Shown one piece after another: positions 1 to 64,000 of a stretch of 64,000 bases of DNA. The translations under genes were made by a program, and so were the position numbers. The notes beneath the pieces were generated by a model. The model was not told where the DNA came from, did no database searches, and worked only from the letters and a program-made list of their open reading frames with translations. Each line of letters starts with the position of its first letter. Positions within the stretch are counted from its first letter, which is position 1. Origin of the DNA: Levilactobacillus cerevisiae (GTDB lineage: Bacteria > Bacillota > Bacilli > Lactobacillales > Lactobacillaceae); the NCBI RefSeq assembly GCF_003946245.1, contig NZ_RHNN01000007.1:1-64000 (forward strand). Direction: 5' to 3'.

Positions 1-190
1 TTCAGTACTAATTCGCTTCAGCTCACACTCCTCCTAAACGATAACTTGAACCACATCTAAAAGAAACATGATTAAACTGGGATTAGTACTTGACTAATGG
101 TAGAAAAATAAGGACGTCCCAGCTTCGGCCTTTGTTGATTCTACTGGCTTAGTTCGTTAATCTTTCTCTCGCCCTTATATCCTGATCCTG

Positions 191-321
191 GCAGCTTCCG
201 AAACGTGCTACACAGGGCAGGTCCCTGCGCTTAGCAAAAAGAGGAGCCCCAGTCGGCGCTGCCGACTGAGACTCCTCTTCCCGCTAATGCTCAGGACCTA
301 ATCGCCCTGTTCCGCACTCTA
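191..321. repeat. Type II structured intergenic repeat, copy N
   Basis: Shares the left block GAAACGTGCTAC, the central GCTTA...TAATGC pair and the right block CCGCACTCTA with copies at 36121 and 55575. The stems GGGC...GTCC and GGAC...GCCC pair around GCTTAGC/GCTAATGC. In this copy the apical hairpin is a strong minus-strand terminator. The right block ends exactly on the cshB stop codon (CTA on the plus strand, 319-321). Between positions 1 and 190 I see no gene that I can identify. Confidence 0.6.
236..279 (-). terminator. Rho-independent terminator of cshB
   Basis: On the minus strand, GAGGAG...CTCCTC arms with further pairing (GTCGGC/GCCGAC) form a strong hairpin followed by TTTTT. It lies about 40 bp after the cshB stop codon. 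Confidence 0.85.
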
Positions 322-1677
322 CTTATATCTATCCGATTCACTCTTCCGTCTCTTCCGCTCATTTCTAGCGCTTTGACGTTGGGCAATTCGTTTTTCTTGG
401 TCTTTTCTGCGGTGAATTTCTTGCTTGATTTGGTGCTTGTATCCTGGCTTGATTTTCTTCTTCTTTTTCATGACGAAACCAATCAAACCTGGATCAAGCT
501 TTTCCGTACTCTTGTTCCGGTGAGTCCGGCGGTTCCGGTCGTAGGAGTCCGTGATTTCATTGTTGCTGATCCGCTTGGGTTGGAACTTGATGCCCATCGC
601 TTCAATTTCAGCAACCTTGGCTTCTTCGTCTGGTGAGTACAGCGTGATGGCTGTCCCGTGCATCCCCTGGCGACCTGTCCGGCCAACCCGGTGAACGAAG
701 AAATCCAGGTCCTCTGGAATATCATCGTTGATCACGTGTGAGACCCCTTCAATATCAATTCCCCGCGCAGCTAAATCAGTTGCGACTACAAATTGGTATT
801 GCAAGTTCTTAACTTCACGCATGACCCGCTTCCGTTCACGGGGTTTGATGCCCCCATGAATCATGGCGACCTTCATACCTTGTGCCTGTAAGAAGTCATG
901 GATCTGTTCGACCCGCGTCTTGGTGTTGGCAAAAATCAGGACCAGGTAAGGTTCACCCATGGTAATCAATTGGTAAATCAATTGATTACGGTTCTGCCCC
1001 TTGGTGGAGATCAACCAATTATCAACCGTGTCAGAAATAATCGTGTCGGTTGGAATCTCTTCAACAACGGGATGGTTCATGTACTTCTTCAAGAATGGGT
1101 TCAGGCGTTGGGGAATCGTCGCCGAAAAGACCATCATTTGTAAGTCCTTAGGCATCCGCCCAGCAATCCGGTCGATTTGGTCCAAGAAACCCAAGTCCAA
1201 CGTCATGTCAGCTTCATCCACAACAAATTGGCGCGCGGTGTGCACGTCCAAAGCGTCTGACTGAATCAAATCCATAACCCGGCCGGGCGTCCCAATAATC
1301 AATTGGGGTTGGTAGTGCCGCAGCTTTTCAACTTGGCGCTTCTTGTCGGTCCCCCCGACGTAGTTCCCAATCCGAATTTCAAATGGGGATTCCGCAGCTA
1401 ATTGTTCCGCTGCCGTATGAATTTGGTAAGCTAATTCCCGGCTTGGCGTGGTGATCACGGCCTGAACCTGGTTTTCTGACGTCAACTGGTTAAAAATAGG
1501 CAGGAGGAACGTGTGCGTCTTCCCACTCCCAGTCTGGGATTGGCCCACGACGTCTTTGCCCGACGCAATCACAGGAATTAATTTTTCCTGCACCTTGGTT
1601 GGGGTCGTGAAACCAATCTTTTGCAAGGCCGTCATTAAGTACGGCTGCAACTTGAATTGTTTAAAATCTGCGGTCAT
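319..1677 (-). CDS. cshB: DEAD-box ATP-dependent RNA helicase, CshB type
   Basis: A 452-residue DEAD-box helicase that unwinds short RNA duplexes in the cytosol, in ribosome assembly, RNA turnover or cold adaptation. Visible motifs are SQTGSGKT (about 47-54, ATP binding), TPSREL (77-82), DEAD (154-157), SAT (185-187) and HRVGRTGR (329-336), so both RecA-like lobes are complete. The last 55 residues are very rich in Lys and Arg, as in CshB-like proteins, and probably bind RNA. The gene overlaps the upstream nrnA by 4 bp (ATGA) and so is probably translationally coupled to it. A strong terminator follows. The CshB rather than CshA assignment rests on length, basic tail and the nrnA neighbour. 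Confidence 0.9.
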   Translation of the reverse strand: MTADFKQFKLQPYLMTALQKIGFTTPTKVQEKLIPVIASGKDVVGQSQTGSGKTHTFLLPIFNQLTSENQVQAVITTPSRELAYQIHTAAEQLAAESPFEIRIGNYVGGTDKKRQVEKLRHYQPQLIIGTPGRVMDLIQSDALDVHTARQFVVDEADMTLDLGFLDQIDRIAGRMPKDLQMMVFSATIPQRLNPFLKKYMNHPVVEEIPTDTIISDTVDNWLISTKGQNRNQLIYQLITMGEPYLVLIFANTKTRVEQIHDFLQAQGMKVAMIHGGIKPRERKRVMREVKNLQYQFVVATDLAARGIDIEGVSHVINDDIPEDLDFFVHRVGRTGRQGMHGTAITLYSPDEEAKVAEIEAMGIKFQPKRISNNEITDSYDRNRRTHRNKSTEKLDPGLIGFVMKKKKKIKPGYKHQIKQEIHRRKDQEKRIAQRQSARNERKRRKSESDRYK

Positions 1678-2639
1678 TCATTTTCTCCTTTAGTGTTAGC
1701 CACTAACTCATCGAGCTCGTGAATAACTTGGTCGATTTCTGCTTGATCTTGGGCCGCAGCGCCACTGGCTAGGGCATGTCCGCCCCCACCGTGATTCTTG
1801 GCCAAGCCGTTGATGGACGGGCCTTTAGACCGCAACCGAATGCGGAAAGTCTTGTCCTTCGCTTCAACGAAAATGGCCCAGGCAACCACCGACGTAATCT
1901 TGCCGGGTAATGGAACCACGGCAGACGTCGAATCGCTGGCAGCGAGGCCAAACGATTCCACAATTTCATCGGTCAGCTTTAAATAAGCCGCCCCACTAGG
2001 CAGAATCTCTAAGTTCTGGTAAACGTAAGCGGACAACCGCGCCATTTCTGGGGAAATTTCATCCTCAGCCTGGTTCACAGCGGTCATCGAGAAGTTGTAC
2101 GTTAACAACTTGCTGGCAACCGCAAATGTGTTGGGTGACGTCGCTGGGTACATGAAACGCCCAGTGTCGCCAATGATGCCGGCGTAAAGTAGTCGAGCCG
2201 CATCGTCAGGCATGGTTAAATCCGCTTGGTTTTTGGCGTACCAGTCGTAAATAATTTCGGACGTGCTGGACGCTTGATCCAACACCCACTGAATATCGCC
2301 AAAGGCATCGTCGTTGGGATGATGGTCGATTTTGATGAGGGCAGCCCCCGTGGACCACCGTTCATCGTCGATTCGAGGTTGGTTAGCCGTGTCCACAACA
2401 ATCACTAACGCACCCTGATAGACGTCATCCGCAACATCTTGGTCAGCTTGCCCCATCCAGTCGAAGCCGGGGTAATGCTTACCCACTGCTAAGACTTTTT
2501 TATTCGGAAAGCTCGCTTGTAAAATGTCCCGTAAAGCCAGTTGCGCCCCGATACAGTCGGGGTCAGGCCGTTGGTGACGGTGAATAATAATCGTTTGATA
2601 CTTCTTGATTTCTTCTAAAATGGCAGCTTCAATAGCCAT
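1674..2639 (-). CDS. nrnA: DHH/DHHA1 phosphoesterase, nanoRNase/pAp phosphatase
   Basis: A 321-residue protein with an N-terminal DHH domain and C-terminal DHHA1 domain. Family members degrade RNA oligomers of 2-5 nt and dephosphorylate 3'-phosphoadenosine 5'-phosphate, using Mn ions. Metal ligands are visible in HRHQRPDPDC (20-29), VDTANQ (82-87) and the DHH triad (105-107). The substrate loop GGGGHA is at 284-289 in DHHA1. The length matches B. subtilis NrnA. It is the first gene of an nrnA-cshB transcription unit, with a 4-bp overlap, which fits a joint role in RNA decay. The 450-bp gap upstream is filled by a type I structured repeat. Confidence 0.9.
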   Translation of the reverse strand: MAIEAAILEEIKKYQTIIIHRHQRPDPDCIGAQLALRDILQASFPNKKVLAVGKHYPGFDWMGQADQDVADDVYQGALVIVVDTANQPRIDDERWSTGAALIKIDHHPNDDAFGDIQWVLDQASSTSEIIYDWYAKNQADLTMPDDAARLLYAGIIGDTGRFMYPATSPNTFAVASKLLTYNFSMTAVNQAEDEISPEMARLSAYVYQNLEILPSGAAYLKLTDEIVESFGLAASDSTSAVVPLPGKITSVVAWAIFVEAKDKTFRIRLRSKGPSINGLAKNHGGGGHALASGAAAQDQAEIDQVIHELDELVANTKGENE

Positions 2640-2742
2640 GAATTCACCCGTTTTCTATCCGATTTTTTCGACCAAGACGCGTCGATACCGCGTTTTAGTA
2701 TACAAGTTTTGCCGTCCAATATCAATAAAACTCCGCCAGGTT

Positions 2743-2962
2743 GCGGGCTAAACTGCTATGAATACGCCTCCAGGAAAATCAAAATGGGACTGGAACGCTG
2801 GGGGTAGGACGTCTGAAGCCTGAAAGGCGGTCTTCAGACTCGCTTCGAACCGCAATGAACCGCGTTTCAAAGTCGCCATTCTCAAATTAACAGACCTAAT
2901 TTGAGAATCCCCCGGCTGAGCCCATTTTGATTTTCCTTGCGGCTCATACGCGTTTAGCCCGC
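2743..2962 (-). repeat. Type I structured intergenic element, copy A
   Basis: Occupies the gap between dinB and nrnA. Outer arms GCGGGCTAAAC (2743-2753) and GTTTAGCCCGC (2952-2962) are perfectly complementary. A second arm pair, AGGAAAATCAAAATGGG against CCCATTTTGATTTTCCT, extends the stem. Read on the minus strand it contains hairpin 1 (ATTCTCAAATTA/TAATTTGAGAAT), hairpin 3 (CTTTGAA/TTCGAAG) and hairpin 2 (TCTGAA-GACC-GCC...GGC-TTCAGA). The order and the single-stranded GACC bulge are the same as in the other type I copies. Confidence 0.75.
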
Positions 2963-3090
2963 ACTGATAAAATTAAATTTTTATCAATCGTCTTTAATTA
3001 ACCAACTAATTGGTATCAATCGGAGCTGCCAAATACTTGGCATGTTGTTAAACGTTTTTGCTTGCCCGACTTAATTCAATTTCAAGAGGG

Positions 3091-4209
3091 CTACTCTTCC
3101 TCATCCGACTCAAACAACGGTAACCGCACATTCTCAAACGTTTGTGCCGCCAGTCCTGTCAGGGTGATGCCCAGCAGGCGCACTTGCTCGTCATCTCCCG
3201 CCACACTGTGGTAAAGGTCTAAGGCCAAGTCATAGTAGACGTTGGCGTCATTGGCGATGAAATCTGTTTGAGTCACCCGCTTCGTGATGGTGTTGAAATC
3301 ACTGTCCCGGAGCTTTAACACCAACGTTTTGCCGTGGCGTTGTTTTTGCTTGACGGTAACGGCAACCATTTCCGCTAGCCGCTGGAGTTGTGCCTCGACC
3401 TCACCCGCGGACGATAGTGGTGGCCCGTACGTCCGCTCCTTGCCAATCGACTTGCGCTCCCGTTGATATTCAACCGGCCGTTCATCAATGCCGCGCACCC
3501 GTTGATAGAGCACGTACCCAAATTTACCAAAGTCGTGAATCAACTCTAATTGTGATTTCTGATACAGGTCGGCGCCCGTCAGGATTCCCAACTCGTGCAT
3601 CTTGGGAACCGTCTTCTTGCCCACGCCCCGGTAACGCTCGATTGGCAAAGCCATCAAGAAGTCGTGCGCGTCCTCAGGCAGAATCACACTGACCCCCACC
3701 GGCTTGCGAAAATCTGACGCCTCCTTGGCCAAGAACTTGCTGTACGAAATGCCGGTTGAACAGGTCAGATGGGTCTTCTCGAAAATTTCTACTTGAATCT
3801 CGTGGGCCACTTGAACCGCCGACTGAATCTGCTTTTTATTGGTCGTAATATCCAGGTAGGCTTCGTCAAAAGCCACCGTTTCAATCTTATCCGTGTACTC
3901 GTGGAAGATGGCGTGAATTTGATCCGAAATCTCCCGGTAGTGGGGAAAGTCAGGCGTTTTGAAGGTCGCATGCGGCGCCAGCTTAAAGGCCTCGTTGGCA
4001 TTCATGGCGGAGTGCACGCCCAACTGTCGGGCCACGTAATTCGCTGTCGTCACGACGCCCCGCCCGCCGGTGGTCCGGGGGTCACGGGCAATGATCAGCG
4101 CATGCCCTTTGAATTCAGGGTGGTCGCGCTCCTCAATCGACGCGTAAAAAGCATCCATATCGACGTGAATAATTTTTCGTTGCGTATACTTTTCCGGTAC
4201 CACGGCCAC
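3091..4209 (-). CDS. dinB: DNA polymerase IV (Y family)
   Basis: A 372-residue translesion polymerase that extends mispaired or lesion-blocked primers during the SOS response. Catalytic acidic residues are in VDMDAFYAS (D17, D19) and FDEAYLD (D115, E116). The palm, thumb and little-finger regions are all of normal length. The C-terminus contains RLPLF (362-366), resembling the QL(S/D)LF sliding-clamp binding motif. It stands alone between yajC and nrnA. Its promoter is a near-consensus sigma-A promoter with a LexA-like dyad in the spacer (see the separate entry), so damage induction is likely. Confidence 0.93.
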
Positions 4210-4243
4210 CCCTCCCTCACGTTTAACACCAACTATTAGTTAA

Positions 4244-4272
4244 ATTATACCCAAACAAACGTTTGTCTTCAA
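4244..4272 (-). promoter_or_regulatory. dinB promoter with LexA-like operator
   Basis: On the minus strand, TTGAAG (4267-4272) and TATAAT (4244-4249) are separated by exactly 17 bp. The spacer holds CAAAC-GTTT-GTTTG (4252-4265), a dyad matching the Gram-positive SOS box layout CGAAC-N4-GTTCG with symmetric G-to-A and C-to-T changes. LexA bound there would block RNA polymerase directly. Confidence 0.7.
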
Positions 4273-4338
4273 TCGAAAACGCTCCTAATTCCCAGGCAAT
4301 TCCCAACACCCCACCGTCGTAACCGCAAATTTTAGCCG

Positions 4339-4363
4339 AAAAAAAACGGCCTCAGGGAGACCG
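4339..4363 (-). terminator. Terminator of yajC
   Basis: Minus-strand hairpin CGGTCTC...GAGGCCG followed by TTTTTTTT, starting about 15 bp after the yajC stop codon. Confidence 0.85.
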
Positions 4364-4377
4364 AACTTTTTAACACA

Positions 4378-4827
4378 TTATTTAGCTGATTCGTCGTCAG
4401 TTTTTTCAGCAGGTTCGTCGCTTGCAGCGGCTTCGCTAGCTGGTTCTTCAGCGGCACTTTCAGCTGGTTGGTCGTCGCTAGCAGCTTCACTAGTGGCAGT
4501 CTCAGCAGCGGCTGGGGCCGTAACGGCTTGTGGTGCTTGGGAAGTTACTTGGGCAATGGCCCGTAAGTCAAAGACTAAGTAGATTCCGTCGCAATCCAAG
4601 GTTACAGTCTTGTCAGCGTCGTTGATTTCGTCGATCACACCGTGTAACCGGCCAATCGTGATGACGTGGTCGCCCTTTTTAAGTTCGCTCATCATGTCAC
4701 GATGCTTCTTTTGTTGCTTTTGTTGTGGACGTAACATCAAGAAATACATCAACACCAAGAAAACAACTAAAATCAGTAACGTTGAGTAACCGCCGGCAGC
4801 GGCACCGATCATTAAATTTTCGAACAC
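4378..4827 (-). CDS. yajC: Sec translocon accessory protein YajC
   Basis: A 149-residue single-pass membrane protein of the SecDF-YajC module that assists the Sec translocon. There is one transmembrane segment at about 14-33 followed by the family motif LRPQQKQQK (33-41) and a conserved cytosolic domain to about residue 95. The last 50 residues are almost entirely Ala, Glu, Ser, Asp and Pro, a low-complexity acidic tail that is longer than in typical 85-110 residue YajC proteins. It follows ruvB directly in the direction of transcription. In many Firmicutes queA and tgt lie between ruvB and yajC; they are absent here. Confidence 0.92.
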   Translation of the reverse strand: MFENLMIGAAAGGYSTLLILVVFLVLMYFLMLRPQQKQQKKHRDMMSELKKGDHVITIGRLHGVIDEINDADKTVTLDCDGIYLVFDLRAIAQVTSQAPQAVTAPAAAETATSEAASDDQPAESAAEEPASEAAASDEPAEKTDDESAK

Positions 4828-4960
4828 GTTTGTTCACCCCTTTATTTACTATCTATTGGACAACTTTACCAGAATCCAAGGAATCCGTCCAATTATTTCT
4901 AAAAATTCTTTGGATGTTCGGCATTATCGCCGATTTTCTGAAAATATTAGCCGTCTCGAC

Positions 4961-5986
4961 CTAAGATTGGCCCTCGGAATTAGGCAATGGTCGCCCGAGG
5001 TGCGCGTACCCCGTAGCCGTGACAACCCGCCCCCGAGCCGTTCGCTTGAGGTAACCGCGTTGGAGCAAGTAGGGCTCGTACATGGCCGCCACCGTTTCCG
5101 TTTCCTCACCGATGTTGGCCGCCAAGGTGTTCAAGCCAACCGGACCGCCATCGTAGTAGTCAACCATCGTGGATAGCAGCTTGATATCCGTGGCATCCAG
5201 TCCCGCGGCGTCCACCCGTAACAGGGTCAGCGCATGGTTCACAATCGCCAAGTCAATTTCGGTGTGGTCCGGCGAAACTTCTGCGAAATCCCGAATCCGT
5301 TTCAACAGGCGGTTCGCAATCCGTGGCGTGCCCCGCGAACGCAAGGCAATCTCGTGGGCCCCCTCAGTGGCAATCCGGGTGTTAAAAATATCCGCCGAGC
5401 GGGTCACAATTTCCTGTAAGTCCGCCGTTTCGTAGTAGGCCATGTGCTCCACAATTCCAAACCGATCACGCAGCGGCGCTGACAGTAAGCCGGCCCGCGT
5501 CGTCGCCCCAATCAGGGTAAATGGCGGCAACGGAAAATGGACGGGATGGGCAGTAGGCCCCTGACCGACCACGATGTCGATGTAGAAATCCTCCATCGCT
5601 GAATAGAGCATTTCCTCAACAATCTTGGGTAACCGGTGAATTTCATCAATAAATAAAATGTCACCCGGCTGGAGCTCGTTTAACAGGGCCACCAGGTCGC
5701 CTGGCTTTTCAATGGCCGGTCCGCTGGTCGTTCTGATATGAACGCCCATCTCATTGGCAATCACCATCGCTAGTGTCGTCTTCCCTAAACCAGGGGGGCC
5801 GTACAACAGGACGTGGTCTAACGATTCTTCCCGCTGTTTAGCCGCCTGAATGTAGACGGAAAGTTCGTGTTTGATTGGATCCTGGCCAATGTATTGGGCC
5901 AGTGTCTGGGGGCGCAGTGATTTTTCAATTGAATCTTCGTTGTCATCAGATGGTTCCGGTGACACGATCCGCTCATCATCAGCCAT
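4961..5986 (-). CDS. ruvB: Holliday junction branch migration ATPase RuvB
   Basis: A 341-residue AAA+ motor that drives branch migration of Holliday junctions together with RuvA. Walker A is GPPGLGKTT (63-71), Walker B is FIDEIH (112-117), and the GATTRAG sensor region precedes the arginine-finger segment LRDRFG. The C-terminal winged-helix domain is complete. The gene begins 20 bp after ruvA and is in the same transcription unit, driven by the LexA-like ruvA promoter. An acidic N-terminal extension of about 20 residues ([10 protein letters not shown]) is common in lactobacilli. Confidence 0.97.
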
Positions 5987-6006
5987 GAGTCAGCCTCCCT
6001 TCACAC

Positions 6007-6612
6007 TTATTCGGTCAGTAAACGCAGTCCTTCGCTGAGATAATCATTGGTCGATTGACCAGCAAATTTCCGAAGCTGGGGGGTCACTTTCTTAACCGCA
6101 GCAGCCTTGTAGCCTAACGCCGTCAAAGCCGCAATCGCATCGTCCAATTGTGGATCACCCTCACCCGTCGCGACTTCCTCGGGCGTGAACAACGTCCCAT
6201 CGTCAGCGGGTGCCAAGTCGTCCAACTTATTTTGCAAATCCAAAACAATTTGACCGGCCGTCTTCTTACCAATGCCCGGGAACTTCATCAAGAAACTGAC
6301 GTCGTTGGTCTTAATGGCCAGCATCAAGCCTTGGTGATCAGGGTTGGCCAGGATGGCGAGAGCGCTCTTGGGGCCAATCCCGTTAACGTTGATTAATTTC
6401 AAAAATAGTTGCTTCTCGGCAAAGTCCGCGAAGCCATACAGCGTCTGCGCTGAGTCGCTCACTGCCTGGTAAACGTAAATGGTTACCGCCGCGGTGCCTA
6501 CTGCGTAACGGTAAGGATTGGCGGTATTCACCAGGTAACCCACCCCGTTGACGTCCACGACCACGTGGTCCGGGTAGACCGCCGCAATCGTGCCATGAAG
6601 GTATTCGTACAT
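6007..6612 (-). CDS. ruvA: Holliday junction DNA-binding protein RuvA
   Basis: A 201-residue protein that binds four-way junctions as a tetramer and loads RuvB. The N-terminal OB-fold (1-65), the helix-hairpin-helix pair (NGIGPKSAL at about 76-84 and PGIGKKTA at about 111-118) and the C-terminal RuvB-contacting domain (150-201) are all present. Length is the family norm. A good ribosome binding site (AAAGGAGA) precedes the ATG at 6612. The promoter region carries a LexA-like dyad, so ruvAB is probably SOS-induced. Confidence 0.96.
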   Translation of the reverse strand: MYEYLHGTIAAVYPDHVVVDVNGVGYLVNTANPYRYAVGTAAVTIYVYQAVSDSAQTLYGFADFAEKQLFLKLINVNGIGPKSALAILANPDHQGLMLAIKTNDVSFLMKFPGIGKKTAGQIVLDLQNKLDDLAPADDGTLFTPEEVATGEGDPQLDDAIAALTALGYKAAAVKKVTPQLRKFAGQSTNDYLSEGLRLLTE

Positions 6613-6632
6613 GCCGGTTAATCTCCTTTAGG

Positions 6633-6660
6633 AAAACATATGTTTGCTTCGTAAATTGTA
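6633..6660 (-). promoter_or_regulatory. ruvA -10 region and LexA-like operator
   Basis: Minus-strand CAAAC-ATAT-GTTTT (6633-6646) closely follows the SOS box layout CGAAC-N4-GTTCG, and its ATAT centre equals that of the B. subtilis consensus CGAACATATGTTCG. It lies just downstream of a TACAAT -10 hexamer (6655-6660). No clear -35 hexamer is visible. Confidence 0.6.
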
Positions 6661-6681
6661 CCACACTTGCGCCCGCTTGTG

Positions 6682-6753
6682 GACCTGATTCCGCCTTGCG
6701 GTCTGACAGGACCCGATTCTGCCCGCGGTCTGGCGGGGTCTGATTCCACCTGC
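6682..6753. repeat. Short degenerate tandem repeat next to copy B
   Basis: Three imperfect units of about 25-28 bp, each containing a GATTC(C/T)(G/A)CC...GCGGT core, run in tandem between the ruvA promoter and type I copy B. No coding frame is supported. Confidence 0.4.
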
Positions 6754-6929
6754 GGTAGTCTAGGTACGCTTCACCCTGTGGGACCCCGTCTAAAGCCTGA
6801 GGAGCGGTCTTTAGACTCGGTTTTAAGCCTTGCTAAGCCCGCAAGTCTCAAAACGCGGTCCGTGCTGTAAGGCTGGGCAAAGATCGCCCAGTCTAACACC
6901 ACCTTCACAGGGTTCGGTACCTAACTACC
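6754..6929 (-). repeat. Type I structured element, copy B
   Basis: Outer arms GGTAGT-C-TAGGTAC (6754-6767) pair with GTACCTA-ACTACC (6917-6929), and ACCCTGTG pairs with CACAGGGT. On the minus strand it contains hairpin 1 (CTGGGC/GCCCAG), hairpin 3 (GTTTTGAG-ACT-TGC...GCA-AGG-CTTAAAAC) and hairpin 2 (TCTAAA-GACC-...GGC-TTTAGA). Stem sequences differ from copies A, C and G but remain complementary. Confidence 0.75.
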
Positions 6930-7084
6930 TCCGGCTCCATCAGGCCCCACCAGACTGCTACGCTTGTCGTTTTTTGTCAGACACAGCTGTCATAAATGCT
7001 TACCAATTCACGACAGCAAGCATGAACGACGCAATTTAAAATACATATTCGCCATAAATGTTCAACTAGAAAAACATAATAATA

Positions 7085-7285
7085 AAAACACGCGAATAGG
7101 TAGTCGACGCCGGAGGCAGCTAAGGAGCACACCTGTGTCGATGAAGTTAGTTGGCGTCCTTTGCCGACTTACTTCATGGGACGACTTTGAGACTGTGCTT
7201 TTCAGGCTCAAAGCGAGACCGAAGACCGCCCTTCGGCTTCGGTCAGTCCCCATAGGTGTAGTCCTTAGCTGCCACAAGCAACAGT
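7085..7285 (+). repeat. Type I structured element, copy C (first of a direct pair)
   Basis: Core 7115-7273. The outer stem GGCAGCTAAGGA (7115-7126) pairs perfectly with TCCTTAGCTGCC (7262-7273). Hairpin 1 is TGAAGTTAG...CTTACTTCA, hairpin 3 is CTTTGAG...CTCAAAG, and hairpin 2 is GACCGAA-GACC-GCC...GGC-TTCGGTC. About 190 bp from 7085 recur almost unchanged at 7496-7685. Confidence 0.8.
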
Positions 7286-7321
7286 TGGGAAACAGTTTCC
7301 CAGTCTGGAATAATCTTTGCT

Positions 7322-7470
7322 GGAGGCTGTCAGGTTCGGTACCTGTGTCGGTGGCGTTTGCTGCTGTTTTTTGGCAGCTTACGCCACGGGACGTACTTGG
7401 AAACTCGTTCTTTGAGGTTCCAAGTCGAGCCTGAAGACCGCCCTTTGGCTTCAGGCGTTCCTCAATCAAA
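7322..7470 (+). repeat. Type I structured element, partial copy C2
   Basis: Lies between copies C and D. Hairpin 1 (GGCGTTTGCTGC/GCAGCTTACGCC), hairpin 3 (CTTGGAA/TTCCAAG) and hairpin 2 (CCTGAA-GACC-GCC...GGC-TTCAGG) are intact. I find no matching right-hand arm of the outer stem, so this copy looks decayed at its edge. Confidence 0.65.
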
Positions 7471-7495
7471 ACCGACTCATTCTATTACAGAATTT

Positions 7496-7708
7496 AAAAA
7501 CACGCGAATAGGTAGTCGACGCCGGAGGCAGCTAAGGAGCACACCTGTGTCGATGAAGTTAGTTGGCGTCCTTTGCCGACTTACTTCATGGGACGACTTT
7601 GAGACTGTGCTTTTCAGGCTCAAAGCGAGACCGAAGACCGCCTTTTGGCTTCGGTCGGTCCCCATAGGTGTGGTCCTTAGCTGCCGCAGGCAACCCCAAC
7701 TACCTATT
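7496..7708 (+). repeat. Type I structured element, copy D, overlapping the mutL stop
   Basis: A near-identical direct repeat of copy C. Its core is 7527-7685. An extra outer arm, AATAGGTAGT (7507-7516), pairs with ACTACCTATT (7699-7708). That right arm covers the mutL stop codon (7704-7706), so the element reaches the last codon of mutL. Confidence 0.8.
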
Positions 7709-9734
7709 CTCCCCAGTCGTCGCCGGAGTGGTGTGGATCCTGAATCCGCTTGAACAGCTTCTCCAAGTCCTGATCCGTGAAATGCACCAGCACTGGCCGC
7801 CCGTGAGGACAGTTAAACGGATTTTCAGCCGTGGCTAACTTCACTAACAGTGCCCGCGCCTGTTGATCGTCCAAGTGATGATTGGCCTTGATGGCCCGTT
7901 TACAGCTCATCATGATGGCCGTCTTCTCACGAAAGGCCGCCACGGAAATCTTCCCGTCGTTGAGTACCCAATCAATCATTTCTTTAATGGTATCGGTCTC
8001 TTGACCGGCCTTGAACCAGGTTGGGTGTTCGTGCACGATGAAACTATTTGGTCCAAACGACTCGAGATGAATACCGACACTGCCCAGCGTTTCGATGTGG
8101 TTGGTCAGTTCCAACACATCGGTCGTCGGGTAATCGAGAACGATTGGCACCAGCAATTTCTGCTCGTCATCGCTGACCTCGCCGATCGCTTGCCGGTAAA
8201 ATTCATAGTTGACCCGTTCCTGCGCGGCGTGTTGGTCGACTAAATACAGCCCATCGTCCGCCTCCGCCAACAGGTAAGTCCCGTGCACTTGCCCCAGGTA
8301 CCGCAACTGTGGGAAACGCTGCGCTGGCGGCTCCGGTGCCCGTAAGTCAGCCTCCGGGAGGGGTTCTTGCTTCACCGGCGCACGCCCACCCAAGGGTGCC
8401 GCCACTTGTTCCGTTTGATATTTTTCATCAAATGCTTGAACAGCTGGCAACTGAAAATCGTGCTTATCATGGACAACCACTGGCTCGACCGGCACTTCCT
8501 CCGGCGTTTCCAATGGTTGTGGTCCAGCAGCGGGCGTCGGCGTGGTCTCCGCCGGTTCGGACGCCGCCGAAGACTTCTGCGCGACGGTATCTGTTGGCGC
8601 CGCACTTTCTTCTGGCTGCGGCTCGGGGACCGTCGTTCGGGCCGACATCTCGTACTTAGCTGAGACGTCGTTTAACGCCATCGTCAGTTGATCCGTCGAG
8701 CGGGTCTCCCGCGTTTTCGTGGGAATTTCGTCAAAGACATCCGGAATTAAATTTTCCTGTGAAAGCCGTTTGAACACCGTGTCCTGAATCAATTGGGTCA
8801 GTTCGGGTTCCTCACTGATCCGGACTTCCTGCTTGGTTGGGTGAACGTTCACGTCGACCAGCAAGGGGTCCATCTTAATATCCAACACGGCCAACGGATA
8901 GCGGCCGACCATTAACTTTGAGCCGTAACCTGCCACCAAGGCCTTACTCAACTGAAAATTGTGAATGTACCGGCCGTTCAGCAGCAGGGAAATGTATTGG
9001 CGACTCGCCCGCGTCAGTTCGGGTAAGCTCACGTAGCCGCTCACCTGAAAGTCGGGATTCTTGCCGTTGATGGCCACCATCTTCCGGGCGCTCTGCACGC
9101 CGTAGATGCCGGCAATCACCTGTTGGAGGTCTCCCCGTCCGGTCGTTCGTGTTAACTCCCGACCGTTGTGCACCAAAGAAAAGGCAACGTTGGGGTAGCT
9201 CAAGGCCAACCGGTTCACAATGTCCGTGATTCGTGCCAACTCGGTCGCTGGCGATTTCAAATACTTCAAGCGCGCAGGAACGTTGCCGAAGAGGTCCTTC
9301 ACCGTGACCGTGGTGCCCTTCCGTGCGGCGGCCGCAGTGTGTTCCTTGATAATGCCGCCCACGTTGTGAATCAAGGTCCCCACGCCACCGGTGGAAGTCG
9401 TCAGGGTCACGTCGGCCACGGACGCAATACTAGGCAGCGCCTCACCCCGGAAGCCCAGTGACTTGATTCGAAAGAGGTCCCGCCGATCCGTAATCTTGCT
9501 AGTGGCGTGGCGTTTGAAAGCCATTTCGCTATCTTCATCCGCAATGCCGTCGCCATCATCAACCACGGAAATCCGCTGTAACCCAGCCTCTTCAACCGTG
9601 ATGTCAATCTGCTGGCTGTGGGCATCGACTGCGTTTTCCACCAGTTCCTTGACCACGGATGCCGGTCGTTCAACGACTTCACCCGCGGCGATTTGGTCGG
9701 CTAAGACCGACGCTAGTTCATGAATTTTGGCCAT
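7704..9734 (-). CDS. mutL: DNA mismatch repair protein MutL with endonuclease motif
   Basis: A 676-residue mismatch-repair protein that couples MutS recognition to strand incision. The N-terminal GHKL ATPase shows the motifs DQIAAGEVV (14-22), DDGDG (60-64) and GFRGEAL (95-101). A Pro/Glu/Ala-rich linker covers about 350-460. The C-terminal domain holds DQHAAQER...YE, the nicking-endonuclease motif of MutL proteins from bacteria lacking MutH, and a CPHGRP metal-binding motif near residue 639. I chose the ATG at 9734, preceded by GGAAGGG, over an upstream TTG. It follows mutS by 41 bp in one operon. The stop codon lies inside the outer stem of type I copy D. Confidence 0.95.
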
Positions 9735-9775
9735 CAACGACCCTTCCTCTCTTACGCTATCCTTATGCTAAAATG

Positions 9776-12481
9776 CTACTTTTTCGCTAACCTCTGTTGC
9801 CATTGGTAGACCTGATTCATAATCGCCATTGGGGTCATCCCCATCAGGTTGAGGTCCGCAATCTGTGCCAGGACCTTGGCCTGCGCGGGGTTCAACTCTG
9901 GCTCATCCGTGAACAATGATAACTGTTGATCCGCGGCAGCTTCGGGGGTTGTTTCCGTAGGCTTGGCCGTTTCAGCTGCCTCGGAATCTGCTAGTTGCGG
10001 TGCCGTTTCAGGTGTCTCAGCCACCGTTGCCGGCTCAGCAGGCTGTGTCGGCACTTGTTCCGACGAATCTGCCGTTTCCGGCGCCACTAGCGGTTGTTGC
10101 TCAGCCGTCTGCTCCAGGTCCTCTAAAATAACTTCCGCGCGGTCTAACAACTTAGCTGGCATCCCCGCCAATTTAGCGACGTGAATCCCGTAAGACTTGT
10201 CCGCGGGCCCCGGTTGCATTTGGTGTAAGAAGACCAGGTCGCCATTCTGCTCGACGGCCCCGACGTGAACGTTGCGCAATTGCTTTAAAGACTCATCCAG
10301 CGCGGTCAGCTCGTGGTAGTGGGTTGAGAACAACGTCTTGGCGTGCACGCGGTTGTGCACGTACTCAATAATCGCCTGGGCCAGCGCCATGCCGTCGTAG
10401 GTCGCGGTTCCCCGCCCAATTTCATCGAATAAAATCAGACTGTTGGCCGTGGCCTGGCTCAACGCGTGGTTGGCCTCTTGCATCTCGACCATGAACGTAC
10501 TCTGACCGGAAATGAGGTCATCGGCCGCCCCAATTCGGGTGAAAATTTGATCAAAGATTGGCATCTGGGCGGATTCGGCTGGAACAAAACAGCCCATCTG
10601 CGCCATGATGACGGTCAACGCTAACTGGCGCATGTACGTACTCTTCCCGGACATGTTGGGTCCGGTAATCAGTAAAATGTTGGTCTGTTCATCCATGCTG
10701 ACGTCGTTCGGCACGTAAGATTGCCGGCCCAACACCTTTTCCACCACCGGATGACGGCCCTGCTTGATCTGCAAATCATGGCCCTTGATCAGGGTTGGCT
10801 TCACAAAGTGATAGTCTTCACTGACCACGGCAAAACTCTGCAGCACATCTAGACTGGCAATGGTCGCCGCCAATTTTTGGAGCCGCGTAATGGCCGTCTT
10901 CACCTGTTCTCTGAGGTCAACGAATAACTTGTATTCCAGGGACACGGATTTTTCCTCGGCCTCTAAAATCAAGCGTTCCTTGTCCTTCAACTCGGGGGTT
11001 GAGAACCGTTCGGCGTTGGCTAAGGTCTGCTTACGTTCATAGCGGTCGGCGGGCAATTTATCCAAATTAACCTTGGTCACTTCGATGTAGTAGCCGAAAA
11101 CGTGATTATAGCCAATCTTCAGGTTGTTGATCCCGGTAATTTCTCGCTCGCGGGCTTCCATCTCAGCCAACCAGGTCTTCCCGTTGCGCATGGCATCCCG
11201 GTATTCGTCCAGTTGGGCGTTAAAGCCATCACGAATAACGCCACCATCGGACACGGAGATTGGCGGTTCCGGAACGATTGCCGCACGAATGGCTTCGGCC
11301 ACATCCTCGACTGGGTCCAAGCCAGCCAACGTGTCGTCAAAGACCGGCTCATCCAATTCTTCAATCGTGTGCTGAATCTGGGGCACCTGTTCCAAGGACG
11401 TTTGCAATTGGATCAGATCCCGGCCATTAACGCTGCCAAAGGCTACCCGGCCAGCTAACCGCTCCAGGTCATACACTTTCACCAATTCTTCTTGTAAATT
11501 ATTGCGTTCGAAATAGTGGTCGAGTAACGCGCCGACTTTGGCTTGGCGTTCTTCGATCTGGCCCTGGTCAATCAACGGCCGGTCCAGCCACTGTTTGAGT
11601 AACCGGCCCCCCATGGCTGTCTTGGTTTGGTCCAATAGCCACAAGAGTGTTCCGGATTTTTTCTTGGTTCGTAGGTTCTGGGTGATTTCTAAGTTACTTT
11701 GTGACGAATGATCCATTTTTAAAAAGGCAGTTGGCTTGTAGGCCACGGCACGTTGTAAATGCGCGAGACTCCGCTTCTGGGTAACTGTGACGTAGGTGAC
11801 CAGCACGCCGACAACTTGTTTGAGTAAAGCAGATTGGACGTCTTGTTCAACATAGCTCAACTCAGAACTAGCCTGGACGTCCGGTTGACTGGAAATCATC
11901 ATGCCCAACTGGGTCATCCGCGCCGTCAACGCCTCGTCAACTGTGCCGTCGACCACAACTTCCTTGGTCTGAAGGCTCATCAATTCATTCAAGACCGGAT
12001 CAGTACCAGTAATTTCAGCGGCCTTGAGTTCACCGGTAGACAGGTCGGTATAGGCCAAGCCATACTGGTTCTTTTCGCTCATGGTCAGTGCCGTCAAATA
12101 GTTGTTTCGCTTGGCACCAGCCGCACCGGTATCGGTTTGTGTCCCGGGGGTCACCAACTGAATGACTTCTCGTTTAACCATGCCCTTGGCCAATTTAGGG
12201 TCTTCCATTTGTTCACAAACAGCGACCTTATAGCCTTGATCGACCAAAATATCGATATAACTCTGAACGGCCTTGTGGGGAACGCCACACATCGGAATTG
12301 GATTCTTTGCGCTGTGACTCCGCGTCGTTAAGGTTAGCTCTAAGAGTTGGGAACCCTTGACGGCGTCGTCATTAAACATTTCATAAAAGTCCCCGAGCCG
12401 GTAGAACAAAAAGGCATCGGGATACTGGTCTTTAATTTTTTGATATTGCACCATCATGGGCGTCGTGTTCGTTTTCGTCAT
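9776..12481 (-). CDS. mutS: DNA mismatch recognition ATPase MutS
   Basis: A 901-residue mismatch sensor. The mismatch-contacting Phe-x-Glu motif is DFYEMF (F32, E34). The ATPase domain has GPNMSGKST (Walker A), DEIGRGT and the FSTHYHEL signature. An unusual segment of about 60 residues rich in Glu, Thr, Ala and Pro (roughly 785-845) separates the ATPase from the C-terminus. QQLSLF, a canonical sliding-clamp binding motif, follows immediately. A short helical C-terminal tail ends the protein. It lies 28 bp after ymdB and 41 bp before mutL, so ymdB-mutS-mutL is probably one operon. Confidence 0.96.
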
Positions 12482-12509
12482 GGAAAATGGTTCATCCTTC
12501 CGTTATCGT

Positions 12510-13304
12510 TTAGCTTTGGTATGGGTGTTGGGGGCTGATCAGGATTGGCTTGATACTCTTCGCGTGTCCCGTTTTATCACTCAGGTCAATCACGGCGCCG
12601 GATAAGAGGCCTGCGCCCTTTTCTTGGACCGTGTAACGGGTTGGCCGTTGGTTCTCAAAGCGCTCAATCACACTGTCGGCCTGCATGCCCAAGACACTGT
12701 CGGCGGGACCGGTCATCCCGGCTTCGGTCATAAAGGCCGTCCCACCACGGAGAACCTGGGCGTCACTGGTCTGCACATGGGTATGGGTGCCGACAACGGC
12801 TGACAATTGGCCATCGTAGCGCATGGCGAAGGCCCGTTTTTCACTGGTCGTTTCTGCATGGAAGTCCACGAAGACAAAGTCGGTGTCGAGTTCTGGCAGG
12901 AGTTCTTTCATTTTGGCAAAGGGGTCATCCATGGGATTCATGAAGACCCGTCCCTGCATGTTGACCACGGCTAGGGTCTGCTGGTTCACTTTGACCTTTG
13001 TCCAGCCCTGCCCCGGTGTATCGCCAGGGAAGTTAGCGGGCCGAACCAAGCGGTTAGCCCCGCCGATGAAGTCATACAGCTCGGCGTTGTCCCAGGTATG
13101 GTTTCCCATGGTCACCACATCGGCGCCATCTTTTAAAATTTGTTTGTAAATGCTTTGACTGATACCGCGACCAACGGGGGTTGAGTTCTCCCCGTTAACG
13201 ATGGTGACCTGGGGCTTCAAGTCCCGCTTTAACTGTGGCAGGTACTCATGAATCATGTCCACACCAATATTTCCTACAACGTCACCAACAAACAGAATTC
13301 GCAT
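12510..13304 (-). CDS. ymdB: YmdB-family metallophosphoesterase
   Basis: A 264-residue calcineurin-like phosphoesterase of the TIGR00282 family. The B. subtilis homologue hydrolyses 2',3'-cyclic nucleotides and influences biofilm and late-growth decisions. Di-metal site motifs are GDVVG (7-11), NGEN (38-41), GNHTWD (about 67-72), HAETTSEKRA and GTHTHVQ. It heads a likely operon with mutS and mutL. The B. subtilis neighbour rny lies upstream here too, across a 700-bp gap made of type I repeats. The exact substrate in this organism is not visible from sequence. Confidence 0.9.
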   Translation of the reverse strand: MRILFVGDVVGNIGVDMIHEYLPQLKRDLKPQVTIVNGENSTPVGRGISQSIYKQILKDGADVVTMGNHTWDNAELYDFIGGANRLVRPANFPGDTPGQGWTKVKVNQQTLAVVNMQGRVFMNPMDDPFAKMKELLPELDTDFVFVDFHAETTSEKRAFAMRYDGQLSAVVGTHTHVQTSDAQVLRGGTAFMTEAGMTGPADSVLGMQADSVIERFENQRPTRYTVQEKGAGLLSGAVIDLSDKTGHAKSIKPILISPQHPYQS

Positions 13305-13482
13305 CTTCGTTCCCCTATCTAGACCGTTTCGGCCCGCCTGGTGCTGTTCACCAGTTCTATTAAATAACCTCTATTTTACCATGCTTCGTCTAATTCTGCG
13401 TGAGTTAAATCTGAATCAAGCACTTCAGCTAACAGAGACTCCTGCCACAAGGTTGGTTGGAAATTGCCACCTGCGGCTGCCA

Positions 13483-13634
13483 GAGATTCCGACTGCTGTG
13501 AGGACCGCCTGCGGCCTGAGGGGCGGTCCTCCGGCTCGGTTTGAAGCCTGGCACAAACCGCCAGTCTCCAAACACGTCCCACGCTGTAAGCTGGTTCCCA
13601 GCTAACACCGTCGACACAGCTGCCTCCATCTCTG
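13483..13634 (-). repeat. Type I structured element, copy E
   Basis: Read on the minus strand: AGAGATG...GCTGTG outer arm, hairpin 1 (GTGTTAGCTGG/CCAGCTTAC), hairpin 3 (GTTTGGAG-ACT-GGC...GCC-AGG-CTTCAAAC), hairpin 2 (GGACCGCC/GGCGGTCC), then CACAGC and GAATCTCT closing the outer stem. It is the same subtype as copies I, J, L and M. Confidence 0.75.
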
Positions 13635-13654
13635 TCCTCCTTCGGTTACGGTTG

Positions 13655-13730
13655 ATTTTCACCGTGACATTGGTGTGCACATCGCTGGAATGACGGCGTT
13701 CATCCGCAATAATTGGTGACAATCTACGTA
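13655..13730. repeat. Linker module between type I copies E and F
   Basis: Contains ATCGCTGGAAT, matching the ATCGCTGGACTGGCAAC block beside copy K (about 47503-47520). Its reverse complement (GTTGCCAGT(C/T)CAGCGA) lies beside copies I (33005), L (50325) and M (61350). It therefore appears to be a conserved flank of the element. Confidence 0.5.
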
Positions 13731-13744
13731 GGCGGGAGTGAACC

Positions 13745-13888
13745 AAATTTAGGCTCAGCCGTGGGATTTTCCATGTGGTCTTCTTGGAAAATGGCGACTT
13801 TGAAACGCGGTCCGTGCGGTCCAAAGCGAGCAGGCAGACCGCCTCACAGGCTGCCGGCGTCCTACCCACAGCGTTCCAGCCTAAATTT
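13745..13888 (+). repeat. Type I structured element, copy F
   Basis: Outer stem AAATTTAGGCT (13745-13755) pairs perfectly with AGCCTAAATTT (13878-13888). Hairpin 1 is ATTTTCCA/TGGAAAAT, hairpin 3 is CTTTGAAACGC...GTCCAAAG, and hairpin 2 is GGCA-GACC-GCC...GGC-TGCC. The right flank CGAACGGTAAGCCGGCAG recurs at 23268 and 47702. Confidence 0.8.
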
Positions 13889-13978
13889 TGCGAACGGTAA
13901 GCCGGCAGTTTTAGACAACGATGCCAAGATTCAGCGTTGTCTCCCGACAATTTAAGTTTCAACCTTTAGGTAAATACC

Positions 13979-14009
13979 AAAAAGAGCCTGGGGATTTAGT
14001 CCCAGACTC
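13979..14009 (-). terminator. Terminator of rny
   Basis: Minus-strand hairpin GAGTCTGGGA...CCCCAGGCTC followed by TTTTT, immediately after the rny stop codon. Confidence 0.88.
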
Positions 14010-14018
14010 ATCTCTGAA

Positions 14019-15578
14019 TTATTTCGCATATTCAACTGACCGGACTTCCCGGATGACGGAAACTTTGACGTGACCTGGATAATCCAAGTCGCCTTCAATT
14101 TGTTTCTTGATGTCGCGTGCCAAGACAACGGCATCCGTATCGGAAATCTTCTCGGGCCGCACAATAACTCGAACCTCTCGTCCCGCCTGAATGGCAAAGC
14201 TATGGTCGACACCGTCAAATGCATTGGCGATGGTTTCCAGCTTATCCAACCGGTGGATGTAACTTTCCAGAGAATCTGAGCGTGCGCCTGGCCGCGTCGC
14301 TGAAATAACATCAGCGGTGCTAACCAGTTCCGCAATCACGGATTGCGGTGCCGTTTGATCTGCTTGAGCTGCAATAGCGTTAACCACAACGGAACTCTCA
14401 CGGTACTTTTTAGCAAGTTCCATGCCCGTTGTGATGTACGAACTATCATCATCATGCTCCGCAGCGCGACCAATATCATGTAATAATCCTGCACGTTTTG
14501 CTAACGTAACATCCTCACCTAATTCAGCAGCCAAAACCCCAGTGATCTTAGCAACTTCGATTGAATGGGCCAACGCGTTTTGCCCATGAGAAATACGGAA
14601 ATTCAAGCGACCAACCAGTTTGACCATTTCGGGATGCATGGAATGAATCCCCAGATCAAAGGTTGCTTGCTCGCCAAGCTCCCGGACATGTTCGTCCAGT
14701 TCTTTTTTGGCCTTTGCGACCATTTCCTCGATTCGTGCCGGGTGAATTCGCCCGTCTTGAATCAATTTCTCCAAAGCAATCTTGGCAACTTCTCGCCGTA
14801 ACGGGTCGAAGCCACTCAAGACGACGGCTTCTGGCGTATCATCGATGATTAGGTCAATCCCAGTCAACGTCTCTAACGTCCGAATATTCCGTCCTTCACG
14901 GCCAATAATGCGGCCCTTCATGTCGTCGTTTGGCAACGTAACCACGGTAATCGTGGTTTCAGTCACCATATCGGCGGCACTGCGTTGAATGGCGGACACA
15001 ATCAGGTCTTTGGCATTTGCCTCAGCCGTCTTGCGCGCCGTTTCTTCGCTCTCTTTAATCATCTTTGCGCGTTCACCCGCCAAAGCCGTCTTGGCTTCAG
15101 AAATAATCAGGTCCCGTGCATCATCCTGGGATAAAGCGGCTACGGTTTCCACCGCGGCCTGGCGTTTTTCAATCAGTGAGTCTGCTTGTTGCTGTTTCTT
15201 GGCTAAATTTTGCTCTTCAGCACTTAGCTTCTTGTCCCGACGATTCAAAGAATTTTCGCGCTTTTCCAGAGAGTTATCTTTCCGGTCTAACGTTTCTTCT
15301 CGTTGAATCAAGCGGTCTTCTTGCTTCTGAACTTCGGCACGACGTTCTTTCAGCTCGGTTTCGACCTCTGCACGGTACTTATGACTGTCTTCTTTGGCTT
15401 CCAATAAAGATTCCTTGGTGGCAGTCTCAGCTTGCTTCTTAGCTTCAGCCAGTACACCTTCAGCAGTGTACTTAGCTACATCTAGCTTTCGCTCGTGGAC
15501 AGATTTACGAAAATAATACCCGCCCACAACACCAACAACGATAGCGATGATTGCGAGGATTATAATTGGAACACTCAT
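14019..15578 (-). CDS. rny: Ribonuclease Y
   Basis: A 519-residue membrane-anchored endoribonuclease that starts mRNA decay and riboswitch RNA turnover in Firmicutes. The N-terminal transmembrane helix spans about 3-22, and a long charged coiled coil fills about 28-200. The KH RNA-binding motif [12 protein letters not shown] is at 222-233. The HD catalytic pair lies in LLHDIG (H367, D368). Length matches the family. It has its own promoter (TTGACA-17-TAAAAT) and terminator, so it is probably monocistronic, although it sits between recA and ymdB as in B. subtilis. Confidence 0.96.
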
Positions 15579-15661
15579 GATTCCACCTCCGCATCATCAA
15601 AAATGACTAATTTTAAAATCAGACTTTTTAAGATGTTGATTTGATAACTGACGCAACTTCA

Positions 15662-15690
15662 ATTTTAATGGTTGCCATGAACGCTGTCAA
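15662..15690 (-). promoter_or_regulatory. Sigma-A promoter of rny
   Basis: Minus-strand TTGACA (15685-15690) and TAAAAT (15662-15667) with a 17-bp spacer, about 85 bp upstream of the rny start. Confidence 0.75.
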
Positions 15691-15824
15691 CTAAACTCAC
15701 CGGAAACTGATGGGTCTGCGCCGATTTCTTCACGCTTTCATAGAATTTATCTGAATTTGCCGGGCTCTCCCACATTCTTGAAAGTATGCCGTCACTAATT
15801 TTTTAAAGAAGCACCAATCAACAC

Positions 15825-15861
15825 AAAAAGCGTCAACCGCCTCTCATGGGCCGTTAACGCT
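15825..15861 (-). terminator. Terminator of recA
   Basis: Minus-strand arms AGCGTTAACGGCC and GGCGGTTGACGCT form a hairpin followed by TTTTT just after the recA stop codon. Confidence 0.88.
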
Positions 15862-15867
15862 TCAGGT

Positions 15868-17028
15868 CTACTTCCCAGGCTTGGTTGCATCCTTGTCTGG
15901 AATTAATTCACTTTGCTCTGGCTTAGCTTTCGCCTTTTGTGGCGTCGCAGTAGCCTTAGTCTCTTTTTTGTCGGTCTTGGTTTCTTTATCCTTGCTAGCT
16001 GCCGTCTTCTTGGCGGTCGCTGCATCGGCCTCATCACCCTCGCCGACACCGTAAGCGGCCCGGACCCGTTGGTTAATTTCAGCCATTGTATCAGGGTGGT
16101 CCGACAGGTAATTCTTTGCGTTCTCACGGCCTTGACCAATTCGGTCCTCACCGTAAGAGTACCAAGAACCACTCTTGTCCACGATATCCTTTTCAACGGC
16201 CATGTCGATTAATTCACCGGTTTGGGAAATCCCCTTACCGTACATGATATCAACTTCGGCCCGCTTGAATGGCGGCGCAACCTTGTTCTTGACGACCTTA
16301 ATTCGTGTGCGGTTACCAATGACATCGGTTCCGTCCTTGATTTGTTCTGCCCGACGAACTTCCAAACGAACCGTCGCGTAAAACTTCAAAGCCCGACCAC
16401 CAGGAGTCACTTCAGGGTTACCAAACATAACCCCAACTTTTTCACGAATTTGATTAATGAAAAGTGCAATTGTTTTCGTCTTATTAATCGTTCCAGATAA
16501 TTTCCGGAGAGCTTGGGACATCAGGCGGGCTTGTAACCCCACGTGAGCGTCCCCCATTTCCCCTTCAATTTCGGCACGGGGAACCAGTGCGGCAACGGAG
16601 TCGACAACCACAATGTCCACGGCCCCACTGGAGATCAAGGCATCCGCAATTTGCAATCCTTGTTCACCGGTATCAGGTTGTGACAATAGCAATTGGTCAA
16701 TGTTAACCCCTAAAGATGTCGCGTAAGCCGGATCCAAGGCGTTTTCCGCATCAATATAGGCTGCGGTTCCGCCCCGCTTTTGAACTTCCGCTACGGCATG
16801 TAACGCCACGGTCGTCTTCCCAGATGATTCTGGTCCGTAGATTTCTACGATTCGTCCACGGGGGTAACCACCAACACCCAAGGCCACATCAAGGGCCAAC
16901 GAGCCAGATGGTACGGTTTCAATGTCCAGGTTACTGTTGTCACCTAGCCGCATGATCGAGCCTTTACCAAAATCTTTTTCAATTTTCTTCAGCGCTTTGT
17001 CTAACGCTGCTTGTCGTTCGTCAGCCAT
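15868..17028 (-). CDS. recA: Recombinase RecA
   Basis: A 386-residue recombinase that forms filaments on single-stranded DNA, catalyses strand exchange and triggers LexA self-cleavage. Walker A is GPESSGKTT (65-73), and the central core is typical of RecA. The last 55 residues are a Lys/Ala/Glu-rich tail, longer than in E. coli. I chose the ATG at 17028 because AGGAGGA lies 6 bp upstream; an 8-codon longer frame would start inside the leader. A sigma-A promoter with an adjacent LexA-like box lies upstream, and a terminator follows. cinA lies directly upstream in the same direction. Confidence 0.97.
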
Positions 17029-17064
17029 CCAAATCCTCCTTCGTTGCATCAATATCCAAGTAAC

Positions 17065-17114
17065 ACTATACGGGTTTTGTTCGTAAAAAGCAAGTAAAAA
17101 TAGAACAAAAGTTC
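17065..17114 (-). promoter_or_regulatory. recA promoter and LexA-like box
   Basis: Minus-strand TTGCTT (17088-17093), a 17-bp spacer and TATAGT (17065-17070). GAAC-TTTT-GTTC (17103-17114), a perfect dyad of SOS-box form, sits just upstream of the -35 hexamer, between it and the cinA stop codon. Confidence 0.75.
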
Positions 17115-17118
17115 CCCT

Positions 17119-18369
17119 TTATTTCAATCCGTTCAGAACACGCCGTAACCAGTCTAATCCGGTCATCACCGACCGTTCACGAATGGCCGCGCGCGTCCCC
17201 GTCAGGTGAACCAGCCGGGCCCGTGGTTCGTGGCCTCGTTGCGCCAAGCCCAGCCAGACGGTCCCTGCCGGATGGCCTTCCAACGCATCCGGACCGGCCA
17301 CACCGGTAAAGCTCAGTGAAAAGTCTGTATCCAATAGAGCCCGGGACCGCTCCGCCATTTGCTGTGCCGTGGCCGCACTAACCACACCATCCCGGTCAAT
17401 GATTTCCTGTGGGATGCCCAAGAGGTCATGTTTCGCCGAGTTGGCATACGTCACGAAGCCCCCAGGAAAAATCGCGGAGACACCCGGGACATCACCAAGC
17501 GTGCTCTGAAATTTGCCGGCCGTCAGACTCTCAGCACCGGTAATGGTCAGGCCCCGGGCAATCATGTCGTTGACCACCACGGCGGCCAAACTGTTCTCAT
17601 CCCCATAGCCGTAAAGGTACTCCCCGACCCGGCCCTTAATGGTCGCGGTCATCTGGTCGAGAAGTTTGGTGCCCGCTGCTTCATCCTGTGCTTGAGCCGT
17701 CAGTCGCAGCGTCACCTCGTTGACCTTGGCGTAAGGCGCAATCGTCGGGTTACTCTGCCCATCGATCAGGTCGCTTAAGACCGTGACTAGTTGCCCCTCA
17801 CCAATACCAAAGAAGCGCAGCACCCGCGACACCAAATATTCGTCACGATTGTAGGTGGCCTTCAGCAACGGGACCGCCTGTTCAACAAACATCGGCTCCG
17901 TCTCACTGGGTGGTCCAGGGAGTAACATGATGTCAGCCGCGTTAGGATCCTGATAAAAGGCGCCCACAGCCATGCCAGTCCGATTCTTGAGTGGTTGGCT
18001 CCCTTCAGGGTAAAGCGCCTGTAACCGGTTGTTAGGCGTCATGGGCCGGTCGGCAGTTGCAAAGTGGCAGCGAATCTTCACCATTGCTGGCGCGTCTTCA
18101 ATCAGCTTAACGCCCAGCAAATGCGCCACCGTCTGCTTGGTCAAATCATCCTTGGTCGGTCCTAAGCCGCCACTAATAATCACCAAATCGCTACGAGAAC
18201 GGGCCTGATTCACCACCGCAGTCAGTCGATCAGCGTTGTCGCCCACCAGTGAATGGTAATAGACCTCAATGCCGGCTTCGGCCAATTCACGGGCAATGAA
18301 GGCCGAGTTGGTATCGACAATCTGTCCCAATAAAATTTCAGTTCCGACGGCAATAATTTCCGCTTGCAT
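17119..18369 (-). CDS. cinA: CinA, competence/damage-inducible protein with nicotinamide-nucleotide amidase domain
   Basis: A 416-residue two-domain protein. The N-terminal MoCF/CinA domain (about 1-170) has the GTEILLGQ and SGGLGPTKDD motifs. The C-terminal CinA domain (about 255-410) includes TGAESLTAGK and the SFTGVAGPD signature of NMN deamidases. Roles known for the family are pyridine-nucleotide salvage and, in streptococci, interaction with RecA during competence. It lies about 90 bp upstream of recA and may be partly cotranscribed with it, although recA also has its own promoter. A strong ribosome binding site (AGGAGGGG) precedes the ATG. Confidence 0.93.
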   Translation of the reverse strand: MQAEIIAVGTEILLGQIVDTNSAFIARELAEAGIEVYYHSLVGDNADRLTAVVNQARSRSDLVIISGGLGPTKDDLTKQTVAHLLGVKLIEDAPAMVKIRCHFATADRPMTPNNRLQALYPEGSQPLKNRTGMAVGAFYQDPNAADIMLLPGPPSETEPMFVEQAVPLLKATYNRDEYLVSRVLRFFGIGEGQLVTVLSDLIDGQSNPTIAPYAKVNEVTLRLTAQAQDEAAGTKLLDQMTATIKGRVGEYLYGYGDENSLAAVVVNDMIARGLTITGAESLTAGKFQSTLGDVPGVSAIFPGGFVTYANSAKHDLLGIPQEIIDRDGVVSAATAQQMAERSRALLDTDFSLSFTGVAGPDALEGHPAGTVWLGLAQRGHEPRARLVHLTGTRAAIRERSVMTGLDWLRRVLNGLK

Positions 18370-18474
18370 GCTGACCCCTCCTGGGTGACTTAAAGTTAAC
18401 TCCGTAATGAAACGCGATTTATTTTATTTTTCGCCAAATTAATTTAAAAAACTTTGCGTGTCGCTGGCAAATCA

Positions 18475-18536
18475 ACTGCTTATCGGACACCAGTACTACT
18501 GATTGTCACCAGTCATCGGTGCCTCGAACAAGCAGT
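18475..18536. other. Isolated hairpin in the cinA-pgsA gap
   Basis: ACTGCTT (18475-18481) pairs with AAGCAGT (18530-18536), and CACC pairs with GGTG inside. There is no U-tract on either strand. The remainder of 18370-18600 shows nothing I recognise, apart from an A/T-rich run near 18415-18450. Confidence 0.3.
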
Positions 18537-18606
18537 CCCAGATAAACACCCGTAGTAAAATCCTACCACAATCGTTCCCAATCTGGTTAATATTACCTCA
18601 CAAATC

Positions 18607-18660
18607 AAAAAAAACTGTGCGCATCGCCAGCCAACAAACGCACCAGTGACACCCACAGTT
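18607..18660 (-). terminator. Terminator of pgsA
   Basis: Minus-strand arms AACTGTG and CACAGTT with a roughly 35-nt loop that has further GTGCG/CGCAC pairing, followed by TTTTTTTT. Confidence 0.65.
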
Positions 18661-18713
18661 ATCTGAATAGTTTAATTTTAATGGTCATTTCAGAATCGAT
18701 ACCCAGTAGCCAC

Positions 18714-19301
18714 CTATTCCGCCGAGGATTCAGCGAAGACTTGGCGGTTCTGGACAAAGTAATCGATTCCAGAGTAAATCGTGAAGAACAGGCAGATGTA
18801 GAAGAAGATTAACGCCATTGGGATGTTCAGACTGCTAAAGCCAATGTTGTTCAGCAGTAACAAGATAATCCCCACCATTTGCGTGGTCGTTTTGATCTTA
18901 CCCGGCCAGGCAGCGGCTAACACCTTGCCACCCGTTTCAACCACGATCAGGCGCAGTCCGGTCACAGCCAATTCTCGGCAGACGATGATGGCCACACCCC
19001 AAGCGGGGACAGCGTTCATGGCCACCAACAGGATGAAGGCGGTCATCACAATCATTTTATCTGCTAGCGGGTCAGCGAATTTACCAAAGTTCGTCACCAA
19101 GTGGTTACGCCGAGCAATTTGGCCGTCCAAGAAATCGGTGATGGACGCCACGGCAAACACTAAGGCTCCCCAAATTTGGGTAACGGGGATTGTGGTACCC
19201 AGCCAGGTAACTTGTCCCCAGTTCAGGGGTAGGACTAATAACAATAAGAATACCGGAATCAGGATGATTCGCATGATGGTTAAGCGATTGGGTAGGTTCA
19301 C
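18714..19301 (-). CDS. pgsA: CDP-diacylglycerol-glycerol-3-phosphate 3-phosphatidyltransferase
   Basis: A 195-residue integral membrane enzyme that makes phosphatidylglycerol phosphate, the committed step to phosphatidylglycerol and cardiolipin. The CDP-alcohol phosphotransferase signature DG-x2-AR-x8-G-x3-D-x3-D is visible from DGQIARR to FADPLADK. Several hydrophobic helices follow. I set the start at the GTG at 19301, preceded by AAGGAGGAA. A longer open frame back to 19352 would begin inside the rodZ terminator and adds residues atypical for PgsA. Order rodZ-pgsA-cinA-recA is the conserved Firmicute arrangement. Confidence 0.94.
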   Translation of the reverse strand: MNLPNRLTIMRIILIPVFLLLLVLPLNWGQVTWLGTTIPVTQIWGALVFAVASITDFLDGQIARRNHLVTNFGKFADPLADKMIVMTAFILLVAMNAVPAWGVAIIVCRELAVTGLRLIVVETGGKVLAAAWPGKIKTTTQMVGIILLLLNNIGFSSLNIPMALIFFYICLFFTIYSGIDYFVQNRQVFAESSAE

Positions 19302-19329
19302 GAAAAATTCCTCCTTAAATTTACCAACG

Positions 19330-19367
19330 AAAAAAGGCGCGCCGGTCGCCACGGACCGACCCGCCTT
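19330..19367 (-). terminator. Terminator between rodZ and pgsA
   Basis: Minus-strand hairpin AAGGCGGGTCGGTCC...CGGCGCGCCTT with a following run of T residues, immediately after the rodZ stop codon. It would reduce read-through into pgsA. Confidence 0.75.
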
Positions 19368-19372
19368 GAGTC

Positions 19373-20317
19373 TTACTTAAATTCCAATGTCACAGTTTGT
19401 ACTTGTGAAGACGTGGTCGTCGTACTTGAGCTAGACGTCGTAGTCGTGGTCCCCGTCGTGCTGCTTGAACTCGAAGCACTGCTGGTACTGGTAGCCGAGG
19501 TGAAGTTGAACTTCTTCCCGTCAACCTTCACGGACGTAGCTGGCGCGTTCCCAAACTTCAGCGTGACACTCGTTGCTGAACTTGGAATCGTCAATGAGTG
19601 TGACGTGGTAGAAGACAACGTCCCCTGCCAAACGGTCGAGCCGTTAGCCGTCACGGACATCCAAGCGCTGGTTGTCGCTGACAAACTCATCTTCGGCTTG
19701 GAAGACGCGTTTAACATTTCCCAAGTTGAGCCAGAAGTCGTTGAACTCAACTTCTTGAAGCTAGCCGTCTTAGCCTTCTTGGAAGAGGACTTCTTAGAAG
19801 ACGAAGACTTGCTGCTACTTTGTGTCTTGTTAGAACTGCTGCCGGAAACGCTCACGGAGCTGCTATCAACGTTGTTCTTGGTCGTACTGCTCCCGTTATG
19901 GGATGCGGCAACCCAAATACCCACGAGGATGACCAAAACCACGATGACAATGCCCACAACTGGAATTGTCCGCCGTAATTTCACGTAACGTTCATCGACC
20001 TGTCGCTGTTGGGAACGGGTCTCCGGATTGTTCTCGTTGACCTTATCCACGTACTCTTGCGTCTGCGTACTTGGCAACGCACTGTCAAATTGCTTCAACA
20101 GTTCGGCGCCATCCAAATCAACCATATCGGCGTACTGCTTAATAAATGCCCGCACGTAAAAGTCCCCAGGCAACTCATCGAAGTTTTGATCTTCAATGGC
20201 AATCAAATAACGCTTCTGAATCTTCGTTGTCTGTTGCAGGTCATCTAGGGTGTACCCCTTCGCAATCCGCGCGTCACGCAGCGTTTTTCCCAATGTAATT
20301 TTGCTGTTATCACTCAT
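19373..20317 (-). CDS. rodZ: RodZ-like cell-shape protein (HTH, transmembrane, DUF4115)
   Basis: A 314-residue protein linking the cytoskeleton to the envelope. Residues 8-75 form a RodZ-type helix-turn-helix (TLRDARIAKGYTLDDLQ region). A transmembrane segment lies at about 115-137. A Ser/Lys-rich linker of about 45 residues leads to a beta-rich extracellular domain of DUF4115 type (about 190-270), and the protein ends in a Ser/Thr-rich tail. In rods RodZ binds MreB, whose gene is 10 kb away. It precedes pgsA, as in B. subtilis (ymfM). The low-complexity Ser/Thr tail is strain-variable sequence in my reading. Confidence 0.88.
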   Translation of the reverse strand: MSDNSKITLGKTLRDARIAKGYTLDDLQQTTKIQKRYLIAIEDQNFDELPGDFYVRAFIKQYADMVDLDGAELLKQFDSALPSTQTQEYVDKVNENNPETRSQQRQVDERYVKLRRTIPVVGIVIVVLVILVGIWVAASHNGSSTTKNNVDSSSVSVSGSSSNKTQSSSKSSSSKKSSSKKAKTASFKKLSSTTSGSTWEMLNASSKPKMSLSATTSAWMSVTANGSTVWQGTLSSTTSHSLTIPSSATSVTLKFGNAPATSVKVDGKKFNFTSATSTSSASSSSSTTGTTTTTSSSSTTTTSSQVQTVTLEFK

Positions 20318-20429
20318 GATTTAATTCTCCACCTGTTCAAAATTTCTCTATATGCAGTATAGCATAGGCACCGCGTCATTTTTAGCCACAACACCCAGAA
20401 TTCAGGATTTAACGGTTTCTTAAGCTCCG

Positions 20430-21719
20430 TTAGGGCAAAATCGTGTAAACCGTTTGCCGGCTGGCACTTAAAAATTTCGCCATAGCGGACTGAACATCTG
20501 CGAAGGTCATGGCTTCCAAAGCGGCCAATTCATCAAAGATGGTGGTCCCGCCAAATAGCGGCCCATCGTACTGATTGGCGATGGCTTCGACCGAATTAAT
20601 CGCCCCAATCGTCCGTCCAATCGCTTCCCGTTTCACGAGTTCAAACTGCTCTCTGGCAGCCAATAGTTGTGCTGGCGCATCATTTAAAATAGTAGTTAGT
20701 TCACTGACAAAAGATTCTGGCTGGTCCGTATCTCCGGCAAGCTGAGCGAAGTGTGAACCCCGTTGTACCTGGAAGTCGTAGCCAAAGCTATCGTCGATCA
20801 CATTGGCGTCATACAGCCGCAAGTAATTATCGCTGGTATCGTTGAACAAAAGATCAAAGGCTAACGAGATGGCGTCACTGTAACTGAGACCCGCTTTACC
20901 CGCAGGAATGGCTTCGTAGCCCCGCAAGCCAATGCTGACCTTAGGCCGATTGACCGTCAAATGCCGCGTCGTTGCGGGCACAATTTCGGCGGCCGGTGTC
21001 TGTGGTGACGGTACCCGTTTGATTGGCTCATCCGGGCCAAAGGTCTTGCCGTCTTGGTTCGCCGTGATCCAAGCCAACGTTTCTTCGGGATCTAACTGTC
21101 CCACGATGACCAGGCTCATATTGCTAGGATGATAGAACGTGTTGTAGGCCGCGTACAGGTCGTCTGCCGTAATCTTGTCGATGGACGCAACGGTCCCGGC
21201 AATATCAATATGCAGCGGCTCACGCGGATACAATTGCCCAATCATGCCAAAGTAGCTCTGCCAACCGGGATCGTCATCGTACATCTGAATTTCTTGGCCA
21301 ATGATGCCCTTTTCCTTGTTCACCGTCTGAGCCGTGAAATACGGCTGTTGCACGAAATCCAAGAGGATATCCAGATTCTCGTGCAGATGGCTCGTCGTCG
21401 CAAATAAAAAGCTGGTTTGCGTGAAGCTGGTAAAGGCGTTAGCACTCGCCCCGTATTGGCCAAAGAGGTCAAAGGCGTCGTGATCTTCCTTTTCAAAAAG
21501 TTTGTGTTCCAGAAAATGGGCAATGCCGTCTGGAAACCGGACCGGTTCCGTCTGCCCACGCGGGACAAACTCGTTATCCATGGAACCGTAGTCCGTGGTC
21601 ATGACAGCAAAGGTTTTATGAAATCCGGTCTTCGGCACCAGAATAACCTGCAAGCCGTTAGCCAGCTTGGTTTGGTACACGTTTTCTCCCAAGCGGTCGT
21701 ACGTTTCTTTACTCAGCAT
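20430..21719 (-). CDS. ymfH: M16 peptidase, YmfH (EF-P modification-associated)
   Basis: A 429-residue insulinase-family peptidase. The inverted zinc motif HFLEH is near residues 68-72 and is followed at the expected distance by acidic ligands, so this is the catalytic member of the pair. In B. subtilis ymfF and ymfH are needed for the 5-aminopentanol modification of EF-P. I place the start at the ATG at 21719, with GGAGGTGAT upstream, so the coding region overlaps the end of ymfF by 11 bp and coupling is likely. The upstream in-frame codons back to 21734 lack their own binding site. Confidence 0.88.
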   Translation of the reverse strand: MLSKETYDRLGENVYQTKLANGLQVILVPKTGFHKTFAVMTTDYGSMDNEFVPRGQTEPVRFPDGIAHFLEHKLFEKEDHDAFDLFGQYGASANAFTSFTQTSFLFATTSHLHENLDILLDFVQQPYFTAQTVNKEKGIIGQEIQMYDDDPGWQSYFGMIGQLYPREPLHIDIAGTVASIDKITADDLYAAYNTFYHPSNMSLVIVGQLDPEETLAWITANQDGKTFGPDEPIKRVPSPQTPAAEIVPATTRHLTVNRPKVSIGLRGYEAIPAGKAGLSYSDAISLAFDLLFNDTSDNYLRLYDANVIDDSFGYDFQVQRGSHFAQLAGDTDQPESFVSELTTILNDAPAQLLAAREQFELVKREAIGRTIGAINSVEAIANQYDGPLFGGTTIFDELAALEAMTFADVQSAMAKFLSASRQTVYTILP

Positions 21720-22995
21720 CCTGATCACCTCCATGCAAGCAGTAGGTCGCCTGCAGCGTGACCTGTTGCGCCACGCGCTGCACGTCGGCGACTGTCACCG
21801 CTGCTAATTTTTTCTGCCACACTTCTAAGGGTTCCGTCAAATGGGTCAGTTCACTATTCAACAGGCCCACGAGTTTGCGTTGGGGGCTGTCCAGTCCCGC
21901 CAAACGTGCATTGAGCAGGCTGGCTTTTACTTCCGCCAACAGGTCTGTGCTTAACTCGCCGTGTTGCAAGGCAGCCAATTGCTCACCGATGATGGCAATC
22001 ACCTGCTCCTGGTTTTCCGCCTGAATCCCGCTCTGAACGCCCATGGTTCCGGTAAACGGATTGTAGGAGCTGCTGGCATAGTAGGCCAAACTGGCTTTCT
22101 CCCGAACGTTCGTGAAGAGTAAGGACAGCGGTGAGCCGCCAAAGGCCGCGTTAAAGACCACGGCCGGCACAAAATCAGCGTCATCTCTGTAGACGGGTAA
22201 GCGGTAAGCCAGGTTTAATTTTGCCTGGACAACGGGAGCCAAATCGTCACCCGATTGAACCTGATCCCGCTGTTCCCACCGGTAGTAAGGTGAGTCATCG
22301 GTAACGGTGCGGTCGGTCAAAGGCCAAATTGCCAATGCTGCCTGAACCCGCTCCTCAGTAACGTCACCGACCACTGCCACGTGAATGGCATCGTTGGCCA
22401 GCATGTCGTGGTAAGTCCCCAGGACGTCCGCCGCACTGAGTTCCCCCAACGTGGTGGTGTCGCCCAGAGCGCTCATTGCCTGTGCTGGTTGGCCGGTAAA
22501 TAACAATTCTTGTAAACGACGATTGGCCAGGTATTGCTTGTCATCGTCTAATGATTTAATCGCAGTTAATAAATTTTGCCGTTGTTGCGTAAAGGTTGCT
22601 GGGTCAAACTGCCCATTGGGTAAAAGTGGCTCGAACAAGACAGCTTTTAACAAGGCCATCCCCTGTTCAAATAACGGGGTCTGATCCGCAAATTGATCTA
22701 AATATTGTTCGTCAACGACTGAGCAGGTCAAGCGAATCACATGCTTCGTCCCCAGCTTAACGACACTGATGCCAAAGCTGGCACCGTACAAGCGAGAAAG
22801 CTGCCGGGCCAGTGCCGTTTGGGTTGGATATGCGGCCGTACTGGTCTCCAGTACCTGCGCCAATAGGGCTCGCGCGGTAATCGCCGTGGCCGTCAGTGGC
22901 GCAACAAAGTCCACCTTCATGCCAATTGTTTTAAATTGTTTTGTGGGTAACAGGTCGAGCGTTACCCCGTCTCGTATGCGAAAATGCACGCGCAA
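21709..22995 (-). CDS. ymfF: Catalytically inactive M16 partner, YmfF
   Basis: A 428-residue M16-fold protein lacking HxxEH in the position where the partner has it, so it is likely a non-catalytic subunit that pairs with YmfH. Two-chain M16 peptidases commonly combine one active and one inactive half. The overall alpha/beta M16 layout is recognisable by the Tyr/Arg-rich C-terminal half and similarity in length. It lies directly upstream of ymfH with a short overlap. The upstream gap (22996-23338) separates it from the amino-acid ABC operon. Confidence 0.87.
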   Translation of the reverse strand: MRVHFRIRDGVTLDLLPTKQFKTIGMKVDFVAPLTATAITARALLAQVLETSTAAYPTQTALARQLSRLYGASFGISVVKLGTKHVIRLTCSVVDEQYLDQFADQTPLFEQGMALLKAVLFEPLLPNGQFDPATFTQQRQNLLTAIKSLDDDKQYLANRRLQELLFTGQPAQAMSALGDTTTLGELSAADVLGTYHDMLANDAIHVAVVGDVTEERVQAALAIWPLTDRTVTDDSPYYRWEQRDQVQSGDDLAPVVQAKLNLAYRLPVYRDDADFVPAVVFNAAFGGSPLSLLFTNVREKASLAYYASSSYNPFTGTMGVQSGIQAENQEQVIAIIGEQLAALQHGELSTDLLAEVKASLLNARLAGLDSPQRKLVGLLNSELTHLTEPLEVWQKKLAAVTVADVQRVAQQVTLQATYCLHGGDQDAE

Positions 22996-23185
22996 TTGCC
23001 TCCTCTAGCAAATTATCCGCTTGGTCTGGCGGGCTCATTGGGCCGTAAAAATCAGCCAACAACCACACTCTGGGTTCTTAACTTGGACCAAGCGTATCGG
23101 TGTTTAATTCTAAGGGAACCCAGCGATAAATACAAGCAACCACTCGCAAATATGAATTAAATTGTGACGCCGACACCATTAACTG

Positions 23186-23228
23186 AAAAAAGCGGTAACT
23201 GATTCCAGTCGATGGAATCAATGACCAC
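23186..23228 (-). terminator. Terminator of the amino-acid ABC operon
   Basis: Minus-strand hairpin GTGGTCATTGATTCC...GGAATCAGTTACCGC followed by TTTTTT, about 110 bp after the substrate-binding protein gene. Confidence 0.8.
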
Positions 23229-23254
23229 TCTCGTTGAAAATCCTTAAATTCCCA

Positions 23255-23284
23255 CCTAAATTTGGCGCACGGTAAGCCGGCCAG
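23255..23284 (+). repeat. Relict fragment of a type I element
   Basis: CCTAAATTTGG and ACGGTAAGCCGGC match the right-hand outer arm and flank of copies F (13880) and K (47691). The rest of the element is absent. The remainder of 22996-23338 shows only the ABC operon terminator. Confidence 0.5.
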
Positions 23285-23338
23285 GGCCGCTAGTCGCAGC
23301 GTTCCCCTATTTCACAGTCTTTTAAGTCGAATACAGAA

Positions 23339-24190
23339 TTACTTTTTAGACAGAAGCGGCGTGTCAACGTTGCTGCCGAACCATTTCTCGTTGATTTTCT
23401 CCAGCGTTCCGTTGGCCGCCAACTGCTTCAACCCCGCGTTAATTTTCTTGCGCATGGTCACATCGCCCTTCCGCATCCCGACGGCGAACTCTTCTTTGGG
23501 CAAGCTACCGACCGTTACCCGGTAATCTTCAGGGTGAGCCTGGTGTTTGATGTAGTAGTTGGCGTAAGTACTGTCGATCAACAAGCCCTTGATTCGGCCA
23601 ACGTTCAGGTCAATGAACGCGTTGGTAAAGGAATCATAAGTGACCGCCTCGTGATTTTTGATGCGGTTCTTCAACAGCTTCGGGTACGCCTCAATGTCAT
23701 TGGCTCCGGACGATCCCGTTTGAGCGCCTAAAACCTTACCCGTCATGTCTTTGTACGACTTAATCTTGTTTTTCTTTAAGGTGACCAGCACCTGGTCGTT
23801 GTTTAAGTAGGTGTCGGAAAAGGCCACCTGCTTGGCCCGCTGCGGCGTCACGGAAAAGCCATTCCAGATCAAATCGATCGTGCCATTGTGCAGCTCCGTC
23901 ACGTTCATACTCCAGTCAATGGATTGAAAATCAACCTTCACGCCATAGAGTTTGAAAACGGCGCGGGCCAGGTCAATGTCATAGCCGACGAGCTTGCCAC
24001 TCTTCTGGCGAAAGCCCATCGGCACGAAACTATCATCAAGACCCACGACAACTTTTTTCTTCTTTTGGATTGTCGACCAGGTGTCGGCCGTGTTTGCCCG
24101 TTCCGTCACGTTGGCACAGCCCGCTAAGACACTGCCCAGTCCCACCACGACGACCAGTAAGGCCCAAAAACGTCTGAATTTTTTCATCAA
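23339..24190 (-). CDS. Amino-acid ABC transporter substrate-binding lipoprotein
   Basis: A 283-residue extracellular solute-binding protein of the polar amino-acid family (SBP_bac_3). The signal peptide ends in the lipobox VLAGC (about 21-25), so it is lipid-anchored. The fold motifs KLVGYDIDLARAVF and DLIWNGFSVTPQRA are typical of glutamine/histidine/cystine-type binders. It is the last gene of a permease-ATPase-binding protein operon. The T-box leader upstream of the operon has the apparent specifier CAC, so histidine is the best guess for the ligand (inference). The ligand pocket alone cannot settle it. Confidence 0.88.
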   Translation of the reverse strand: MMKKFRRFWALLVVVVGLGSVLAGCANVTERANTADTWSTIQKKKKVVVGLDDSFVPMGFRQKSGKLVGYDIDLARAVFKLYGVKVDFQSIDWSMNVTELHNGTIDLIWNGFSVTPQRAKQVAFSDTYLNNDQVLVTLKKNKIKSYKDMTGKVLGAQTGSSGANDIEAYPKLLKNRIKNHEAVTYDSFTNAFIDLNVGRIKGLLIDSTYANYYIKHQAHPEDYRVTVGSLPKEEFAVGMRKGDVTMRKKINAGLKQLAANGTLEKINEKWFGSNVDTPLLSKK

Positions 24191-24199
24191 GCGGCCTCC

Positions 24200-24835
24200 T
24201 TAGTCTTTGGGTTCCACGCGAAGCATCTGGTCAGCAATTGCTTCAGCAAACGGAATGTCATGGGTGACCACAATCTGTGTGATTCCCTCGTCCCGGAGTT
24301 TCACAATAATCTGTTGGACTTCCCGTCGTAAATCAGGATCCAACGCTGACGTGGGTTCATCGTAACACAGTAGCTTCGGGTGCATGGCCAGTGCCCGCAC
24401 GATGGCCACCCGCTGCTTCTGGCCCCCGGATAACTCATATGGGAACAGGTCAGCTTTGTCGCGTAGGTTCAGTTGGGTCAGCAACCGGTCAGCCTCTTCG
24501 TTGGCGTCTTGCTTGGCTTGCTTCAACACCATCGTGGGTGCCAAGGTCACATTTTGCCGAACGGTCAAGTTAGGAAAGAGTTGATAGTCCTGGAAGACGA
24601 CGCCAATGACCGCCGCATTATCTCGGTTAGTCGCCGGGTCGAATGCCTTGCCATCCAAGAGAAATTGGCCCGCATCAACCGACGCCAAACCACTGATACA
24701 CCGCAGCAAGGTCGTTTTACCAGCACCAGATGGGCCAACGATCGTTAAAATTTTACCGTCCTCGACCGTCAAATCGATGTTGTCCAAGATGGTCTTGCCA
24801 CCAAATTTTTTCGTAATACCTTTGAGTTCTAACAT
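24200..24835 (-). CDS. Amino-acid ABC transporter ATP-binding protein
   Basis: A 211-residue ABC ATPase energising import. Walker A is GPSGAGKTT (34-42), the signature is LSGGQKQR (about 134-141), Walker B is LLCYDEPTSALD (about 154-165), and the switch histidine is in VTHD. It is shorter than the usual 240 residues of this family at the C-terminus, ending soon after the H-loop, but every catalytic motif is there. It lies between the permease and binding-protein genes with 18- and 9-bp gaps, clearly in one operon. Confidence 0.92.
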   Translation of the reverse strand: MLELKGITKKFGGKTILDNIDLTVEDGKILTIVGPSGAGKTTLLRCISGLASVDAGQFLLDGKAFDPATNRDNAAVIGVVFQDYQLFPNLTVRQNVTLAPTMVLKQAKQDANEEADRLLTQLNLRDKADLFPYELSGGQKQRVAIVRALAMHPKLLCYDEPTSALDPDLRREVQQIIVKLRDEGITQIVVTHDIPFAEAIADQMLRVEPKD

Positions 24836-24853
24836 GTTAGGACCATCCTTTCC

Positions 24854-25495
24854 TTAACGCCAATAACTGTAGTGCTTTTCCATACGCTTCAAGACCAACG
24901 TACAAACGGCCGTCAGTAGCAGGTAGATCACGCCGACCAACAACATTGGGATTAGCGTGACGTCGCGCGCCATAGCCACGTTACCGGCCCGCAACAGGTC
25001 ACCCAACCCAATCACGTAGACCAGGGAGGAATCTTTCACCAAATTAATGACTTCATTACCAATTGAGGGCAACACAATTTTAACCACTTGGGGAATCACA
25101 ATCTTGCGCAGCGTTTGCCAGTTAGTTAACCGCAAGACCCGTGCGCTTTCGTACTGGCCTTCGGGGATGGCTTGTAGGCCCCCGCGGAAGATTTCAGCGA
25201 AGTACGCCGTGTAGTTCAGGATGAACGCGAACAACGCCGCGTCATACCGTTGGAAGACAACGCCAATAATGGGTAAACCGTAAAAAACAAAAATTAATTG
25301 CAGTAACAAAGGCGTGCCCCGCATCAGCCAAACGTAGATGTTGATGAGCCAGGTCAACGGCTTGAAGTTGGTGGTCATTCCCAACCCTACCAGAATTCCC
25401 AACGGAATCGCAATAATAATGGTCCAGAAGAATATCGATAACGTCATTCCGGTTCCGGAAATTAGTGATGGTAAAATTTGACTAACATAGTGCAT
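24854..25495 (-). CDS. Amino-acid ABC transporter permease
   Basis: A 213-residue membrane permease of the His/Glu/Gln/Arg/opine family. About five hydrophobic segments are visible, starting at residue 15. The EAA loop, which contacts the ATPase, is in the region EGQYESARVLRLTNWQ. It is the first gene of the operon. It begins 25 bp after the second terminator of a tandem T-box leader, so expression should depend on uncharged tRNA. A strong binding site (AAAGGAGGAGA) precedes the ATG. Confidence 0.92.
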   Translation of the reverse strand: MHYVSQILPSLISGTGMTLSIFFWTIIIAIPLGILVGLGMTTNFKPLTWLINIYVWLMRGTPLLLQLIFVFYGLPIIGVVFQRYDAALFAFILNYTAYFAEIFRGGLQAIPEGQYESARVLRLTNWQTLRKIVIPQVVKIVLPSIGNEVINLVKDSSLVYVIGLGDLLRAGNVAMARDVTLIPMLLVGVIYLLLTAVCTLVLKRMEKHYSYWR

Positions 25496-25518
25496 AACAA
25501 TTCTCCTCCTTTAGCAAC

Positions 25519-25646
25519 AAAAAAAGCCCTCTCAAGAAATATCTTCTCAAGAGGGCGTCTCAACGCTGTGCCACCTCATGTTCTCGACGGGCTCACGCCA
25601 CGCCGACTCAACGAGTTGCTGACAAGCGCTGATTTTGGCGGGAAAT
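25519..25646 (-). promoter_or_regulatory. Second (partial) T-box antiterminator/terminator unit
   Basis: Minus-strand GAGGTGGCACAGCG (25562-25577) is a T-box sequence, and GCCCTCTTGAGAAG...CTTGAGAGGGC plus TTTTTTT (25519-25556) is its terminator. GCAACTCGTTGAG (25607-25619) repeats GCAACTCGCTGAG of the upstream leader at a similar distance before the T-box. Only about 70 nt precede the T-box, so a complete Stem I with specifier loop is missing. Confidence 0.7.
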
Positions 25647-25910
25647 AAAAAACGCCCTCCTAGGTCCAAAGACCTAAGAGGACGATCACATCGTGGTTCC
25701 ACCTCTGTTTGTTTTCATATCACTACGAAAACCTCAGCGAGTTGCTAGCAACTCCAGCGATAACGGGCTACCCCGGATCATCTTACTAACTTCAGACAAT
25801 CAACTCACAGATGTGTTTCGACTAGTTAAGTTCGCCCGTTTCCATCGTCGGGGCTTTCTGCAGAAACCTTAACCACTCTACTCTTCCGTTCAACGTTTTT
25901 CATTCATTGA
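25647..25910 (-). promoter_or_regulatory. T-box riboswitch upstream of the amino-acid ABC operon, specifier CAC
   Basis: A full T-box leader on the minus strand. Stem I has an AGTA strand in GGAAGAGTAGAG and the distal CAGAAAGCC...GGGCGAA region. The opposite strand of the specifier loop is GAA-A-CAC-A (CAC at 25813-25815), the same register as GAA-C-GTA-G in the valS leader. CCCGTTATC follows. The T-box AGAGGTGGAACCACGA is at 25691-25706, and the terminator with a T-run is at 25647-25683. CAC specifies histidine. Confidence 0.88.
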
Positions 25911-25914
25911 CAGT

Positions 25915-25943
25915 ATACTACGTTTTTTTCAGGCCCCTGTCAA
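25915..25943 (-). promoter_or_regulatory. Promoter of the T-box leader
   Basis: Minus-strand TTGACA (25938-25943), 17-bp spacer, TAGTAT (25915-25920). The overlapping TATACT would have a 20-bp spacer. Confidence 0.7.
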
Positions 25944-26132
25944 GGCCCTGTTTTCACAAATTCAAATTAAAATTGCAAACACGACTGCGTTGAGAAGGCA
26001 TAATGATGCAAACCCAAGGACACAATTTCTTGCTAACCTCGTCAGCCATCTTCAACCATAAAAGTACAGCCATATTAGCAGACTGTCCACCCTAAACAAT
26101 CAAAGACGGGGTCAGACAGTCTTTTGGTCGGA
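25944..26132. other. Gene-free stretch between T-box promoter and type I copy G
   Basis: No open frame, known RNA or strong hairpin that I can support. The stretch is A/T-richer than its neighbours near 25958-25980. Confidence 0.3.
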
Positions 26133-26295
26133 GACTACCAGACAGAACCTGGTGTCGCGTGGACTTAGTCGAGTGATTTTCTCGATTTAGTCCACTGGCC
26201 GATCTTAAAGATAGGCATTCTTTGCATAGCTTTAAGTCGCCCTGGAGACCGCTTTTCGGCTCCAGGTCTGCCCCACCAGGTGGCGTCTGGTAGTC
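26133..26295 (+). repeat. Type I structured element, copy G (best preserved)
   Basis: Outer stem of two perfect parts: GACTACCAGAC (26133-26143) with GTCTGGTAGTC (26285-26295), and ACCTGGTG (26147-26154) with CACCAGGT (26274-26281). Hairpin 1 is GTGGACT...AGTCCAC (26159-26195), hairpin 3 is CTTAAAG...CTTTAAG (26204-26236), and hairpin 2 is CCTGGA-GACC-GCT...GGC-TCCAGG. TCGGAGAC flanks both ends of the element (26128 and 26294). Confidence 0.82.
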
Positions 26296-26308
26296 GGAGA
26301 CGGAAGGC

Positions 26309-27115
26309 CTAACCGCGGTGGAACCAGCCGCTGACGCGGTGCCAGAAGCCCGTATCCTCTTGTTCTTCGATCTTCATCAAAGGAACCGTTTCACCCTCCA
26401 AGCGGCGGGCAACGTTACGGTAGCCTTGACCAGCGGGATTATCCGTCTGCATAACCACGGGTTCCCCCTGGTTAGAGGTCGTGATCACGGCATCGTCATC
26501 AAAGATAATGCCCAGCAATTCAATGCCCAGATGGTGCGTGATTTCGTCAATGTCCATCATTGAACCATCCTGCATCATGTTCCGCCGAATGCGGTTGATC
26601 AACAAGCGTGGTGCTTCGGTCAAGGGGTGTTGTTCCAACAACCCAACGACTCGATCAGCATCGCGGACGGCAGAAATTTCCGGTGTCGTCACAACAATGG
26701 CAGCATCAGCGCCGGCAACAGCGTTGGTGAATCCTTGTTCAATCCCAGCGGGGCAATCGATCAAGACGTAATCGTATTCGGGCTTTAACTCGTCGACGAT
26801 TTCTTTGACCTGTTCCGGTTGCAGCGCGGTCTTGTCCGTGTTTTGAGCAGCTGGCAACAAGTAAAGCTTGTCGTCAAACCGCTTATCTTTGACTAAAGCT
26901 TGTGGTAACTTTGCGCGGCCCTCGGCGACATCCACGATATCGTAGATGATGCGGTTGTCGAGGCCCAACACAACGTCCAAATTCCGGAGACCAATGTCCA
27001 AGTCCATCAAGCAGACCCGTTTGCCCATTAAGGCTAACGCGGTCCCGATGTTGGCACTGGTCGTCGTCTTCCCAACGCCACCCTTACCGGAGGTGATTAC
27101 AATTGCTTTACCCAT
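26309..27115 (-). CDS. minD: Septum-site determining ATPase MinD
   Basis: A 268-residue deviant-Walker ATPase that binds membrane as a dimer and recruits MinC to block division away from midcell. KGGVGKTTTS (about 11-20) is the deviant Walker A motif. The C-terminus ends in an amphipathic membrane-targeting segment with Trp and Phe (FWHRVSGWFHRG). It lies 2 bp after minC in the mreBCD-minCD cluster. No minE was seen, as expected in a Gram-positive rod where DivIVA-type proteins position the system. Confidence 0.95.
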   Translation of the reverse strand: MGKAIVITSGKGGVGKTTTSANIGTALALMGKRVCLMDLDIGLRNLDVVLGLDNRIIYDIVDVAEGRAKLPQALVKDKRFDDKLYLLPAAQNTDKTALQPEQVKEIVDELKPEYDYVLIDCPAGIEQGFTNAVAGADAAIVVTTPEISAVRDADRVVGLLEQHPLTEAPRLLINRIRRNMMQDGSMMDIDEITHHLGIELLGIIFDDDAVITTSNQGEPVVMQTDNPAGQGYRNVARRLEGETVPLMKIEEQEDTGFWHRVSGWFHRG

Positions 27116-27117
27116 TT

Positions 27118-27789
27118 CTAAATTCCTCCAATCTGGTTATACAACTTCGGATTGATCTTCTTCAATTGCCCGAGCTTGCCGTACGACAAAACGTGTAAGT
27201 CATTGACGTAAGCAATCGTCTGCCGTGAAGCGGACAAGGTATCCGCTTCAATAATGTCAAACTGCTCGGCAATCCGGACCTGTTGCGCCGTTTGAAGATT
27301 TCCCATAATCAGCTTGGACTCATCATCGGGATATCCCGCCTGAAGAATGCCAGCGACATCCCCCATGGAAAAGATGTTGCCCGTCGTCCGGAGCTTACCA
27401 CCCTCGTGAATCGTCCCCAAGAACAGGACATCGCCCTTCATGACGACCTCCTGCCCGTTGCGGATCACTTTACTTAACAGGTGGACATTTTCCCGCTCCC
27501 GTAACTGAATTGCATCCGCAATCGTCATCACGTTCGCGGCAATCTTGTGAATTTCAAACCGGGGATACTGCGCCACCATCTGTTCGATGCGACTCTTCTC
27601 CTCTGCAGTCAAAATTCGGTCCTCAGTCAAGACGTCCAAGGAGACCTTGGCGCTTTCCAAAGCCTGGGGATCTGCCTTGAGATTTTCTAACAATGTTTTC
27701 AAATCAACCAAGACTTGATCCAGACTCGCTGATTGCTTGAGGACCAAGTCATAGCCGTTTTGCGTTCCGCGTAATACGGCTGCCTGCAT
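27118..27789 (-). CDS. minC: Septum-site determining protein MinC
   Basis: A 223-residue FtsZ-assembly inhibitor. The N-terminal domain (about 1-100) contacts FtsZ, and the C-terminal beta-helix domain (about 115-215) contains the MinC pattern around GDVLFLGTIHEGGKLRTTG and binds MinD. I chose the ATG at 27789 with GAAGGGA eight bases upstream. A longer frame begins with a GTG that directly abuts the mreD stop codon and has no binding site. It sits between mreD and minD with no real gap. Confidence 0.92.
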   Translation of the reverse strand: MQAAVLRGTQNGYDLVLKQSASLDQVLVDLKTLLENLKADPQALESAKVSLDVLTEDRILTAEEKSRIEQMVAQYPRFEIHKIAANVMTIADAIQLRERENVHLLSKVIRNGQEVVMKGDVLFLGTIHEGGKLRTTGNIFSMGDVAGILQAGYPDDESKLIMGNLQTAQQVRIAEQFDIIEADTLSASRQTIAYVNDLHVLSYGKLGQLKKINPKLYNQIGGI

Positions 27790-27807
27790 AGCGTTCGTTC
27801 CCTTCAC

Positions 27808-28338
27808 CTATTTTAACCAATTATACACCCAACGAATGGGGAAATATAAAATGACAAACATGGCCAGGTTTAAAGCCAATGTTGGCCCGAGTGTGTTCAC
27901 TAAGAACGCACTCCCAGCGGCATTATTGAGATGAACGGCCCGACTCGCCACGTAGCCCAATCCTTCAACGAGCGTAATGTCGATGAAGTAGATGAGTAAC
28001 CCACTTAAAAAGTTAGGATTGATCCAGCTCACAAGTCGCCGGGTCACGTAAATGACTAACGGAAAAATAAAGACGTAAATCCCAAAAATTCCAGTATAGT
28101 ACAGATCAAAGACGGCACCAGCAACGGCCGCCCAACGTGCTAGCGGCATGGGAAAGTCACCGTTGTCCGCTTCAAAAATGGCACCGCACACCAGCCACAG
28201 CACAACTAAATGGCTCACCATGGCGGTGGGGTAGCGGAACATTTGCACATTAAAGACTTGGCTCACGGCCCCGTCTAAAAAGAGTGCGAGAAACAAGAAG
28301 ACGGGAAAGCCGAAGCGTAATTTTGATAATCGATACAC
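27808..28338 (-). CDS. mreD: Rod-shape membrane protein MreD
   Basis: A 176-residue protein, nearly all hydrophobic, with about five transmembrane helices; it is a component of the elongasome with MreC and MreB. Sequence is weakly conserved in this family, so the call relies on hydropathy, length and position between mreC and minC. The start is a GTG at 28338 preceded by GGGGGAA. It lies 13 bp after mreC, in the same operon. Confidence 0.9.
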   Translation of the reverse strand: MYRLSKLRFGFPVFLFLALFLDGAVSQVFNVQMFRYPTAMVSHLVVLWLVCGAIFEADNGDFPMPLARWAAVAGAVFDLYYTGIFGIYVFIFPLVIYVTRRLVSWINPNFLSGLLIYFIDITLVEGLGYVASRAVHLNNAAGSAFLVNTLGPTLALNLAMFVILYFPIRWVYNWLK

Positions 28339-28351
28339 GATTGGTTCCCCC

Positions 28352-29203
28352 CTACTGCTTGCTTACGGCGACCGTCACAATGTTCAGGTCGCTCAAGTCC
28401 GTCGCCGGCGTAATGTACAGTTTGGTGGATAACCCGTAATCGGAACCCGTTGCCTTGGCAACTTGACCAACGTACAAGCCCTTTGGCGTCACACCACCGA
28501 GCCCACTCGTAACAACCTTATCGCCCTTGGCAATCTTGGCCTTGGTCGTAATGTTATCCATCGTGATTTGCCCGGTCGTGGAATTGTACCCGCTCAACAC
28601 ACCGTTGACCGTCTTCCCAGACTTGGTGGTAATTGAGACGGCAAACCGGTTTGCCGTGTCATTGTTGTCGGTAATCAGTTCAACCTTCGAATTGGTCTTG
28701 TTGACTTCGGCAACCCGACCCACTAATCCGGAACCGGACATCACTGGCATGTTCTTCGTCACGCCAGCAGAGGAACCCTTGTTAATCACGACCTGGTTTT
28801 GCCAAGACGATGGGGTCCGGGTGATGACGGCAGCGGAAACGGCCGTGTAATCCGTTAATGAACTGTTTAAACTAATTTCTTTCTTCAGTTGTTTGTTTTC
28901 TTTAGCCAAAGTCTGGTCGCGCACCTTGGTTTGGGCGAGCTCACTGACCTGCTTCTTCAACTGTTGGTTTTCTTGATACGTGTTCAGCAGCTCCGAAACA
29001 GAGCTCACGGAACCACTCAGCCCGTTCGTTGGAATGGCAACGACCCGGTCGACTAGACCGACAATGTCGTTCCCAAATTGTTGAACCAACGGCGGTGTTG
29101 ACTTCTTGTTACGAATTGTCACGGACACCGTCATCAAAGCAAAGCTAACAATCACGCAGACAATGATAATAACGAGCCGCCGATTGAGAGAAAATTTCTG
29201 CAT
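28352..29203 (-). CDS. mreC: Rod-shape determining protein MreC
   Basis: A 283-residue bitopic protein: short cytosolic N-terminus, transmembrane helix at about 10-28, coiled coil (about 65-105) and an extracellular double beta-barrel domain. It organises penicillin-binding proteins during side-wall synthesis. Typical sequence is TRTPSSWQNQVVINKGSSAG and SGLVGRV in the first barrel. It is 83 bp after mreB, with a hairpin in the gap, then overlaps the reading direction of mreD and minCD. Confidence 0.94.
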   Translation of the reverse strand: MQKFSLNRRLVIIIVCVIVSFALMTVSVTIRNKKSTPPLVQQFGNDIVGLVDRVVAIPTNGLSGSVSSVSELLNTYQENQQLKKQVSELAQTKVRDQTLAKENKQLKKEISLNSSLTDYTAVSAAVITRTPSSWQNQVVINKGSSAGVTKNMPVMSGSGLVGRVAEVNKTNSKVELITDNNDTANRFAVSITTKSGKTVNGVLSGYNSTTGQITMDNITTKAKIAKGDKVVTSGLGGVTPKGLYVGQVAKATGSDYGLSTKLYITPATDLSDLNIVTVAVSKQ

Positions 29204-29254
29204 GTTTGACCTCCATCTTGCGGGTATGGTTTACTTTGCCCATACCGTCACAAT

Positions 29255-29280
29255 AAAGAAGCGGGAAGCTGCCTTCCCGC
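29255..29280 (-). terminator. Weak terminator or processing hairpin between mreB and mreC
   Basis: Perfect hairpin GCGGGAA/TTCCCGC on the minus strand just after the mreB stop codon, with an imperfect T-rich tail (TTCTTTATT). A second hairpin (GGTATGGG/CCATACC) follows at 29221-29247. Partial read-through to mreC is likely. Confidence 0.5.
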
Positions 29281-29286
29281 TAGTCC

Positions 29287-30291
29287 CTATTTTTTCTTCA
29301 TGACATCAATACTCTTTAAGGATTCACCAGTACCAGCGGCCACACAATCTAATGGGTCACTTGCAATGGAAACCGGCACCTTGGTTGCGTCGGCAATCAC
29401 TTCAGAAAGGTTCTTCAGTAATGCCCCACCACCAGTTAAGACGATACCGTGATCAATCACATCGGCAGCGATTTCTGGGGAGGTTTCTTCCAAGGTTTCC
29501 TTGATTGCCGTAATGACATCTTGAACGGGTTCTTGGATGGCCTTAGCCACGTCAACAGCAGAGACTTCAACGGCCTTAGGTAAGCCGGTCACTAAATCAC
29601 GGCCCCGAATAGTGGCACCGTCAATCTTGCTAGCGTCTTCAACTGAAGCAGAACCAATATCCATCTTCAGCTTTTCAGCAGTCCGTTCACCAATCAACAG
29701 GTTGAAGTTGCTACGAACATAGGTCGCAATCGCATCATCCAACTTGTCACCGGCAACCCGGATTGAGCGGCTAGACACAATCCCACCTAAGGAGATGGTG
29801 GCAACGTCTGTGGTCCCACCACCCATGTCAACAACCATGCTACCGGTTGGGTCCATAACGGGCAACCCGGCACCAATAGCTGCAGCAAATGGTTCTTCAA
29901 TGACGTAAGCGTCACGAGCACCAGCAACACGAGTCGCGTCGATCACGGCCCGCTTTTCGACTTCCGTTACACCACTTGGCACACAAACCATGACATATGG
30001 CTTGCCGCTTGACTTACCAACTGTTTTCTCGATGAAGTACTTCATCATGGCAACAGTGGTATCGTAATCGGCAATCACGCCGTCTTTCATGGGCCGAATG
30101 GCAACGATACTAGCCGGTGTACGGCCAATCATTGCGCGTGCGTCTTCACCAACGGACACAATTTCCCCAGACTTTGTGTTCTTGGCGACAACGGAAGGTT
30201 CGCGAAGAACGATACCCTTACCGTCAACGTAGACAATTGTATTGGCGGTACCAAGATCGATCCCAATATTTTTCGTTCCTAATCCGAACAC
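29287..30291 (-). CDS. mreB: Actin-like rod-shape protein MreB
   Basis: A 334-residue bacterial actin that forms membrane-bound filaments guiding side-wall synthesis. Phosphate-1 motif IDLGTANT is near 12-19, phosphate-2 MGGGTTDVA near 165-173, and the adenosine motif LTGGGALL near 288-295. The start is a GTG at 30291, with AAGGGATG upstream. It begins an mreB-mreC-mreD-minC-minD cluster. A second actin-like gene (mbl) is at 57949-58953; the two have almost the same length and share an extended -10 promoter. Confidence 0.95.
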
Positions 30292-30359
30292 TGTGTTTCA
30301 TCCCTTCATTGTCAACAAAACTTTAATTGATTTTTTATTTTCTATACATTGATAGACGT

Positions 30360-30368
30360 ATTATAACA
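30360..30368 (-). promoter_or_regulatory. Extended -10 promoter of mreB
   Basis: Minus-strand TGTTATAAT, a consensus -10 with the TG extension. No convincing -35. The same TATGTTATAAT string precedes mbl (58998-59006). Confidence 0.55.
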
Positions 30369-30521
30369 TACCTATCAGCGTGAGAACACGTCGTCAATGT
30401 CAAGAATACCGAACTTTTAACGAGAAAGAAATAGCTAAAAGTGATTTTAAACAGTTTTTAATGGTTGTGACATCTTTCCCCCATTTATTCTGCTAGTTAA
30501 TCACTCACGACCTAGCTCAAA

Positions 30522-31157
30522 TTAGTGCCCGGTGAGCGGCAAATGCCCGGTTTCGCGCAAACTAAAGTAGCTCGACACCCCAATCACAAAACCATCCAGG
30601 AGTGGAATTCCCATTAGCTGGCCGCACTCCGCTAACCGAGTCATGAAGGCTAGGTCGTTGCTGGACGGCTCCGGTACGCCACTGGGATGGTTGTGCGCCA
30701 CGACAATCGTCGCCGCGCCATGCATCACCGCTACCTGAAAAATTTCCCGCGGATGAACCGGACAACTGTCCAGGGTTCCCTGAAAGACGGTTTGACGAGC
30801 GATGATTTGGTTGCGCGCATCTAAGGCCAGCACCTCAACCCGTTCCTGTGGCAAATAACGCAGATCATCCATGAGCAGTTGTCCTAACTGACTACTAGCC
30901 AGCACTTCCCCCAGAACGGGGCGCGGCGCTTGTTGGACCCACCGGCCTAAATCGATTGCCGTTAAGAGACTTCGCCGGCGTGACTGGCCACCAACGTAGG
31001 CGCGTCGTTGCCGTTGACTGGCATACCGCAAGTCGGCGACGCTGTGAAAATAGCGGAAGAACCGGTCACATTCCGTGGCGGCTGGTAATCCCAAACTCTT
31101 TAAAACCCGATTCAGTAGTTGACGCTCGTTTCTAGTTGCTGTCTTTAGCTGTTGCAT
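30522..31157 (-). CDS. radC: RadC-family JAB1/MPN domain protein
   Basis: A 211-residue protein of the UPF0758/RadC family. The C-terminal JAB domain has the zinc-binding HNHPSG motif followed by the expected Ser and Asp residues. Despite the name, a repair role has not been upheld for the E. coli protein, and molecular function is uncertain. I chose the ATG at 31157, which has AGGGG nine bases upstream, over the GTG three codons earlier. It sits between folC and mreB, the conserved Firmicute order. Confidence 0.9.
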   Translation of the reverse strand: MQQLKTATRNERQLLNRVLKSLGLPAATECDRFFRYFHSVADLRYASQRQRRAYVGGQSRRRSLLTAIDLGRWVQQAPRPVLGEVLASSQLGQLLMDDLRYLPQERVEVLALDARNQIIARQTVFQGTLDSCPVHPREIFQVAVMHGAATIVVAHNHPSGVPEPSSNDLAFMTRLAECGQLMGIPLLDGFVIGVSSYFSLRETGHLPLTGH

Positions 31158-31200
31158 GGCTTTCACCCCTCTACGAGTTAACTCCGTAAAAGAAGGCGAA

Positions 31201-32520
31201 TTATTCGTCGGTTCCCTTAAAATATTGCCGAACTTCCGAAATAAAATACAACGATCCCGTTAACAGAACCAAATCATCGGCTGAAACGTCCGCCAATACC
31301 GTCTTTAACGCTGTTGGCCAGTCGGGGGCCATGCTGACGCGTTTGTACTGCTTGACCGCTGACTCCAGCTCGACCGGCGTCGCAGCGGCCCGTTTGCCAG
31401 GCCCCTGAAACTGCGTGGCAATCAGGTGGACGTTGTGCACGCCCATCAAGGTCTTCACCATTTGTTCGTACTGCTTATCGGCCAGAACAGCCAGGATAAT
31501 GTAGATATCATGGTCTTTGAAATGTTGCCGTAGAAGATGGGCCATTTCGACCATGGCCGGCTCGTTGTGGGCCCCATCAATAGCAATCAGGGGTTCGGCG
31601 TTCAACCGTTCAAACCGGCCCGGCCAGACGGTGTGCTGTAAGCCTCGGCGAATCTCGGTGATGTTCACGGCCTGCTTAGTCTCCAAGTGATAGGTAATAA
31701 ATGCCGTCAGTGCCGTTGCCGCGTTATCAATTTGATATTCACCTAACAAATCAATTTGTAAATGTTGCCAGCGCCGGTCGCCCCAGCTGTAAGCAAAGCG
31801 TTCGCCCCATTCGTCATGCGGCTGGTTCTTCACCCGAAAGTCCCGGTCCAAGGCGCAGACCTGGGTGTGCTGGCTGTCGGCCGTCGCATCCATCACGGCT
31901 AGTGCATCCGGGGTCAGGCGGCCACAAACTACGGGAACCCCTGGCTTAATGATTCCCGCCTTTTGCGTCGCAATTTCAGGAATCGTGTCTCCCAGAATCT
32001 TCATGTGATCCATGCCGATGGTGGTAATCACGGAAACCGCCGGGGTAATAATATTCGTTGAATCATACAGGCCGCCCAGCCCAACTTCAACTACCACCAC
32101 GTCTACCGGGTGACTGGCGAAGTGGCAGAACATTAGGGCCGTGTCGATTTCAAATTCAGTTGGTCCTTCAGCGCCGAGTTTTTGATCCAACTGGGCAACA
32201 ACCGGTTCGAGCCGCTGAACGTCGGCCAACAGGTCGGCATCGCTGATGGGCTCGCCATCCGTACTGATTCGCTCGTTGAACCGGGTAATAAATGGCGACG
32301 TAAAGGTCCCCACCGTTTGGCCCTCAGCCATGAATAAATCGCGTAAGAAGGCCACGGTGGAGCCCTTGCCGTTCGTTCCGGCAACGTGGATCATGTTCAG
32401 TTGTTCCTGTGGGTCGCCTAGCAAGGCCATGAACTCACGCATGCGGGTTAGCGTGGGCTTCTTCTTAAACTTGTCGCGGCCGTGAATGAATTTTAGTGCT
32501 TCGGCGTATGTTTCTATCAA
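31201..32520 (-). CDS. folC: Folylpolyglutamate synthase / dihydrofolate synthase
   Basis: A Mur-ligase-fold enzyme of about 439 residues that adds glutamate to dihydropteroate or folates in an ATP-dependent reaction. The P-loop AGTNGKGST is near residue 50, followed by TSPF and the GLGGLYDSTN motif. I favour the TTG at 32520 because GGGAGG lies 8 bp upstream and the frame then begins near IETYAEAL, as in relatives. The ATG eight codons earlier (32544) has no binding site. It is 35-45 bp upstream of radC, and separated from valS by a terminator and repeats. Confidence 0.92.
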   Translation of the reverse strand: MIETYAEALKFIHGRDKFKKKPTLTRMREFMALLGDPQEQLNMIHVAGTNGKGSTVAFLRDLFMAEGQTVGTFTSPFITRFNERISTDGEPISDADLLADVQRLEPVVAQLDQKLGAEGPTEFEIDTALMFCHFASHPVDVVVVEVGLGGLYDSTNIITPAVSVITTIGMDHMKILGDTIPEIATQKAGIIKPGVPVVCGRLTPDALAVMDATADSQHTQVCALDRDFRVKNQPHDEWGERFAYSWGDRRWQHLQIDLLGEYQIDNAATALTAFITYHLETKQAVNITEIRRGLQHTVWPGRFERLNAEPLIAIDGAHNEPAMVEMAHLLRQHFKDHDIYIILAVLADKQYEQMVKTLMGVHNVHLIATQFQGPGKRAAATPVELESAVKQYKRVSMAPDWPTALKTVLADVSADDLVLLTGSLYFISEVRQYFKGTDE

Positions 32521-32610
32521 GTTGAAAACCTCCCGAGTAGTCATTGGTTTCCAGTGTAGCAGATTTCCCTTGGTCGTGAACGGTAAATTGTGCTCTGTTT
32601 TCGCCTTACC

Positions 32611-32749
32611 GGGCGATTGTAATGAACCGGAACGCTGTGGGCGGGCGCCCGGAGCCGCTTAGGAGCGCGTCTCAAAGATACCAATTGCCTAAGCGGCCAA
32701 GTCCCCGCCGCTAAGGCAATTCCCACGGCTGAGTTCATTACAATCGCCC
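32611..32749 (-). repeat. Type I structured element, copy H
   Basis: Has the longest perfect outer stem: GGGCGATTGTAATGAAC (32611-32627) with GTTCATTACAATCGCCC (32733-32749), 17 bp. On the minus strand hairpin 1 is a 15-bp near-perfect AATTGCCTTAGCGGC/GCCGCTTAGGCAATT. The 3' half of hairpin 3 and part of hairpin 2 are lost. CAGCCGTGGG and CCCACAGCGTTCC, shared with copies F and K, are retained. Confidence 0.75.
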
Positions 32750-33050
32750 TCTCGGCTTACATAGCACTTTCACTGTTCACTTGTGTTCTTGATTTTTTCG
32801 TTCAAATTAATAGATTGCGGACGTCGGAAACTTTAGGTACCACAAGCTGAGGACTAATCACCAGCACCATTCGGTTAGTTAGGCTACCGAACCTAATCTA
32901 ATTCACAGAAAGAAAAAAATTTCGAGACGCTTGAAAATTGACAACACTATCTACGCCTGCTCCCTTCGACTACGTACACAGTGGCCGATTATTCTGACCA
33001 AACGTTGCCAGTTCAGCGACAATCACCTCAGTGTCAGGCCAAAGATCAAC
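32750..33050. other. Gene-free stretch between type I copies H and I
   Basis: No supported coding frame. Near 33001-33035 the flank block GTTGCCAGTTCAGCGA of type I elements appears. Nothing else recognised. Confidence 0.35.
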
Positions 33051-33051
33051 C

Positions 33052-33240
33052 GTAACCGGAGGCGGACAGAGATGCAGGCAGCTGTGTCGACGGCGTTAGC
33101 TGAGTGATTTTCTCAGGTTACACCGTGGGACGCGTTTGAAGACTGTCGGTTTTGGACAGGCTTCAAACCGAGCCGGAGGACCGCTCTTTGGCCGCAGGCG
33201 GTCCCCACAGCAGACGGAATCTCAGGCAGCCGCAGGTAAC
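33052..33240 (+). repeat. Type I structured element, copy I
   Basis: AGAGAT (33068-33073) and GCTGTG (33081-33086) pair with AATCTC (33218-33223) and CACAGC (33206-33211). Hairpin 1 is GTTAGCTGAG...CTCAGGTTAC, hairpin 3 is a perfect GTTTGAAG-ACT-GTC...GAC-AGG-CTTCAAAC, and hairpin 2 is GGACCGC...GGCGGTCC. It closely resembles copies E and M. Confidence 0.78.
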
Positions 33241-33297
33241 AATTCACTACTACTTTTATGGATTGCATCCCGGTCAGCTGGGTCTTTCACAGCACAC

Positions 33298-33340
33298 AAA
33301 AACCGGCAGCAACCACTCTCAACGAGTCGTTGCTGCCGGT
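33298..33340 (-). terminator. Terminator of valS
   Basis: Minus-strand arms CCGGCAGCAACGACTC...GTTGCTGCCGG and TTTTT, about 35 bp after the valS stop codon. Confidence 0.9.
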
Positions 33341-33372
33341 CGATTATACTTGTTTGCTCGCAACAAATCCGC

Positions 33373-36039
33373 TTAGATTTGCGCTTGAATGTCCGCTAAC
33401 CGTTGCTTCGTTGCGGCTAACTTCTTTTCGTTGTCCGCTTGCTTCTCCCGTTCGGCGTTCACAACGTCTTCTGGGGCGTTGGCTACGAAACGTTCGTTAC
33501 CCAACTTCTTCTTGGCACGGTCGACTTCGGCCGTGAACTTGGCAACTTCCTTGTCCAAGCGCTTGGCTTCGTCGTTCAGGTCAACCAATTCGGCTAACGG
33601 TACTGAGACTTCAGCACCCGTGATGACCGCCGTCATGGACAGCTTTGGCGCAACCAAGTCGGCACCAATTTCCAAGTCCTTCGGGTGAACAAACCGGTCG
33701 ATGTAGTCGCGGTTGTTTTCGAAGACGTTGTGCAGTTGGTCGTCGCTGGTCTTGATTTGCAGGTCAATCGGCGTGGACATTGGGGCGTTTGCTTCAACCC
33801 GAATGTTCCGGACTGCCTTGATCAAATCAATCAGACTGGTCATGTCGTCTTCCGCCGTGGGATTGTCGAATTCTGGGTGGTCAACTGGGTAAGCCGCCGT
33901 CACCAGAGATTGCCCCTCATGCGGCATCGCTTGCCAAATGGACTCGGTCACGAATGGCATGATTGGTTGTAACAGACGCAAGGTTTGATCCAACACGTAA
34001 GCCAGCATGTCCTGCTTGGCGGCCTTTGCATCGGCATCGTCGCCAGTCAAGACTTCCTTACTCATTTCGATGTACCAGTCACAGAAGTCATTCCAAATGA
34101 AGTTGTAGAGGGCCCGGCCCGCTTCACCAAAGTCAAACTTGTCAAACATTTCAGTCACGTGCTTGACCGTGTCGTTCAACCGGCTCAGCATCCATTTGTC
34201 GGTCAGGTCCCACTTGTCAGCGGCGGGAACGACCGGCTTCGTATTATCACCCAAGTTCATGATAACAAACCGACTGGCATTCCAAATCTTGTTGATAAAG
34301 TTCCAGGCCGCGTCCATTTTGTCGTAACTGAACCGAACATCTTGACCAGCCGTTGATCCGGTTGACAGGAACCACCGCAGAGCGTCGGCACCGTACTTGT
34401 CGATGACGTCCATTGGGTCGATCCCATTGCCCAAGGACTTGCTCATCTTCCGACCGTCTTCGGCCCGAATCAAGCCGTGGATGAGCGCGTGTTTAAACGG
34501 CTTCTTACCGGTAAATTCGAGGCTTTGGAAGATCATCCGGGAAACCCAGAAGAAGATGATGTCGTAGCCGGTAACCAACGTGTCGGTTGGGAAGTAGCGC
34601 TTAAAGTCGGCGCTGTCTTCATTTGGCCAGCCCATCGTGGAGAAAGGCCACAGGGCACTGGAGAACCAGGTATCCAAGACGTCGGGATCCTGTTCCCAGT
34701 TTTCAATATCCTTTGGTGCCTCTTCATTGACGTAGATTTCGCCGGTCTGCTTGTTGTACCAGGCTGGGATCCGGTGACCCCACCAGAGTTGACGGGAAAT
34801 AACCCAGTCGTGGACGTTTTCCATCCATTGGGTAAAGGTATGCTCGAACCGTTCTGGCACGAAATCAACCGCGTTGTCGCCCGCTTGATTCTTGATGGCA
34901 ACTTCAGCGAGTGGCTTCATTTTTACGAACCACTGGGTAGACAGCCGGGCTTCAACCTGCACACCAGTCCGTTCTGAATGACCCACGGAATGGACGATTG
35001 GATCCACCTTGAGCAGTAAGCCTTGGTCGTCTAAGTCCGCAACCATGGCCTTCCGCGCGTCAAAACGGTCCATGCCCGCGTATTTGCCAGCCTTGTCGTT
35101 CATTGATGCATCTTCGTTCATGGTGTTAATCCGTTCAAGGTTGTGACGGTTACCCACTAAGAAGTCATTCGGGTCGTGGGCTGGCGTAATTTTAACCATC
35201 CCGGTCCCAAAATTGATGTCAACGTATTGGTCAGCGATGATTGGAATTTCACGGTCAGCTAATGGCAGGATAACCTTCTTGCCAACTAAGTCCTTGTACC
35301 GGTCGTCATCCGGGTTAACGGCAACGGCGGTGTCCCCCATCATGGTTTCAGGACGGGTCGTGGCAATTTCAATGTAGTGCTTGCCGTTAAACGTGTATTC
35401 TGGATCGGCGAAGGGATATTTCACGTGGTAAAAGGCACCCTTGTCGTCTTGGTGAATAACTTCGATGTCGGATAAGGCCGTCCGTGCTTGGGGATCCCAA
35501 TTGATGATGTATTCGCCCCGGTAGATTAAGCCCTTCTTGTAGAGGGTCACGAAGACCTTCTTAACGGCATCGGACAGGCCATCATCCAGCGTAAACCGTT
35601 CGCGGGAGTAGTCCAGGGACAATCCCATCTTGGCCCACTGTTTGTGAATGGTTGCAGCGTACTCGTCTTTCCATTCCCAAACCTTTTCAACGAATTTCTT
35701 GCGACCTAGGTCGTAACGGGTAATCCCTTGTTCACGCAACCGGGCTTCGACCTTGGCTTGCGTGGCGATGCCGGCATGGTCCATCCCCGGAATCCAGAGC
35801 GTATCAAAGCCCTGCATCCGCTTTTGCCGAATGATCATGTCTTGTAAAGTCGTATCCCAGGCGTGGCCTAAATGCAGCTTCCCGGTAACGTTTGGTGGGG
35901 GTAAAACGATTGAATACGGCGTGGCCTTTTTGTCACCACTGGGTTTGAAAACATCTTCATCGAGCCAAGTCTGGTACCGTCCCGCTTCAACGGCGGTTGG
36001 GTCATACTTGGTCGGCATATCAATTTGCTTATCTGCCAT
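33373..36039 (-). CDS. valS: Valyl-tRNA synthetase
   Basis: An 888-residue class I aminoacyl-tRNA synthetase charging tRNA-Val. HIGH appears as HLGH in the N-terminal Rossmann region, KMSKS as KMSKSLGNG, and the editing insertion is between them. A C-terminal coiled coil (about 810-888) is typical of ValRS. I chose the ATG at 36039 with AAAGGA upstream; the frame stays open for 60 further codons, but those lie in the T-box leader. A T-box with Val specifier GTA controls it. A type II structured repeat lies between the T-box terminator and the start codon. Confidence 0.97.
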
Positions 36040-36120
36040 TTGAATCAATTCCTTTCTTGTCTGCCTGAAGTTAATGAGTCCGGAGTAAATCCCAGGATCG
36101 CGTTGTATCTCCAAAATTAT

Positions 36121-36246
36121 ATTGCTGAAACGTGGAACAAAAGGCAGCTGGCTTCGCTTAAAACTGATAGCCAAATAATCCAAACCCAGGATTATCCGGC
36201 TATCAGCCTTAATGCTCACCAGCTAACCGCCTTCTGTCCCACTCTT
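36121..36246. repeat. Type II structured repeat, copy Q, inside the valS leader
   Basis: GAAACGTG, GCTTAA...TTAATGC and CCCACTCT are shared with copies N and P. Stem AAGGC-A-GCTGG pairs with CCAGC-TAACC-GCCTT. The apical hairpin is CTGATAGCC...GGCTATCAG with AATAATCC/GGATTAT inside, different in sequence from the other copies. Confidence 0.65.
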
Positions 36247-36264
36247 GAAGTTAGTCTCTGGGTA

Positions 36265-36499
36265 CAAAAAAATCCCCATCCTAAAAAATTAGGACGAAGA
36301 TTCTTCGCGGTACCACCTAAATTGGGCGTTTATGCCCCACTTAACTTCTTTGTTAACGGAGAGTGCTCCGGTTCGGACTTACTATTGGTTCAGTCCGACA
36401 GCTCGCAAGCTACGTTCACGGGAGCGCACCCACCGGTTTCCAGCAATTCCGGCTCTCTTCTGGGGTGCAACTGACGCTACTGACTTGTTCAACGCTACT
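36265..36499 (-). promoter_or_regulatory. T-box riboswitch of valS, specifier GTA
   Basis: Full T-box leader on the minus strand: AGTA strand in CAAGTCAGTAGCG, distal AGAGAGCCGG...GGTGGGTGCG region, specifier loop GAA-C-GTA-G (GTA at 36411-36413), T-box AGGTGGTACCGCGA (36305-36318) and terminator CCTAATTTTTTAGGATGGGGATT with T-run (36265-36302). GTA is a valine codon, consistent with valS downstream. Confidence 0.93.
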
Positions 36500-36505
36500 T
36501 GCCAT

Positions 36506-36534
36506 AGTTTACGCAATTTTCGTCTAAAGGTCAA
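36506..36534 (-). promoter_or_regulatory. Promoter of the valS leader
   Basis: Minus-strand TTGACC (36529-36534), 17-bp spacer, TAAACT (36506-36511). The -35 lies inside the last codons of tpx. Confidence 0.78.
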
Positions 36535-37033
36535 CACGTGGGACGAATTTTTCGAGGGCGTCGATGGCGGCCAAGTAATCTGGTTCATCCGATTGTTCCG
36601 TGACAATTTGCCGGTAAACAATCTTGCCCGCATCGTCAATAATCCAAATCGAACGCGCCAAGTTACCCAAGTTCGGAACGTAGAGTCCCATTTCGTAGCC
36701 AAATGACAATTCTTCATCGGACAGCAGGTCAACGTTTTCCACGCCTTGTGCTGCACACCAACCGGTCTGTTCCGCGATGGAGTTGTTTGAAATCGTCGCG
36801 AACCGGGCAGCTGGATAATGATCTGCCTGTTGGGTGAACTTCCGTGTCTGAATCGTGCAAACGGGGGTATCCAAGTCAGGAACAACGCTAATCAAAGTCA
36901 CCTTACCAATTAAATTAGCCGTCTTAACTTTACCATTGTTCTGATCGAACACCTTAAACTTTGGTAACTGATCCCCAACTTCTGGTAACTTCCCAGAAAG
37001 AGAGAATGTATCGCCGAGTCGTGTAACTTCCAC
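36524..37033 (-). CDS. tpx: Thiol peroxidase, atypical 2-Cys peroxiredoxin
   Basis: A 169-residue cytosolic peroxidase reducing H2O2 and alkyl hydroperoxides via thioredoxin. The peroxidatic Cys is in DLDTPVCT (C59) and the resolving Cys in TGWCAAQG (C93), at the spacing of E. coli Tpx (C61/C95). I chose the GTG at 37033, preceded by AAGGGG, because Tpx proteins start with MEVTR-like sequence; the frame extends 18 codons further without a binding site. The end of the gene overlaps the -35 element of the valS promoter. Confidence 0.92.
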   Translation of the reverse strand: MEVTRLGDTFSLSGKLPEVGDQLPKFKVFDQNNGKVKTANLIGKVTLISVVPDLDTPVCTIQTRKFTQQADHYPAARFATISNNSIAEQTGWCAAQGVENVDLLSDEELSFGYEMGLYVPNLGNLARSIWIIDDAGKIVYRQIVTEQSDEPDYLAAIDALEKFVPRVDL

Positions 37034-37232
37034 GCAGATCAACCCCTTCAAGTTGTTTATCGGCCTTGTGCCGACTGATTGGTTCAATTATCACGCAACA
37101 TAGGGGGTTATGACAAGCGTTTTGCCACAAAATCACGAAAAACTCAAGATTGTGGCTAAACACCTACTGGGGACCCACCCCCTGAGTGTGAAATAACCGT
37201 ACCAAATAAATCCATCTGACGGGGTAGATTAC

Positions 37233-37267
37233 AAAAAGTGCCAGCAAAAATGAAACTCGCTAGCACC
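37233..37267 (-). terminator. Terminator of thiI
   Basis: Minus-strand GTGCTAGC...GCTGGCAC hairpin with TTTTT, shortly after the thiI stop codon. Confidence 0.82.
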
Positions 37268-37282
37268 TCTCTATAATTAATT

Positions 37283-38500
37283 TTAAAGTAATTCCGCAAA
37301 AACGTCTTCGTTTTGGTTGAGGTAGTTGTCCCCTGGCCGAATCTCCGTCACGGTAATCCCGGCGAGCGCTTCTTGCATCAAGCCTTCCACGTCGATGTAC
37401 CCTTCGTACTTCCGGGACTTTTCCAAGTCGGGATGTGTCTTGGGTGCTGGCGGCGTGAAAATGGTACAGCAGTCCTCGTATGGCAAAATGGAAAGATCAT
37501 AGGTGTCGATGTCTTCGGCAACCTTGATGATTTCCGTCTTGTCCATGGAGAGCAGCGGCCGCAGGATTGGCATGGACGTCACGTCGTTAATGGCGGCCAT
37601 ACTTTCCAACGTTTGAGAGGCAACTTGCCCCAAGGATTCGCCGTTAAAGATACCCTTGGCGTGGCGCTTTTCGGCGATGGCTGCCGTTAACCGCAGCATC
37701 AGCCGGCGTTGAACCGTCATCAGGTAACCTTCTGGCACTTTTTCCTTGATGGTTTCTTGGATCTTGGTAAATGGTACCTGAATGAACTGGATACCACCTG
37801 AGTAGCCGGCCAGCCGTGCCGTCAGTTCCTTGGCCTTGGCTAACGCCTGTTCGGACGTGTATGGCGGACTGAAGAAATGGACCATGTCAATTTTAACGCC
37901 CCGCCGCAATGCATAGTATGAGGCCACGGGGGAGTCAATACCACCGGACAGCATCATCACGGCCTTGCCACCGGTACCAACGGGCAACCCGCCGGCCCCA
38001 TGAATGGTTTCACCAGACAGGAAGACCCCGTTCATCCGGACTTCAACCCGCAATTCCAGGTCGGGATGTTTCATTTGTGCCGTCAGCCCAGGAATGGCAT
38101 CTAAGACGGCATCGCCGAGGAGCCCATTCATCTGGTAGGTGTCGTATTCAAATTCTTTGTCTTGCCGCCGCGTGTTGATCTTAAAGGTCATCCCCGGCTT
38201 GAAGGACTCTTTGACCATGGCAATTGCCGTGGCCTTAATTTGTTCAATATCTTTTTCAACCTTGACCGATGGCGAGAAGTTTTCAATTCCGAAAACGCCC
38301 TTCAACCGGTTCATAACGGCTTCTGAATCCGCCCCATTTAAGGTAACGTGCAAACGGTCGTGTTGGGCATGAATTTCCAGACTTTCAAATTGGCTGAGCG
38401 CCTTGCGGACGTTTTGCCCCAGCTGTTTGATAAAGTCCTTCTTGTTCTTGCCCTTTGTTGACAGCTCGCCGTAACGGACCATGATTTCACTGTATTCCAT
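37283..38500 (-). CDS. thiI: tRNA 4-thiouridine synthetase ThiI
   Basis: A 405-residue enzyme that adenylates U8 of tRNA and inserts sulfur. A ferredoxin-like plus THUMP RNA-binding region covers about 1-165. The ATP-pyrophosphatase P-loop is SGGIDSP (about 185-191). The rhodanese domain found in E. coli ThiI is absent, as in other Firmicutes, which use the desulfurase next door (NifZ in B. subtilis) as sulfur donor. It lies 20 bp after that nifS-like gene, so the pair forms a functional operon. Confidence 0.95.
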
Positions 38501-38520
38501 TGCGCGACCCCTTTCGTGAT

Positions 38521-39666
38521 TTAGCTTAATTTGGCAAACTGCGTGTAGAGTTCGTCAAAGACTTGGTTAAATTTTTCGGCTTCCGCCATGGTGTTGTGTT
38601 CGTCCAAAGAAATCCGCACGGCACTGGTTGCCAGACCATCGTCGATCTTCATGGCCTGCAGGGTGCTGGATTCCACGTGCTTCTTGGATGAGCAAGCACT
38701 GGTGGTAGAAATGTAGATGTCGTGTTCTTCAAAGGCGTGCACGATGGTTTCACCCCGGACGCCAGCAATCGCAAAGCACAGAATGTGGGGTGCAAAAACG
38801 GGCAAGTCCTTGGAGAAAATCGTCACGTTCGCAAATTTTTCGACGTGATGCAAAATGGCCAAACGAATCTCCCGTTGGCGTTGCACCTTAGCACTCTCGT
38901 CGTTCAGTAACAACCGCAGTGCCTTGGCCATCGCCGCAATCGCGGGTAAGTTTTCGGTCCCAGAACGCAGATTCCGTTCCTGACCACCGCCAGCCATCAG
39001 TGGCGTAATTTTCCGACCTTGGCGTTTGTACATGAAGCCGATTCCCCGCGGTGCATGGAATTTATGCCCAGAGAACGTGACAAAATCGACGCGATCGTTG
39101 AAAATCTTGTCGGCGATGCCCTTACCAATCCCTTGGACAGCATCAATGTGCCAGTGAATCCGGGGGAAGTCGCGCATGACAGCCGCAATTTCATCAAGTG
39201 GCTGAATAGCACCAATCTCATTGTTCACCGCCATGGTGGACACGAGAATCGTGGTTGGCTTGATGGCAGCTCGCAAGTCAGCAGCGGAAACTCGGCCATT
39301 TTCATCGACCGGTAAATAGGTGACTTCAAAGCCTTCTTGCTTCAATTGTTCCATGGAGTTGTGGACGGCCGGATGTTCCACTTCGGTGGTGATCAGGTGG
39401 TTGCCAAATTCCTTCTTGGCCATGGCCGTTCCCTTGATTGCCCAGTTATCGCCTTCAGTTCCGCCACTGGTGAACAGGATTTCACTCAGGTTGGCGCCAA
39501 CTAGGTCGGCAATCTGTTGCCGGGACTGTTCCAACAGGTTGAATGCCTGTTCACCAAATTTGTGTAAACTGGAGGGATTACCCCAGTAATTTTGGCTAAC
39601 TTTAGCGTAGGTATCAACCACTTCCGGCGCAGCCTTGGTGGTTGCACTGTTATCAAAATAAATCAT
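38521..39666 (-). CDS. Cysteine desulfurase (NifS/IscS family)
   Basis: A 381-residue PLP enzyme converting cysteine to alanine and a protein-bound persulfide. The PLP lysine is in [11 protein letters not shown], and the active-site Cys is in [10 protein letters not shown]. The short Cys loop is group I-like. Start is the ATG at 39666 ([10 protein letters not shown]), which is the family N-terminus; the frame is open for 57 further codons without support. Directly upstream of thiI, it is probably the dedicated sulfur donor for tRNA s4U, equivalent to B. subtilis NifZ. Confidence 0.93.
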
Positions 39667-39870
39667 ACTGAACCCTCTTATCCTTCTTCTATTTGGTTCG
39701 ACTCCGCATAGAAATTCTTTCTCATTATAAACACAAATCCAGCGAACCACAAGCCTGGGCTCCTCGCCAGGTCGACTGAAAAGGGTTTCAGTTTGGCGAT
39801 TTGGATAGAACGCCCACTGCGTTTCAGCTGATACCAAGGCAACGTGCCTGCGAGTAAATCCCAGGACAAG

Positions 39871-39903
39871 AAAAAAGCCTCGCTGGATGGGGTTCCGTGA
39901 GAC
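39871..39903 (-). terminator. Terminator of ezrA
   Basis: Minus-strand imperfect hairpin GTCTCACGG...CCAGCGAGGC followed by TTTTTT, 25 bp after the ezrA stop codon. Confidence 0.65.
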
Positions 39904-39926
39904 TTTCCTTAAAACAGGTTAATGGC

Positions 39927-41657
39927 TTAATTTTCTGCCCGTCGTTTGGGTTTCGAGGTTCCCTTACGTTGGTAATAGGCATCCTCTAACCGCTTGTATG
40001 AGCCTGGTTCAACTTCATCCAAGACCGTCGCAATCGTTTCCAAGGCTTGGGCGTATTGATACTTATTCTCAAATAAGTCTGAAGCCTTCCGACTGGCAGC
40101 GGCCACATTGTCGTGACTGGTTTGGTAACGGTTGGCGTACTGCAACAACTGTTCTGCCAACTGCGAACTGTCAATCAGGTCGTCGGTCTTTTCCTGCAAC
40201 GTATCCAAATCAGTTTGAATGATCAATAACTGCTTTGTGATCCGCTCCATGTCGATCTGTGGTTGATCCATGTCGGTCGCCAATTGGGCCACTTCATCAC
40301 GAACGACAAAGAAGTAATCCAAGTAGGCTTGCGGAATTCCCGGCAGATTCAGGTTCTCCACCTGACGCCGTAAGCTATGTAAATTGAAATCAAACTGTTG
40401 CAGGGTGTCCCGTGCTTGGCGTTCTTCATCGGCCAACCCGGCCACACTCTTTAAAATGTCTGACTGTTGTTCCTCAATCTGCTTGAGTTCTTTTTCTTGC
40501 TGTTCCTGATTTGCCAACACCTGTGAGAACGTCGCGGTCTTACTGGATAAGTCCTGCACGTCCCGTTGATAGGTGCCATCAATGTTTCGTAACTGCTCGT
40601 TGAGTTCCCGTGCCGTTTCCAGTTCTTGGTGATCCAACGTGTAGTTCTGGCTCAACCGGTCCAATTCGTTCAACAGTGAATGACTCTGGTTTTGCGCGTG
40701 CGCAATAAACTTCGCCACTTGATCCAGGTTCTTTTCAACCGGCTCCTTGGCGTCCATTTCAGTCTGCATCAGTTCGTAAATTTGATCGATCTGCGTGGCA
40801 ATCCGCTCGTTGACGACCTTGGCATCTTCTGGGCGCAAGTCCGTCAGCGTGTTCAAATTGTCCTTGATGTGTTCCTCAATCTCATGAATCATGGCTGGCA
40901 CATCTTGGTCGCCAAATTGGTACTGCTCTGCGGCCAATTGTTGATAGCCACCTTTTAGTTCCTTAATTTGGTCAGGGTAGACCACCGTTAAATCTTTGAA
41001 GAGTGGTGGGATGGCCGCAATCAAATCTTCCAGATTTGTGGTATCATCCTGAAGTTGGCTTAAAACATCCGCAGCACGTTCGTGGTCGCCTTCTTGCGTG
41101 AGGCGGGTAAACGTATCGAAGTTTCCCTCAAGCTGGCCTAAGCGTTCCTCTAAGCCATCAATACTGGGACCAAAAGAGAAGTTCTTGGCCAACAACGTCT
41201 TTCGCAGGTCTTGATACTTCTTTTCCAATTCACGAACGGCTTCTCGGTGTTGCTTATCGACTTCCTGCAAGCTGGCCAGTTTGGCCTGAACGCTTTGCAC
41301 CAACTCATCGGTCTGGCTAACCAGCAGTGAAATTTTGGTAAGTCGCTGCTTGAGCTGAACCAGGTTCACCCCACGAGAATCGCTCAACAATTGTTCCAGT
41401 TCCTGATCGATGCGTTTGAACCGGTTCTCGGTGATATCTTGGTAATCTTCCTGAAGTTGTTGGAACTGCTCTAACGACTGTCCCGTTAGGCTAAGCTGTC
41501 CCACCAAGTTCAGTTCATCCGCCAAAGGAATTTCCACCATCGACGCCTTTTTTGTGGATAACGCGCCTACTTGTTTGCGAATACGTGACTGGTAAACCAG
41601 TACGCCGGCGTAAACGACAATCGCAAGTATAACGATTCCAATTAACACACCTACCAT
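39927..41657 (-). CDS. ezrA: Septation ring regulator EzrA
   Basis: A 576-residue membrane-anchored, almost entirely helical protein. One N-terminal transmembrane segment (about 1-22) leads to spectrin-like coiled-coil repeats rich in Gln, Leu and Glu. In Firmicutes EzrA restrains FtsZ ring assembly and links it to the cell-wall machinery. I chose the ATG at 41657 because GGATGGGG lies 6 bp upstream; the ATG four codons earlier abuts that site. It is divergent from msrC and upstream of the nifS-thiI pair, as in B. subtilis. Confidence 0.93.
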   Translation of the reverse strand: MVGVLIGIVILAIVVYAGVLVYQSRIRKQVGALSTKKASMVEIPLADELNLVGQLSLTGQSLEQFQQLQEDYQDITENRFKRIDQELEQLLSDSRGVNLVQLKQRLTKISLLVSQTDELVQSVQAKLASLQEVDKQHREAVRELEKKYQDLRKTLLAKNFSFGPSIDGLEERLGQLEGNFDTFTRLTQEGDHERAADVLSQLQDDTTNLEDLIAAIPPLFKDLTVVYPDQIKELKGGYQQLAAEQYQFGDQDVPAMIHEIEEHIKDNLNTLTDLRPEDAKVVNERIATQIDQIYELMQTEMDAKEPVEKNLDQVAKFIAHAQNQSHSLLNELDRLSQNYTLDHQELETARELNEQLRNIDGTYQRDVQDLSSKTATFSQVLANQEQQEKELKQIEEQQSDILKSVAGLADEERQARDTLQQFDFNLHSLRRQVENLNLPGIPQAYLDYFFVVRDEVAQLATDMDQPQIDMERITKQLLIIQTDLDTLQEKTDDLIDSSQLAEQLLQYANRYQTSHDNVAAASRKASDLFENKYQYAQALETIATVLDEVEPGSYKRLEDAYYQRKGTSKPKRRAEN

Positions 41658-41845
41658 AATTGACCCCATCCTTCATCAGCATTTCATCATTTAACGAGTT
41701 GCAAAATCACTCGGTTCATTTTACAATTTAATCTAATTTCGATTATAGCATAAGTCACGCCTAGGCTTCACTACGTTTTCACGATTCCCTTAACGTTTTT
41801 TTCTATATTCGAACAATTTATTCCCTAAACTTTGGAGGTCTTTCT

Positions 41846-42316
41846 ATGAGTGACGCAATCAATCCACTAATCACTGAACAACTTGATGCCCTATTATATG
41901 AGGAAACCAACCTCGTCGCCAACCTGGCCAACGCTTCTGCTCTGCTCATGCAAACCTTGACAGACGTGAACTGGACCGGCTTTTACCTCTACCAAAAAGC
42001 CAGCGATGATTTAATTCTCGGACCCTTCCAGGGGAACGTTGCCTGTGTTCACATTGAAAATGGCAGTGGCGTTTGTGGTACCGCTCTCGCCACGCAGACC
42101 GTGCAACGGGTACCTGATGTGCACCAGTTTGCGGGTCACATCGCTTGTGATTCTGCCAGTAACTCAGAAGTGGTCGTGCCACTGACCCTGGCCGATGGCA
42201 CGCAACTGGGCGTCATGGACATTGACTCCCCTAGCCTGGACCGCTTCACTGTTGCTGATCAGGCCGTTTTAGAAGAATTTGCCCGGGTTCTGTTAAAACA
42301 CATTGACAAAGTATAG
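41846..42316 (+). CDS. msrC: GAF-domain free methionine-(R)-sulfoxide reductase
   Basis: A 156-residue single GAF domain enzyme that reduces free Met-(R)-sulfoxide. Three conserved Cys positions are visible: ACVHIENG, SGVCGTA and HIACDSASNSE, matching the catalytic and resolving cysteines of the family (yeast Msr, E. coli YebR). Ribosome binding site TGGAGG precedes the ATG. It is divergent from ezrA and ends within the rpsD promoter region, the conserved ytsP-ezrA arrangement of bacilli. Confidence 0.92.
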   Translation: MSDAINPLITEQLDALLYEETNLVANLANASALLMQTLTDVNWTGFYLYQKASDDLILGPFQGNVACVHIENGSGVCGTALATQTVQRVPDVHQFAGHIACDSASNSEVVVPLTLADGTQLGVMDIDSPSLDRFTVADQAVLEEFARVLLKHIDKV

Positions 42317-42332
42317 GGGTTCTGGTTATACT
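42303..42332 (+). promoter_or_regulatory. Promoter of rpsD, overlapping the end of msrC
   Basis: TTGACA (42303-42308), 18-bp spacer, TATACT (42327-42332). The -35 is within the last codons of msrC. Confidence 0.78.
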
Positions 42333-42514
42333 GGTCGTTGTGTAAAATAATGCAGCGATAAGTGGTAAGCTCGTCAACAGATTGTTGCCGTTCCATTGGT
42401 TCAAGAAGTAACCTGCGGCTGCATACGGTGAAACTTGCAAAGCAACCTGCACGAATACTAAACTTATAAACAGCTTATTTTACTCCAAATAATATCTTAT
42501 TGGAGGAACTATCT
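42333..42514 (+). promoter_or_regulatory. Long structured leader of rpsD, probable S4 autoregulation site
   Basis: A roughly 175-nt untranslated leader. GCAGC near 42351 pairs with GCTGC near 42418, enclosing further helices. In B. subtilis ribosomal protein S4 represses its own mRNA through such a leader. I did not derive the full fold, so the regulatory role is inferred. Confidence 0.5.
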
Positions 42515-43120
42515 ATGTCTCGTTACACTGGCCCAAGCTGGCGTATTTCCCGTCGTTTAGGGGTATCCCTTTCCGGCACTGGTAAAGAATTAAACCGTCG
42601 TCCTTACGCACCTGGTGATCATGGTCAAGGACGTCAAAAGAAGTTATCTGAATACGGTACGCAATTGCGTGAAAAGCAAAAGCTCCGGTTCACTTACGGC
42701 ATGACTGAACGTCAATTCTACAACTTGTTCAAGCGTGCCGGCAAGATCTCTGAAGGTACCCATGGTACGAACTTCTTAATCTTGCTCGAACGTCGTCTGG
42801 ACAACGTGGTTTACCGTTTAGGTTTGGCAACGACTCGTCGTCAAGCTCGTCAATTGGTTAACCATGGTCACATCACTGTTGATGGCAAGCGTGTCGACAT
42901 CCCTTCATACGAAGTAGAAGTTGGCCAAGTTGTCTCAGTTCGTGAAAAGTCCAAGGACATGGTCATCATCAAGGGCGCTGTTGAAGCCGTTGTTGGTCGT
43001 CCACAATACGTCCAATTCGACGCTGACAAGCTGGAAGGTTCCCTTACCCGCTACCCTCAACGTGAAGAATTAGATGCAGAACTTGACGAATCTCTTATCG
43101 TTGAATACTACAACCGTTAA
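42515..43120 (+). CDS. rpsD: 30S ribosomal protein S4
   Basis: A 201-residue primary 16S rRNA binding protein that nucleates 30S assembly. The [14 protein letters not shown] region, the S4 RNA-binding domain (about 91-155, with [11 protein letters not shown] and [10 protein letters not shown]) and the C-terminus IVEYYNR are diagnostic. The zinc-type Cys residues found in some S4 proteins are absent. Start is the ATG at 42515 with TGGAGGAA upstream. Monocistronic with its own promoter, leader and terminator. Confidence 0.98.
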
Positions 43121-43142
43121 GATTAATTCTGACTGGTTTAGA

Positions 43143-43175
43143 AAAGTCTCGCCTCTTGGCGGGACTTTTTATTTT
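43143..43175 (+). terminator. Terminator of rpsD
   Basis: AAAGTCTCGCC...GGCGGGACTTTTT followed by ATTTT. Confidence 0.92.
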
Positions 43176-43235
43176 GGCCTTTTTTCTAAGGGACGAAAGC
43201 TCAGTTAACTGAGACTAAATCCATACAGTTAGTGC

Positions 43236-43320
43236 GTGATTTGCCACCTGCGGCTCCCAGAGATTCCGGCTGCTATGGGGACCGCCTGCGGCCTGAAGTT
43301 CTGGCCTCCTCCGGTTTTGA
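43236..43320 (-). repeat. Type I structured element, truncated copy J
   Basis: Read on the minus strand it retains only the last third: the CCGGAGGAGG start, part of hairpin 2 (GGCCGCAGGCGGTCC), GAATCTCT and the GCCGCAGGTGGCAA tail of copies E, I and L. Hairpins 1 and 3 are missing. The remaining 43320-43626 shows nothing recognisable. Confidence 0.6.
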
Positions 43321-43626
43321 TTGTTCCTCAATCTGACATTGCCTGGTTATTGCTGAACTGGCAACGTTTGTTCACAACCTGGGCCACTGTCTATCTAATC
43401 GTGAGCAAGCTAAGCTTAGGATTGGCTGTGCTATCCAGTCCGCCAACTTTATATCGTCGAAATGCGTGTCAGATGGCGCCTTTTGACACAACTACAGTCG
43501 TTATTCTCTTGTTCTAGCTTCGACATGTAGAAGGTTATACTTACATTTCAACTTTCAACCTCCTCCTCAGGCCTGCTTGAATACTAACGGTTGTCAGATT
43601 CACTGGGTTAAATAATATGTGCTAAA

Positions 43627-43667
43627 TAAAAACGGTCGAAGTCCCCCACTTGGGATTCTTCGACCGC
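43627..43667 (-). terminator. Terminator of the AI-2E family gene
   Basis: Minus-strand CGGTCGAAGAATCCC...GGGGGACTTCGACCG hairpin and TTTTTAT. Confidence 0.88.
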
Positions 43668-43691
43668 TTCTGCTCTATCTGCTAAATGAAA

Positions 43692-44741
43692 TTAATGTGC
43701 GCCGTGCTCAACCTCTTCAGATGTTACCCGCTTCGGTTTCAACTGCACATCGAACACGTCCAAGAAGAACGCCACCAGGGGTACCCCCACGATCAGGCCC
43801 CAGGCGCCAAAAATCTTCTCACTCACAATTAAGGTGATGAAGGTCACGAAGATTGGCAGGTTCGTGGCGTTGGCCATCAGCCGTGGATGCAGAAAGTAGG
43901 ATTCAAACAGGTGAATTAAGACGACGAGAATTAAGACTTCAACCACGCGGATCAGTCCACCGGTCACAAAGGCCACAATGGTTAACGGAATCAATGAGAT
44001 CAAAACACCGGCCACCGGAATTAAGCCCAGGAAGAAGACTAAGATCCCTAAGATTAACAGGCTCGGCATGCCAATGATCCACAGTCCCAAGACCATCAAC
44101 ACGGTGTTGATGGTACAGATGAGTAGCTGGGTTTCGATCACCGTGCCAAAGATGTGCACGAATTTTAGAATCAACTGCCCCATGGGCACAAAGAGCCCGG
44201 CAAAGCGACTCTTGGTAAACGCATGAACAAAGTGGACGAGTTGAACCTTCGTCAGATTGAAAATAAAACTGAAGAAGAACGCCAGCAGAACTGTCTCAAC
44301 GCCCGTACTAAACCGAGAAATTTGACCAATTCCGCTACTAAACAATGTCTTCCCATTGCTGATGACGGATGCATTTTGCGACAAGTCCTTAATCAGCTTA
44401 GTGAGTTGCGTCTGTAATTGGGGGTACGTGTCAATAATTTTATCAATAGTGCTGGGCAGGTTTGACGCCTCAGACACCAGCGGCGGAATAATTTGTGAAA
44501 ATGCCGCCGCTAACACGCCAAGGAATAGGAGATAGACCAGTAACGTCGACCACAGATGATGAATGTGCAGGTGGCGCTCAATTCTGGTAATCGCGGCATT
44601 TCCCAGATAAATAAAAATAATGGTGAACAAAGCCAGCGACAGGAATGCCCGGGCCTCCCAGGCAATCAGGATCAGCAGCACCAAGGCTATGTAGAAGGCG
44701 GTCAATGGATTCCGCCACCACCGCTTCAAAATTTCAATCAC
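43692..44741 (-). CDS. AI-2E (PerM/YdiK-like) family membrane protein
   Basis: A 349-residue polytopic membrane protein of the AI-2E transporter superfamily, with about seven or eight hydrophobic segments. An N-terminal pair of helices is followed by an extracytoplasmic region (about 60-140). The conserved GIPLVA-like end pattern appears as LIVGVPLVAFF. Members export autoinducer-2 or act as Na+/H+ antiporters; the substrate here is unknown. It is 27 bp after the DUF1054 gene, so the two are probably cotranscribed. Confidence 0.87.
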   Translation of the reverse strand: MIEILKRWWRNPLTAFYIALVLLILIAWEARAFLSLALFTIIFIYLGNAAITRIERHLHIHHLWSTLLVYLLFLGVLAAAFSQIIPPLVSEASNLPSTIDKIIDTYPQLQTQLTKLIKDLSQNASVISNGKTLFSSGIGQISRFSTGVETVLLAFFFSFIFNLTKVQLVHFVHAFTKSRFAGLFVPMGQLILKFVHIFGTVIETQLLICTINTVLMVLGLWIIGMPSLLILGILVFFLGLIPVAGVLISLIPLTIVAFVTGGLIRVVEVLILVVLIHLFESYFLHPRLMANATNLPIFVTFITLIVSEKIFGAWGLIVGVPLVAFFLDVFDVQLKPKRVTSEEVEHGAH

Positions 44742-44767
44742 AGAAACTCCCCCTCAAATTTTCCAAA

Positions 44768-45367
44768 TCAAATCCGAATCAACTGATCATACAATGGCAA
44801 CAACGCCCGAACGGTGTCCTGAATCGTCTGCACCTGGTCCGTAGGCGTCCCCGTGAAGAAGTCGCTGCCCCGCATGAAATTACGACCGACCTGCCATTCC
44901 GCGTGACGCTGCGGTTGGTTTCGCATCAACTCTTGATAATTGTCACGGGTCAGCGGCTGGCCACAGTTCTTATCCGTATGATCCCCCCCGCAGGCAAACC
45001 CGGCTGGCAATTGCATCACGGTATCTTCTTTCAAACTGCTCAACAGTGCTTGGCGGTTCTTCGCTTCCTGCAAGACTGCCAACCAGATGAAGAACCGGTC
45101 ATCCCAGAACCCCACTTCAATGTGTGGCAACATCTTATAGCCCCGTTTAGACGCGCTAAACGCCACCCAGGTATCCGGTGGTGGGTTCTTTGAGCGCCGC
45201 CGATGCTGTGAAATGTGATCGTAAATGGGCACCGCTAGTTCATTGAAGACCGGCGTCAAATCCGTCACCGTCTGCGTGAACTTCGGGTCAATCTGTGCCC
45301 GAATTTTCTCCAGTCTGCCAGGCAGTGTTTGGTCGTCCCAGACGTGGAAATCCTGATCCTGATACAT
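44768..45367 (-). CDS. DUF1054 (UPF0637) family protein, YktB-like
   Basis: A 199-residue soluble protein of unknown function. It shares the YktB family signature: NPPPDTWVAFSASKRGYK, then LPHIEVGFWDDRFFIW, then an alpha/beta C-terminal half. There is no signal peptide, membrane segment or known catalytic motif. It is divergent from the DUF1694 gene across 75 bp and lies upstream of the AI-2E family gene. Family membership is clear, biochemical role is not. Confidence 0.87.
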   Translation of the reverse strand: MYQDQDFHVWDDQTLPGRLEKIRAQIDPKFTQTVTDLTPVFNELAVPIYDHISQHRRRSKNPPPDTWVAFSASKRGYKMLPHIEVGFWDDRFFIWLAVLQEAKNRQALLSSLKEDTVMQLPAGFACGGDHTDKNCGQPLTRDNYQELMRNQPQRHAEWQVGRNFMRGSDFFTGTPTDQVQTIQDTVRALLPLYDQLIRI

Positions 45368-45442
45368 GCTGAAGCCCCCTTCCTAAACGTCTTGTCTATT
45401 CCATGGTATACTAATGAGACCAACTTGAAAAGAGGGAAACCA

Positions 45443-45898
45443 ATGGCTGAGAAGAGTCAAATGGAACAACATTTACAGAATTCTGTCTATGGCACCCCGA
45501 AGATCAATCCCGACGAACAACGCCATTACCTGGGGACGTTTCGGGAACGGGTCTCGCTGGCAATGACCATCGGTGAAGTCACCGACCGGCAAAACTTAGA
45601 CGACTTCATCACTGAGATTTCTGCTCACCCTGATTATCAAGTCATCCTCAATGGTCACATCGACCAGGCGGATCTCAGTCCTTATCTTAAGCTGGCTGGC
45701 CAACACAATTTAAAATTTACGATTAAACAAGACACCATTTACGGCGTCAACGACAGCGACCTGGGGTTAGTGGTGGCGAGCGACACGGCTATCAACCAGA
45801 ATCCCATTAGTCTGGCGAAAAAGTATCCCCGTACGCCACAAAAAGCAACCGCAGCAACCCCCAAGAAAAACTGGTTTGACAAACTGTTAGGCCACTGA
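45443..45898 (+). CDS. DUF1694 (YueI-like) family protein
   Basis: A 151-residue soluble protein. The pattern LGTFRERVSLAMTIGEV near residue 33 and the YGVNDSDLGLVVASDTAINQ segment match the YueI/DUF1694 family. Function is unknown. I chose the ATG at 45443 (AGAGGGAAA upstream); the open frame continues 38 codons upstream through the divergent promoter region. It lies 16 bp before rarA and is probably cotranscribed with it. Lys/Pro-rich C-terminus. Confidence 0.85.
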   Translation: MAEKSQMEQHLQNSVYGTPKINPDEQRHYLGTFRERVSLAMTIGEVTDRQNLDDFITEISAHPDYQVILNGHIDQADLSPYLKLAGQHNLKFTIKQDTIYGVNDSDLGLVVASDTAINQNPISLAKKYPRTPQKATAATPKKNWFDKLLGH

Positions 45899-45914
45899 GA
45901 AAGGAGTCTCGTTT

Positions 45915-47192
45915 TTGGCACAACAACCGTTAGCCTACCGCATGCGACCACGAAAGTTAGAAGAAGTGGTCGGCCAACAAGATTTGGTTGGCTCCGGCAA
46001 AATCATTGCCCGCATGGTGGCGGCTAAATTACTTTCATCAATGATTCTATACGGTCCACCGGGTACCGGGAAGACCAGCATCGCCAGTGCCATCGCCGGT
46101 TCAACCAAGTACGCCTTTCGCAAATTGAACGCGGCCACCGACACCAAGAAGGATCTACAAATCGTGGCCGAGGAAGCTAAAATGAGTGGTACCGTGATCC
46201 TCCTGCTGGATGAAATCCACCGCTTGGACAAGACCAAACAGGATTTCTTACTCCCCCACCTGGAAAGCGGCCGCATCGTTCTCATTGGCGCGACCACCGA
46301 GAATCCCTACATCAACATCAATCCGGCCATTCGCAGTCGAACGCAAATCTTTGAGGTCCATCCGTTATCGTTGGACGACATCAAAACCGCGTTGGTCCGC
46401 GCAATGGCGGATGAAGAACGCGGTCTCGGCAAACTAGACTTGCAGGTCGACGAAGAGGCGCTGGCCTTCATGGCTGGTGCCACCAATGGTGATTTGCGCA
46501 GCGCCCTAAACGGCCTCGAATTAGCTGCGCAGTCTACCCCACCCGCGGATGACGGTCAAATTCACGTGACCCTAGCGGTGGCCGAGGCTTGTTTTCAACG
46601 CAAGGCCCTGGTCGGCGATAAAAATGGTGATGCTCACTACGACGTGATTTCTGCGTTTCAAAAATCCATTCGGGGCAGCGACACGGATGCCGCACTGCAC
46701 TACTTGGCCCAACTGGTGGCGGCCGGTGATTTGCCGTCAATCTGTCGGCGGTTAATGGTCATTGCCTACGAGGACATTGGCATGGCTAATTTACCGGCAG
46801 CAGCCCGCACGGTCCAGGCCATCCAGGCCGCTCAGCAACTAGGCTTACCCGAGGGACGAATTCCCTTGGCCGACGCGGTGATTGAACTGTGTTTGTCACC
46901 CAAATCCGATTCCGGTATTTCCGCCATCGACGCCGCACTGAGTGACGTCATGAACGGTCACAACGGCGCGGTGCCGGACCGACTGAAGGATGCGCACTAC
47001 AGTGGCGCGAAGAAACTGGGTCACGGCACCGGGTATCAATTCCCGCATAATTTTCCTGGCGACTGGGTGAAACAACAGTACCTCCCAGATGATCTGAAGC
47101 ACGCGGAATACTATCACCCCAAGGCTAATGGCCGCTTTGAGAGTCAGCTTGGGGAACAATATCAGCGACTTCTTCGGGCAAATCGAAAGTGA
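45915..47192 (+). CDS. rarA: Replication-associated recombination protein RarA (MgsA)
   Basis: A 425-residue AAA+ clamp-loader-like ATPase acting at stalled replication forks. Walker A is GPPGTGKTS (about 50-58), Walker B LLLDEIHRL (about 96-104), sensor GATTENPY, and the C-terminal tetramerisation domain runs from about 260 to 425. Start is a TTG at 45915 with AAGGAG nine bases upstream. 6S RNA lies downstream, a gene order common in lactic acid bacteria. Confidence 0.95.
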   Translation: MAQQPLAYRMRPRKLEEVVGQQDLVGSGKIIARMVAAKLLSSMILYGPPGTGKTSIASAIAGSTKYAFRKLNAATDTKKDLQIVAEEAKMSGTVILLLDEIHRLDKTKQDFLLPHLESGRIVLIGATTENPYININPAIRSRTQIFEVHPLSLDDIKTALVRAMADEERGLGKLDLQVDEEALAFMAGATNGDLRSALNGLELAAQSTPPADDGQIHVTLAVAEACFQRKALVGDKNGDAHYDVISAFQKSIRGSDTDAALHYLAQLVAAGDLPSICRRLMVIAYEDIGMANLPAAARTVQAIQAAQQLGLPEGRIPLADAVIELCLSPKSDSGISAIDAALSDVMNGHNGAVPDRLKDAHYSGAKKLGHGTGYQFPHNFPGDWVKQQYLPDDLKHAEYYHPKANGRFESQLGEQYQRLLRANRK

Positions 47193-47196
47193 CTAA

Positions 47197-47225
47197 TTGA
47201 AATTTCAATATTTTTATGCTACGAT
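47197..47225 (+). promoter_or_regulatory. Promoter of the 6S-like RNA
   Basis: TTGAAA (47197-47202), 17-bp spacer, TACGAT (47220-47225), immediately after the rarA stop codon. Confidence 0.72.
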
Positions 47226-47231
47226 ACAAGT

Positions 47232-47465
47232 GGTTCTAAGGTGTACGCGTTGTCTCACTACAAGTTGCCGAACAAGTAATTTAGATACGGGATCGCAAAA
47301 TGCTGGAGAAGATGACATGCCTTTTCACTTGGAAGTCAGACGCTCTAGCTAGCTTTCCCCCCTGCATTGTCATCGCGGGTCAACATGACTGGACAATTAA
47401 CGGCACCACTTAGATCACCCAAAGCTCGGCTTTGAAGACCATTCCTTTGAATGGTCTTTTTCTTT
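47232..47465 (+). ncRNA. ssrS: 6S RNA-like regulatory RNA (Lacto-usp)
   Basis: Non-coding interval with its own promoter and a strong terminator. It lies downstream of rarA and upstream of a small hypothetical gene plus usp, exactly the context described for the Lacto-usp motif, which has been proposed to be the 6S RNA of these bacteria. 6S RNA binds sigma-A RNA polymerase through a large central bulge. I infer identity mainly from context and length (about 230 nt); the helix was not fully traced. Confidence 0.75.
47435..47465 (+). terminator. Terminator of the 6S-like RNA
   Basis: AAGACCATTC...GAATGGTCTT hairpin followed by TTTCTTTT. Confidence 0.88.
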
Positions 47466-47555
47466 TGGAATATGATTGTTCTTTAACATGATATTGACCT
47501 GACAATCGCTGGACTGGCAACGAGTTGGTCGTCGTCTACGTAGGCGTGAGTGAGT

Positions 47556-47700
47556 CAAATTTAGGCTCAGCCGTGGGATTTTCCATGTGGTCTTCTTGGA
47601 AAATGGCGACTTTGAAACGTGGGGTGAGCGGTTCAAAGCGCGGTTCAAGCCCGCCCTTCGGCTTGGAACGTCCTACCCACAGCGTTCCGGCCTAAATTTG
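47556..47700 (+). repeat. Type I structured element, copy K
   Basis: Outer stem CAAATTTAGGC (47556-47566) pairs with GCCTAAATTTG (47690-47700). Hairpin 1 is ATTTTCCA/TGGAAAAT, hairpin 3 is CTTTGAA/TTCAAAG, hairpin 2 is GTTCAA-GCCC-GCC...GGC-TTGGAAC. Left flank ATCGCTGGACTGGCAACG (47503-47520) is shared with other copies. Between 47720 and 47890 nothing else is recognised. Confidence 0.8.
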
Positions 47701-47913
47701 GTGAACGGTAGGCCGGCAAGTTTGGCCAGTGTTGCCAGTTTTCAGCTTTACCCCCTCACTCTGTAGCGGGCCATGTCAGCATTTCAACTTTCTTGAGCTA
47801 GCAATTCCAACGACCATCACCGACGGCACAATCCACAATCACCTGATGATTTTCCCTACCAAATCAGGTATACTTAGTCCCACAGAACCGATTTTTTAAG
47901 GAGGATTCATCCC

Positions 47914-48201
47914 TTGGCTATTACGATTTTAATGATTTGTTACACCCTGCTCGCACTCGGGATTGGCTGGTACTTTTACAGTCACCGTAACCGTTCTTTC
48001 CTGGTCTTCCATCCCGAAGAATCCGCTCCACTCAGCCGGGTTCTGAGCGTCGGCGGCATTCTCATGATCTTGATCGGCATTGTCGCTGCCATTGCCACCA
48101 TCATGAATAACACCATTTTTATTTCTGGGGTTCTTCTTGTGGGCGTCATTGTTGTGATTACGCTTCAGCTCGTCCTCGCCCACTGGCTGCCCAAGGGGTA
48201 A
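47914..48201 (+). CDS. Small membrane protein upstream of usp
   Basis: A 95-residue protein with three predicted membrane segments (about 3-20, 45-65 and 70-90) and a short charged loop (HRNRSF...HPEESAPL). No known domain recognised. Start is a TTG at 47914 with AAGGAGGA 11 bases upstream. It is the hypothetical gene that accompanies usp in the Lacto-usp gene order. It lies 96 bp upstream of usp. Confidence 0.75.
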   Translation: MAITILMICYTLLALGIGWYFYSHRNRSFLVFHPEESAPLSRVLSVGGILMILIGIVAAIATIMNNTIFISGVLLVGVIVVITLQLVLAHWLPKG

Positions 48202-48297
48202 CCGGTTACACTTTTCTCTTCTTTTTGTACCTTTTCGCTTTTTATTTGCCGATAAATAACGTATGATAAGAGTATAAAGTAATGAGAGGTGAACAAT

Positions 48298-48777
48298 ATG
48301 TTACAACAATACAAGCACATTTTAGTTCCAGTTGACGGTTCCTACGAAGCAGAATTAGCCTTCAAGAAAGCGGTCGCTGTTGCTAAGCGTAACGATGCTG
48401 ATTTACATCTCGTTCACGTTGTTGATACGCGGGCTTTCCAAAACATTTCCAGCTTTGATACCAGCATGGTTGAACAAGTCACGGAAACTGCCAAGAAGAC
48501 TCTTGACAAGTACGTGGCTGATGCCAAGGCTGATGGTCTGGACAGCATTGACTACGCCATCGAGTATGGGGCACCAAAGACCATTATCGCGCGGGATGTC
48601 CCTCGTGATAATGATACTGACCTGATTATGATTGGTGCCACCGGTTTAAACGCCGTGGAACGCCTCTTAATTGGTTCCGTAACGGAATATGTTACGCGGA
48701 CTGCTGTTTGTGACGTTATCGTCGTTCGGACGGATCTGAACAATCAACCCGCTAAAGTAACACATCCCGAAGCTTAA
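48298..48777 (+). CDS. Universal stress protein (UspA family)
   Basis: A 159-residue cytosolic Usp. The ATP-binding pattern G-x2-G-x9-G-S/T is present in GATGLNAVERLLIGSVTEYV, so it is of the nucleotide-binding type. The N-terminal strand ILVPVDGSYEAE is typical. I chose the ATG at 48298 with AGAGGTGA upstream. It is followed by a strong terminator and lies downstream of a 6S-like RNA and a small membrane protein. Confidence 0.93.
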   Translation: MLQQYKHILVPVDGSYEAELAFKKAVAVAKRNDADLHLVHVVDTRAFQNISSFDTSMVEQVTETAKKTLDKYVADAKADGLDSIDYAIEYGAPKTIIARDVPRDNDTDLIMIGATGLNAVERLLIGSVTEYVTRTAVCDVIVVRTDLNNQPAKVTHPEA

Positions 48778-48797
48778 TTTAATTTCAAAGATTACTC

Positions 48798-48827
48798 CCG
48801 TCGCTGCCAGTCAGCGACGGTTTTTTG
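48798..48827 (+). terminator. Terminator of usp
   Basis: CCGTCGCTG...CAGCGACGG hairpin and TTTTTT. Confidence 0.92.
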
Positions 48828-48840
48828 TTTAATCACAAGT

Positions 48841-48870
48841 TTTAGGGGCTGTGACAGATGCCACAGCCCC
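48841..48870 (-). terminator. Hairpin downstream of the XRE/TPR regulator
   Basis: Minus-strand GGGGCTGTG/CACAGCCCC perfect hairpin, but the following T-tract is weak, so termination efficiency is uncertain. Confidence 0.55.
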
Positions 48871-48897
48871 TTGTTGGTCTTCATTTTATTGCTAGAA

Positions 48898-49755
48898 TTA
48901 ATCAGCGAAAACGGACCCAGCAGCTGGTGCCAGCCGTTCTTGCAATGGAATGTTGTGCGTCACTAACGCTAAGGTCTTGGCAATCATCAAGCTTCGTTTT
49001 GCCGCCGTCTTCGCCATCAACGCCTGCTCGGCTTGGCCCTTGATTTCATAAAGCACATCAATCAAGTAGAGGGACGCCTGATGCTTAACGGCATCCAGAG
49101 CCGATTCAACGCTTTCCACGGCCAGCTGGGGTTGTTGCAAGTCCAGATACATCTGGGCAATCTGATAGCGGGCCCAAACCAGTCGTTTGAAATCGATCTC
49201 GTCGTGCCATTCAAAATCGTCTAGGTAACTAACGGCTTCCCCTAAATAATAACGGGCCTTGTCCAATTCTGCACGCTTCGAGTAGGCCGCAGCCATTCCC
49301 ACGTTCCCCACAATGGCATAGAGATCCCAGGGCATTTGGTAAGAACGATGCAGCAGTAAGTTGAAGTGGAAAATAGCTTCATCTGGCCGATTGTGTGCGC
49401 CCAGTTCAATAAAGCCACGGTAATAGTGGTACCGTTCACGGTCGAATGCCGTTGCAACCTCATTCATGTCGATTCCTTCCAAGGCGTTGACCGCCGCACC
49501 AAAATCATTGCGGCGAATCGCCAAAGAAATATCGTCAAACTGGTCATCCATGCCACTCCCCACACCAGCTAAGACATCCGTCAAGGAAACGTTGAGTCGG
49601 CGGCAAACCTGCAGCATGATTTTAATACTTGGAATCTTATTTTTCTTTTCCATCAAGCTGACGGTTGCCTGTGTGCAGATTCCATCTGCCAACTCTTGTT
49701 GTGACATGTTTTTCTGTTTACGGTATTGCTTTACTTTATTCCCTAATAAACGCAT
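48898..49755 (-). CDS. XRE-family regulator with TPR-like C-terminus (Rgg/PlcR-like)
   Basis: A 285-residue transcription regulator. The N-terminal helix-turn-helix (about 6-62) reads KVKQYRKQKNMSQQELADG with the recognition helix near TQATVSLMEKKN. The remaining 220 residues are helical with TPR character (repeated hydrophobic/aromatic pattern, e.g. RYQIAQMYLDLQQPQLA). This architecture is that of RRNPP peptide-responsive regulators such as PlcR and Rgg. No small peptide gene was found next to it. Its targets are unknown. Ribosome binding site GAGAGAG precedes the ATG. Confidence 0.82.
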   Translation of the reverse strand: MRLLGNKVKQYRKQKNMSQQELADGICTQATVSLMEKKNKIPSIKIMLQVCRRLNVSLTDVLAGVGSGMDDQFDDISLAIRRNDFGAAVNALEGIDMNEVATAFDRERYHYYRGFIELGAHNRPDEAIFHFNLLLHRSYQMPWDLYAIVGNVGMAAAYSKRAELDKARYYLGEAVSYLDDFEWHDEIDFKRLVWARYQIAQMYLDLQQPQLAVESVESALDAVKHQASLYLIDVLYEIKGQAEQALMAKTAAKRSLMIAKTLALVTHNIPLQERLAPAAGSVFAD

Positions 49756-50380
49756 CTGCTCTCTCCCTCACGTACGCTAACGCTGGTCAGTTGCCAATTT
49801 TGATAAAGCCGAACATTCCTGTCGATTACGACTATCAGAGATGCTTCCCTTGCGGAGACGCTCACCGCCAAAACTTTCCCTCAGAGACAAAATGGCCTAG
49901 TCCGGTTGATTTATCATTAATACTAATAATAAGGGATTTGTCATGGAATACAAGCAATATGCGGTTTTATGAAGGAACTCTAATTTGTCTAGTCCATTTT
50001 ATCATTCTAATATAAAAAGAATTATAAACGGCAATTTTAACCGGATATAATTCCTTTAATAGTTGATTTCATTCGTCTATTAGCCATTAAGATGGTTCTA
50101 CACTGCATCACTTGTTCGTGGCAAACAATTCACCATGACTTGGGCCATCCTGTCCACTTACAACCACTTTTTTACCAGCTACTGCTAAAGAAGTGTCGAC
50201 ATAACCTATTACGTTGTCGTCATCTACCGCTAGAAAATTGGCAACAACATAGTCTACACATGTCGATACCGTTCGTCGATTTTAGGTTGGAACGACTGCG
50301 TGAACTGTGGTCACTTATTCTGGATAACTGTTGCCAGTCCAGCGATGATCATATCAATGTCCTTTTGAAGACCCCATCAT
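49756..50380. other. Gene-free stretch upstream of the XRE/TPR regulator
   Basis: A/T-rich from about 49900 to 50080. A hairpin on either strand pairs AAAGAATTATA (about 50016) with TATAATTCCTTT (about 50052). The type I flank block TGTTGCCAGTCCAGCGA appears at 50329-50345. No coding frame is supported. Confidence 0.35.
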
Positions 50381-50456
50381 AACCGGAGGAGGACAGCTCC
50401 TCAGGCCGCAGGCGGTCCCCACAGCAGACGGAATCTCTGTCAGCCGCAGGTGGCAA
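50381..50456 (+). repeat. Type I structured element, internally deleted copy L
   Basis: AACCGGAGGAGGACAG joins directly to CTCCTCAGGCCGCAGGCGG, so the segment carrying hairpins 1 and 3 is missing. The right part (TCCCCACAGCAGACGGAATCTC and GCCGCAGGTGGCAATT) is intact. Confidence 0.65.
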
Positions 50457-50526
50457 TTAATAAAACTAACTTTTTGGGTGGGATCTTTGTTAGCTGAGCA
50501 TTTTGGAACTTTCATCCTTTACCAAC

Positions 50527-52131
50527 CTACAAATAACTAAAGACAAAGTTCTGCAACACCGCCCACCAGTTTGCGGCCGGCCGTTGATTAGCCACGTCCC
50601 TTAACCTAGTGAGCTCATTGGTAATTTGGCCGTCCGCTCCTAGCGCCCACATCCGGGTCATCGCGGCCCGTGAATCCGGTGTCCACAGGTAGGCCTGTGC
50701 GCCCATTTGGTGAGCTGCCTGAATAAACTGCTGACTCACTGAGATTCGCTGGAACGAGTAGAAGTCTGCTGGAATCGACGCCGGTGAAACCCAGTTGAAC
50801 GGTGTGATATAGCCCACCCGCAGCTGCGGCACCGTGCGCTTCACCTGCGTCACCACCCGGTAATCTAGCGAATGGACCGCGGAATGGTCTGCAGCCAGCC
50901 GGGCCCCATATTGCCGGGCAAACCGGGCCGCCATCCCCTTAGAATCCGTCGCCGTTGTCTTAATTTCGACCAATAGGGGTTGATGTAAGCGTTCAGCCGT
51001 TTTCAAATAGGTTGACCAACCCACTAGTCGGTCGTGATAGCCATTTTCGTGGACTGTCAGCCGTTCTAGTTGAGCGAGGGTCAATGAGTGTGGGGTCACG
51101 TTACGGCCCGCGAGAGCTGCTAAATTTTCGTCGTGAAGGACAACCCACTGGTGATCCTTCGTTTCGTGCAGATCCATCTCGACGTATGTGGGATGTTGCC
51201 GGCTCACGTAACGGAGTGCGCCCAACGTATTTTGCACGCCGTGGCCGTGGTCGACACCGCGATGACTGATCAATGCCATCTGGGAAAACTGTGGCGTCTG
51301 GTAAATGGTCTGAGTGCTAATGCAAACCGCCGCAAAGACCATGACCCCAATCAAAGCGCCGGTCTGGCGGCGAGAGGTTTCTGGCTGGGGTACAACGGGT
51401 TGCCCGCACCAGCTCCAAACCAGCGTGGTCATGCTGAGCATCGCGGCAACCAGGAGGCCAAACAAAATGAGACTTAACGACAGCCAGGCCAGTAGCTGGG
51501 CAGCGCTCGCACTTAGTTGCGGCCCCCACCACCAGTTGAGTCCAACCAAACCTTCAGCCACGAGCAACCAACTGACATACAGGCCACCACTAATCACTAG
51601 GGCAGCAATCATTTGCCGCGCTGTTCCGGGATGCTGAATTTGTGGCGTGAGTCGGCGAAAATGGCGCGGTCCCCACAACAGGCAATAACCGGCCACAATC
51701 ACATAGATCAATGCCACTACAATTCCTACAGGCCGCCGGTGAAGGCCGACAAAATTAACCCAAGCTGCCGGCACCGACAACCGCACCAACAGGCGACTAC
51801 TCAATCCCCAGAGGCCCAAGGGGAGCGTTAGCAGGATTAGCCCCAGTTCGACCAGCAACCACGTGCCCTTGTTGCGCCAGACCAGTTGCCAGCTCTGCCA
51901 CGCAGCCGGACGCCGGCCAATAAAGGTCAGGGCCATTTGTGTTAGTTGCCAAGCGCTCAAAACCAACGTCAGTAAGATTAAGCTGAAACCAGCAACACTC
52001 CAGCCGGGCACCTCTCCCAGCAGTCGTAGACCGGCAAATAATAAGACGGCTAAGCACCAGCCAACCGCTAAATTAGTCCCACGTATACCAGCCGCCCAGG
52101 CGCATTTGACGTCCTTCATCCACAAGCGCAC
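50527..52131 (-). CDS. Membrane-bound glycerophosphodiester phosphodiesterase
   Basis: A 534-residue protein with about seven transmembrane helices in its first 290 residues (GDPD membrane domain) and a C-terminal extracellular or cytosolic GDPD TIM-barrel. Catalytic motifs are SHRG (about 291-294), EMDLHET and LHDENL. Such enzymes release glycerol-3-phosphate from glycerophosphodiesters, perhaps also from lipoteichoic acid (inference). Start is a GTG at 52131 with AAAGGGGAG upstream. It follows ddl across a terminator. Confidence 0.9.
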   Translation of the reverse strand: MRLWMKDVKCAWAAGIRGTNLAVGWCLAVLLFAGLRLLGEVPGWSVAGFSLILLTLVLSAWQLTQMALTFIGRRPAAWQSWQLVWRNKGTWLLVELGLILLTLPLGLWGLSSRLLVRLSVPAAWVNFVGLHRRPVGIVVALIYVIVAGYCLLWGPRHFRRLTPQIQHPGTARQMIAALVISGGLYVSWLLVAEGLVGLNWWWGPQLSASAAQLLAWLSLSLILFGLLVAAMLSMTTLVWSWCGQPVVPQPETSRRQTGALIGVMVFAAVCISTQTIYQTPQFSQMALISHRGVDHGHGVQNTLGALRYVSRQHPTYVEMDLHETKDHQWVVLHDENLAALAGRNVTPHSLTLAQLERLTVHENGYHDRLVGWSTYLKTAERLHQPLLVEIKTTATDSKGMAARFARQYGARLAADHSAVHSLDYRVVTQVKRTVPQLRVGYITPFNWVSPASIPADFYSFQRISVSQQFIQAAHQMGAQAYLWTPDSRAAMTRMWALGADGQITNELTRLRDVANQRPAANWWAVLQNFVFSYL

Positions 52132-52152
52132 GGTATTCTCTCCCCTTTCCTC

Positions 52153-52190
52153 AAAAAAGCCGGTCAGAGCATTTCTGCTCTCACCGGCTC
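52153..52190 (-). terminator. Terminator of ddl
   Basis: Minus-strand GAGCCGGTGAGAGC...GCTCTGACCGGC hairpin and TTTTTT. Confidence 0.9.
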
Positions 52191-52202
52191 CGTAATTTCG
52201 TC

Positions 52203-53345
52203 TTAATTCTTTGGCTTGTAGGTCGACGCCGCTGAATGATCATCCAACGGAATGAAGTCATAGGCCAATTCGTCTTGATAGTTAAACTCATCTAAGCCTA
52301 ATTGAATCAGCCGGTCAATCAAGTCGGCGTAACTAATGCCAGTTGCTTGCCACAATTGTGGGTACAAACTGATGTTGGTAAATCCTGGTAAGGTGTTAAC
52401 TTCACCGACGTACGGCACGCCATCCTTAGAAACCAGGTAGTCGATGCGAGCCATCCCCTTCAAGCCAAGGGCAGCGTACGTTTGCAAGCCCATCTCGGTG
52501 ATTTCCGCGGTCAAGTCTGCTGGTAAGTCAACGGGGACTTCAAAGGTCACCCCGCTGGCGTCCACAAACTTGTTGTTGTAGTCGTAGAAGACGTCTGAGT
52601 CAGGCACCCGAATGGCCCCCAGCTTAGAAGCTTGCGGCTTTTCGTTCCCCAAAATGGAAATTTCGACTTCCTCTGGACCATCAATGGTTTGTTCAACCAA
52701 GACCTTGTAATCGTACCGGAATGCGTCGGCAATCCCGTCGTCGAATTCCTTTTCGTTACCAGCCTTGTGAATCCCAACTGATGACCCTTGGTTGGCAGGC
52801 TTGATGAAGACGTTGGCGCCCAATTTAGCTTGCACGCTTGCGTAATCAAAATCGTCACGGTTGTCCGGTGTTAAGACCAAGTACTTGGTGTTCCGGATGC
52901 CATGTGCCGTCAAAACCTGCTTCGTCATATCTTTGTCAAAGGCCACGGCCGATGCCAAGACGCCACTCCCCACGTAAGGTTTTTTCAATAAGCGGAAAAG
53001 CCCCTGGATCGTACCGTCTTCACCCAAGTTACCATGAATAATTGGGAAGAAGACATCGATGTCCTTTGCTTGAGATAAATTCCAAATGGGTGCCAATGGG
53101 TTGGATGCGTCTACTTTGGTTAACTCCTCAGCGGCGACCGTCAGCTCGTCTTCGCCATCAAAGACGCGGCGAGATGCGGTGTCACTCAAGACAAAACCGT
53201 CACGGGTCAGTAAGAATAAACTAACGTCGTAGCGGGACTTGTCCATCGCGTCGTAAATGTTGTGTGCTGAACGCTTTGAAACGTCATGCTCAGAGGAATT
53301 TCCACCGAATAATAGACCTACGTGTAACTTGCTTTTCGTTTCCAT
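52203..53345 (-). CDS. ddl: D-alanine-D-alanine ligase family, D-Ala-D-Lac type by signature
   Basis: A 380-residue ATP-grasp ligase making the terminal dipeptide or depsipeptide of peptidoglycan precursors. N-terminal GGNSSEHDVS, the serine loop NQGSSVGIHK and KVLVEQTIDGPEEVE are visible. The residue equivalent to Tyr216 of E. coli DdlB is Phe: YDYNNKF (F260 from this start), as in the D-Ala-D-Lac ligase of Leuconostoc (F261). I chose the ATG at 53345 because AGGATGAG precedes it; the ATG four codons upstream abuts that site. Function as a depsipeptide ligase is inferred. Confidence 0.93.
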   Translation of the reverse strand: METKSKLHVGLLFGGNSSEHDVSKRSAHNIYDAMDKSRYDVSLFLLTRDGFVLSDTASRRVFDGEDELTVAAEELTKVDASNPLAPIWNLSQAKDIDVFFPIIHGNLGEDGTIQGLFRLLKKPYVGSGVLASAVAFDKDMTKQVLTAHGIRNTKYLVLTPDNRDDFDYASVQAKLGANVFIKPANQGSSVGIHKAGNEKEFDDGIADAFRYDYKVLVEQTIDGPEEVEISILGNEKPQASKLGAIRVPDSDVFYDYNNKFVDASGVTFEVPVDLPADLTAEITEMGLQTYAALGLKGMARIDYLVSKDGVPYVGEVNTLPGFTNISLYPQLWQATGISYADLIDRLIQLGLDEFNYQDELAYDFIPLDDHSAASTYKPKN

Positions 53346-53420
53346 GTTGTCACTCATCCTATTCGTATATATTTCGGTTAGCCTTCAGTATACCATTTCT
53401 CGAAATAATTGCGAACAAAA

Positions 53421-54392
53421 TCAGCCTAAAAAATCGATTGTTGAGTTCAGATATTCTTGGAGTGATTTGGGTAAATTTTCTTGTAAACGCAGGGAATCCA
53501 ACAGGCGCTTCCGGTTAAAGAAGCGGTTCCACCCCGCAATGGTATCTGGCCGTCGGTGCAGTGCTACCTGTTGCCGCCAGTTTTTGAGGGCCAGCAACAG
53601 CGCCTCTTCGTACAGTGAATGGCGGTTGGCTAGCTCCGTTAAGAAAGCCGCCATCCGGTCATTCTCACCGTAGATCAAGGGGGTATTTAGCCGCTTGATT
53701 CGTTCGAGCAAGGCCATCATCAAAAAGAGCTTGTCGGCCCGCTGAAGATTGGCATTTCCTGCCAGGACGCTCAGGAGGTCAGTAGTTGCGGTGAAGGCAT
53801 GCGCCCAACCGTAATGATTCACGAACCCGCGGGTATCCGTTTCTAAGCACAGATAAGCCGCAGCGAGCACCACGGTTGGCTGGAGGTCTTCCGTAACCGG
53901 GCTTTTCTCCGATGAGATAAAATGCAACAGAACTGCCAACATCGCAACCCGACCGGCGCGACCAAAAATAGCGGCATTGGCCGGCTCCAAGATGTGATTG
54001 AAGAGGTCATCTGGTTGACGCAATTTTGCATACAAATAATTTAATTGCGCACTGTCCAAGGCATTTTGTTGAAGCGCATCGTACAACGAAAAATTAATCC
54101 CCTGATAGCGCAGGCCAAAATCCAGTGACGACAGGTGGTTGATGAGACTGTCCATCTCTTCGTGGGTCAGCGTTACTGGCACGTTCTCGTTCAGCTGTTG
54201 CCGCAACTTGTCTAGGACTGCTTTGACCCCATCCTCGTCGTCCGGCAATTGCACAGCCGTCCGCCGGCGCCGGTGAATGTTATCCATTATTTTACCCAAG
54301 CGGGGACCCAGGGACTGATAAACCTCCCCGGTACGGACCTGGGTATTTAAGTCGCTGAGCGCCTGCAACACCTCTGCTACCTGTTCATCCAT
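53421..54392 (-). CDS. DUF2785-like uncharacterised protein
   Basis: A 323-residue soluble, mostly helical protein. The segment RGFVNHYGWAHAFTATTDLL and the ENDRMAAFL stretch resemble the DUF2785 family, in which a conserved GWAH motif occurs. No enzyme motif is obvious. I chose the ATG at 54392 with GGAGG upstream rather than the TTG one codon earlier. It stands between ddl and an SPFH gene, all in the same direction. The family assignment is from memory of motifs and should be seen as probable. Confidence 0.65.
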   Translation of the reverse strand: MDEQVAEVLQALSDLNTQVRTGEVYQSLGPRLGKIMDNIHRRRRTAVQLPDDEDGVKAVLDKLRQQLNENVPVTLTHEEMDSLINHLSSLDFGLRYQGINFSLYDALQQNALDSAQLNYLYAKLRQPDDLFNHILEPANAAIFGRAGRVAMLAVLLHFISSEKSPVTEDLQPTVVLAAAYLCLETDTRGFVNHYGWAHAFTATTDLLSVLAGNANLQRADKLFLMMALLERIKRLNTPLIYGENDRMAAFLTELANRHSLYEEALLLALKNWRQQVALHRRPDTIAGWNRFFNRKRLLDSLRLQENLPKSLQEYLNSTIDFLG

Positions 54393-54462
54393 CAAGAAAC
54401 CTCCATCATTAATTCTTCGTTTATAACTTGATTCAGTCCTGCTTTAGCCGTTACCGCTGAAA

Positions 54463-55311
54463 TTATTCAGCAATTTTCCCAGTATTGATTACCGGCTGGG
54501 AGCCCCGTTCGTTGATAATTGAGACCATCATGTTGTTGATCAATTGAATCTTTTGATTGTCAGATAAATTCAGACTCGTTTCGGCAGATAACCGTTCAAT
54601 GGCGCCTTCGGTAATGGAAACGGCCCCTTCAACAATAATTTTCCGCGCAGATAAAATGGCTTGCGACTGTTGGCGTTGTAGCATAGCTGAGGCAATTTCT
54701 GTTGCGTAAGCCAAGTGGGTTAACCGTGTTTCAATAATCTCAACCCCCGCAACGTTTAACCGTTCCTGTAGTTCTTCCGTCAAATGATTGGAAACTTCCG
54801 TTGGATTGCTCCGCAGGGTCAGTTCCTTACCATCCCCGAAGTTATCATAGGCATATTCAGACGCCACGTGACGAATGGCTGATTCACTTTGAATTTCCAC
54901 GAACTGTTCGTAGTCTTCAACGGCGAACAAAGCCTTACTGGTGTCAACAACCTTGAAGACAATCACCGCAGCAATTTCCACGGGATTCCCTTGTAAGTCA
55001 TTCACCTTCAGAATGGCGCTGTTGAAGTTCCGCACCCGCAAGGACACCGTAGCCTTGTTGGTCAGTGGGACCGTTAAATACAAACCGGCTTCCCGAATCG
55101 TCCCAATGTAACGACCAAAGAAAGTCAGAACCTTAGATTGATTGGGACTAATGATTGTCAAGCTGCTGGCGCCTAATACGGCGATGACCACCAGGATGAC
55201 ACCCAAAATGACCATACCAATTGCACTGAGGTAAACCCCCGCTGCTAGAACAAGCAAAACTAAAATAAGACCTAAATACCCGTTAATATGAAAAACGTTC
55301 TTTTCTTCCAT
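54463..55311 (-). CDS. SPFH/prohibitin (band 7) domain membrane protein
   Basis: A 282-residue stomatin-like protein. A hydrophobic hairpin (about 10-50) anchors it and an SPFH domain (about 55-215) follows, with the typical AVIVFKVVDTSKALFAVEDY and ETRLTHLAYATEIA segments. The C-terminus is helical. Such proteins scaffold membrane microdomains. I chose the ATG at 55311 with TGGAGTGAG upstream. Neighbours give no specific partner; NfeD-type genes often found with such proteins were not seen. Confidence 0.88.
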   Translation of the reverse strand: MEEKNVFHINGYLGLILVLLVLAAGVYLSAIGMVILGVILVVIAVLGASSLTIISPNQSKVLTFFGRYIGTIREAGLYLTVPLTNKATVSLRVRNFNSAILKVNDLQGNPVEIAAVIVFKVVDTSKALFAVEDYEQFVEIQSESAIRHVASEYAYDNFGDGKELTLRSNPTEVSNHLTEELQERLNVAGVEIIETRLTHLAYATEIASAMLQRQQSQAILSARKIIVEGAVSITEGAIERLSAETSLNLSDNQKIQLINNMMVSIINERGSQPVINTGKIAE

Positions 55312-55422
55312 GAGACTCACTCCAATCCCCTTAATAAGTCTATTATACCCGACTGGCCGCTAAACCCCTAAGAAACCGCTAACTTTCCTGATTTGTTCTT
55401 GGTTTTGGGGTGGTTTACTTTA

Positions 55423-55484
55423 GAAATATGTGGCCTTTGAAACGTGTTACGCGGGGCAGACTCCTGCGCTTAACCCCGGTTCAG
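55423..55484. repeat. Type II repeat, half copy O
   Basis: GAAATATG...GGCC...TGAAACGTG...TACGCGGGGC...GCGCTTAAC matches the left half of copy P, 145 bp away. The right half is missing, so the stem cannot form. Confidence 0.55.
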
Positions 55485-55574
55485 CAATGACCCAGACCTA
55501 GGGTGAGATTTTCCTTTGAGCCTATTTTGTTTTAGCCCGTTTGACTGGTTCTACACGGAGCAACTCGGAAATAT

Positions 55575-55703
55575 GCAGCCTCTGAAACGTGCTACGCGGG
55601 GCAACTGGTTCCGCTTAACAACGCTAAGCAAAGCCCCCAAGCCCGGGGGCCTTCACTTAGCGCCGTTAATGCTCGCCAGTTAACCGCCCCGCTCCGCACT
55701 CTA
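55575..55703. repeat. Type II structured repeat, copy P
   Basis: GCGGGGC-AA-CTGG pairs with CCAG-TTAACC-GCCCCGC, and GCTTAAC pairs with GTTAATGC. The apical hairpin is CGCTAAG...GCCCCC...GGGGGC...CTTAGCG. The right block CCGCACTCTA is identical to copy N. Stem sequences differ from copies N and Q. Confidence 0.65.
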
Positions 55704-55706
55704 TAC

Positions 55707-55743
55707 AAAAAGCCGCCCAACCCTTTTCAGAGTTGAAGCGGCC
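55707..55743 (-). terminator. Terminator of the GcvH-like gene
   Basis: Minus-strand GCCGCTTCAAC...GGTTGGGCGGC hairpin and TTTTT. Confidence 0.87.
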
Positions 55744-55761
55744 CCTATTATTCAGCGAGGA

Positions 55762-56064
55762 TTAGTCTTCTTGAACGTCGACAAACCAAGCTGCATCTGT
55801 ATCGCTACCGTTTAAAGCATCGAAATCGTTAGCCAAAGCTGGGTTAACGGCCGCTACCTTACCGGAAACGGGACTAGGAATGTCAGAAACCGCCTTGTCA
55901 GCTTCAACGCTCAACAGGTTCTCACCCTTCTTCACGTCGTCGCCAACGGCTGGTAACTTGGCAAACTTAACAGTACCTAATTCGTCTTGGCCCTCGGTGG
56001 TCAAACCAATTCGCGTACCATCGTTAACTGCTTTAGTCCAGAAGTACTTTACCATTTCACTCAT
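55762..56064 (-). CDS. GcvH-like lipoyl-carrier protein
   Basis: A 100-residue protein with the glycine-cleavage H fold. The lipoylation lysine is expected at K57 in VEADKAVSDIPSPVSG. It is shorter than true GcvH (about 127 residues), resembling GcvH-L proteins, which in some streptococci and staphylococci partner with a lipoate ligase, macrodomain protein and sirtuin. No glycine-cleavage genes (gcvPT) or such partners are in this window. Possible role: lipoyl-relay carrier (inference). It lies directly downstream of rodA. Confidence 0.85.
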   Translation of the reverse strand: MSEMVKYFWTKAVNDGTRIGLTTEGQDELGTVKFAKLPAVGDDVKKGENLLSVEADKAVSDIPSPVSGKVAAVNPALANDFDALNGSDTDAAWFVDVQED

Positions 56065-56079
56065 AAATATAATCTCCCT

Positions 56080-57285
56080 CTACTTAAACGATTCGTTACG
56101 ACTAAACATGTAACTCTTATAATGATACCGCATTGACATGATTAATCCAATACCTATCAGGTTACCAATCAGTGCAGATCCCCCTTGACTAACAAAAGGT
56201 AATGGAATACCGGTCAATGGGAGTAGCCCAATACTCATCCCAATGTTTTCAAAAACATGGAAGAGAATCATCATGATAACCCCAGTTGAAATGTAGGCGT
56301 AGAAGACGTTCTTCGTATCAAACGTCACCCGAATCATTTGGTAGATCAGCAGGAAGTACAGGAAAATCAGAATACAGCCACCGATGAACCCAAAGTTTTC
56401 ACCGATTACTGAGAAAATCATATCTGATTCCCGCACCGGCACATACACGTGCGAAACGTTGAAGCCCGTCCCGGTGATGCCACCAGAACCAATGGCCTTC
56501 ATACTTTGCCACAACTGATACCCGTTGTTCGAGGTATCTTGGGAGGGATGCAGCCAGGTATCAACCCGGGAGAATTGGTAGGCTTGGAACCCAAACTTTT
56601 CCAAAATCTTCCGTCCGGCATCCGTCGTAACCAATGCCAGTGCCGTACCACCAACGACCGCAATTGCCCCAAAGGCTGGCGCAATAATTTTCCAAGTGAT
56701 CCCAGAAACCAGGATTACCCCACCCACGATGGCGAAGAACACCAACATGGTCCCAAAGTCATTTTGGAGTTTTAATAAGATTGGAATTGGCGCCGTCCAC
56801 AAGATCAGTTTACCAATCAATGCCCAGTCAGTACGCATGGTATGAATCGGATTGGCATTATTGTGTTCCGTCACCACCCGCGCCAGCATCAAGATGAAAG
56901 CTGGCTTCATGACTTCAGAAGGTTGGAAGGTCAACGATCCAATTGCAAACCAACTCCGGGCACCCGTGTTAATGTAGTACGCCCGACTGTAGAAGACCAA
57001 CACCGCCAGCAGGAGGAATATGCCCAGCCCGTACAGCAGCGGTGCGACTTTCCACAGTTGCTCTGAATCAAATTGCATAATGATAATGATGGCGATGGTC
57101 CCAATCACATACCAAGCGATTTGCGAGATCACAGCCGACGTAATACTGGTCGCACTACTATCATGATTCGCCGCCACGTAGATTGAAGCCAGCCCAATCA
57201 GCGCCAACATGAGGACACAAAAGATGATTCCCCAGTCGATGCGTGATTCCGCCTCGCCCCTTTTTTCTGTCGCATTCTTTGCCAA
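56080..57285 (-). CDS. rodA: SEDS peptidoglycan polymerase, RodA type
   Basis: A 401-residue polytopic SEDS glycosyltransferase with about ten transmembrane helices. It polymerises glycan strands for the elongasome, with a class B PBP partner. The segments TGARSWFAIGSLTFQPSEVMKP (from 'TGARSW', about 118) and GLLPLTGIPLPFVSQGGSAL (about 355) are family hallmarks. I prefer RodA to FtsW because of the mbl gene just upstream and the rod shape of the organism. It lies between DUF2969 and the GcvH-like gene. Confidence 0.9.
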   Translation of the reverse strand: MAKNATEKRGEAESRIDWGIIFCVLMLALIGLASIYVAANHDSSATSITSAVISQIAWYVIGTIAIIIIMQFDSEQLWKVAPLLYGLGIFLLLAVLVFYSRAYYINTGARSWFAIGSLTFQPSEVMKPAFILMLARVVTEHNNANPIHTMRTDWALIGKLILWTAPIPILLKLQNDFGTMLVFFAIVGGVILVSGITWKIIAPAFGAIAVVGGTALALVTTDAGRKILEKFGFQAYQFSRVDTWLHPSQDTSNNGYQLWQSMKAIGSGGITGTGFNVSHVYVPVRESDMIFSVIGENFGFIGGCILIFLYFLLIYQMIRVTFDTKNVFYAYISTGVIMMILFHVFENIGMSIGLLPLTGIPLPFVSQGGSALIGNLIGIGLIMSMRYHYKSYMFSRNESFK

Positions 57286-57327
57286 AATGATTGCTCCTTA
57301 ATTCAAACTAAGTTTTGATTTCAATTA

Positions 57328-57364
57328 TAAAGGCCGAAGTGAAATTCGACGTTTCACCCCGGCC
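57328..57364 (-). terminator. Terminator of the DUF2969 gene
   Basis: Minus-strand GGCCGGGGTGAAA...TTTCACTTCGGCC hairpin and TTTAT. Confidence 0.78.
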
Positions 57365-57381
57365 AACTTTACCAAAATTTA

Positions 57382-57606
57382 TTAACCGCGGTGCAAGTGA
57401 TAGTCCTTTAAGAGCAACTCGACACCTTCGTCAACGGATTTTACGCGGTAAACGTCTCCGTCGTTCAATTGGGCTTCTAAGCGATCTTCCACTGGTGTCA
57501 CAGTGCCAATCGTTTCGTCGCCAATCTTGAGGACGGACATGGTGCCACCGTCTGGGAGCTTTTGTTCATCAACTTTTACTTGTACAGATTTTTCTCGTTT
57601 GCTCAT
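57382..57606 (-). CDS. DUF2969 family small protein
   Basis: A 74-residue soluble protein of the DUF2969 family, found in lactobacilli and relatives. The central segment IGDETIGTVTPVEDRLEAQL and the C-terminal KSVDEGVELLLKDYHLH are the family pattern. No function known. It lies 12 bp after yidD and before a terminator, in the mbl-yidD-DUF2969 unit. Fold likely alpha/beta with two strands. Ribosome binding site AAAGGAGA precedes the ATG. Confidence 0.85.
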   Translation of the reverse strand: MSKREKSVQVKVDEQKLPDGGTMSVLKIGDETIGTVTPVEDRLEAQLNDGDVYRVKSVDEGVELLLKDYHLHRG

Positions 57607-57618
57607 GCCAACTCTCCT

Positions 57619-57921
57619 TTATTTGCTGGGGGATTCTGGATGTTCTTCGTCTAACTTCATGGCCTGGCGGTAAGCTTGTTCAGCCGCCACGTTCCGTCGT
57701 AAGGAAAAATGATCGGGTACCGGATCCACGCCGCCCCGCACAAACGGGTGACACCGTAGAATCCGCGCGATACCCATCAAACCGCCCTTGAACGCACCGT
57801 GTTGTGCCAACGCCTGCAACATGTAATTGGAACAGGTCGGATAATACCGGCAGGTTGGCGGAAAGAGCGGTGAAATCCACCGTTGGTATCCGCGAACCAG
57901 CCAAGTTAAAATGTGGCGCAA
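57619..57921 (-). CDS. yidD: Membrane protein insertion efficiency factor YidD
   Basis: A 100-residue peripheral membrane protein helping YidC-dependent insertion. The family motif [17 protein letters not shown] (about 22-38), the two Cys residues and [13 protein letters not shown] (about 57-69) are clear. Start is a TTG at 57921 with AAAGGGGG upstream. It follows mbl by 27 bp and precedes DUF2969 by 12 bp. Length is slightly above the usual 70-90 residues because of an acidic C-terminal tail. Confidence 0.93.
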
Positions 57922-57948
57922 CGCCAGGCCCCCTTTTTCTAACGCGTC

Positions 57949-58953
57949 CTAGTTGTTTTCTTTAGCCGTCTTGGTATCCATGTGTTCCAAGAGCACACCA
58001 GCACCCTTAGCCACGTTGTCCAGTGGGTCTTCAGAAATGATGACTGGCACCGTCAACCGTTCGGAGAAGAGCTTGTCGATACCATCGAGCAAGGCCCCTC
58101 CACCAGTCAGCATGATACCCCGATCAATGATGTCGGCAGCCAATTCTGGTGGTGTCGTTTCCAACACGGCCATGGCTGCGGCAACAATTTGATCCACGGA
58201 GTCATGGATAGCAATTTCAACTTCGGCAGCGTTGATGGTCGTCGTGGTTGGCATCCCGCTAACGGAGTCCCGGCCACGAACGTCCATCGTCTTTTCTTCG
58301 TTGCCAGGTTCTGGGTAAGCTGTCCCAATCTTAATCTTGATGGTTTCAGCCGTTCGTTCCCCAATAATCAAGTTGTGATTGTGCTTTAGGTAATTAACAA
58401 TCTCAGCGTTCATCCGGTCACCAGCAACCCGAATAGAACGACTAGAAACAATGTCTCCTAACGAAAGGATGGCAATGTCACTGGTCCCACCACCCATGTC
58501 GATAACCATGTTACCGCTAGGCTTAAAGATGTCCATGCCAGCACCCAACGCAGCCACTTTAGGTTCTGCTTCGAGGTAAACCTTGGCACCACCGGATTTT
58601 TCGGCAGCCTGAATAATGGCCTTCCGTTCAATCTCGGTGATGTTCGTTGGCGCACAGATCATGATGTTTGGCTTAGATAAGAAGCCCTTCACACTTAATT
58701 TGTTGATGAAATAGGAGAGCATGGCTTCGGTAATGTCGAAATCAGAAATGACCCCATCCTTCAACGGACGAATCGCCCGGATATTACCAGGTGTCCGACC
58801 CACCATTCGGTAGGCTTCGGAGCCCACTGCTAATACCTTATCAGTCTTTGTGTCGATTGCTACGACTGATGGTTCATTTAATACGATTCCCTTGCCGACA
58901 ACGTAGATTAAAACGTTCGCCGTACCTAGGTCAATGCCAATATCTTTCGCCAT
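57949..58953 (-). CDS. mbl: Actin-like rod-shape protein (Mbl/MreB paralogue)
   Basis: A 334-residue second MreB-family actin. Phosphate motifs IDLGTANV (about 6-13) and MGGGTSDIA (about 163-171), and the adenosine motif LTGGGALL (about 288-295) are present. It differs from the mreB gene at 29287 by many substitutions (for instance the start MAKDIGIDLG rather than [12 protein letters not shown]). Position next to murA and the atp operon is that of mbl in bacilli. Promoter with extended -10 at 58998. Confidence 0.92.
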   Translation of the reverse strand: MAKDIGIDLGTANVLIYVVGKGIVLNEPSVVAIDTKTDKVLAVGSEAYRMVGRTPGNIRAIRPLKDGVISDFDITEAMLSYFINKLSVKGFLSKPNIMICAPTNITEIERKAIIQAAEKSGGAKVYLEAEPKVAALGAGMDIFKPSGNMVIDMGGGTSDIAILSLGDIVSSRSIRVAGDRMNAEIVNYLKHNHNLIIGERTAETIKIKIGTAYPEPGNEEKTMDVRGRDSVSGMPTTTTINAAEVEIAIHDSVDQIVAAAMAVLETTPPELAADIIDRGIMLTGGGALLDGIDKLFSERLTVPVIISEDPLDNVAKGAGVLLEHMDTKTAKENN

Positions 58954-58997
58954 TCTTATGCGTCCTCCTGAATTTAAATGCCAATTTTCAACATTTC

Positions 58998-59006
58998 ATT
59001 ATAACA
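58998..59006 (-). promoter_or_regulatory. Extended -10 promoter of mbl
   Basis: Minus-strand TGTTATAAT, preceded by TA as at mreB. The -35 is weak (TTTAGA at 17 bp). Confidence 0.5.
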
Positions 59007-59089
59007 TAAACTACGTGAACTCTAAATGCTTTCTCCGGCTCTTACCGAATTCGCAAATATTTACGCAGCATCACCCATTCATGCGTAAC

Positions 59090-59113
59090 AAAAAGGCGGC
59101 ATCACTGCCACCC
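59090..59113 (-). terminator. Terminator of murA
   Basis: Minus-strand GGTGGCA...TGCCGCC hairpin and TTTTT, just after the murA stop codon. Confidence 0.82.
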
Positions 59114-59122
59114 CGCTAAATA

Positions 59123-60430
59123 CTAATTATTAACGTGTGCGTTTTTCAAAACAACCGCATCGTTATCCGGTACAGAAACCCGTTTCACTTCTGCACCAAG
59201 GGCTGCTAACTTCTTGTGGAAGTCGTAGTAACCCCGGTCTAAGTACTTCAAGTTCGTCACTTGGGTGTACCCTTCAGCAACCAATCCCGCCAGAACCAGG
59301 GCCGCCGCAGCACGTAAATCAGTTGCAGCAACTTCAGCACCGTTAAAGTCGGTCGGTCCGTGCATCACGACTGTCCGGCCGTTCACTTGGTACTTAGCGT
59401 TCATGCGCCGGAGTTCTTCCAGATGCATGAAGCGGTTCTCAAAGACCGTTTCAGTCATAGTGCTGGTTCCCTCTGCGGCTAACTGCAAGATGGTCATTTG
59501 TGGTTGCATATCCGTTGGGAACCCAGGATATGGTAACGTTTTCACGTCAGTTGGCTGTAATTTCTCAGGGCCAATCACGCGAATGCCAGCAGGTTCTTCA
59601 GTTACCTGAACACCCATTTCTTGTAATTTAGAGATTAAGGGTTTGTTGTGTTCCACGATACCGTCTTGAATTAAGACGTTTCCGTGAGTTAATGCAGCAC
59701 CAACCATGAAGGTACCAGCTTCGATTCGGTCCTGAACCACACTGTGTTCAGTGCCGTGCATCTTCTCAACACCGTCAATCCGCAAGGTTTCCGTCCCAGC
59801 ACCGCGAACGTGCGCACCCATTTTGTTCAGGATGTTAGCAAGATCGACAATTTCTGGTTCACGGGCAACGTTATCAATCACGGTTGTCCCCTGAGCCAAG
59901 CAGGCGGCCATCAGGATATTCTGAGTTGCACCCACGCTAGGGAAATCTAAGTAGATATGTGCACCCTTCAATTGATCAGCAAAGGCTTCAATGTAGCCAT
60001 CATGCTGTTCAATTCGGGCACCCAAAGCTTCTAAGCCTTTCAAATGCAGGTCGATTGGCCGCGTCCCAATGGCACAACCACCAGGCAAAGCCACTTTGGC
60101 GTGACCTAAGCGGGCTAAGAGTGGCCCCATCACAACAATTGATGCCCGCATCTTGGAGACATATTCAAACGGTGCCTCACTGGATACTTGCTTGGTCGCA
60201 TCAATTGTCACTTCTCGTTTAGCTTCATCAAAATCGACGCCTAAATTCAAGAAGCGTAAGACTTTATTCATCGTGTATACATCAGACAAAACCGGAACAT
60301 TTGCTAAGTGAGTGAGTCCGTCTTGCGCAAGAATCGAGGCTGCTAAGATTGGCAGTACGGCATTCTTGGCGCCTTCAATGTGGACCACACCAGTTAAGCG
60401 GTTCCCACCATGAACGATAATTTTTTCCAT
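59123..60430 (-). CDS. murA: UDP-N-acetylglucosamine 1-carboxyvinyltransferase MurA
   Basis: A 435-residue enzyme for the first committed step of peptidoglycan synthesis, transferring enolpyruvate from PEP to UDP-GlcNAc. K22/N23 are in GAKNAVLP. The fosfomycin-reactive cysteine is in [11 protein letters not shown] (C118), so the enzyme is not of the Cys-to-Asp resistant kind. Location beside ywzB and atpC is the usual one for the principal MurA of lactobacilli. A second murA copy is common in Firmicutes but is not in this window. Confidence 0.96.
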
Positions 60431-60457
60431 GGGATACCTCCAGAGATTTTTATGGGT

Positions 60458-60688
60458 CTACCGTAACAGATAGCCCAGGTTACGAACGTTATCGATGAAG
60501 TCTAAAAAGAACGAACTACAGCCAAATCCAACGGCCACCGACAGCATCACGATTAAGACGCGCGATTGTCGGGGGTAAAACGTCATTAATCGCTCAATGT
60601 GTAACGCGGAAATCGCCCAAAAAGCGAGTCCAATAAAAAACAAGTGACTGATGATCGTTAATATTCCCTGTAGTCCTATGAGTGACAT
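60458..60688 (-). CDS. DUF1146 (YwzB) small membrane protein
   Basis: A 76-residue protein with two hydrophobic segments (about 7-26 and 44-64). The motifs LTIISHLFFIGLAFWAI and FYPRQSRVLIVMLSVAVGF are the YwzB/DUF1146 pattern. Function unknown; conserved between the ATP synthase operon and murA in Firmicutes. It lies 27 bp before murA and likely shares its transcript. No ribosome binding irregularity. Confidence 0.9.
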   Translation of the reverse strand: MSLIGLQGILTIISHLFFIGLAFWAISALHIERLMTFYPRQSRVLIVMLSVAVGFGCSSFFLDFIDNVRNLGYLLR

Positions 60689-61002
60689 TCCCTCAATCCT
60701 TCCTAAACATTCTCACTAACTATAGCATAAAATTTCGTCCTTGTCCTTGAGATTCCCATAAAATCGGCGTTTGTAATATTACATTTCTTCTAATTCACCG
60801 GATGAACTGAACAAACCATTTGTTAAATTAATGTTTGAACTACTTAACTGACCAGTCACAACATCATTGAACGGCTACTGTTTGCCCAGCGTTCATACCA
60901 TAAACGAACTGCACTTTGCGCAAAAAATCACGACCGTATTATTTCGTACTAAGCTAGGTGAATGACCACAACTAAAGCGGAAAAATAGTTGAATCCCATT
61001 TT

Positions 61003-61188
61003 ATGCAGGAAAAAGTATCGCGAATTCTACGAAATCTGCTCCAACCGCAGGAAGCTCAAGGTATTGCGGACAAACTCAGAACGATTGCCACTGAATATTT
61101 GGGGGTCGTGCCCGCTGATGGTCAGTCACAAGGTAACCACACATTGAAAGTTAAAATACAAACTTCCCCTCTACCCAGCAATCAGTGA
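61003..61188 (+). CDS. Doubtful small ORF in the atpC-ywzB gap
   Basis: A 61-codon frame (MQEKVSRILRNLL...) with reasonable amino-acid composition and helical character, but no good ribosome binding site and no recognised family. It may be a gene remnant or chance. The surrounding 60689-61350 has no other feature I can support. Listed only so that this stretch is not overlooked. Confidence 0.2.
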   Translation: MQEKVSRILRNLLQPQEAQGIADKLRTIATEYLGVVPADGQSQGNHTLKVKIQTSPLPSNQ

Positions 61189-61344
61189 GAACACTAAAAG
61201 TAGCATTGTCTAAACCGACCGAATTACCGTTCACCAGCTTTAAGCTAGAACGTCGTGGACACGATACAGTACATCTGTGAGACAGTCCTCCCCCCCACGG
61301 CTCAGATCAAAATTAACACATACACTACAAGAAGGCCTGCAAAC

Positions 61345-61555
61345 AAACGTTGCCAGTCCAGCGATACTAACATCAATTTCACGTTAAACAATCAATCGTA
61401 ACCGGAGGAGGGCAGAGATGGAGGCAGCTGTGTCGACGGCCTTACCTGAGCGAACTTCTCAGGTTAAGCCGTGGGATGAGTTTGGAGACTAGCGACTTTT
61501 GACAGGCTTCAAACCGAGCCAGGGGACCGCCTCCCAGGCCGCAGGTGGCAACCAC
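61345..61555 (+). repeat. Type I structured element, copy M
   Basis: Begins with flank GTTGCCAGTCCAGCGA and AACCGGAGGAGGGCAGAGATGG. Hairpin 1 is TTACCTGAG...CTCAGGTTAAG, hairpin 3 is GTTTGGAG...CTTCAAAC, but hairpin 2 is cut short: GGCCGCAGG runs straight into the tail TGGCAACC. The roughly 40 bp with CACAGC and GAATCTC are lost, as expected from recombination between two GCCGCAGG copies. Confidence 0.7.
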
Positions 61556-61621
61556 CAACTAGTGTTGCGGATTGAATCCTTGTTAGCTGGGCTCTATCTT
61601 TTGAATTTTCAGCCTGGAGAC

Positions 61622-61657
61622 AAAAAAACGGCCACCACCCGTAGGTGACAGACCGTT
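61622..61657 (-). terminator. Terminator of the atp operon
   Basis: Minus-strand AACGGTCTGTCACC...GGTGGTGGCCGTT hairpin and TTTTTTT, 20 bp after the atpC stop codon. Confidence 0.9.
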
Positions 61658-61678
61658 TGAACAAGAATTTGTTTGAGT

Positions 61679-62098
61679 TTAGTGCTTGGCAACGTTGATC
61701 CGGTTAACCGCACGCCGTAACGCAACCTCAGCCCGTGCAAGGGAGTCGGCGTCGTGAGCAGCATGTGCCTTTTCAATCGTTGCTTGGGCACGTTGACGAG
61801 CACTTTCAGCCCGATTGACGTCAATATCGTCTTGACGTTCCGCACTGTCTGCAACAATGGTCGCCACGTTGTCGGAGAATTCCAAGAAACCACCATTAAC
61901 GGCGATTTTATCTTCCTTCTCTCCCAATTTTACTCGGGTCTCATCAACTTCCAGAGAAGCGATGAGCGGCACGTGGTTATACATAATCCCAAGTTCACCA
62001 ATTGTAGTCTTCACAACTAATAAGTCGCTCGACCCTTCGTAAACTTGGCCATCAGGGGTAACGATACTAACAGATAACACTGATTGATTATCAGCCAA
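61679..62098 (-). CDS. atpC: ATP synthase epsilon subunit
   Basis: A 139-residue F1 subunit of the rotor stalk. The N-terminal beta sandwich (about 1-85; LSVSIVTPDGQVYEG) is followed by a helical hairpin (about 90-139) that can inhibit ATP hydrolysis. Start is a TTG at 62098 with AGGGAGGG upstream. It lies 13 bp after atpD and is the last gene of the atp operon. In lactobacilli the enzyme mainly works as a proton pump. Confidence 0.96.
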   Translation of the reverse strand: MADNQSVLSVSIVTPDGQVYEGSSDLLVVKTTIGELGIMYNHVPLIASLEVDETRVKLGEKEDKIAVNGGFLEFSDNVATIVADSAERQDDIDVNRAESARQRAQATIEKAHAAHDADSLARAEVALRRAVNRINVAKH

Positions 62099-62111
62099 TT
62101 AGAATCCCTCC

Positions 62112-63533
<1,422 letters not shown>

Positions 63534-63549
63534 TTAATTCCTCCCGTCA

Positions 63550-64000
63550 TTAATTATTTAAGGCTTCCTGCCCACCAGTAATTTCGGTGATTTCAGTCGT
63601 GATCTGTGCTTGACGTGCACGGTTATAGTGCAGTTGCAAGGTCGCAATTAAATCATCAGCGTTATCAGTGGCAGACTGCATCGCGTTGGTACTTGATGCA
63701 TGTTCGGCCGTCTTTGCGTCCAGAATCGCACCATAAACTAAGCTTTCCGCGTATTGCGGTAACACAACCTGGAGCACAGCTTCATCAGAAGGCTCCGTGT
63801 CATATTCGGCCGTTAATGGCGTGGCTTCGGTATCGTTTGCCGCTTCAGTCGACATCGTTTCCTTGTCAACTGGCAACATCTTCTCAGCTCGGAAACGAGA
63901 TGAGATTCGGTTCACAAAATGGTTGTAGCACACGAAGAGTTCATCAAAGACCTCATCGTTGAACATCGTGGTAACGGTCTTAACAATTTCCCGAACTTCA
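63550..64000 (-). CDS. atpG: ATP synthase gamma subunit (3' part, cut by the window edge)
   Basis: Open to the window end, so only about 149 C-terminal residues are seen; the start lies beyond 64000. The C-terminal helix ending in [23 protein letters not shown] is the conserved gamma C-terminus that turns inside the alpha3-beta3 ring. [18 protein letters not shown] is typical. An acidic surface loop (about 35-62 of this fragment: [19 protein letters not shown]) is present. Upstream of atpD as usual. Confidence 0.95.

Follow-up and report, generated by a model that had tools for sequence, protein, structure and literature searches.

The structured intergenic repeats of the window, by which we mean the whole 64,000-nucleotide (64-kb) stretch of Levilactobacillus cerevisiae DNA analysed here, are probably the inner arms, of two subtypes P and Q, of non-autonomous MITE-like transposons that are likely moved by an IS4-family transposase. 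A complete unit would be non-coding and would run from a terminal inverted repeat (TIR), CTAAAGGTTGAAA, through a minus-strand arm, a short centre and a plus-strand arm to a second TIR; it would insert between genes with duplication of 7-9 bp of target, the putative mover being an IS4-family transposase provided in trans. Later decay, through internal deletions and the loss of an arm or of the termini, would have reduced most of the window's set to single arms and fragments, while each arm would fold on one particular strand into three hairpins kept by compensatory change. We read the window copies as transposon arms because they are homologous to the inner arms of complete units in G343, a genome of another genus of the same family. 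What is new here is a MITE-like family whose arms covary with strand bias.

The arm fold and its copies in the window

In 5'-3' order an arm consists of an outer stem, hairpin 1, the joint GG(G).CG, hairpin 3, (G)CGAG, hairpin 2, GTCC..CC and the closing outer arm, with an A·G mismatch in hairpin 3 and a one-sided GACC bulge in hairpin 2. This architecture of stems, three hairpins, fixed joints and bulge had been claimed by the earlier note and is borne out by sequence inspection; to that first description we add the division into P and Q. Below hairpin 3 lie two further covarying pairs (CG/CG, TA/TA, TG/CA) and a one-base bulge, an inner stem (GGGAC/GTCCC or GG/CC) encloses hairpins 3 and 2, and Q-type copies of the source genome have a sharp 5' end of their own, CGGGCTAAAC.

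The covariance-model search of the genome that the earlier note had suggested was run with R1, a model built from 10 copies of the source genome, all of them outside the window. It detects 12 window copies at E<=6e-4 and at least 150 arm copies in the genome (150 of 2289 candidates were scored, all with E<3e-8). The features of the window, including a terminal repeat and three copies recognised by other means, are as follows.

2797..2918, minus strand: Q-type arm core (R1 89.1 bits, E 2e-19); its outer stem reaches the recognised CGGGCTAAAC...GTTTAGCCCG ends
6775..6913, minus strand: weak arm copy, divergent neighbour of the 7130 copy (R1 38.8 bits, E 2.5e-7)
7130..7256, plus strand: P-type arm (R1 80.1 bits; repeat listing)
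7345..7466, plus strand: P-type arm, middle of a tandem of three (R1 68.4 bits)
7542..7668, plus strand: P-type arm (R1 82.9 bits)
13495..13622, minus strand: P-type arm of a divergent P/Q pair (R1 49.2 bits)
13756..13872, plus strand: Q-type arm, paired with the 13495 copy (R1 84.0 bits)
13957..13969, minus strand: terminal inverted repeat CTAAAGGTTGAAA, exact, of the 13495/13756 P/Q unit
23249..23281, plus strand: fragment, only the 3' outer arm of a Q-type copy (repeat listing)
26146..26280, plus strand: arm copy (R1 52.0 bits)
32634..32731, minus strand: Q-type arm with most of hairpin 2 lost, divergent to the 33079 copy (R1 68.5 bits, sequence)
33079..33211, plus strand: P-type arm (R1 50.5 bits)
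43241..43377, minus strand: P-type copy with internal deletion (inverted repeats, sequence)
47568..47683, plus strand: Q-type arm (R1 81.6 bits)
50325..50458, plus strand: P-type copy with internal deletion (direct repeats, sequence)
61425..61559, plus strand: P-type arm, hairpin 2 damaged (R1 24.7 bits, E 6e-4; sequence)

The 200-nt stretches that hold the 7130 and 7542 copies are 97% identical. A centre of 133 nt separates the P core (13495..13622) from the Q core (13756..13872), and this unit has a single recognisable end in the window, its left terminal repeat not being discernible. Each copy had earlier been taken for a stand-alone element, a description that missed both the paired arrangement and the terminal repeat near 13756. 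Neighbours within 600 bp are divergent in 48 cases, tandem in 17 and convergent in 0, a count drawn from 171 of the 172 hits of one set (the omitted hit was cut at a locus end and had no neighbour within 600 bp) and from 20 of the 51 hits in relatives' mutSL-ruvAB loci; inspection by eye of the other 31 mutSL-ruvAB hits revealed no convergent neighbours within that distance.

Complete units and an IS4-family transposase

The TIR-bounded unit is shown directly for a minority of copies, mainly in G343, where arm pairs lie in units mostly of ~540 bp bounded by CTAAAGGTTGAAA inverted repeats. With at most one mismatch this 13-mer gives 150 matches in that genome (73 forward, 77 reverse), the reversed-pattern control giving 0 and 6; 44 of the 83 exact 13-mers listed form forward/reverse pairs within 700 bp, and 19 of 22 such pairs span 478-556 bp. 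In all 20 units examined (L253-L272) the left-hand arm is on the minus strand and the right-hand arm on the plus strand. Among units with both TIRs recognised, to which the duplication statistics are confined, an exact 7-9 bp direct repeat lies outside the ends in 19 of 21 and the other two match at 7/8; exact agreement at 7 bp occurs in 2/420 swapped flanks and, at exactly that length, in 8/21 own flanks. The longest ORF wholly inside the 546-bp unit of L215 encodes 56 aa, and this unit contains no transposase and, on inspection for one, no promoter-like site. L251 is a 201-bp TIR pair without an arm. Whether the repeats act as RNA, as mobile elements or in chromosome organisation, a question the earlier note had left open, is therefore answered in part, the G343 units being transposon-like in their TIRs and target duplications; their clear duplications also make G343 a clean system for asking why a transposon keeps a complex one-strand fold.

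The terminal 13-mer, with up to two mismatches, lies on the outer side of 1/79 source-genome copies and 1/66 others in the first sample, and the two candidate units of the source genome have one arm each and imperfect duplications. We infer that terminus-less copies descend from TIR-bounded units, an origin made less certain by the lack of the 13-mer at most copies and of a target duplication at single Q-type copies of the source genome (0/12). Given the sharp 5' end of the Q-type copies and this lack of duplication, another route may exist for them.

As for the mover, a 288-aa frame adjoining an exact 13-mer in the source genome reaches 286 bits against NF049925 (IS4 family transposase; cut-off 250), and the exact 13-mer lies near the frame in all six examined loci that hold it or relatives of at least 64% identity. 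At L284 the exact 13-mer stands at both ends, 1509 bp apart, with no clean target duplication. Relatives of the frame at 60-80% occur in five plasmid records, two of which were examined closely, and CTGAAACTTGAAAG forms the end of three plasmid copies at ~51% that carry a transposase annotation, two of which are flanked by 8-9 bp direct repeats. Since these IS4-family remnants in related bacteria carry the same 13-mer, an IS4-family enzyme is the likely mover, and the shared termini suggest that it moves the units described here. The units thus resemble insertion sequences of this family (NF049925) in the 13-bp terminal repeat found next to the transposase frame and in target duplications, which are 8-9 bp at two of the three more distant copies; they differ in lacking a transposase, whereas the one IS4-family copy seen with both ends is ~1.5 kb long with transposase pieces inside. 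R1 detects no P/Q arm inside the insertion sequences of 10 loci scanned; at two IS4-family loci an arm lies immediately outside. None of the close IS4 copies observed was intact (L283 is truncated, L284 matched in three pieces), and G343 has no hit to the IS4-family frame. In G343 two TIRs separated by 3.7 kb were first taken for the ends of an insertion sequence; this candidate was rejected, since by eye the interval contains genes resembling glycosyltransferases and deacetylases and no transposase.

Mobility is also indicated by copies on different contigs that share 96.5% identity over 201 nt. Of 70 copies taken from five genomes, 59 have their nearest neighbour within the same genome, and genome labels change 12 times among these 70, where shuffling gives a mean of 31.5. 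A comparison of close congeners at mutSL-ruvAB and at one C45 locus yielded no clean empty site, the candidates being too diverged, internal deletions or different by a whole gene.

Selection on a one-strand fold

Covariation was assessed on 21 Q-type copies in a plain MAFFT alignment, a mixed P and Q alignment being left out because hairpin 1 was misaligned in it. Here 96.0% of cells are paired (shuffled mean 79.2%), 20 of 37 pairs have changed on both sides and the covariation score is 0.499 against 0.173 when shuffled, values reached by 0/500 shuffles each; further pair types, the weakest measure, were reached by 2/500. In the core stems G·T outnumbers A·C by 231 to 46 in the model alignment, which may itself favour G·U, and by 28:5 in agreement on the MAFFT alignment, so that the fold of one strand is favoured. 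Together these results support selection on a folded nucleic acid, as had been proposed from the compensatory changes in the stems.

Could the covariation instead arise from template switching in long imperfect palindromes, without selection? Such a process, itself compatible with a mobile element, is unlikely as the source of the signal. In its favour, the locus-specific arms at the far outside are complementary with no strand bias (G·T 26, A·C 36), which is what a process acting on DNA would produce, and among sister copies 39 changes at pairs are double and 57 single; yet the G·T excess of the core is seen at 32 of the 40 pairs that are informative (sign test 1.8e-4), and the GACC bulge and the A·G and T·T mismatches, which such copying would erase, are conserved.

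Somewhat less probable still is a single-stranded DNA element whose folded strand is recognised by a REP/IS200-type or integrase-type enzyme, with the IS4 units as secondary passengers. REP/BIME elements and integron attC sites act as a folded single strand with strand preference, their structure being kept while the sequence varies. The arms are like them in these respects, and single-arm Q copies have sharp ends without target duplication, often in extended palindromes (14 of 31 copies have arms above the 95th percentile of the swapped-arm control). The arms are, however, much longer and multi-branched, and lack a link to Y1 transposases: Y1 genes, present in 23 of 35 congeners, do not track the copies, since G012, G002, G030 and G032 have 55-60 scored copies each and no Y1 whereas G021 and G031 have Y1 and no copies, and R1 finds no arm in four Y1 loci. 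This distribution and these arm-free loci lead us to reject a connection of the REP/BIME with RAYT kind. Replication-strand bias is likewise rejected, the 150 scored copies on the G003 chromosome dividing 43:31 and 38:38 between strands when the halves of contig 1 are taken as replichores, and complete units have TIRs, with exact duplications in 19 of the 21 checked.

The transposon reading has a difficulty of its own, which we count against it: a double-stranded cut-and-paste transposon has no obvious need for a strand-specific fold. We suggest that it is the element itself, and not the neighbouring genes, that benefits from the fold, in the form of RNA or single-stranded DNA. More tentatively, the transposon might carry a pair of divergent, strand-specific structured nucleic acids as working parts, required either to spread or to temper what it does to its host, and an arm might also spread alone, without target duplication, by a second route.

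Host range, gene context and known families

R1 has matches in 32 of the 35 Levilactobacillus genomes searched and in 10 of 40 Lactobacillaceae genera sampled, and in none of 23 genomes of other families. Four query stretches gave no arm match at E<=1e-5 in plasmid and phage collections, the former of which does contain Levilactobacillus records. Arm copies are intergenic, on either strand. That they lie in no gene, as had been stated, largely stands: none of 88 unique copies in the examined stretches of the source genome falls inside an ORF of at least 200 aa; five, all in the window, are inside ORFs of 130-178 aa. A Pfam scan of three of these five gave no match, and no Pfam family exceeds its cut-off for five ORFs over arms (longest 177 aa). 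In the mutSL-ruvAB loci of 34 relatives 0/51 R1 matches overlap the nine genes, which occupy 369,924 of 444,114 bp. On ORF overlap, Pfam and the short ORFs inside the unit, a coding origin is rejected.

Rfam 15, at gathering score, identifies only two T-box leaders in the whole window and no arm, and a permissive scan of three loci gave seven weak matches, none over a core or near its own gathering score, so that a known Rfam RNA is rejected; the source genome's intergenic space thus holds at least 150 copies of a family absent from Rfam. The earlier note knew of no described family with this layout, and searches of open-access PMC likewise showed none, which does not prove such a family absent. 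The available text of one survey of stem-loop repeats has L. johnsonii as its sole lactobacillus (PMC2267715). The closest parallels are MITEs mobilised by insertion sequences, for example BOX and RUP of Streptococcus pneumoniae: like them, our elements are short and non-coding, with many intergenic copies, terminal repeats like those of insertion sequences, clustering, insertion into one another and predicted stem-loops (PMC3049150, PMC10969869). Our elements differ in that two homologous three-hairpin arms diverge within one unit, the stems covary extensively with strand bias, and the likely partner is of the IS4 family with 7-9 bp target duplications; BOX, modular as boxA/boxB/boxC with (boxB)n and with ISSpn2 as proposed partner, is set apart by this description.

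Host regulatory RNAs or mRNA processing sites, folding in the transcript of a neighbouring gene and kept for host use, are the least probable reading, for although covariation and one-strand bias are strong, many copies sit inside operons such as mutL-mutS and in relatives' mutSL-ruvAB loci the gene strand carries 33 of the 48 copies, there is no orientation rule between co-directional genes of the source genome (41 antisense, 21 sense, ORFs <900 nt lying over copies left out), copies cluster by genome, complete units have TIRs and target duplications, and presence at the same gap differs between congeners. We caution that strong covariation, when met with in a multicopy element of a bacterium, can point to function at the level of the element and not of the host. 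In some relatives the family lies inside the mutS-mutL gap, which measures 38 bp in the window, 17-29 bp in 20 of 34 congeners, 53-220 bp in six without R1 hits and 392-616 bp in eight, all eight of which have arms there.

Fold and genomic setting

The repeat family is real. The layout that an earlier note had described, in which an outer stem encloses hairpins 1, 3 and 2 in that order, was seen again when the window copies were extracted and folded. One copy used as a BLASTN query gave 44 matches in this genome (3.38 Mb, 82 contigs), among which we recognized two subtypes, Q (CAGCCGTGGG, hairpin 1, GGCGAC) and P (TGTGTCGAYGG, hairpin 1, GGGACGA). A covariance model from ten Q copies (R1; 125 positions, 45 pairs) finds 12 copies in the window and at least 150 in the whole genome, and the family is absent from Rfam.

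In a MAFFT alignment of 21 Q copies and 37 pairs, paired cells amount to 96.0%, double changes occur at 20 of the 37 pairs and the covariation score is 0.499 (0.173 shuffled), values each reached in none of 500 shuffles, while slid controls bring paired cells down to 29–51%. Close sister copies keep pairing at 75 of 96 changed pairs. Across 147 unique copies in the model alignment, stem cells comprise 5967 Watson-Crick, 231 G·T, 46 A·C and 225 other combinations, counts that pool related, non-independent copies and in which about 90 of the G·T cells come from two pairs. Counted by pair, G·T is more frequent than A·C at 32 and less frequent at 8, and the ratio on the MAFFT alignment is 28:5; the outermost, locus-specific arms are without bias (26:36). 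Thus, the core fold is maintained on one strand, whereas the outer palindromes look like the product of a DNA-level process. The role of the fold is a testable question that the family raises.

In the examined stretches of this genome, none of 88 unique copies lies within an ORF of at least 200 aa. Five, all in the window, fall inside ORFs of 130–178 aa that each span one or more arms, and a Pfam scan of three such ORFs gave no match. Of the 79 copies with both neighbours, 62 sit between co-directional genes (41 antisense, 21 sense); 8 have convergent neighbours and 9 divergent ones. In the mutSL–ruvAB region of 34 congeners, none of 51 model matches overlaps any of the nine genes (Pfam backs dinP, ruvB, mutL, mutS, ymdB and rny; nrnA, ruvA and yajC are our own putative labels). 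The mutL–mutS gap, 38 bp in the window, measures 17–29 bp in 20 congeners, 53–220 bp without model matches in six, and 392–616 bp in eight, all eight with arms. The distance from the yajC-like gene to ruvB (L131–L164) is ~2.3–3.2 kb in 11 of the 34 versus 93–223 bp in the others, probably reflecting additional genes in between.

Distribution among relatives

R1 matches 32 of 58 genomes in a search of relatives, comprising 32 of 35 from the window's genus, Levilactobacillus (the window's own counted in), and none of the 23 that belong to other families in the order. Across 301 genomes of the family, under strict filters and with scoring limited to 11 candidates per genome, at least 57 are matched, in at least 10 of 40 genera. 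No copy was matched among 72,556 plasmid and 50,697 phage records. In one further genome, G003, all 150 scored copies lie on the 2.99-Mb contig and none on four small contigs, and the halves of the large contig show no strand difference (43:31 and 38:38). When 70 Q cores drawn from five genomes are placed on a tree, copies group by genome, with 12 label changes versus 31.5 shuffled and a nearest neighbour from the same genome for 59 cores; the grouping is weaker in genomes G020 (6/12) and G001 (3/7).

Terminal-repeat units and an IS4-family transposase

Neighbours at most 600 bp apart are divergent in 48 cases, tandem in 17 and never convergent, a tally that includes orthologous and overlapping loci more than once, and a divergent pair is present in eight of nine examined G003 loci. 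This arrangement led us to suspect a composite unit. In the genome G343, which comes from a different genus and has similar copies at many sites, seven of 11 aligned loci share a complete P–centre–Q block flanked by CTAAAGGTTGAAA and its inverse, and further loci are internal-deletion derivatives. This 13-mer, CTAAAGGTTGAAA, has seven exact occurrences (six distinct places) in the stretches of DNA examined, from this and other genomes, versus 0.05 for scrambled motifs, and 150 times in G343 at up to one mismatch. Exact target duplications bound 19 of 21 units with both ends (7 bp in eight, 8 bp in ten, 9 bp in one), the remaining two matching at 7 of 8, and all 20 units from this check carry a minus left arm and a plus right arm. 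Many G343 units (L212–L222, L253–L272), mostly ~540 bp, have clear target duplications, and 200–320-bp terminal-repeat pairs there look like deletion derivatives. The window's genome holds 31 such 13-mers (control 8). Its two candidate units, 489 and 530 bp long, each have a single arm and imperfect duplications; the window pair at 13495–13872 retains the right terminal repeat.

An exact 13-mer in the window's genome adjoins a 288-aa open stretch that is an IS4-family transposase (NF049925 at 286 bits, cut-off 250; Pfam DDE_Tnp_1), the probable mover of the units. At all six opened loci, the source locus included, the exact 13-mer stands beside the transposase (64–100% identity; L283–L286, L290, L291), and at L284 it occurs at both ends, 1509 bp apart. 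Three plasmid relatives of ~51% identity have the termini CTGAAACTTGAAAG, two with 8–9 bp direct repeats. R1 finds no arm inside any of ten IS loci; an arm lies just outside the IS copy in L285 and L286. No intact close copy was seen among the opened loci, and the search of G343 gave no match to the transposase. In the genomes of L283 (1420–2400), L284, L285 and L286, the IS4-family copies that share this terminal repeat look truncated or fragmented, and non-coding units are numerous, as if the parent were lost and the offspring kept.

Single-arm copies, placement and other repeats

An outer-side 13-mer accompanies only 1 of 79 copies in the window's genome and 1 of 66 in a first sample from other genomes. 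In the window's genome, Q copies start sharply at CGGGCTAAAC (40 copies with recognizable anchors), and none of 12 with both ends recognizable has a target duplication. Flanks outside the Q ends are often complementary (in 14 of 31 copies, beyond the 95th percentile for swapped arms). Single-arm copies may therefore be remnants of decayed units, or they may have a different route of movement. Locus-specific complementary outer flanks without strand bias recur at the single-arm copies of L040, L043, L046, L053, L059, L062 and L065; the targets may have been palindromic, or template switching may have enlarged the palindromes. The L215 unit yielded no promoter-like site, so an RNA product is only inferred.

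The family is best filed with small IS-mobilized elements. The nearest are BOX and RUP (PMC3049150); what sets the family here apart is a pair of homologous three-hairpin arms in divergent orientation, with stem covariation on one strand and across genera.

A second short dispersed repeat, at window 191–237, 55430–55476, 55575–55621 and 36118–36164 (62–77% identity over 47 nt; pattern GAAACGTG.TAC...GGGCAG...CGCTTAA), may be a further element family. Two window features score above the Rfam gathering score:

25675–25902, minus strand, T-box leader
36287–36501, minus strand, T-box leader

The latter lies upstream of a 948-aa ORF.
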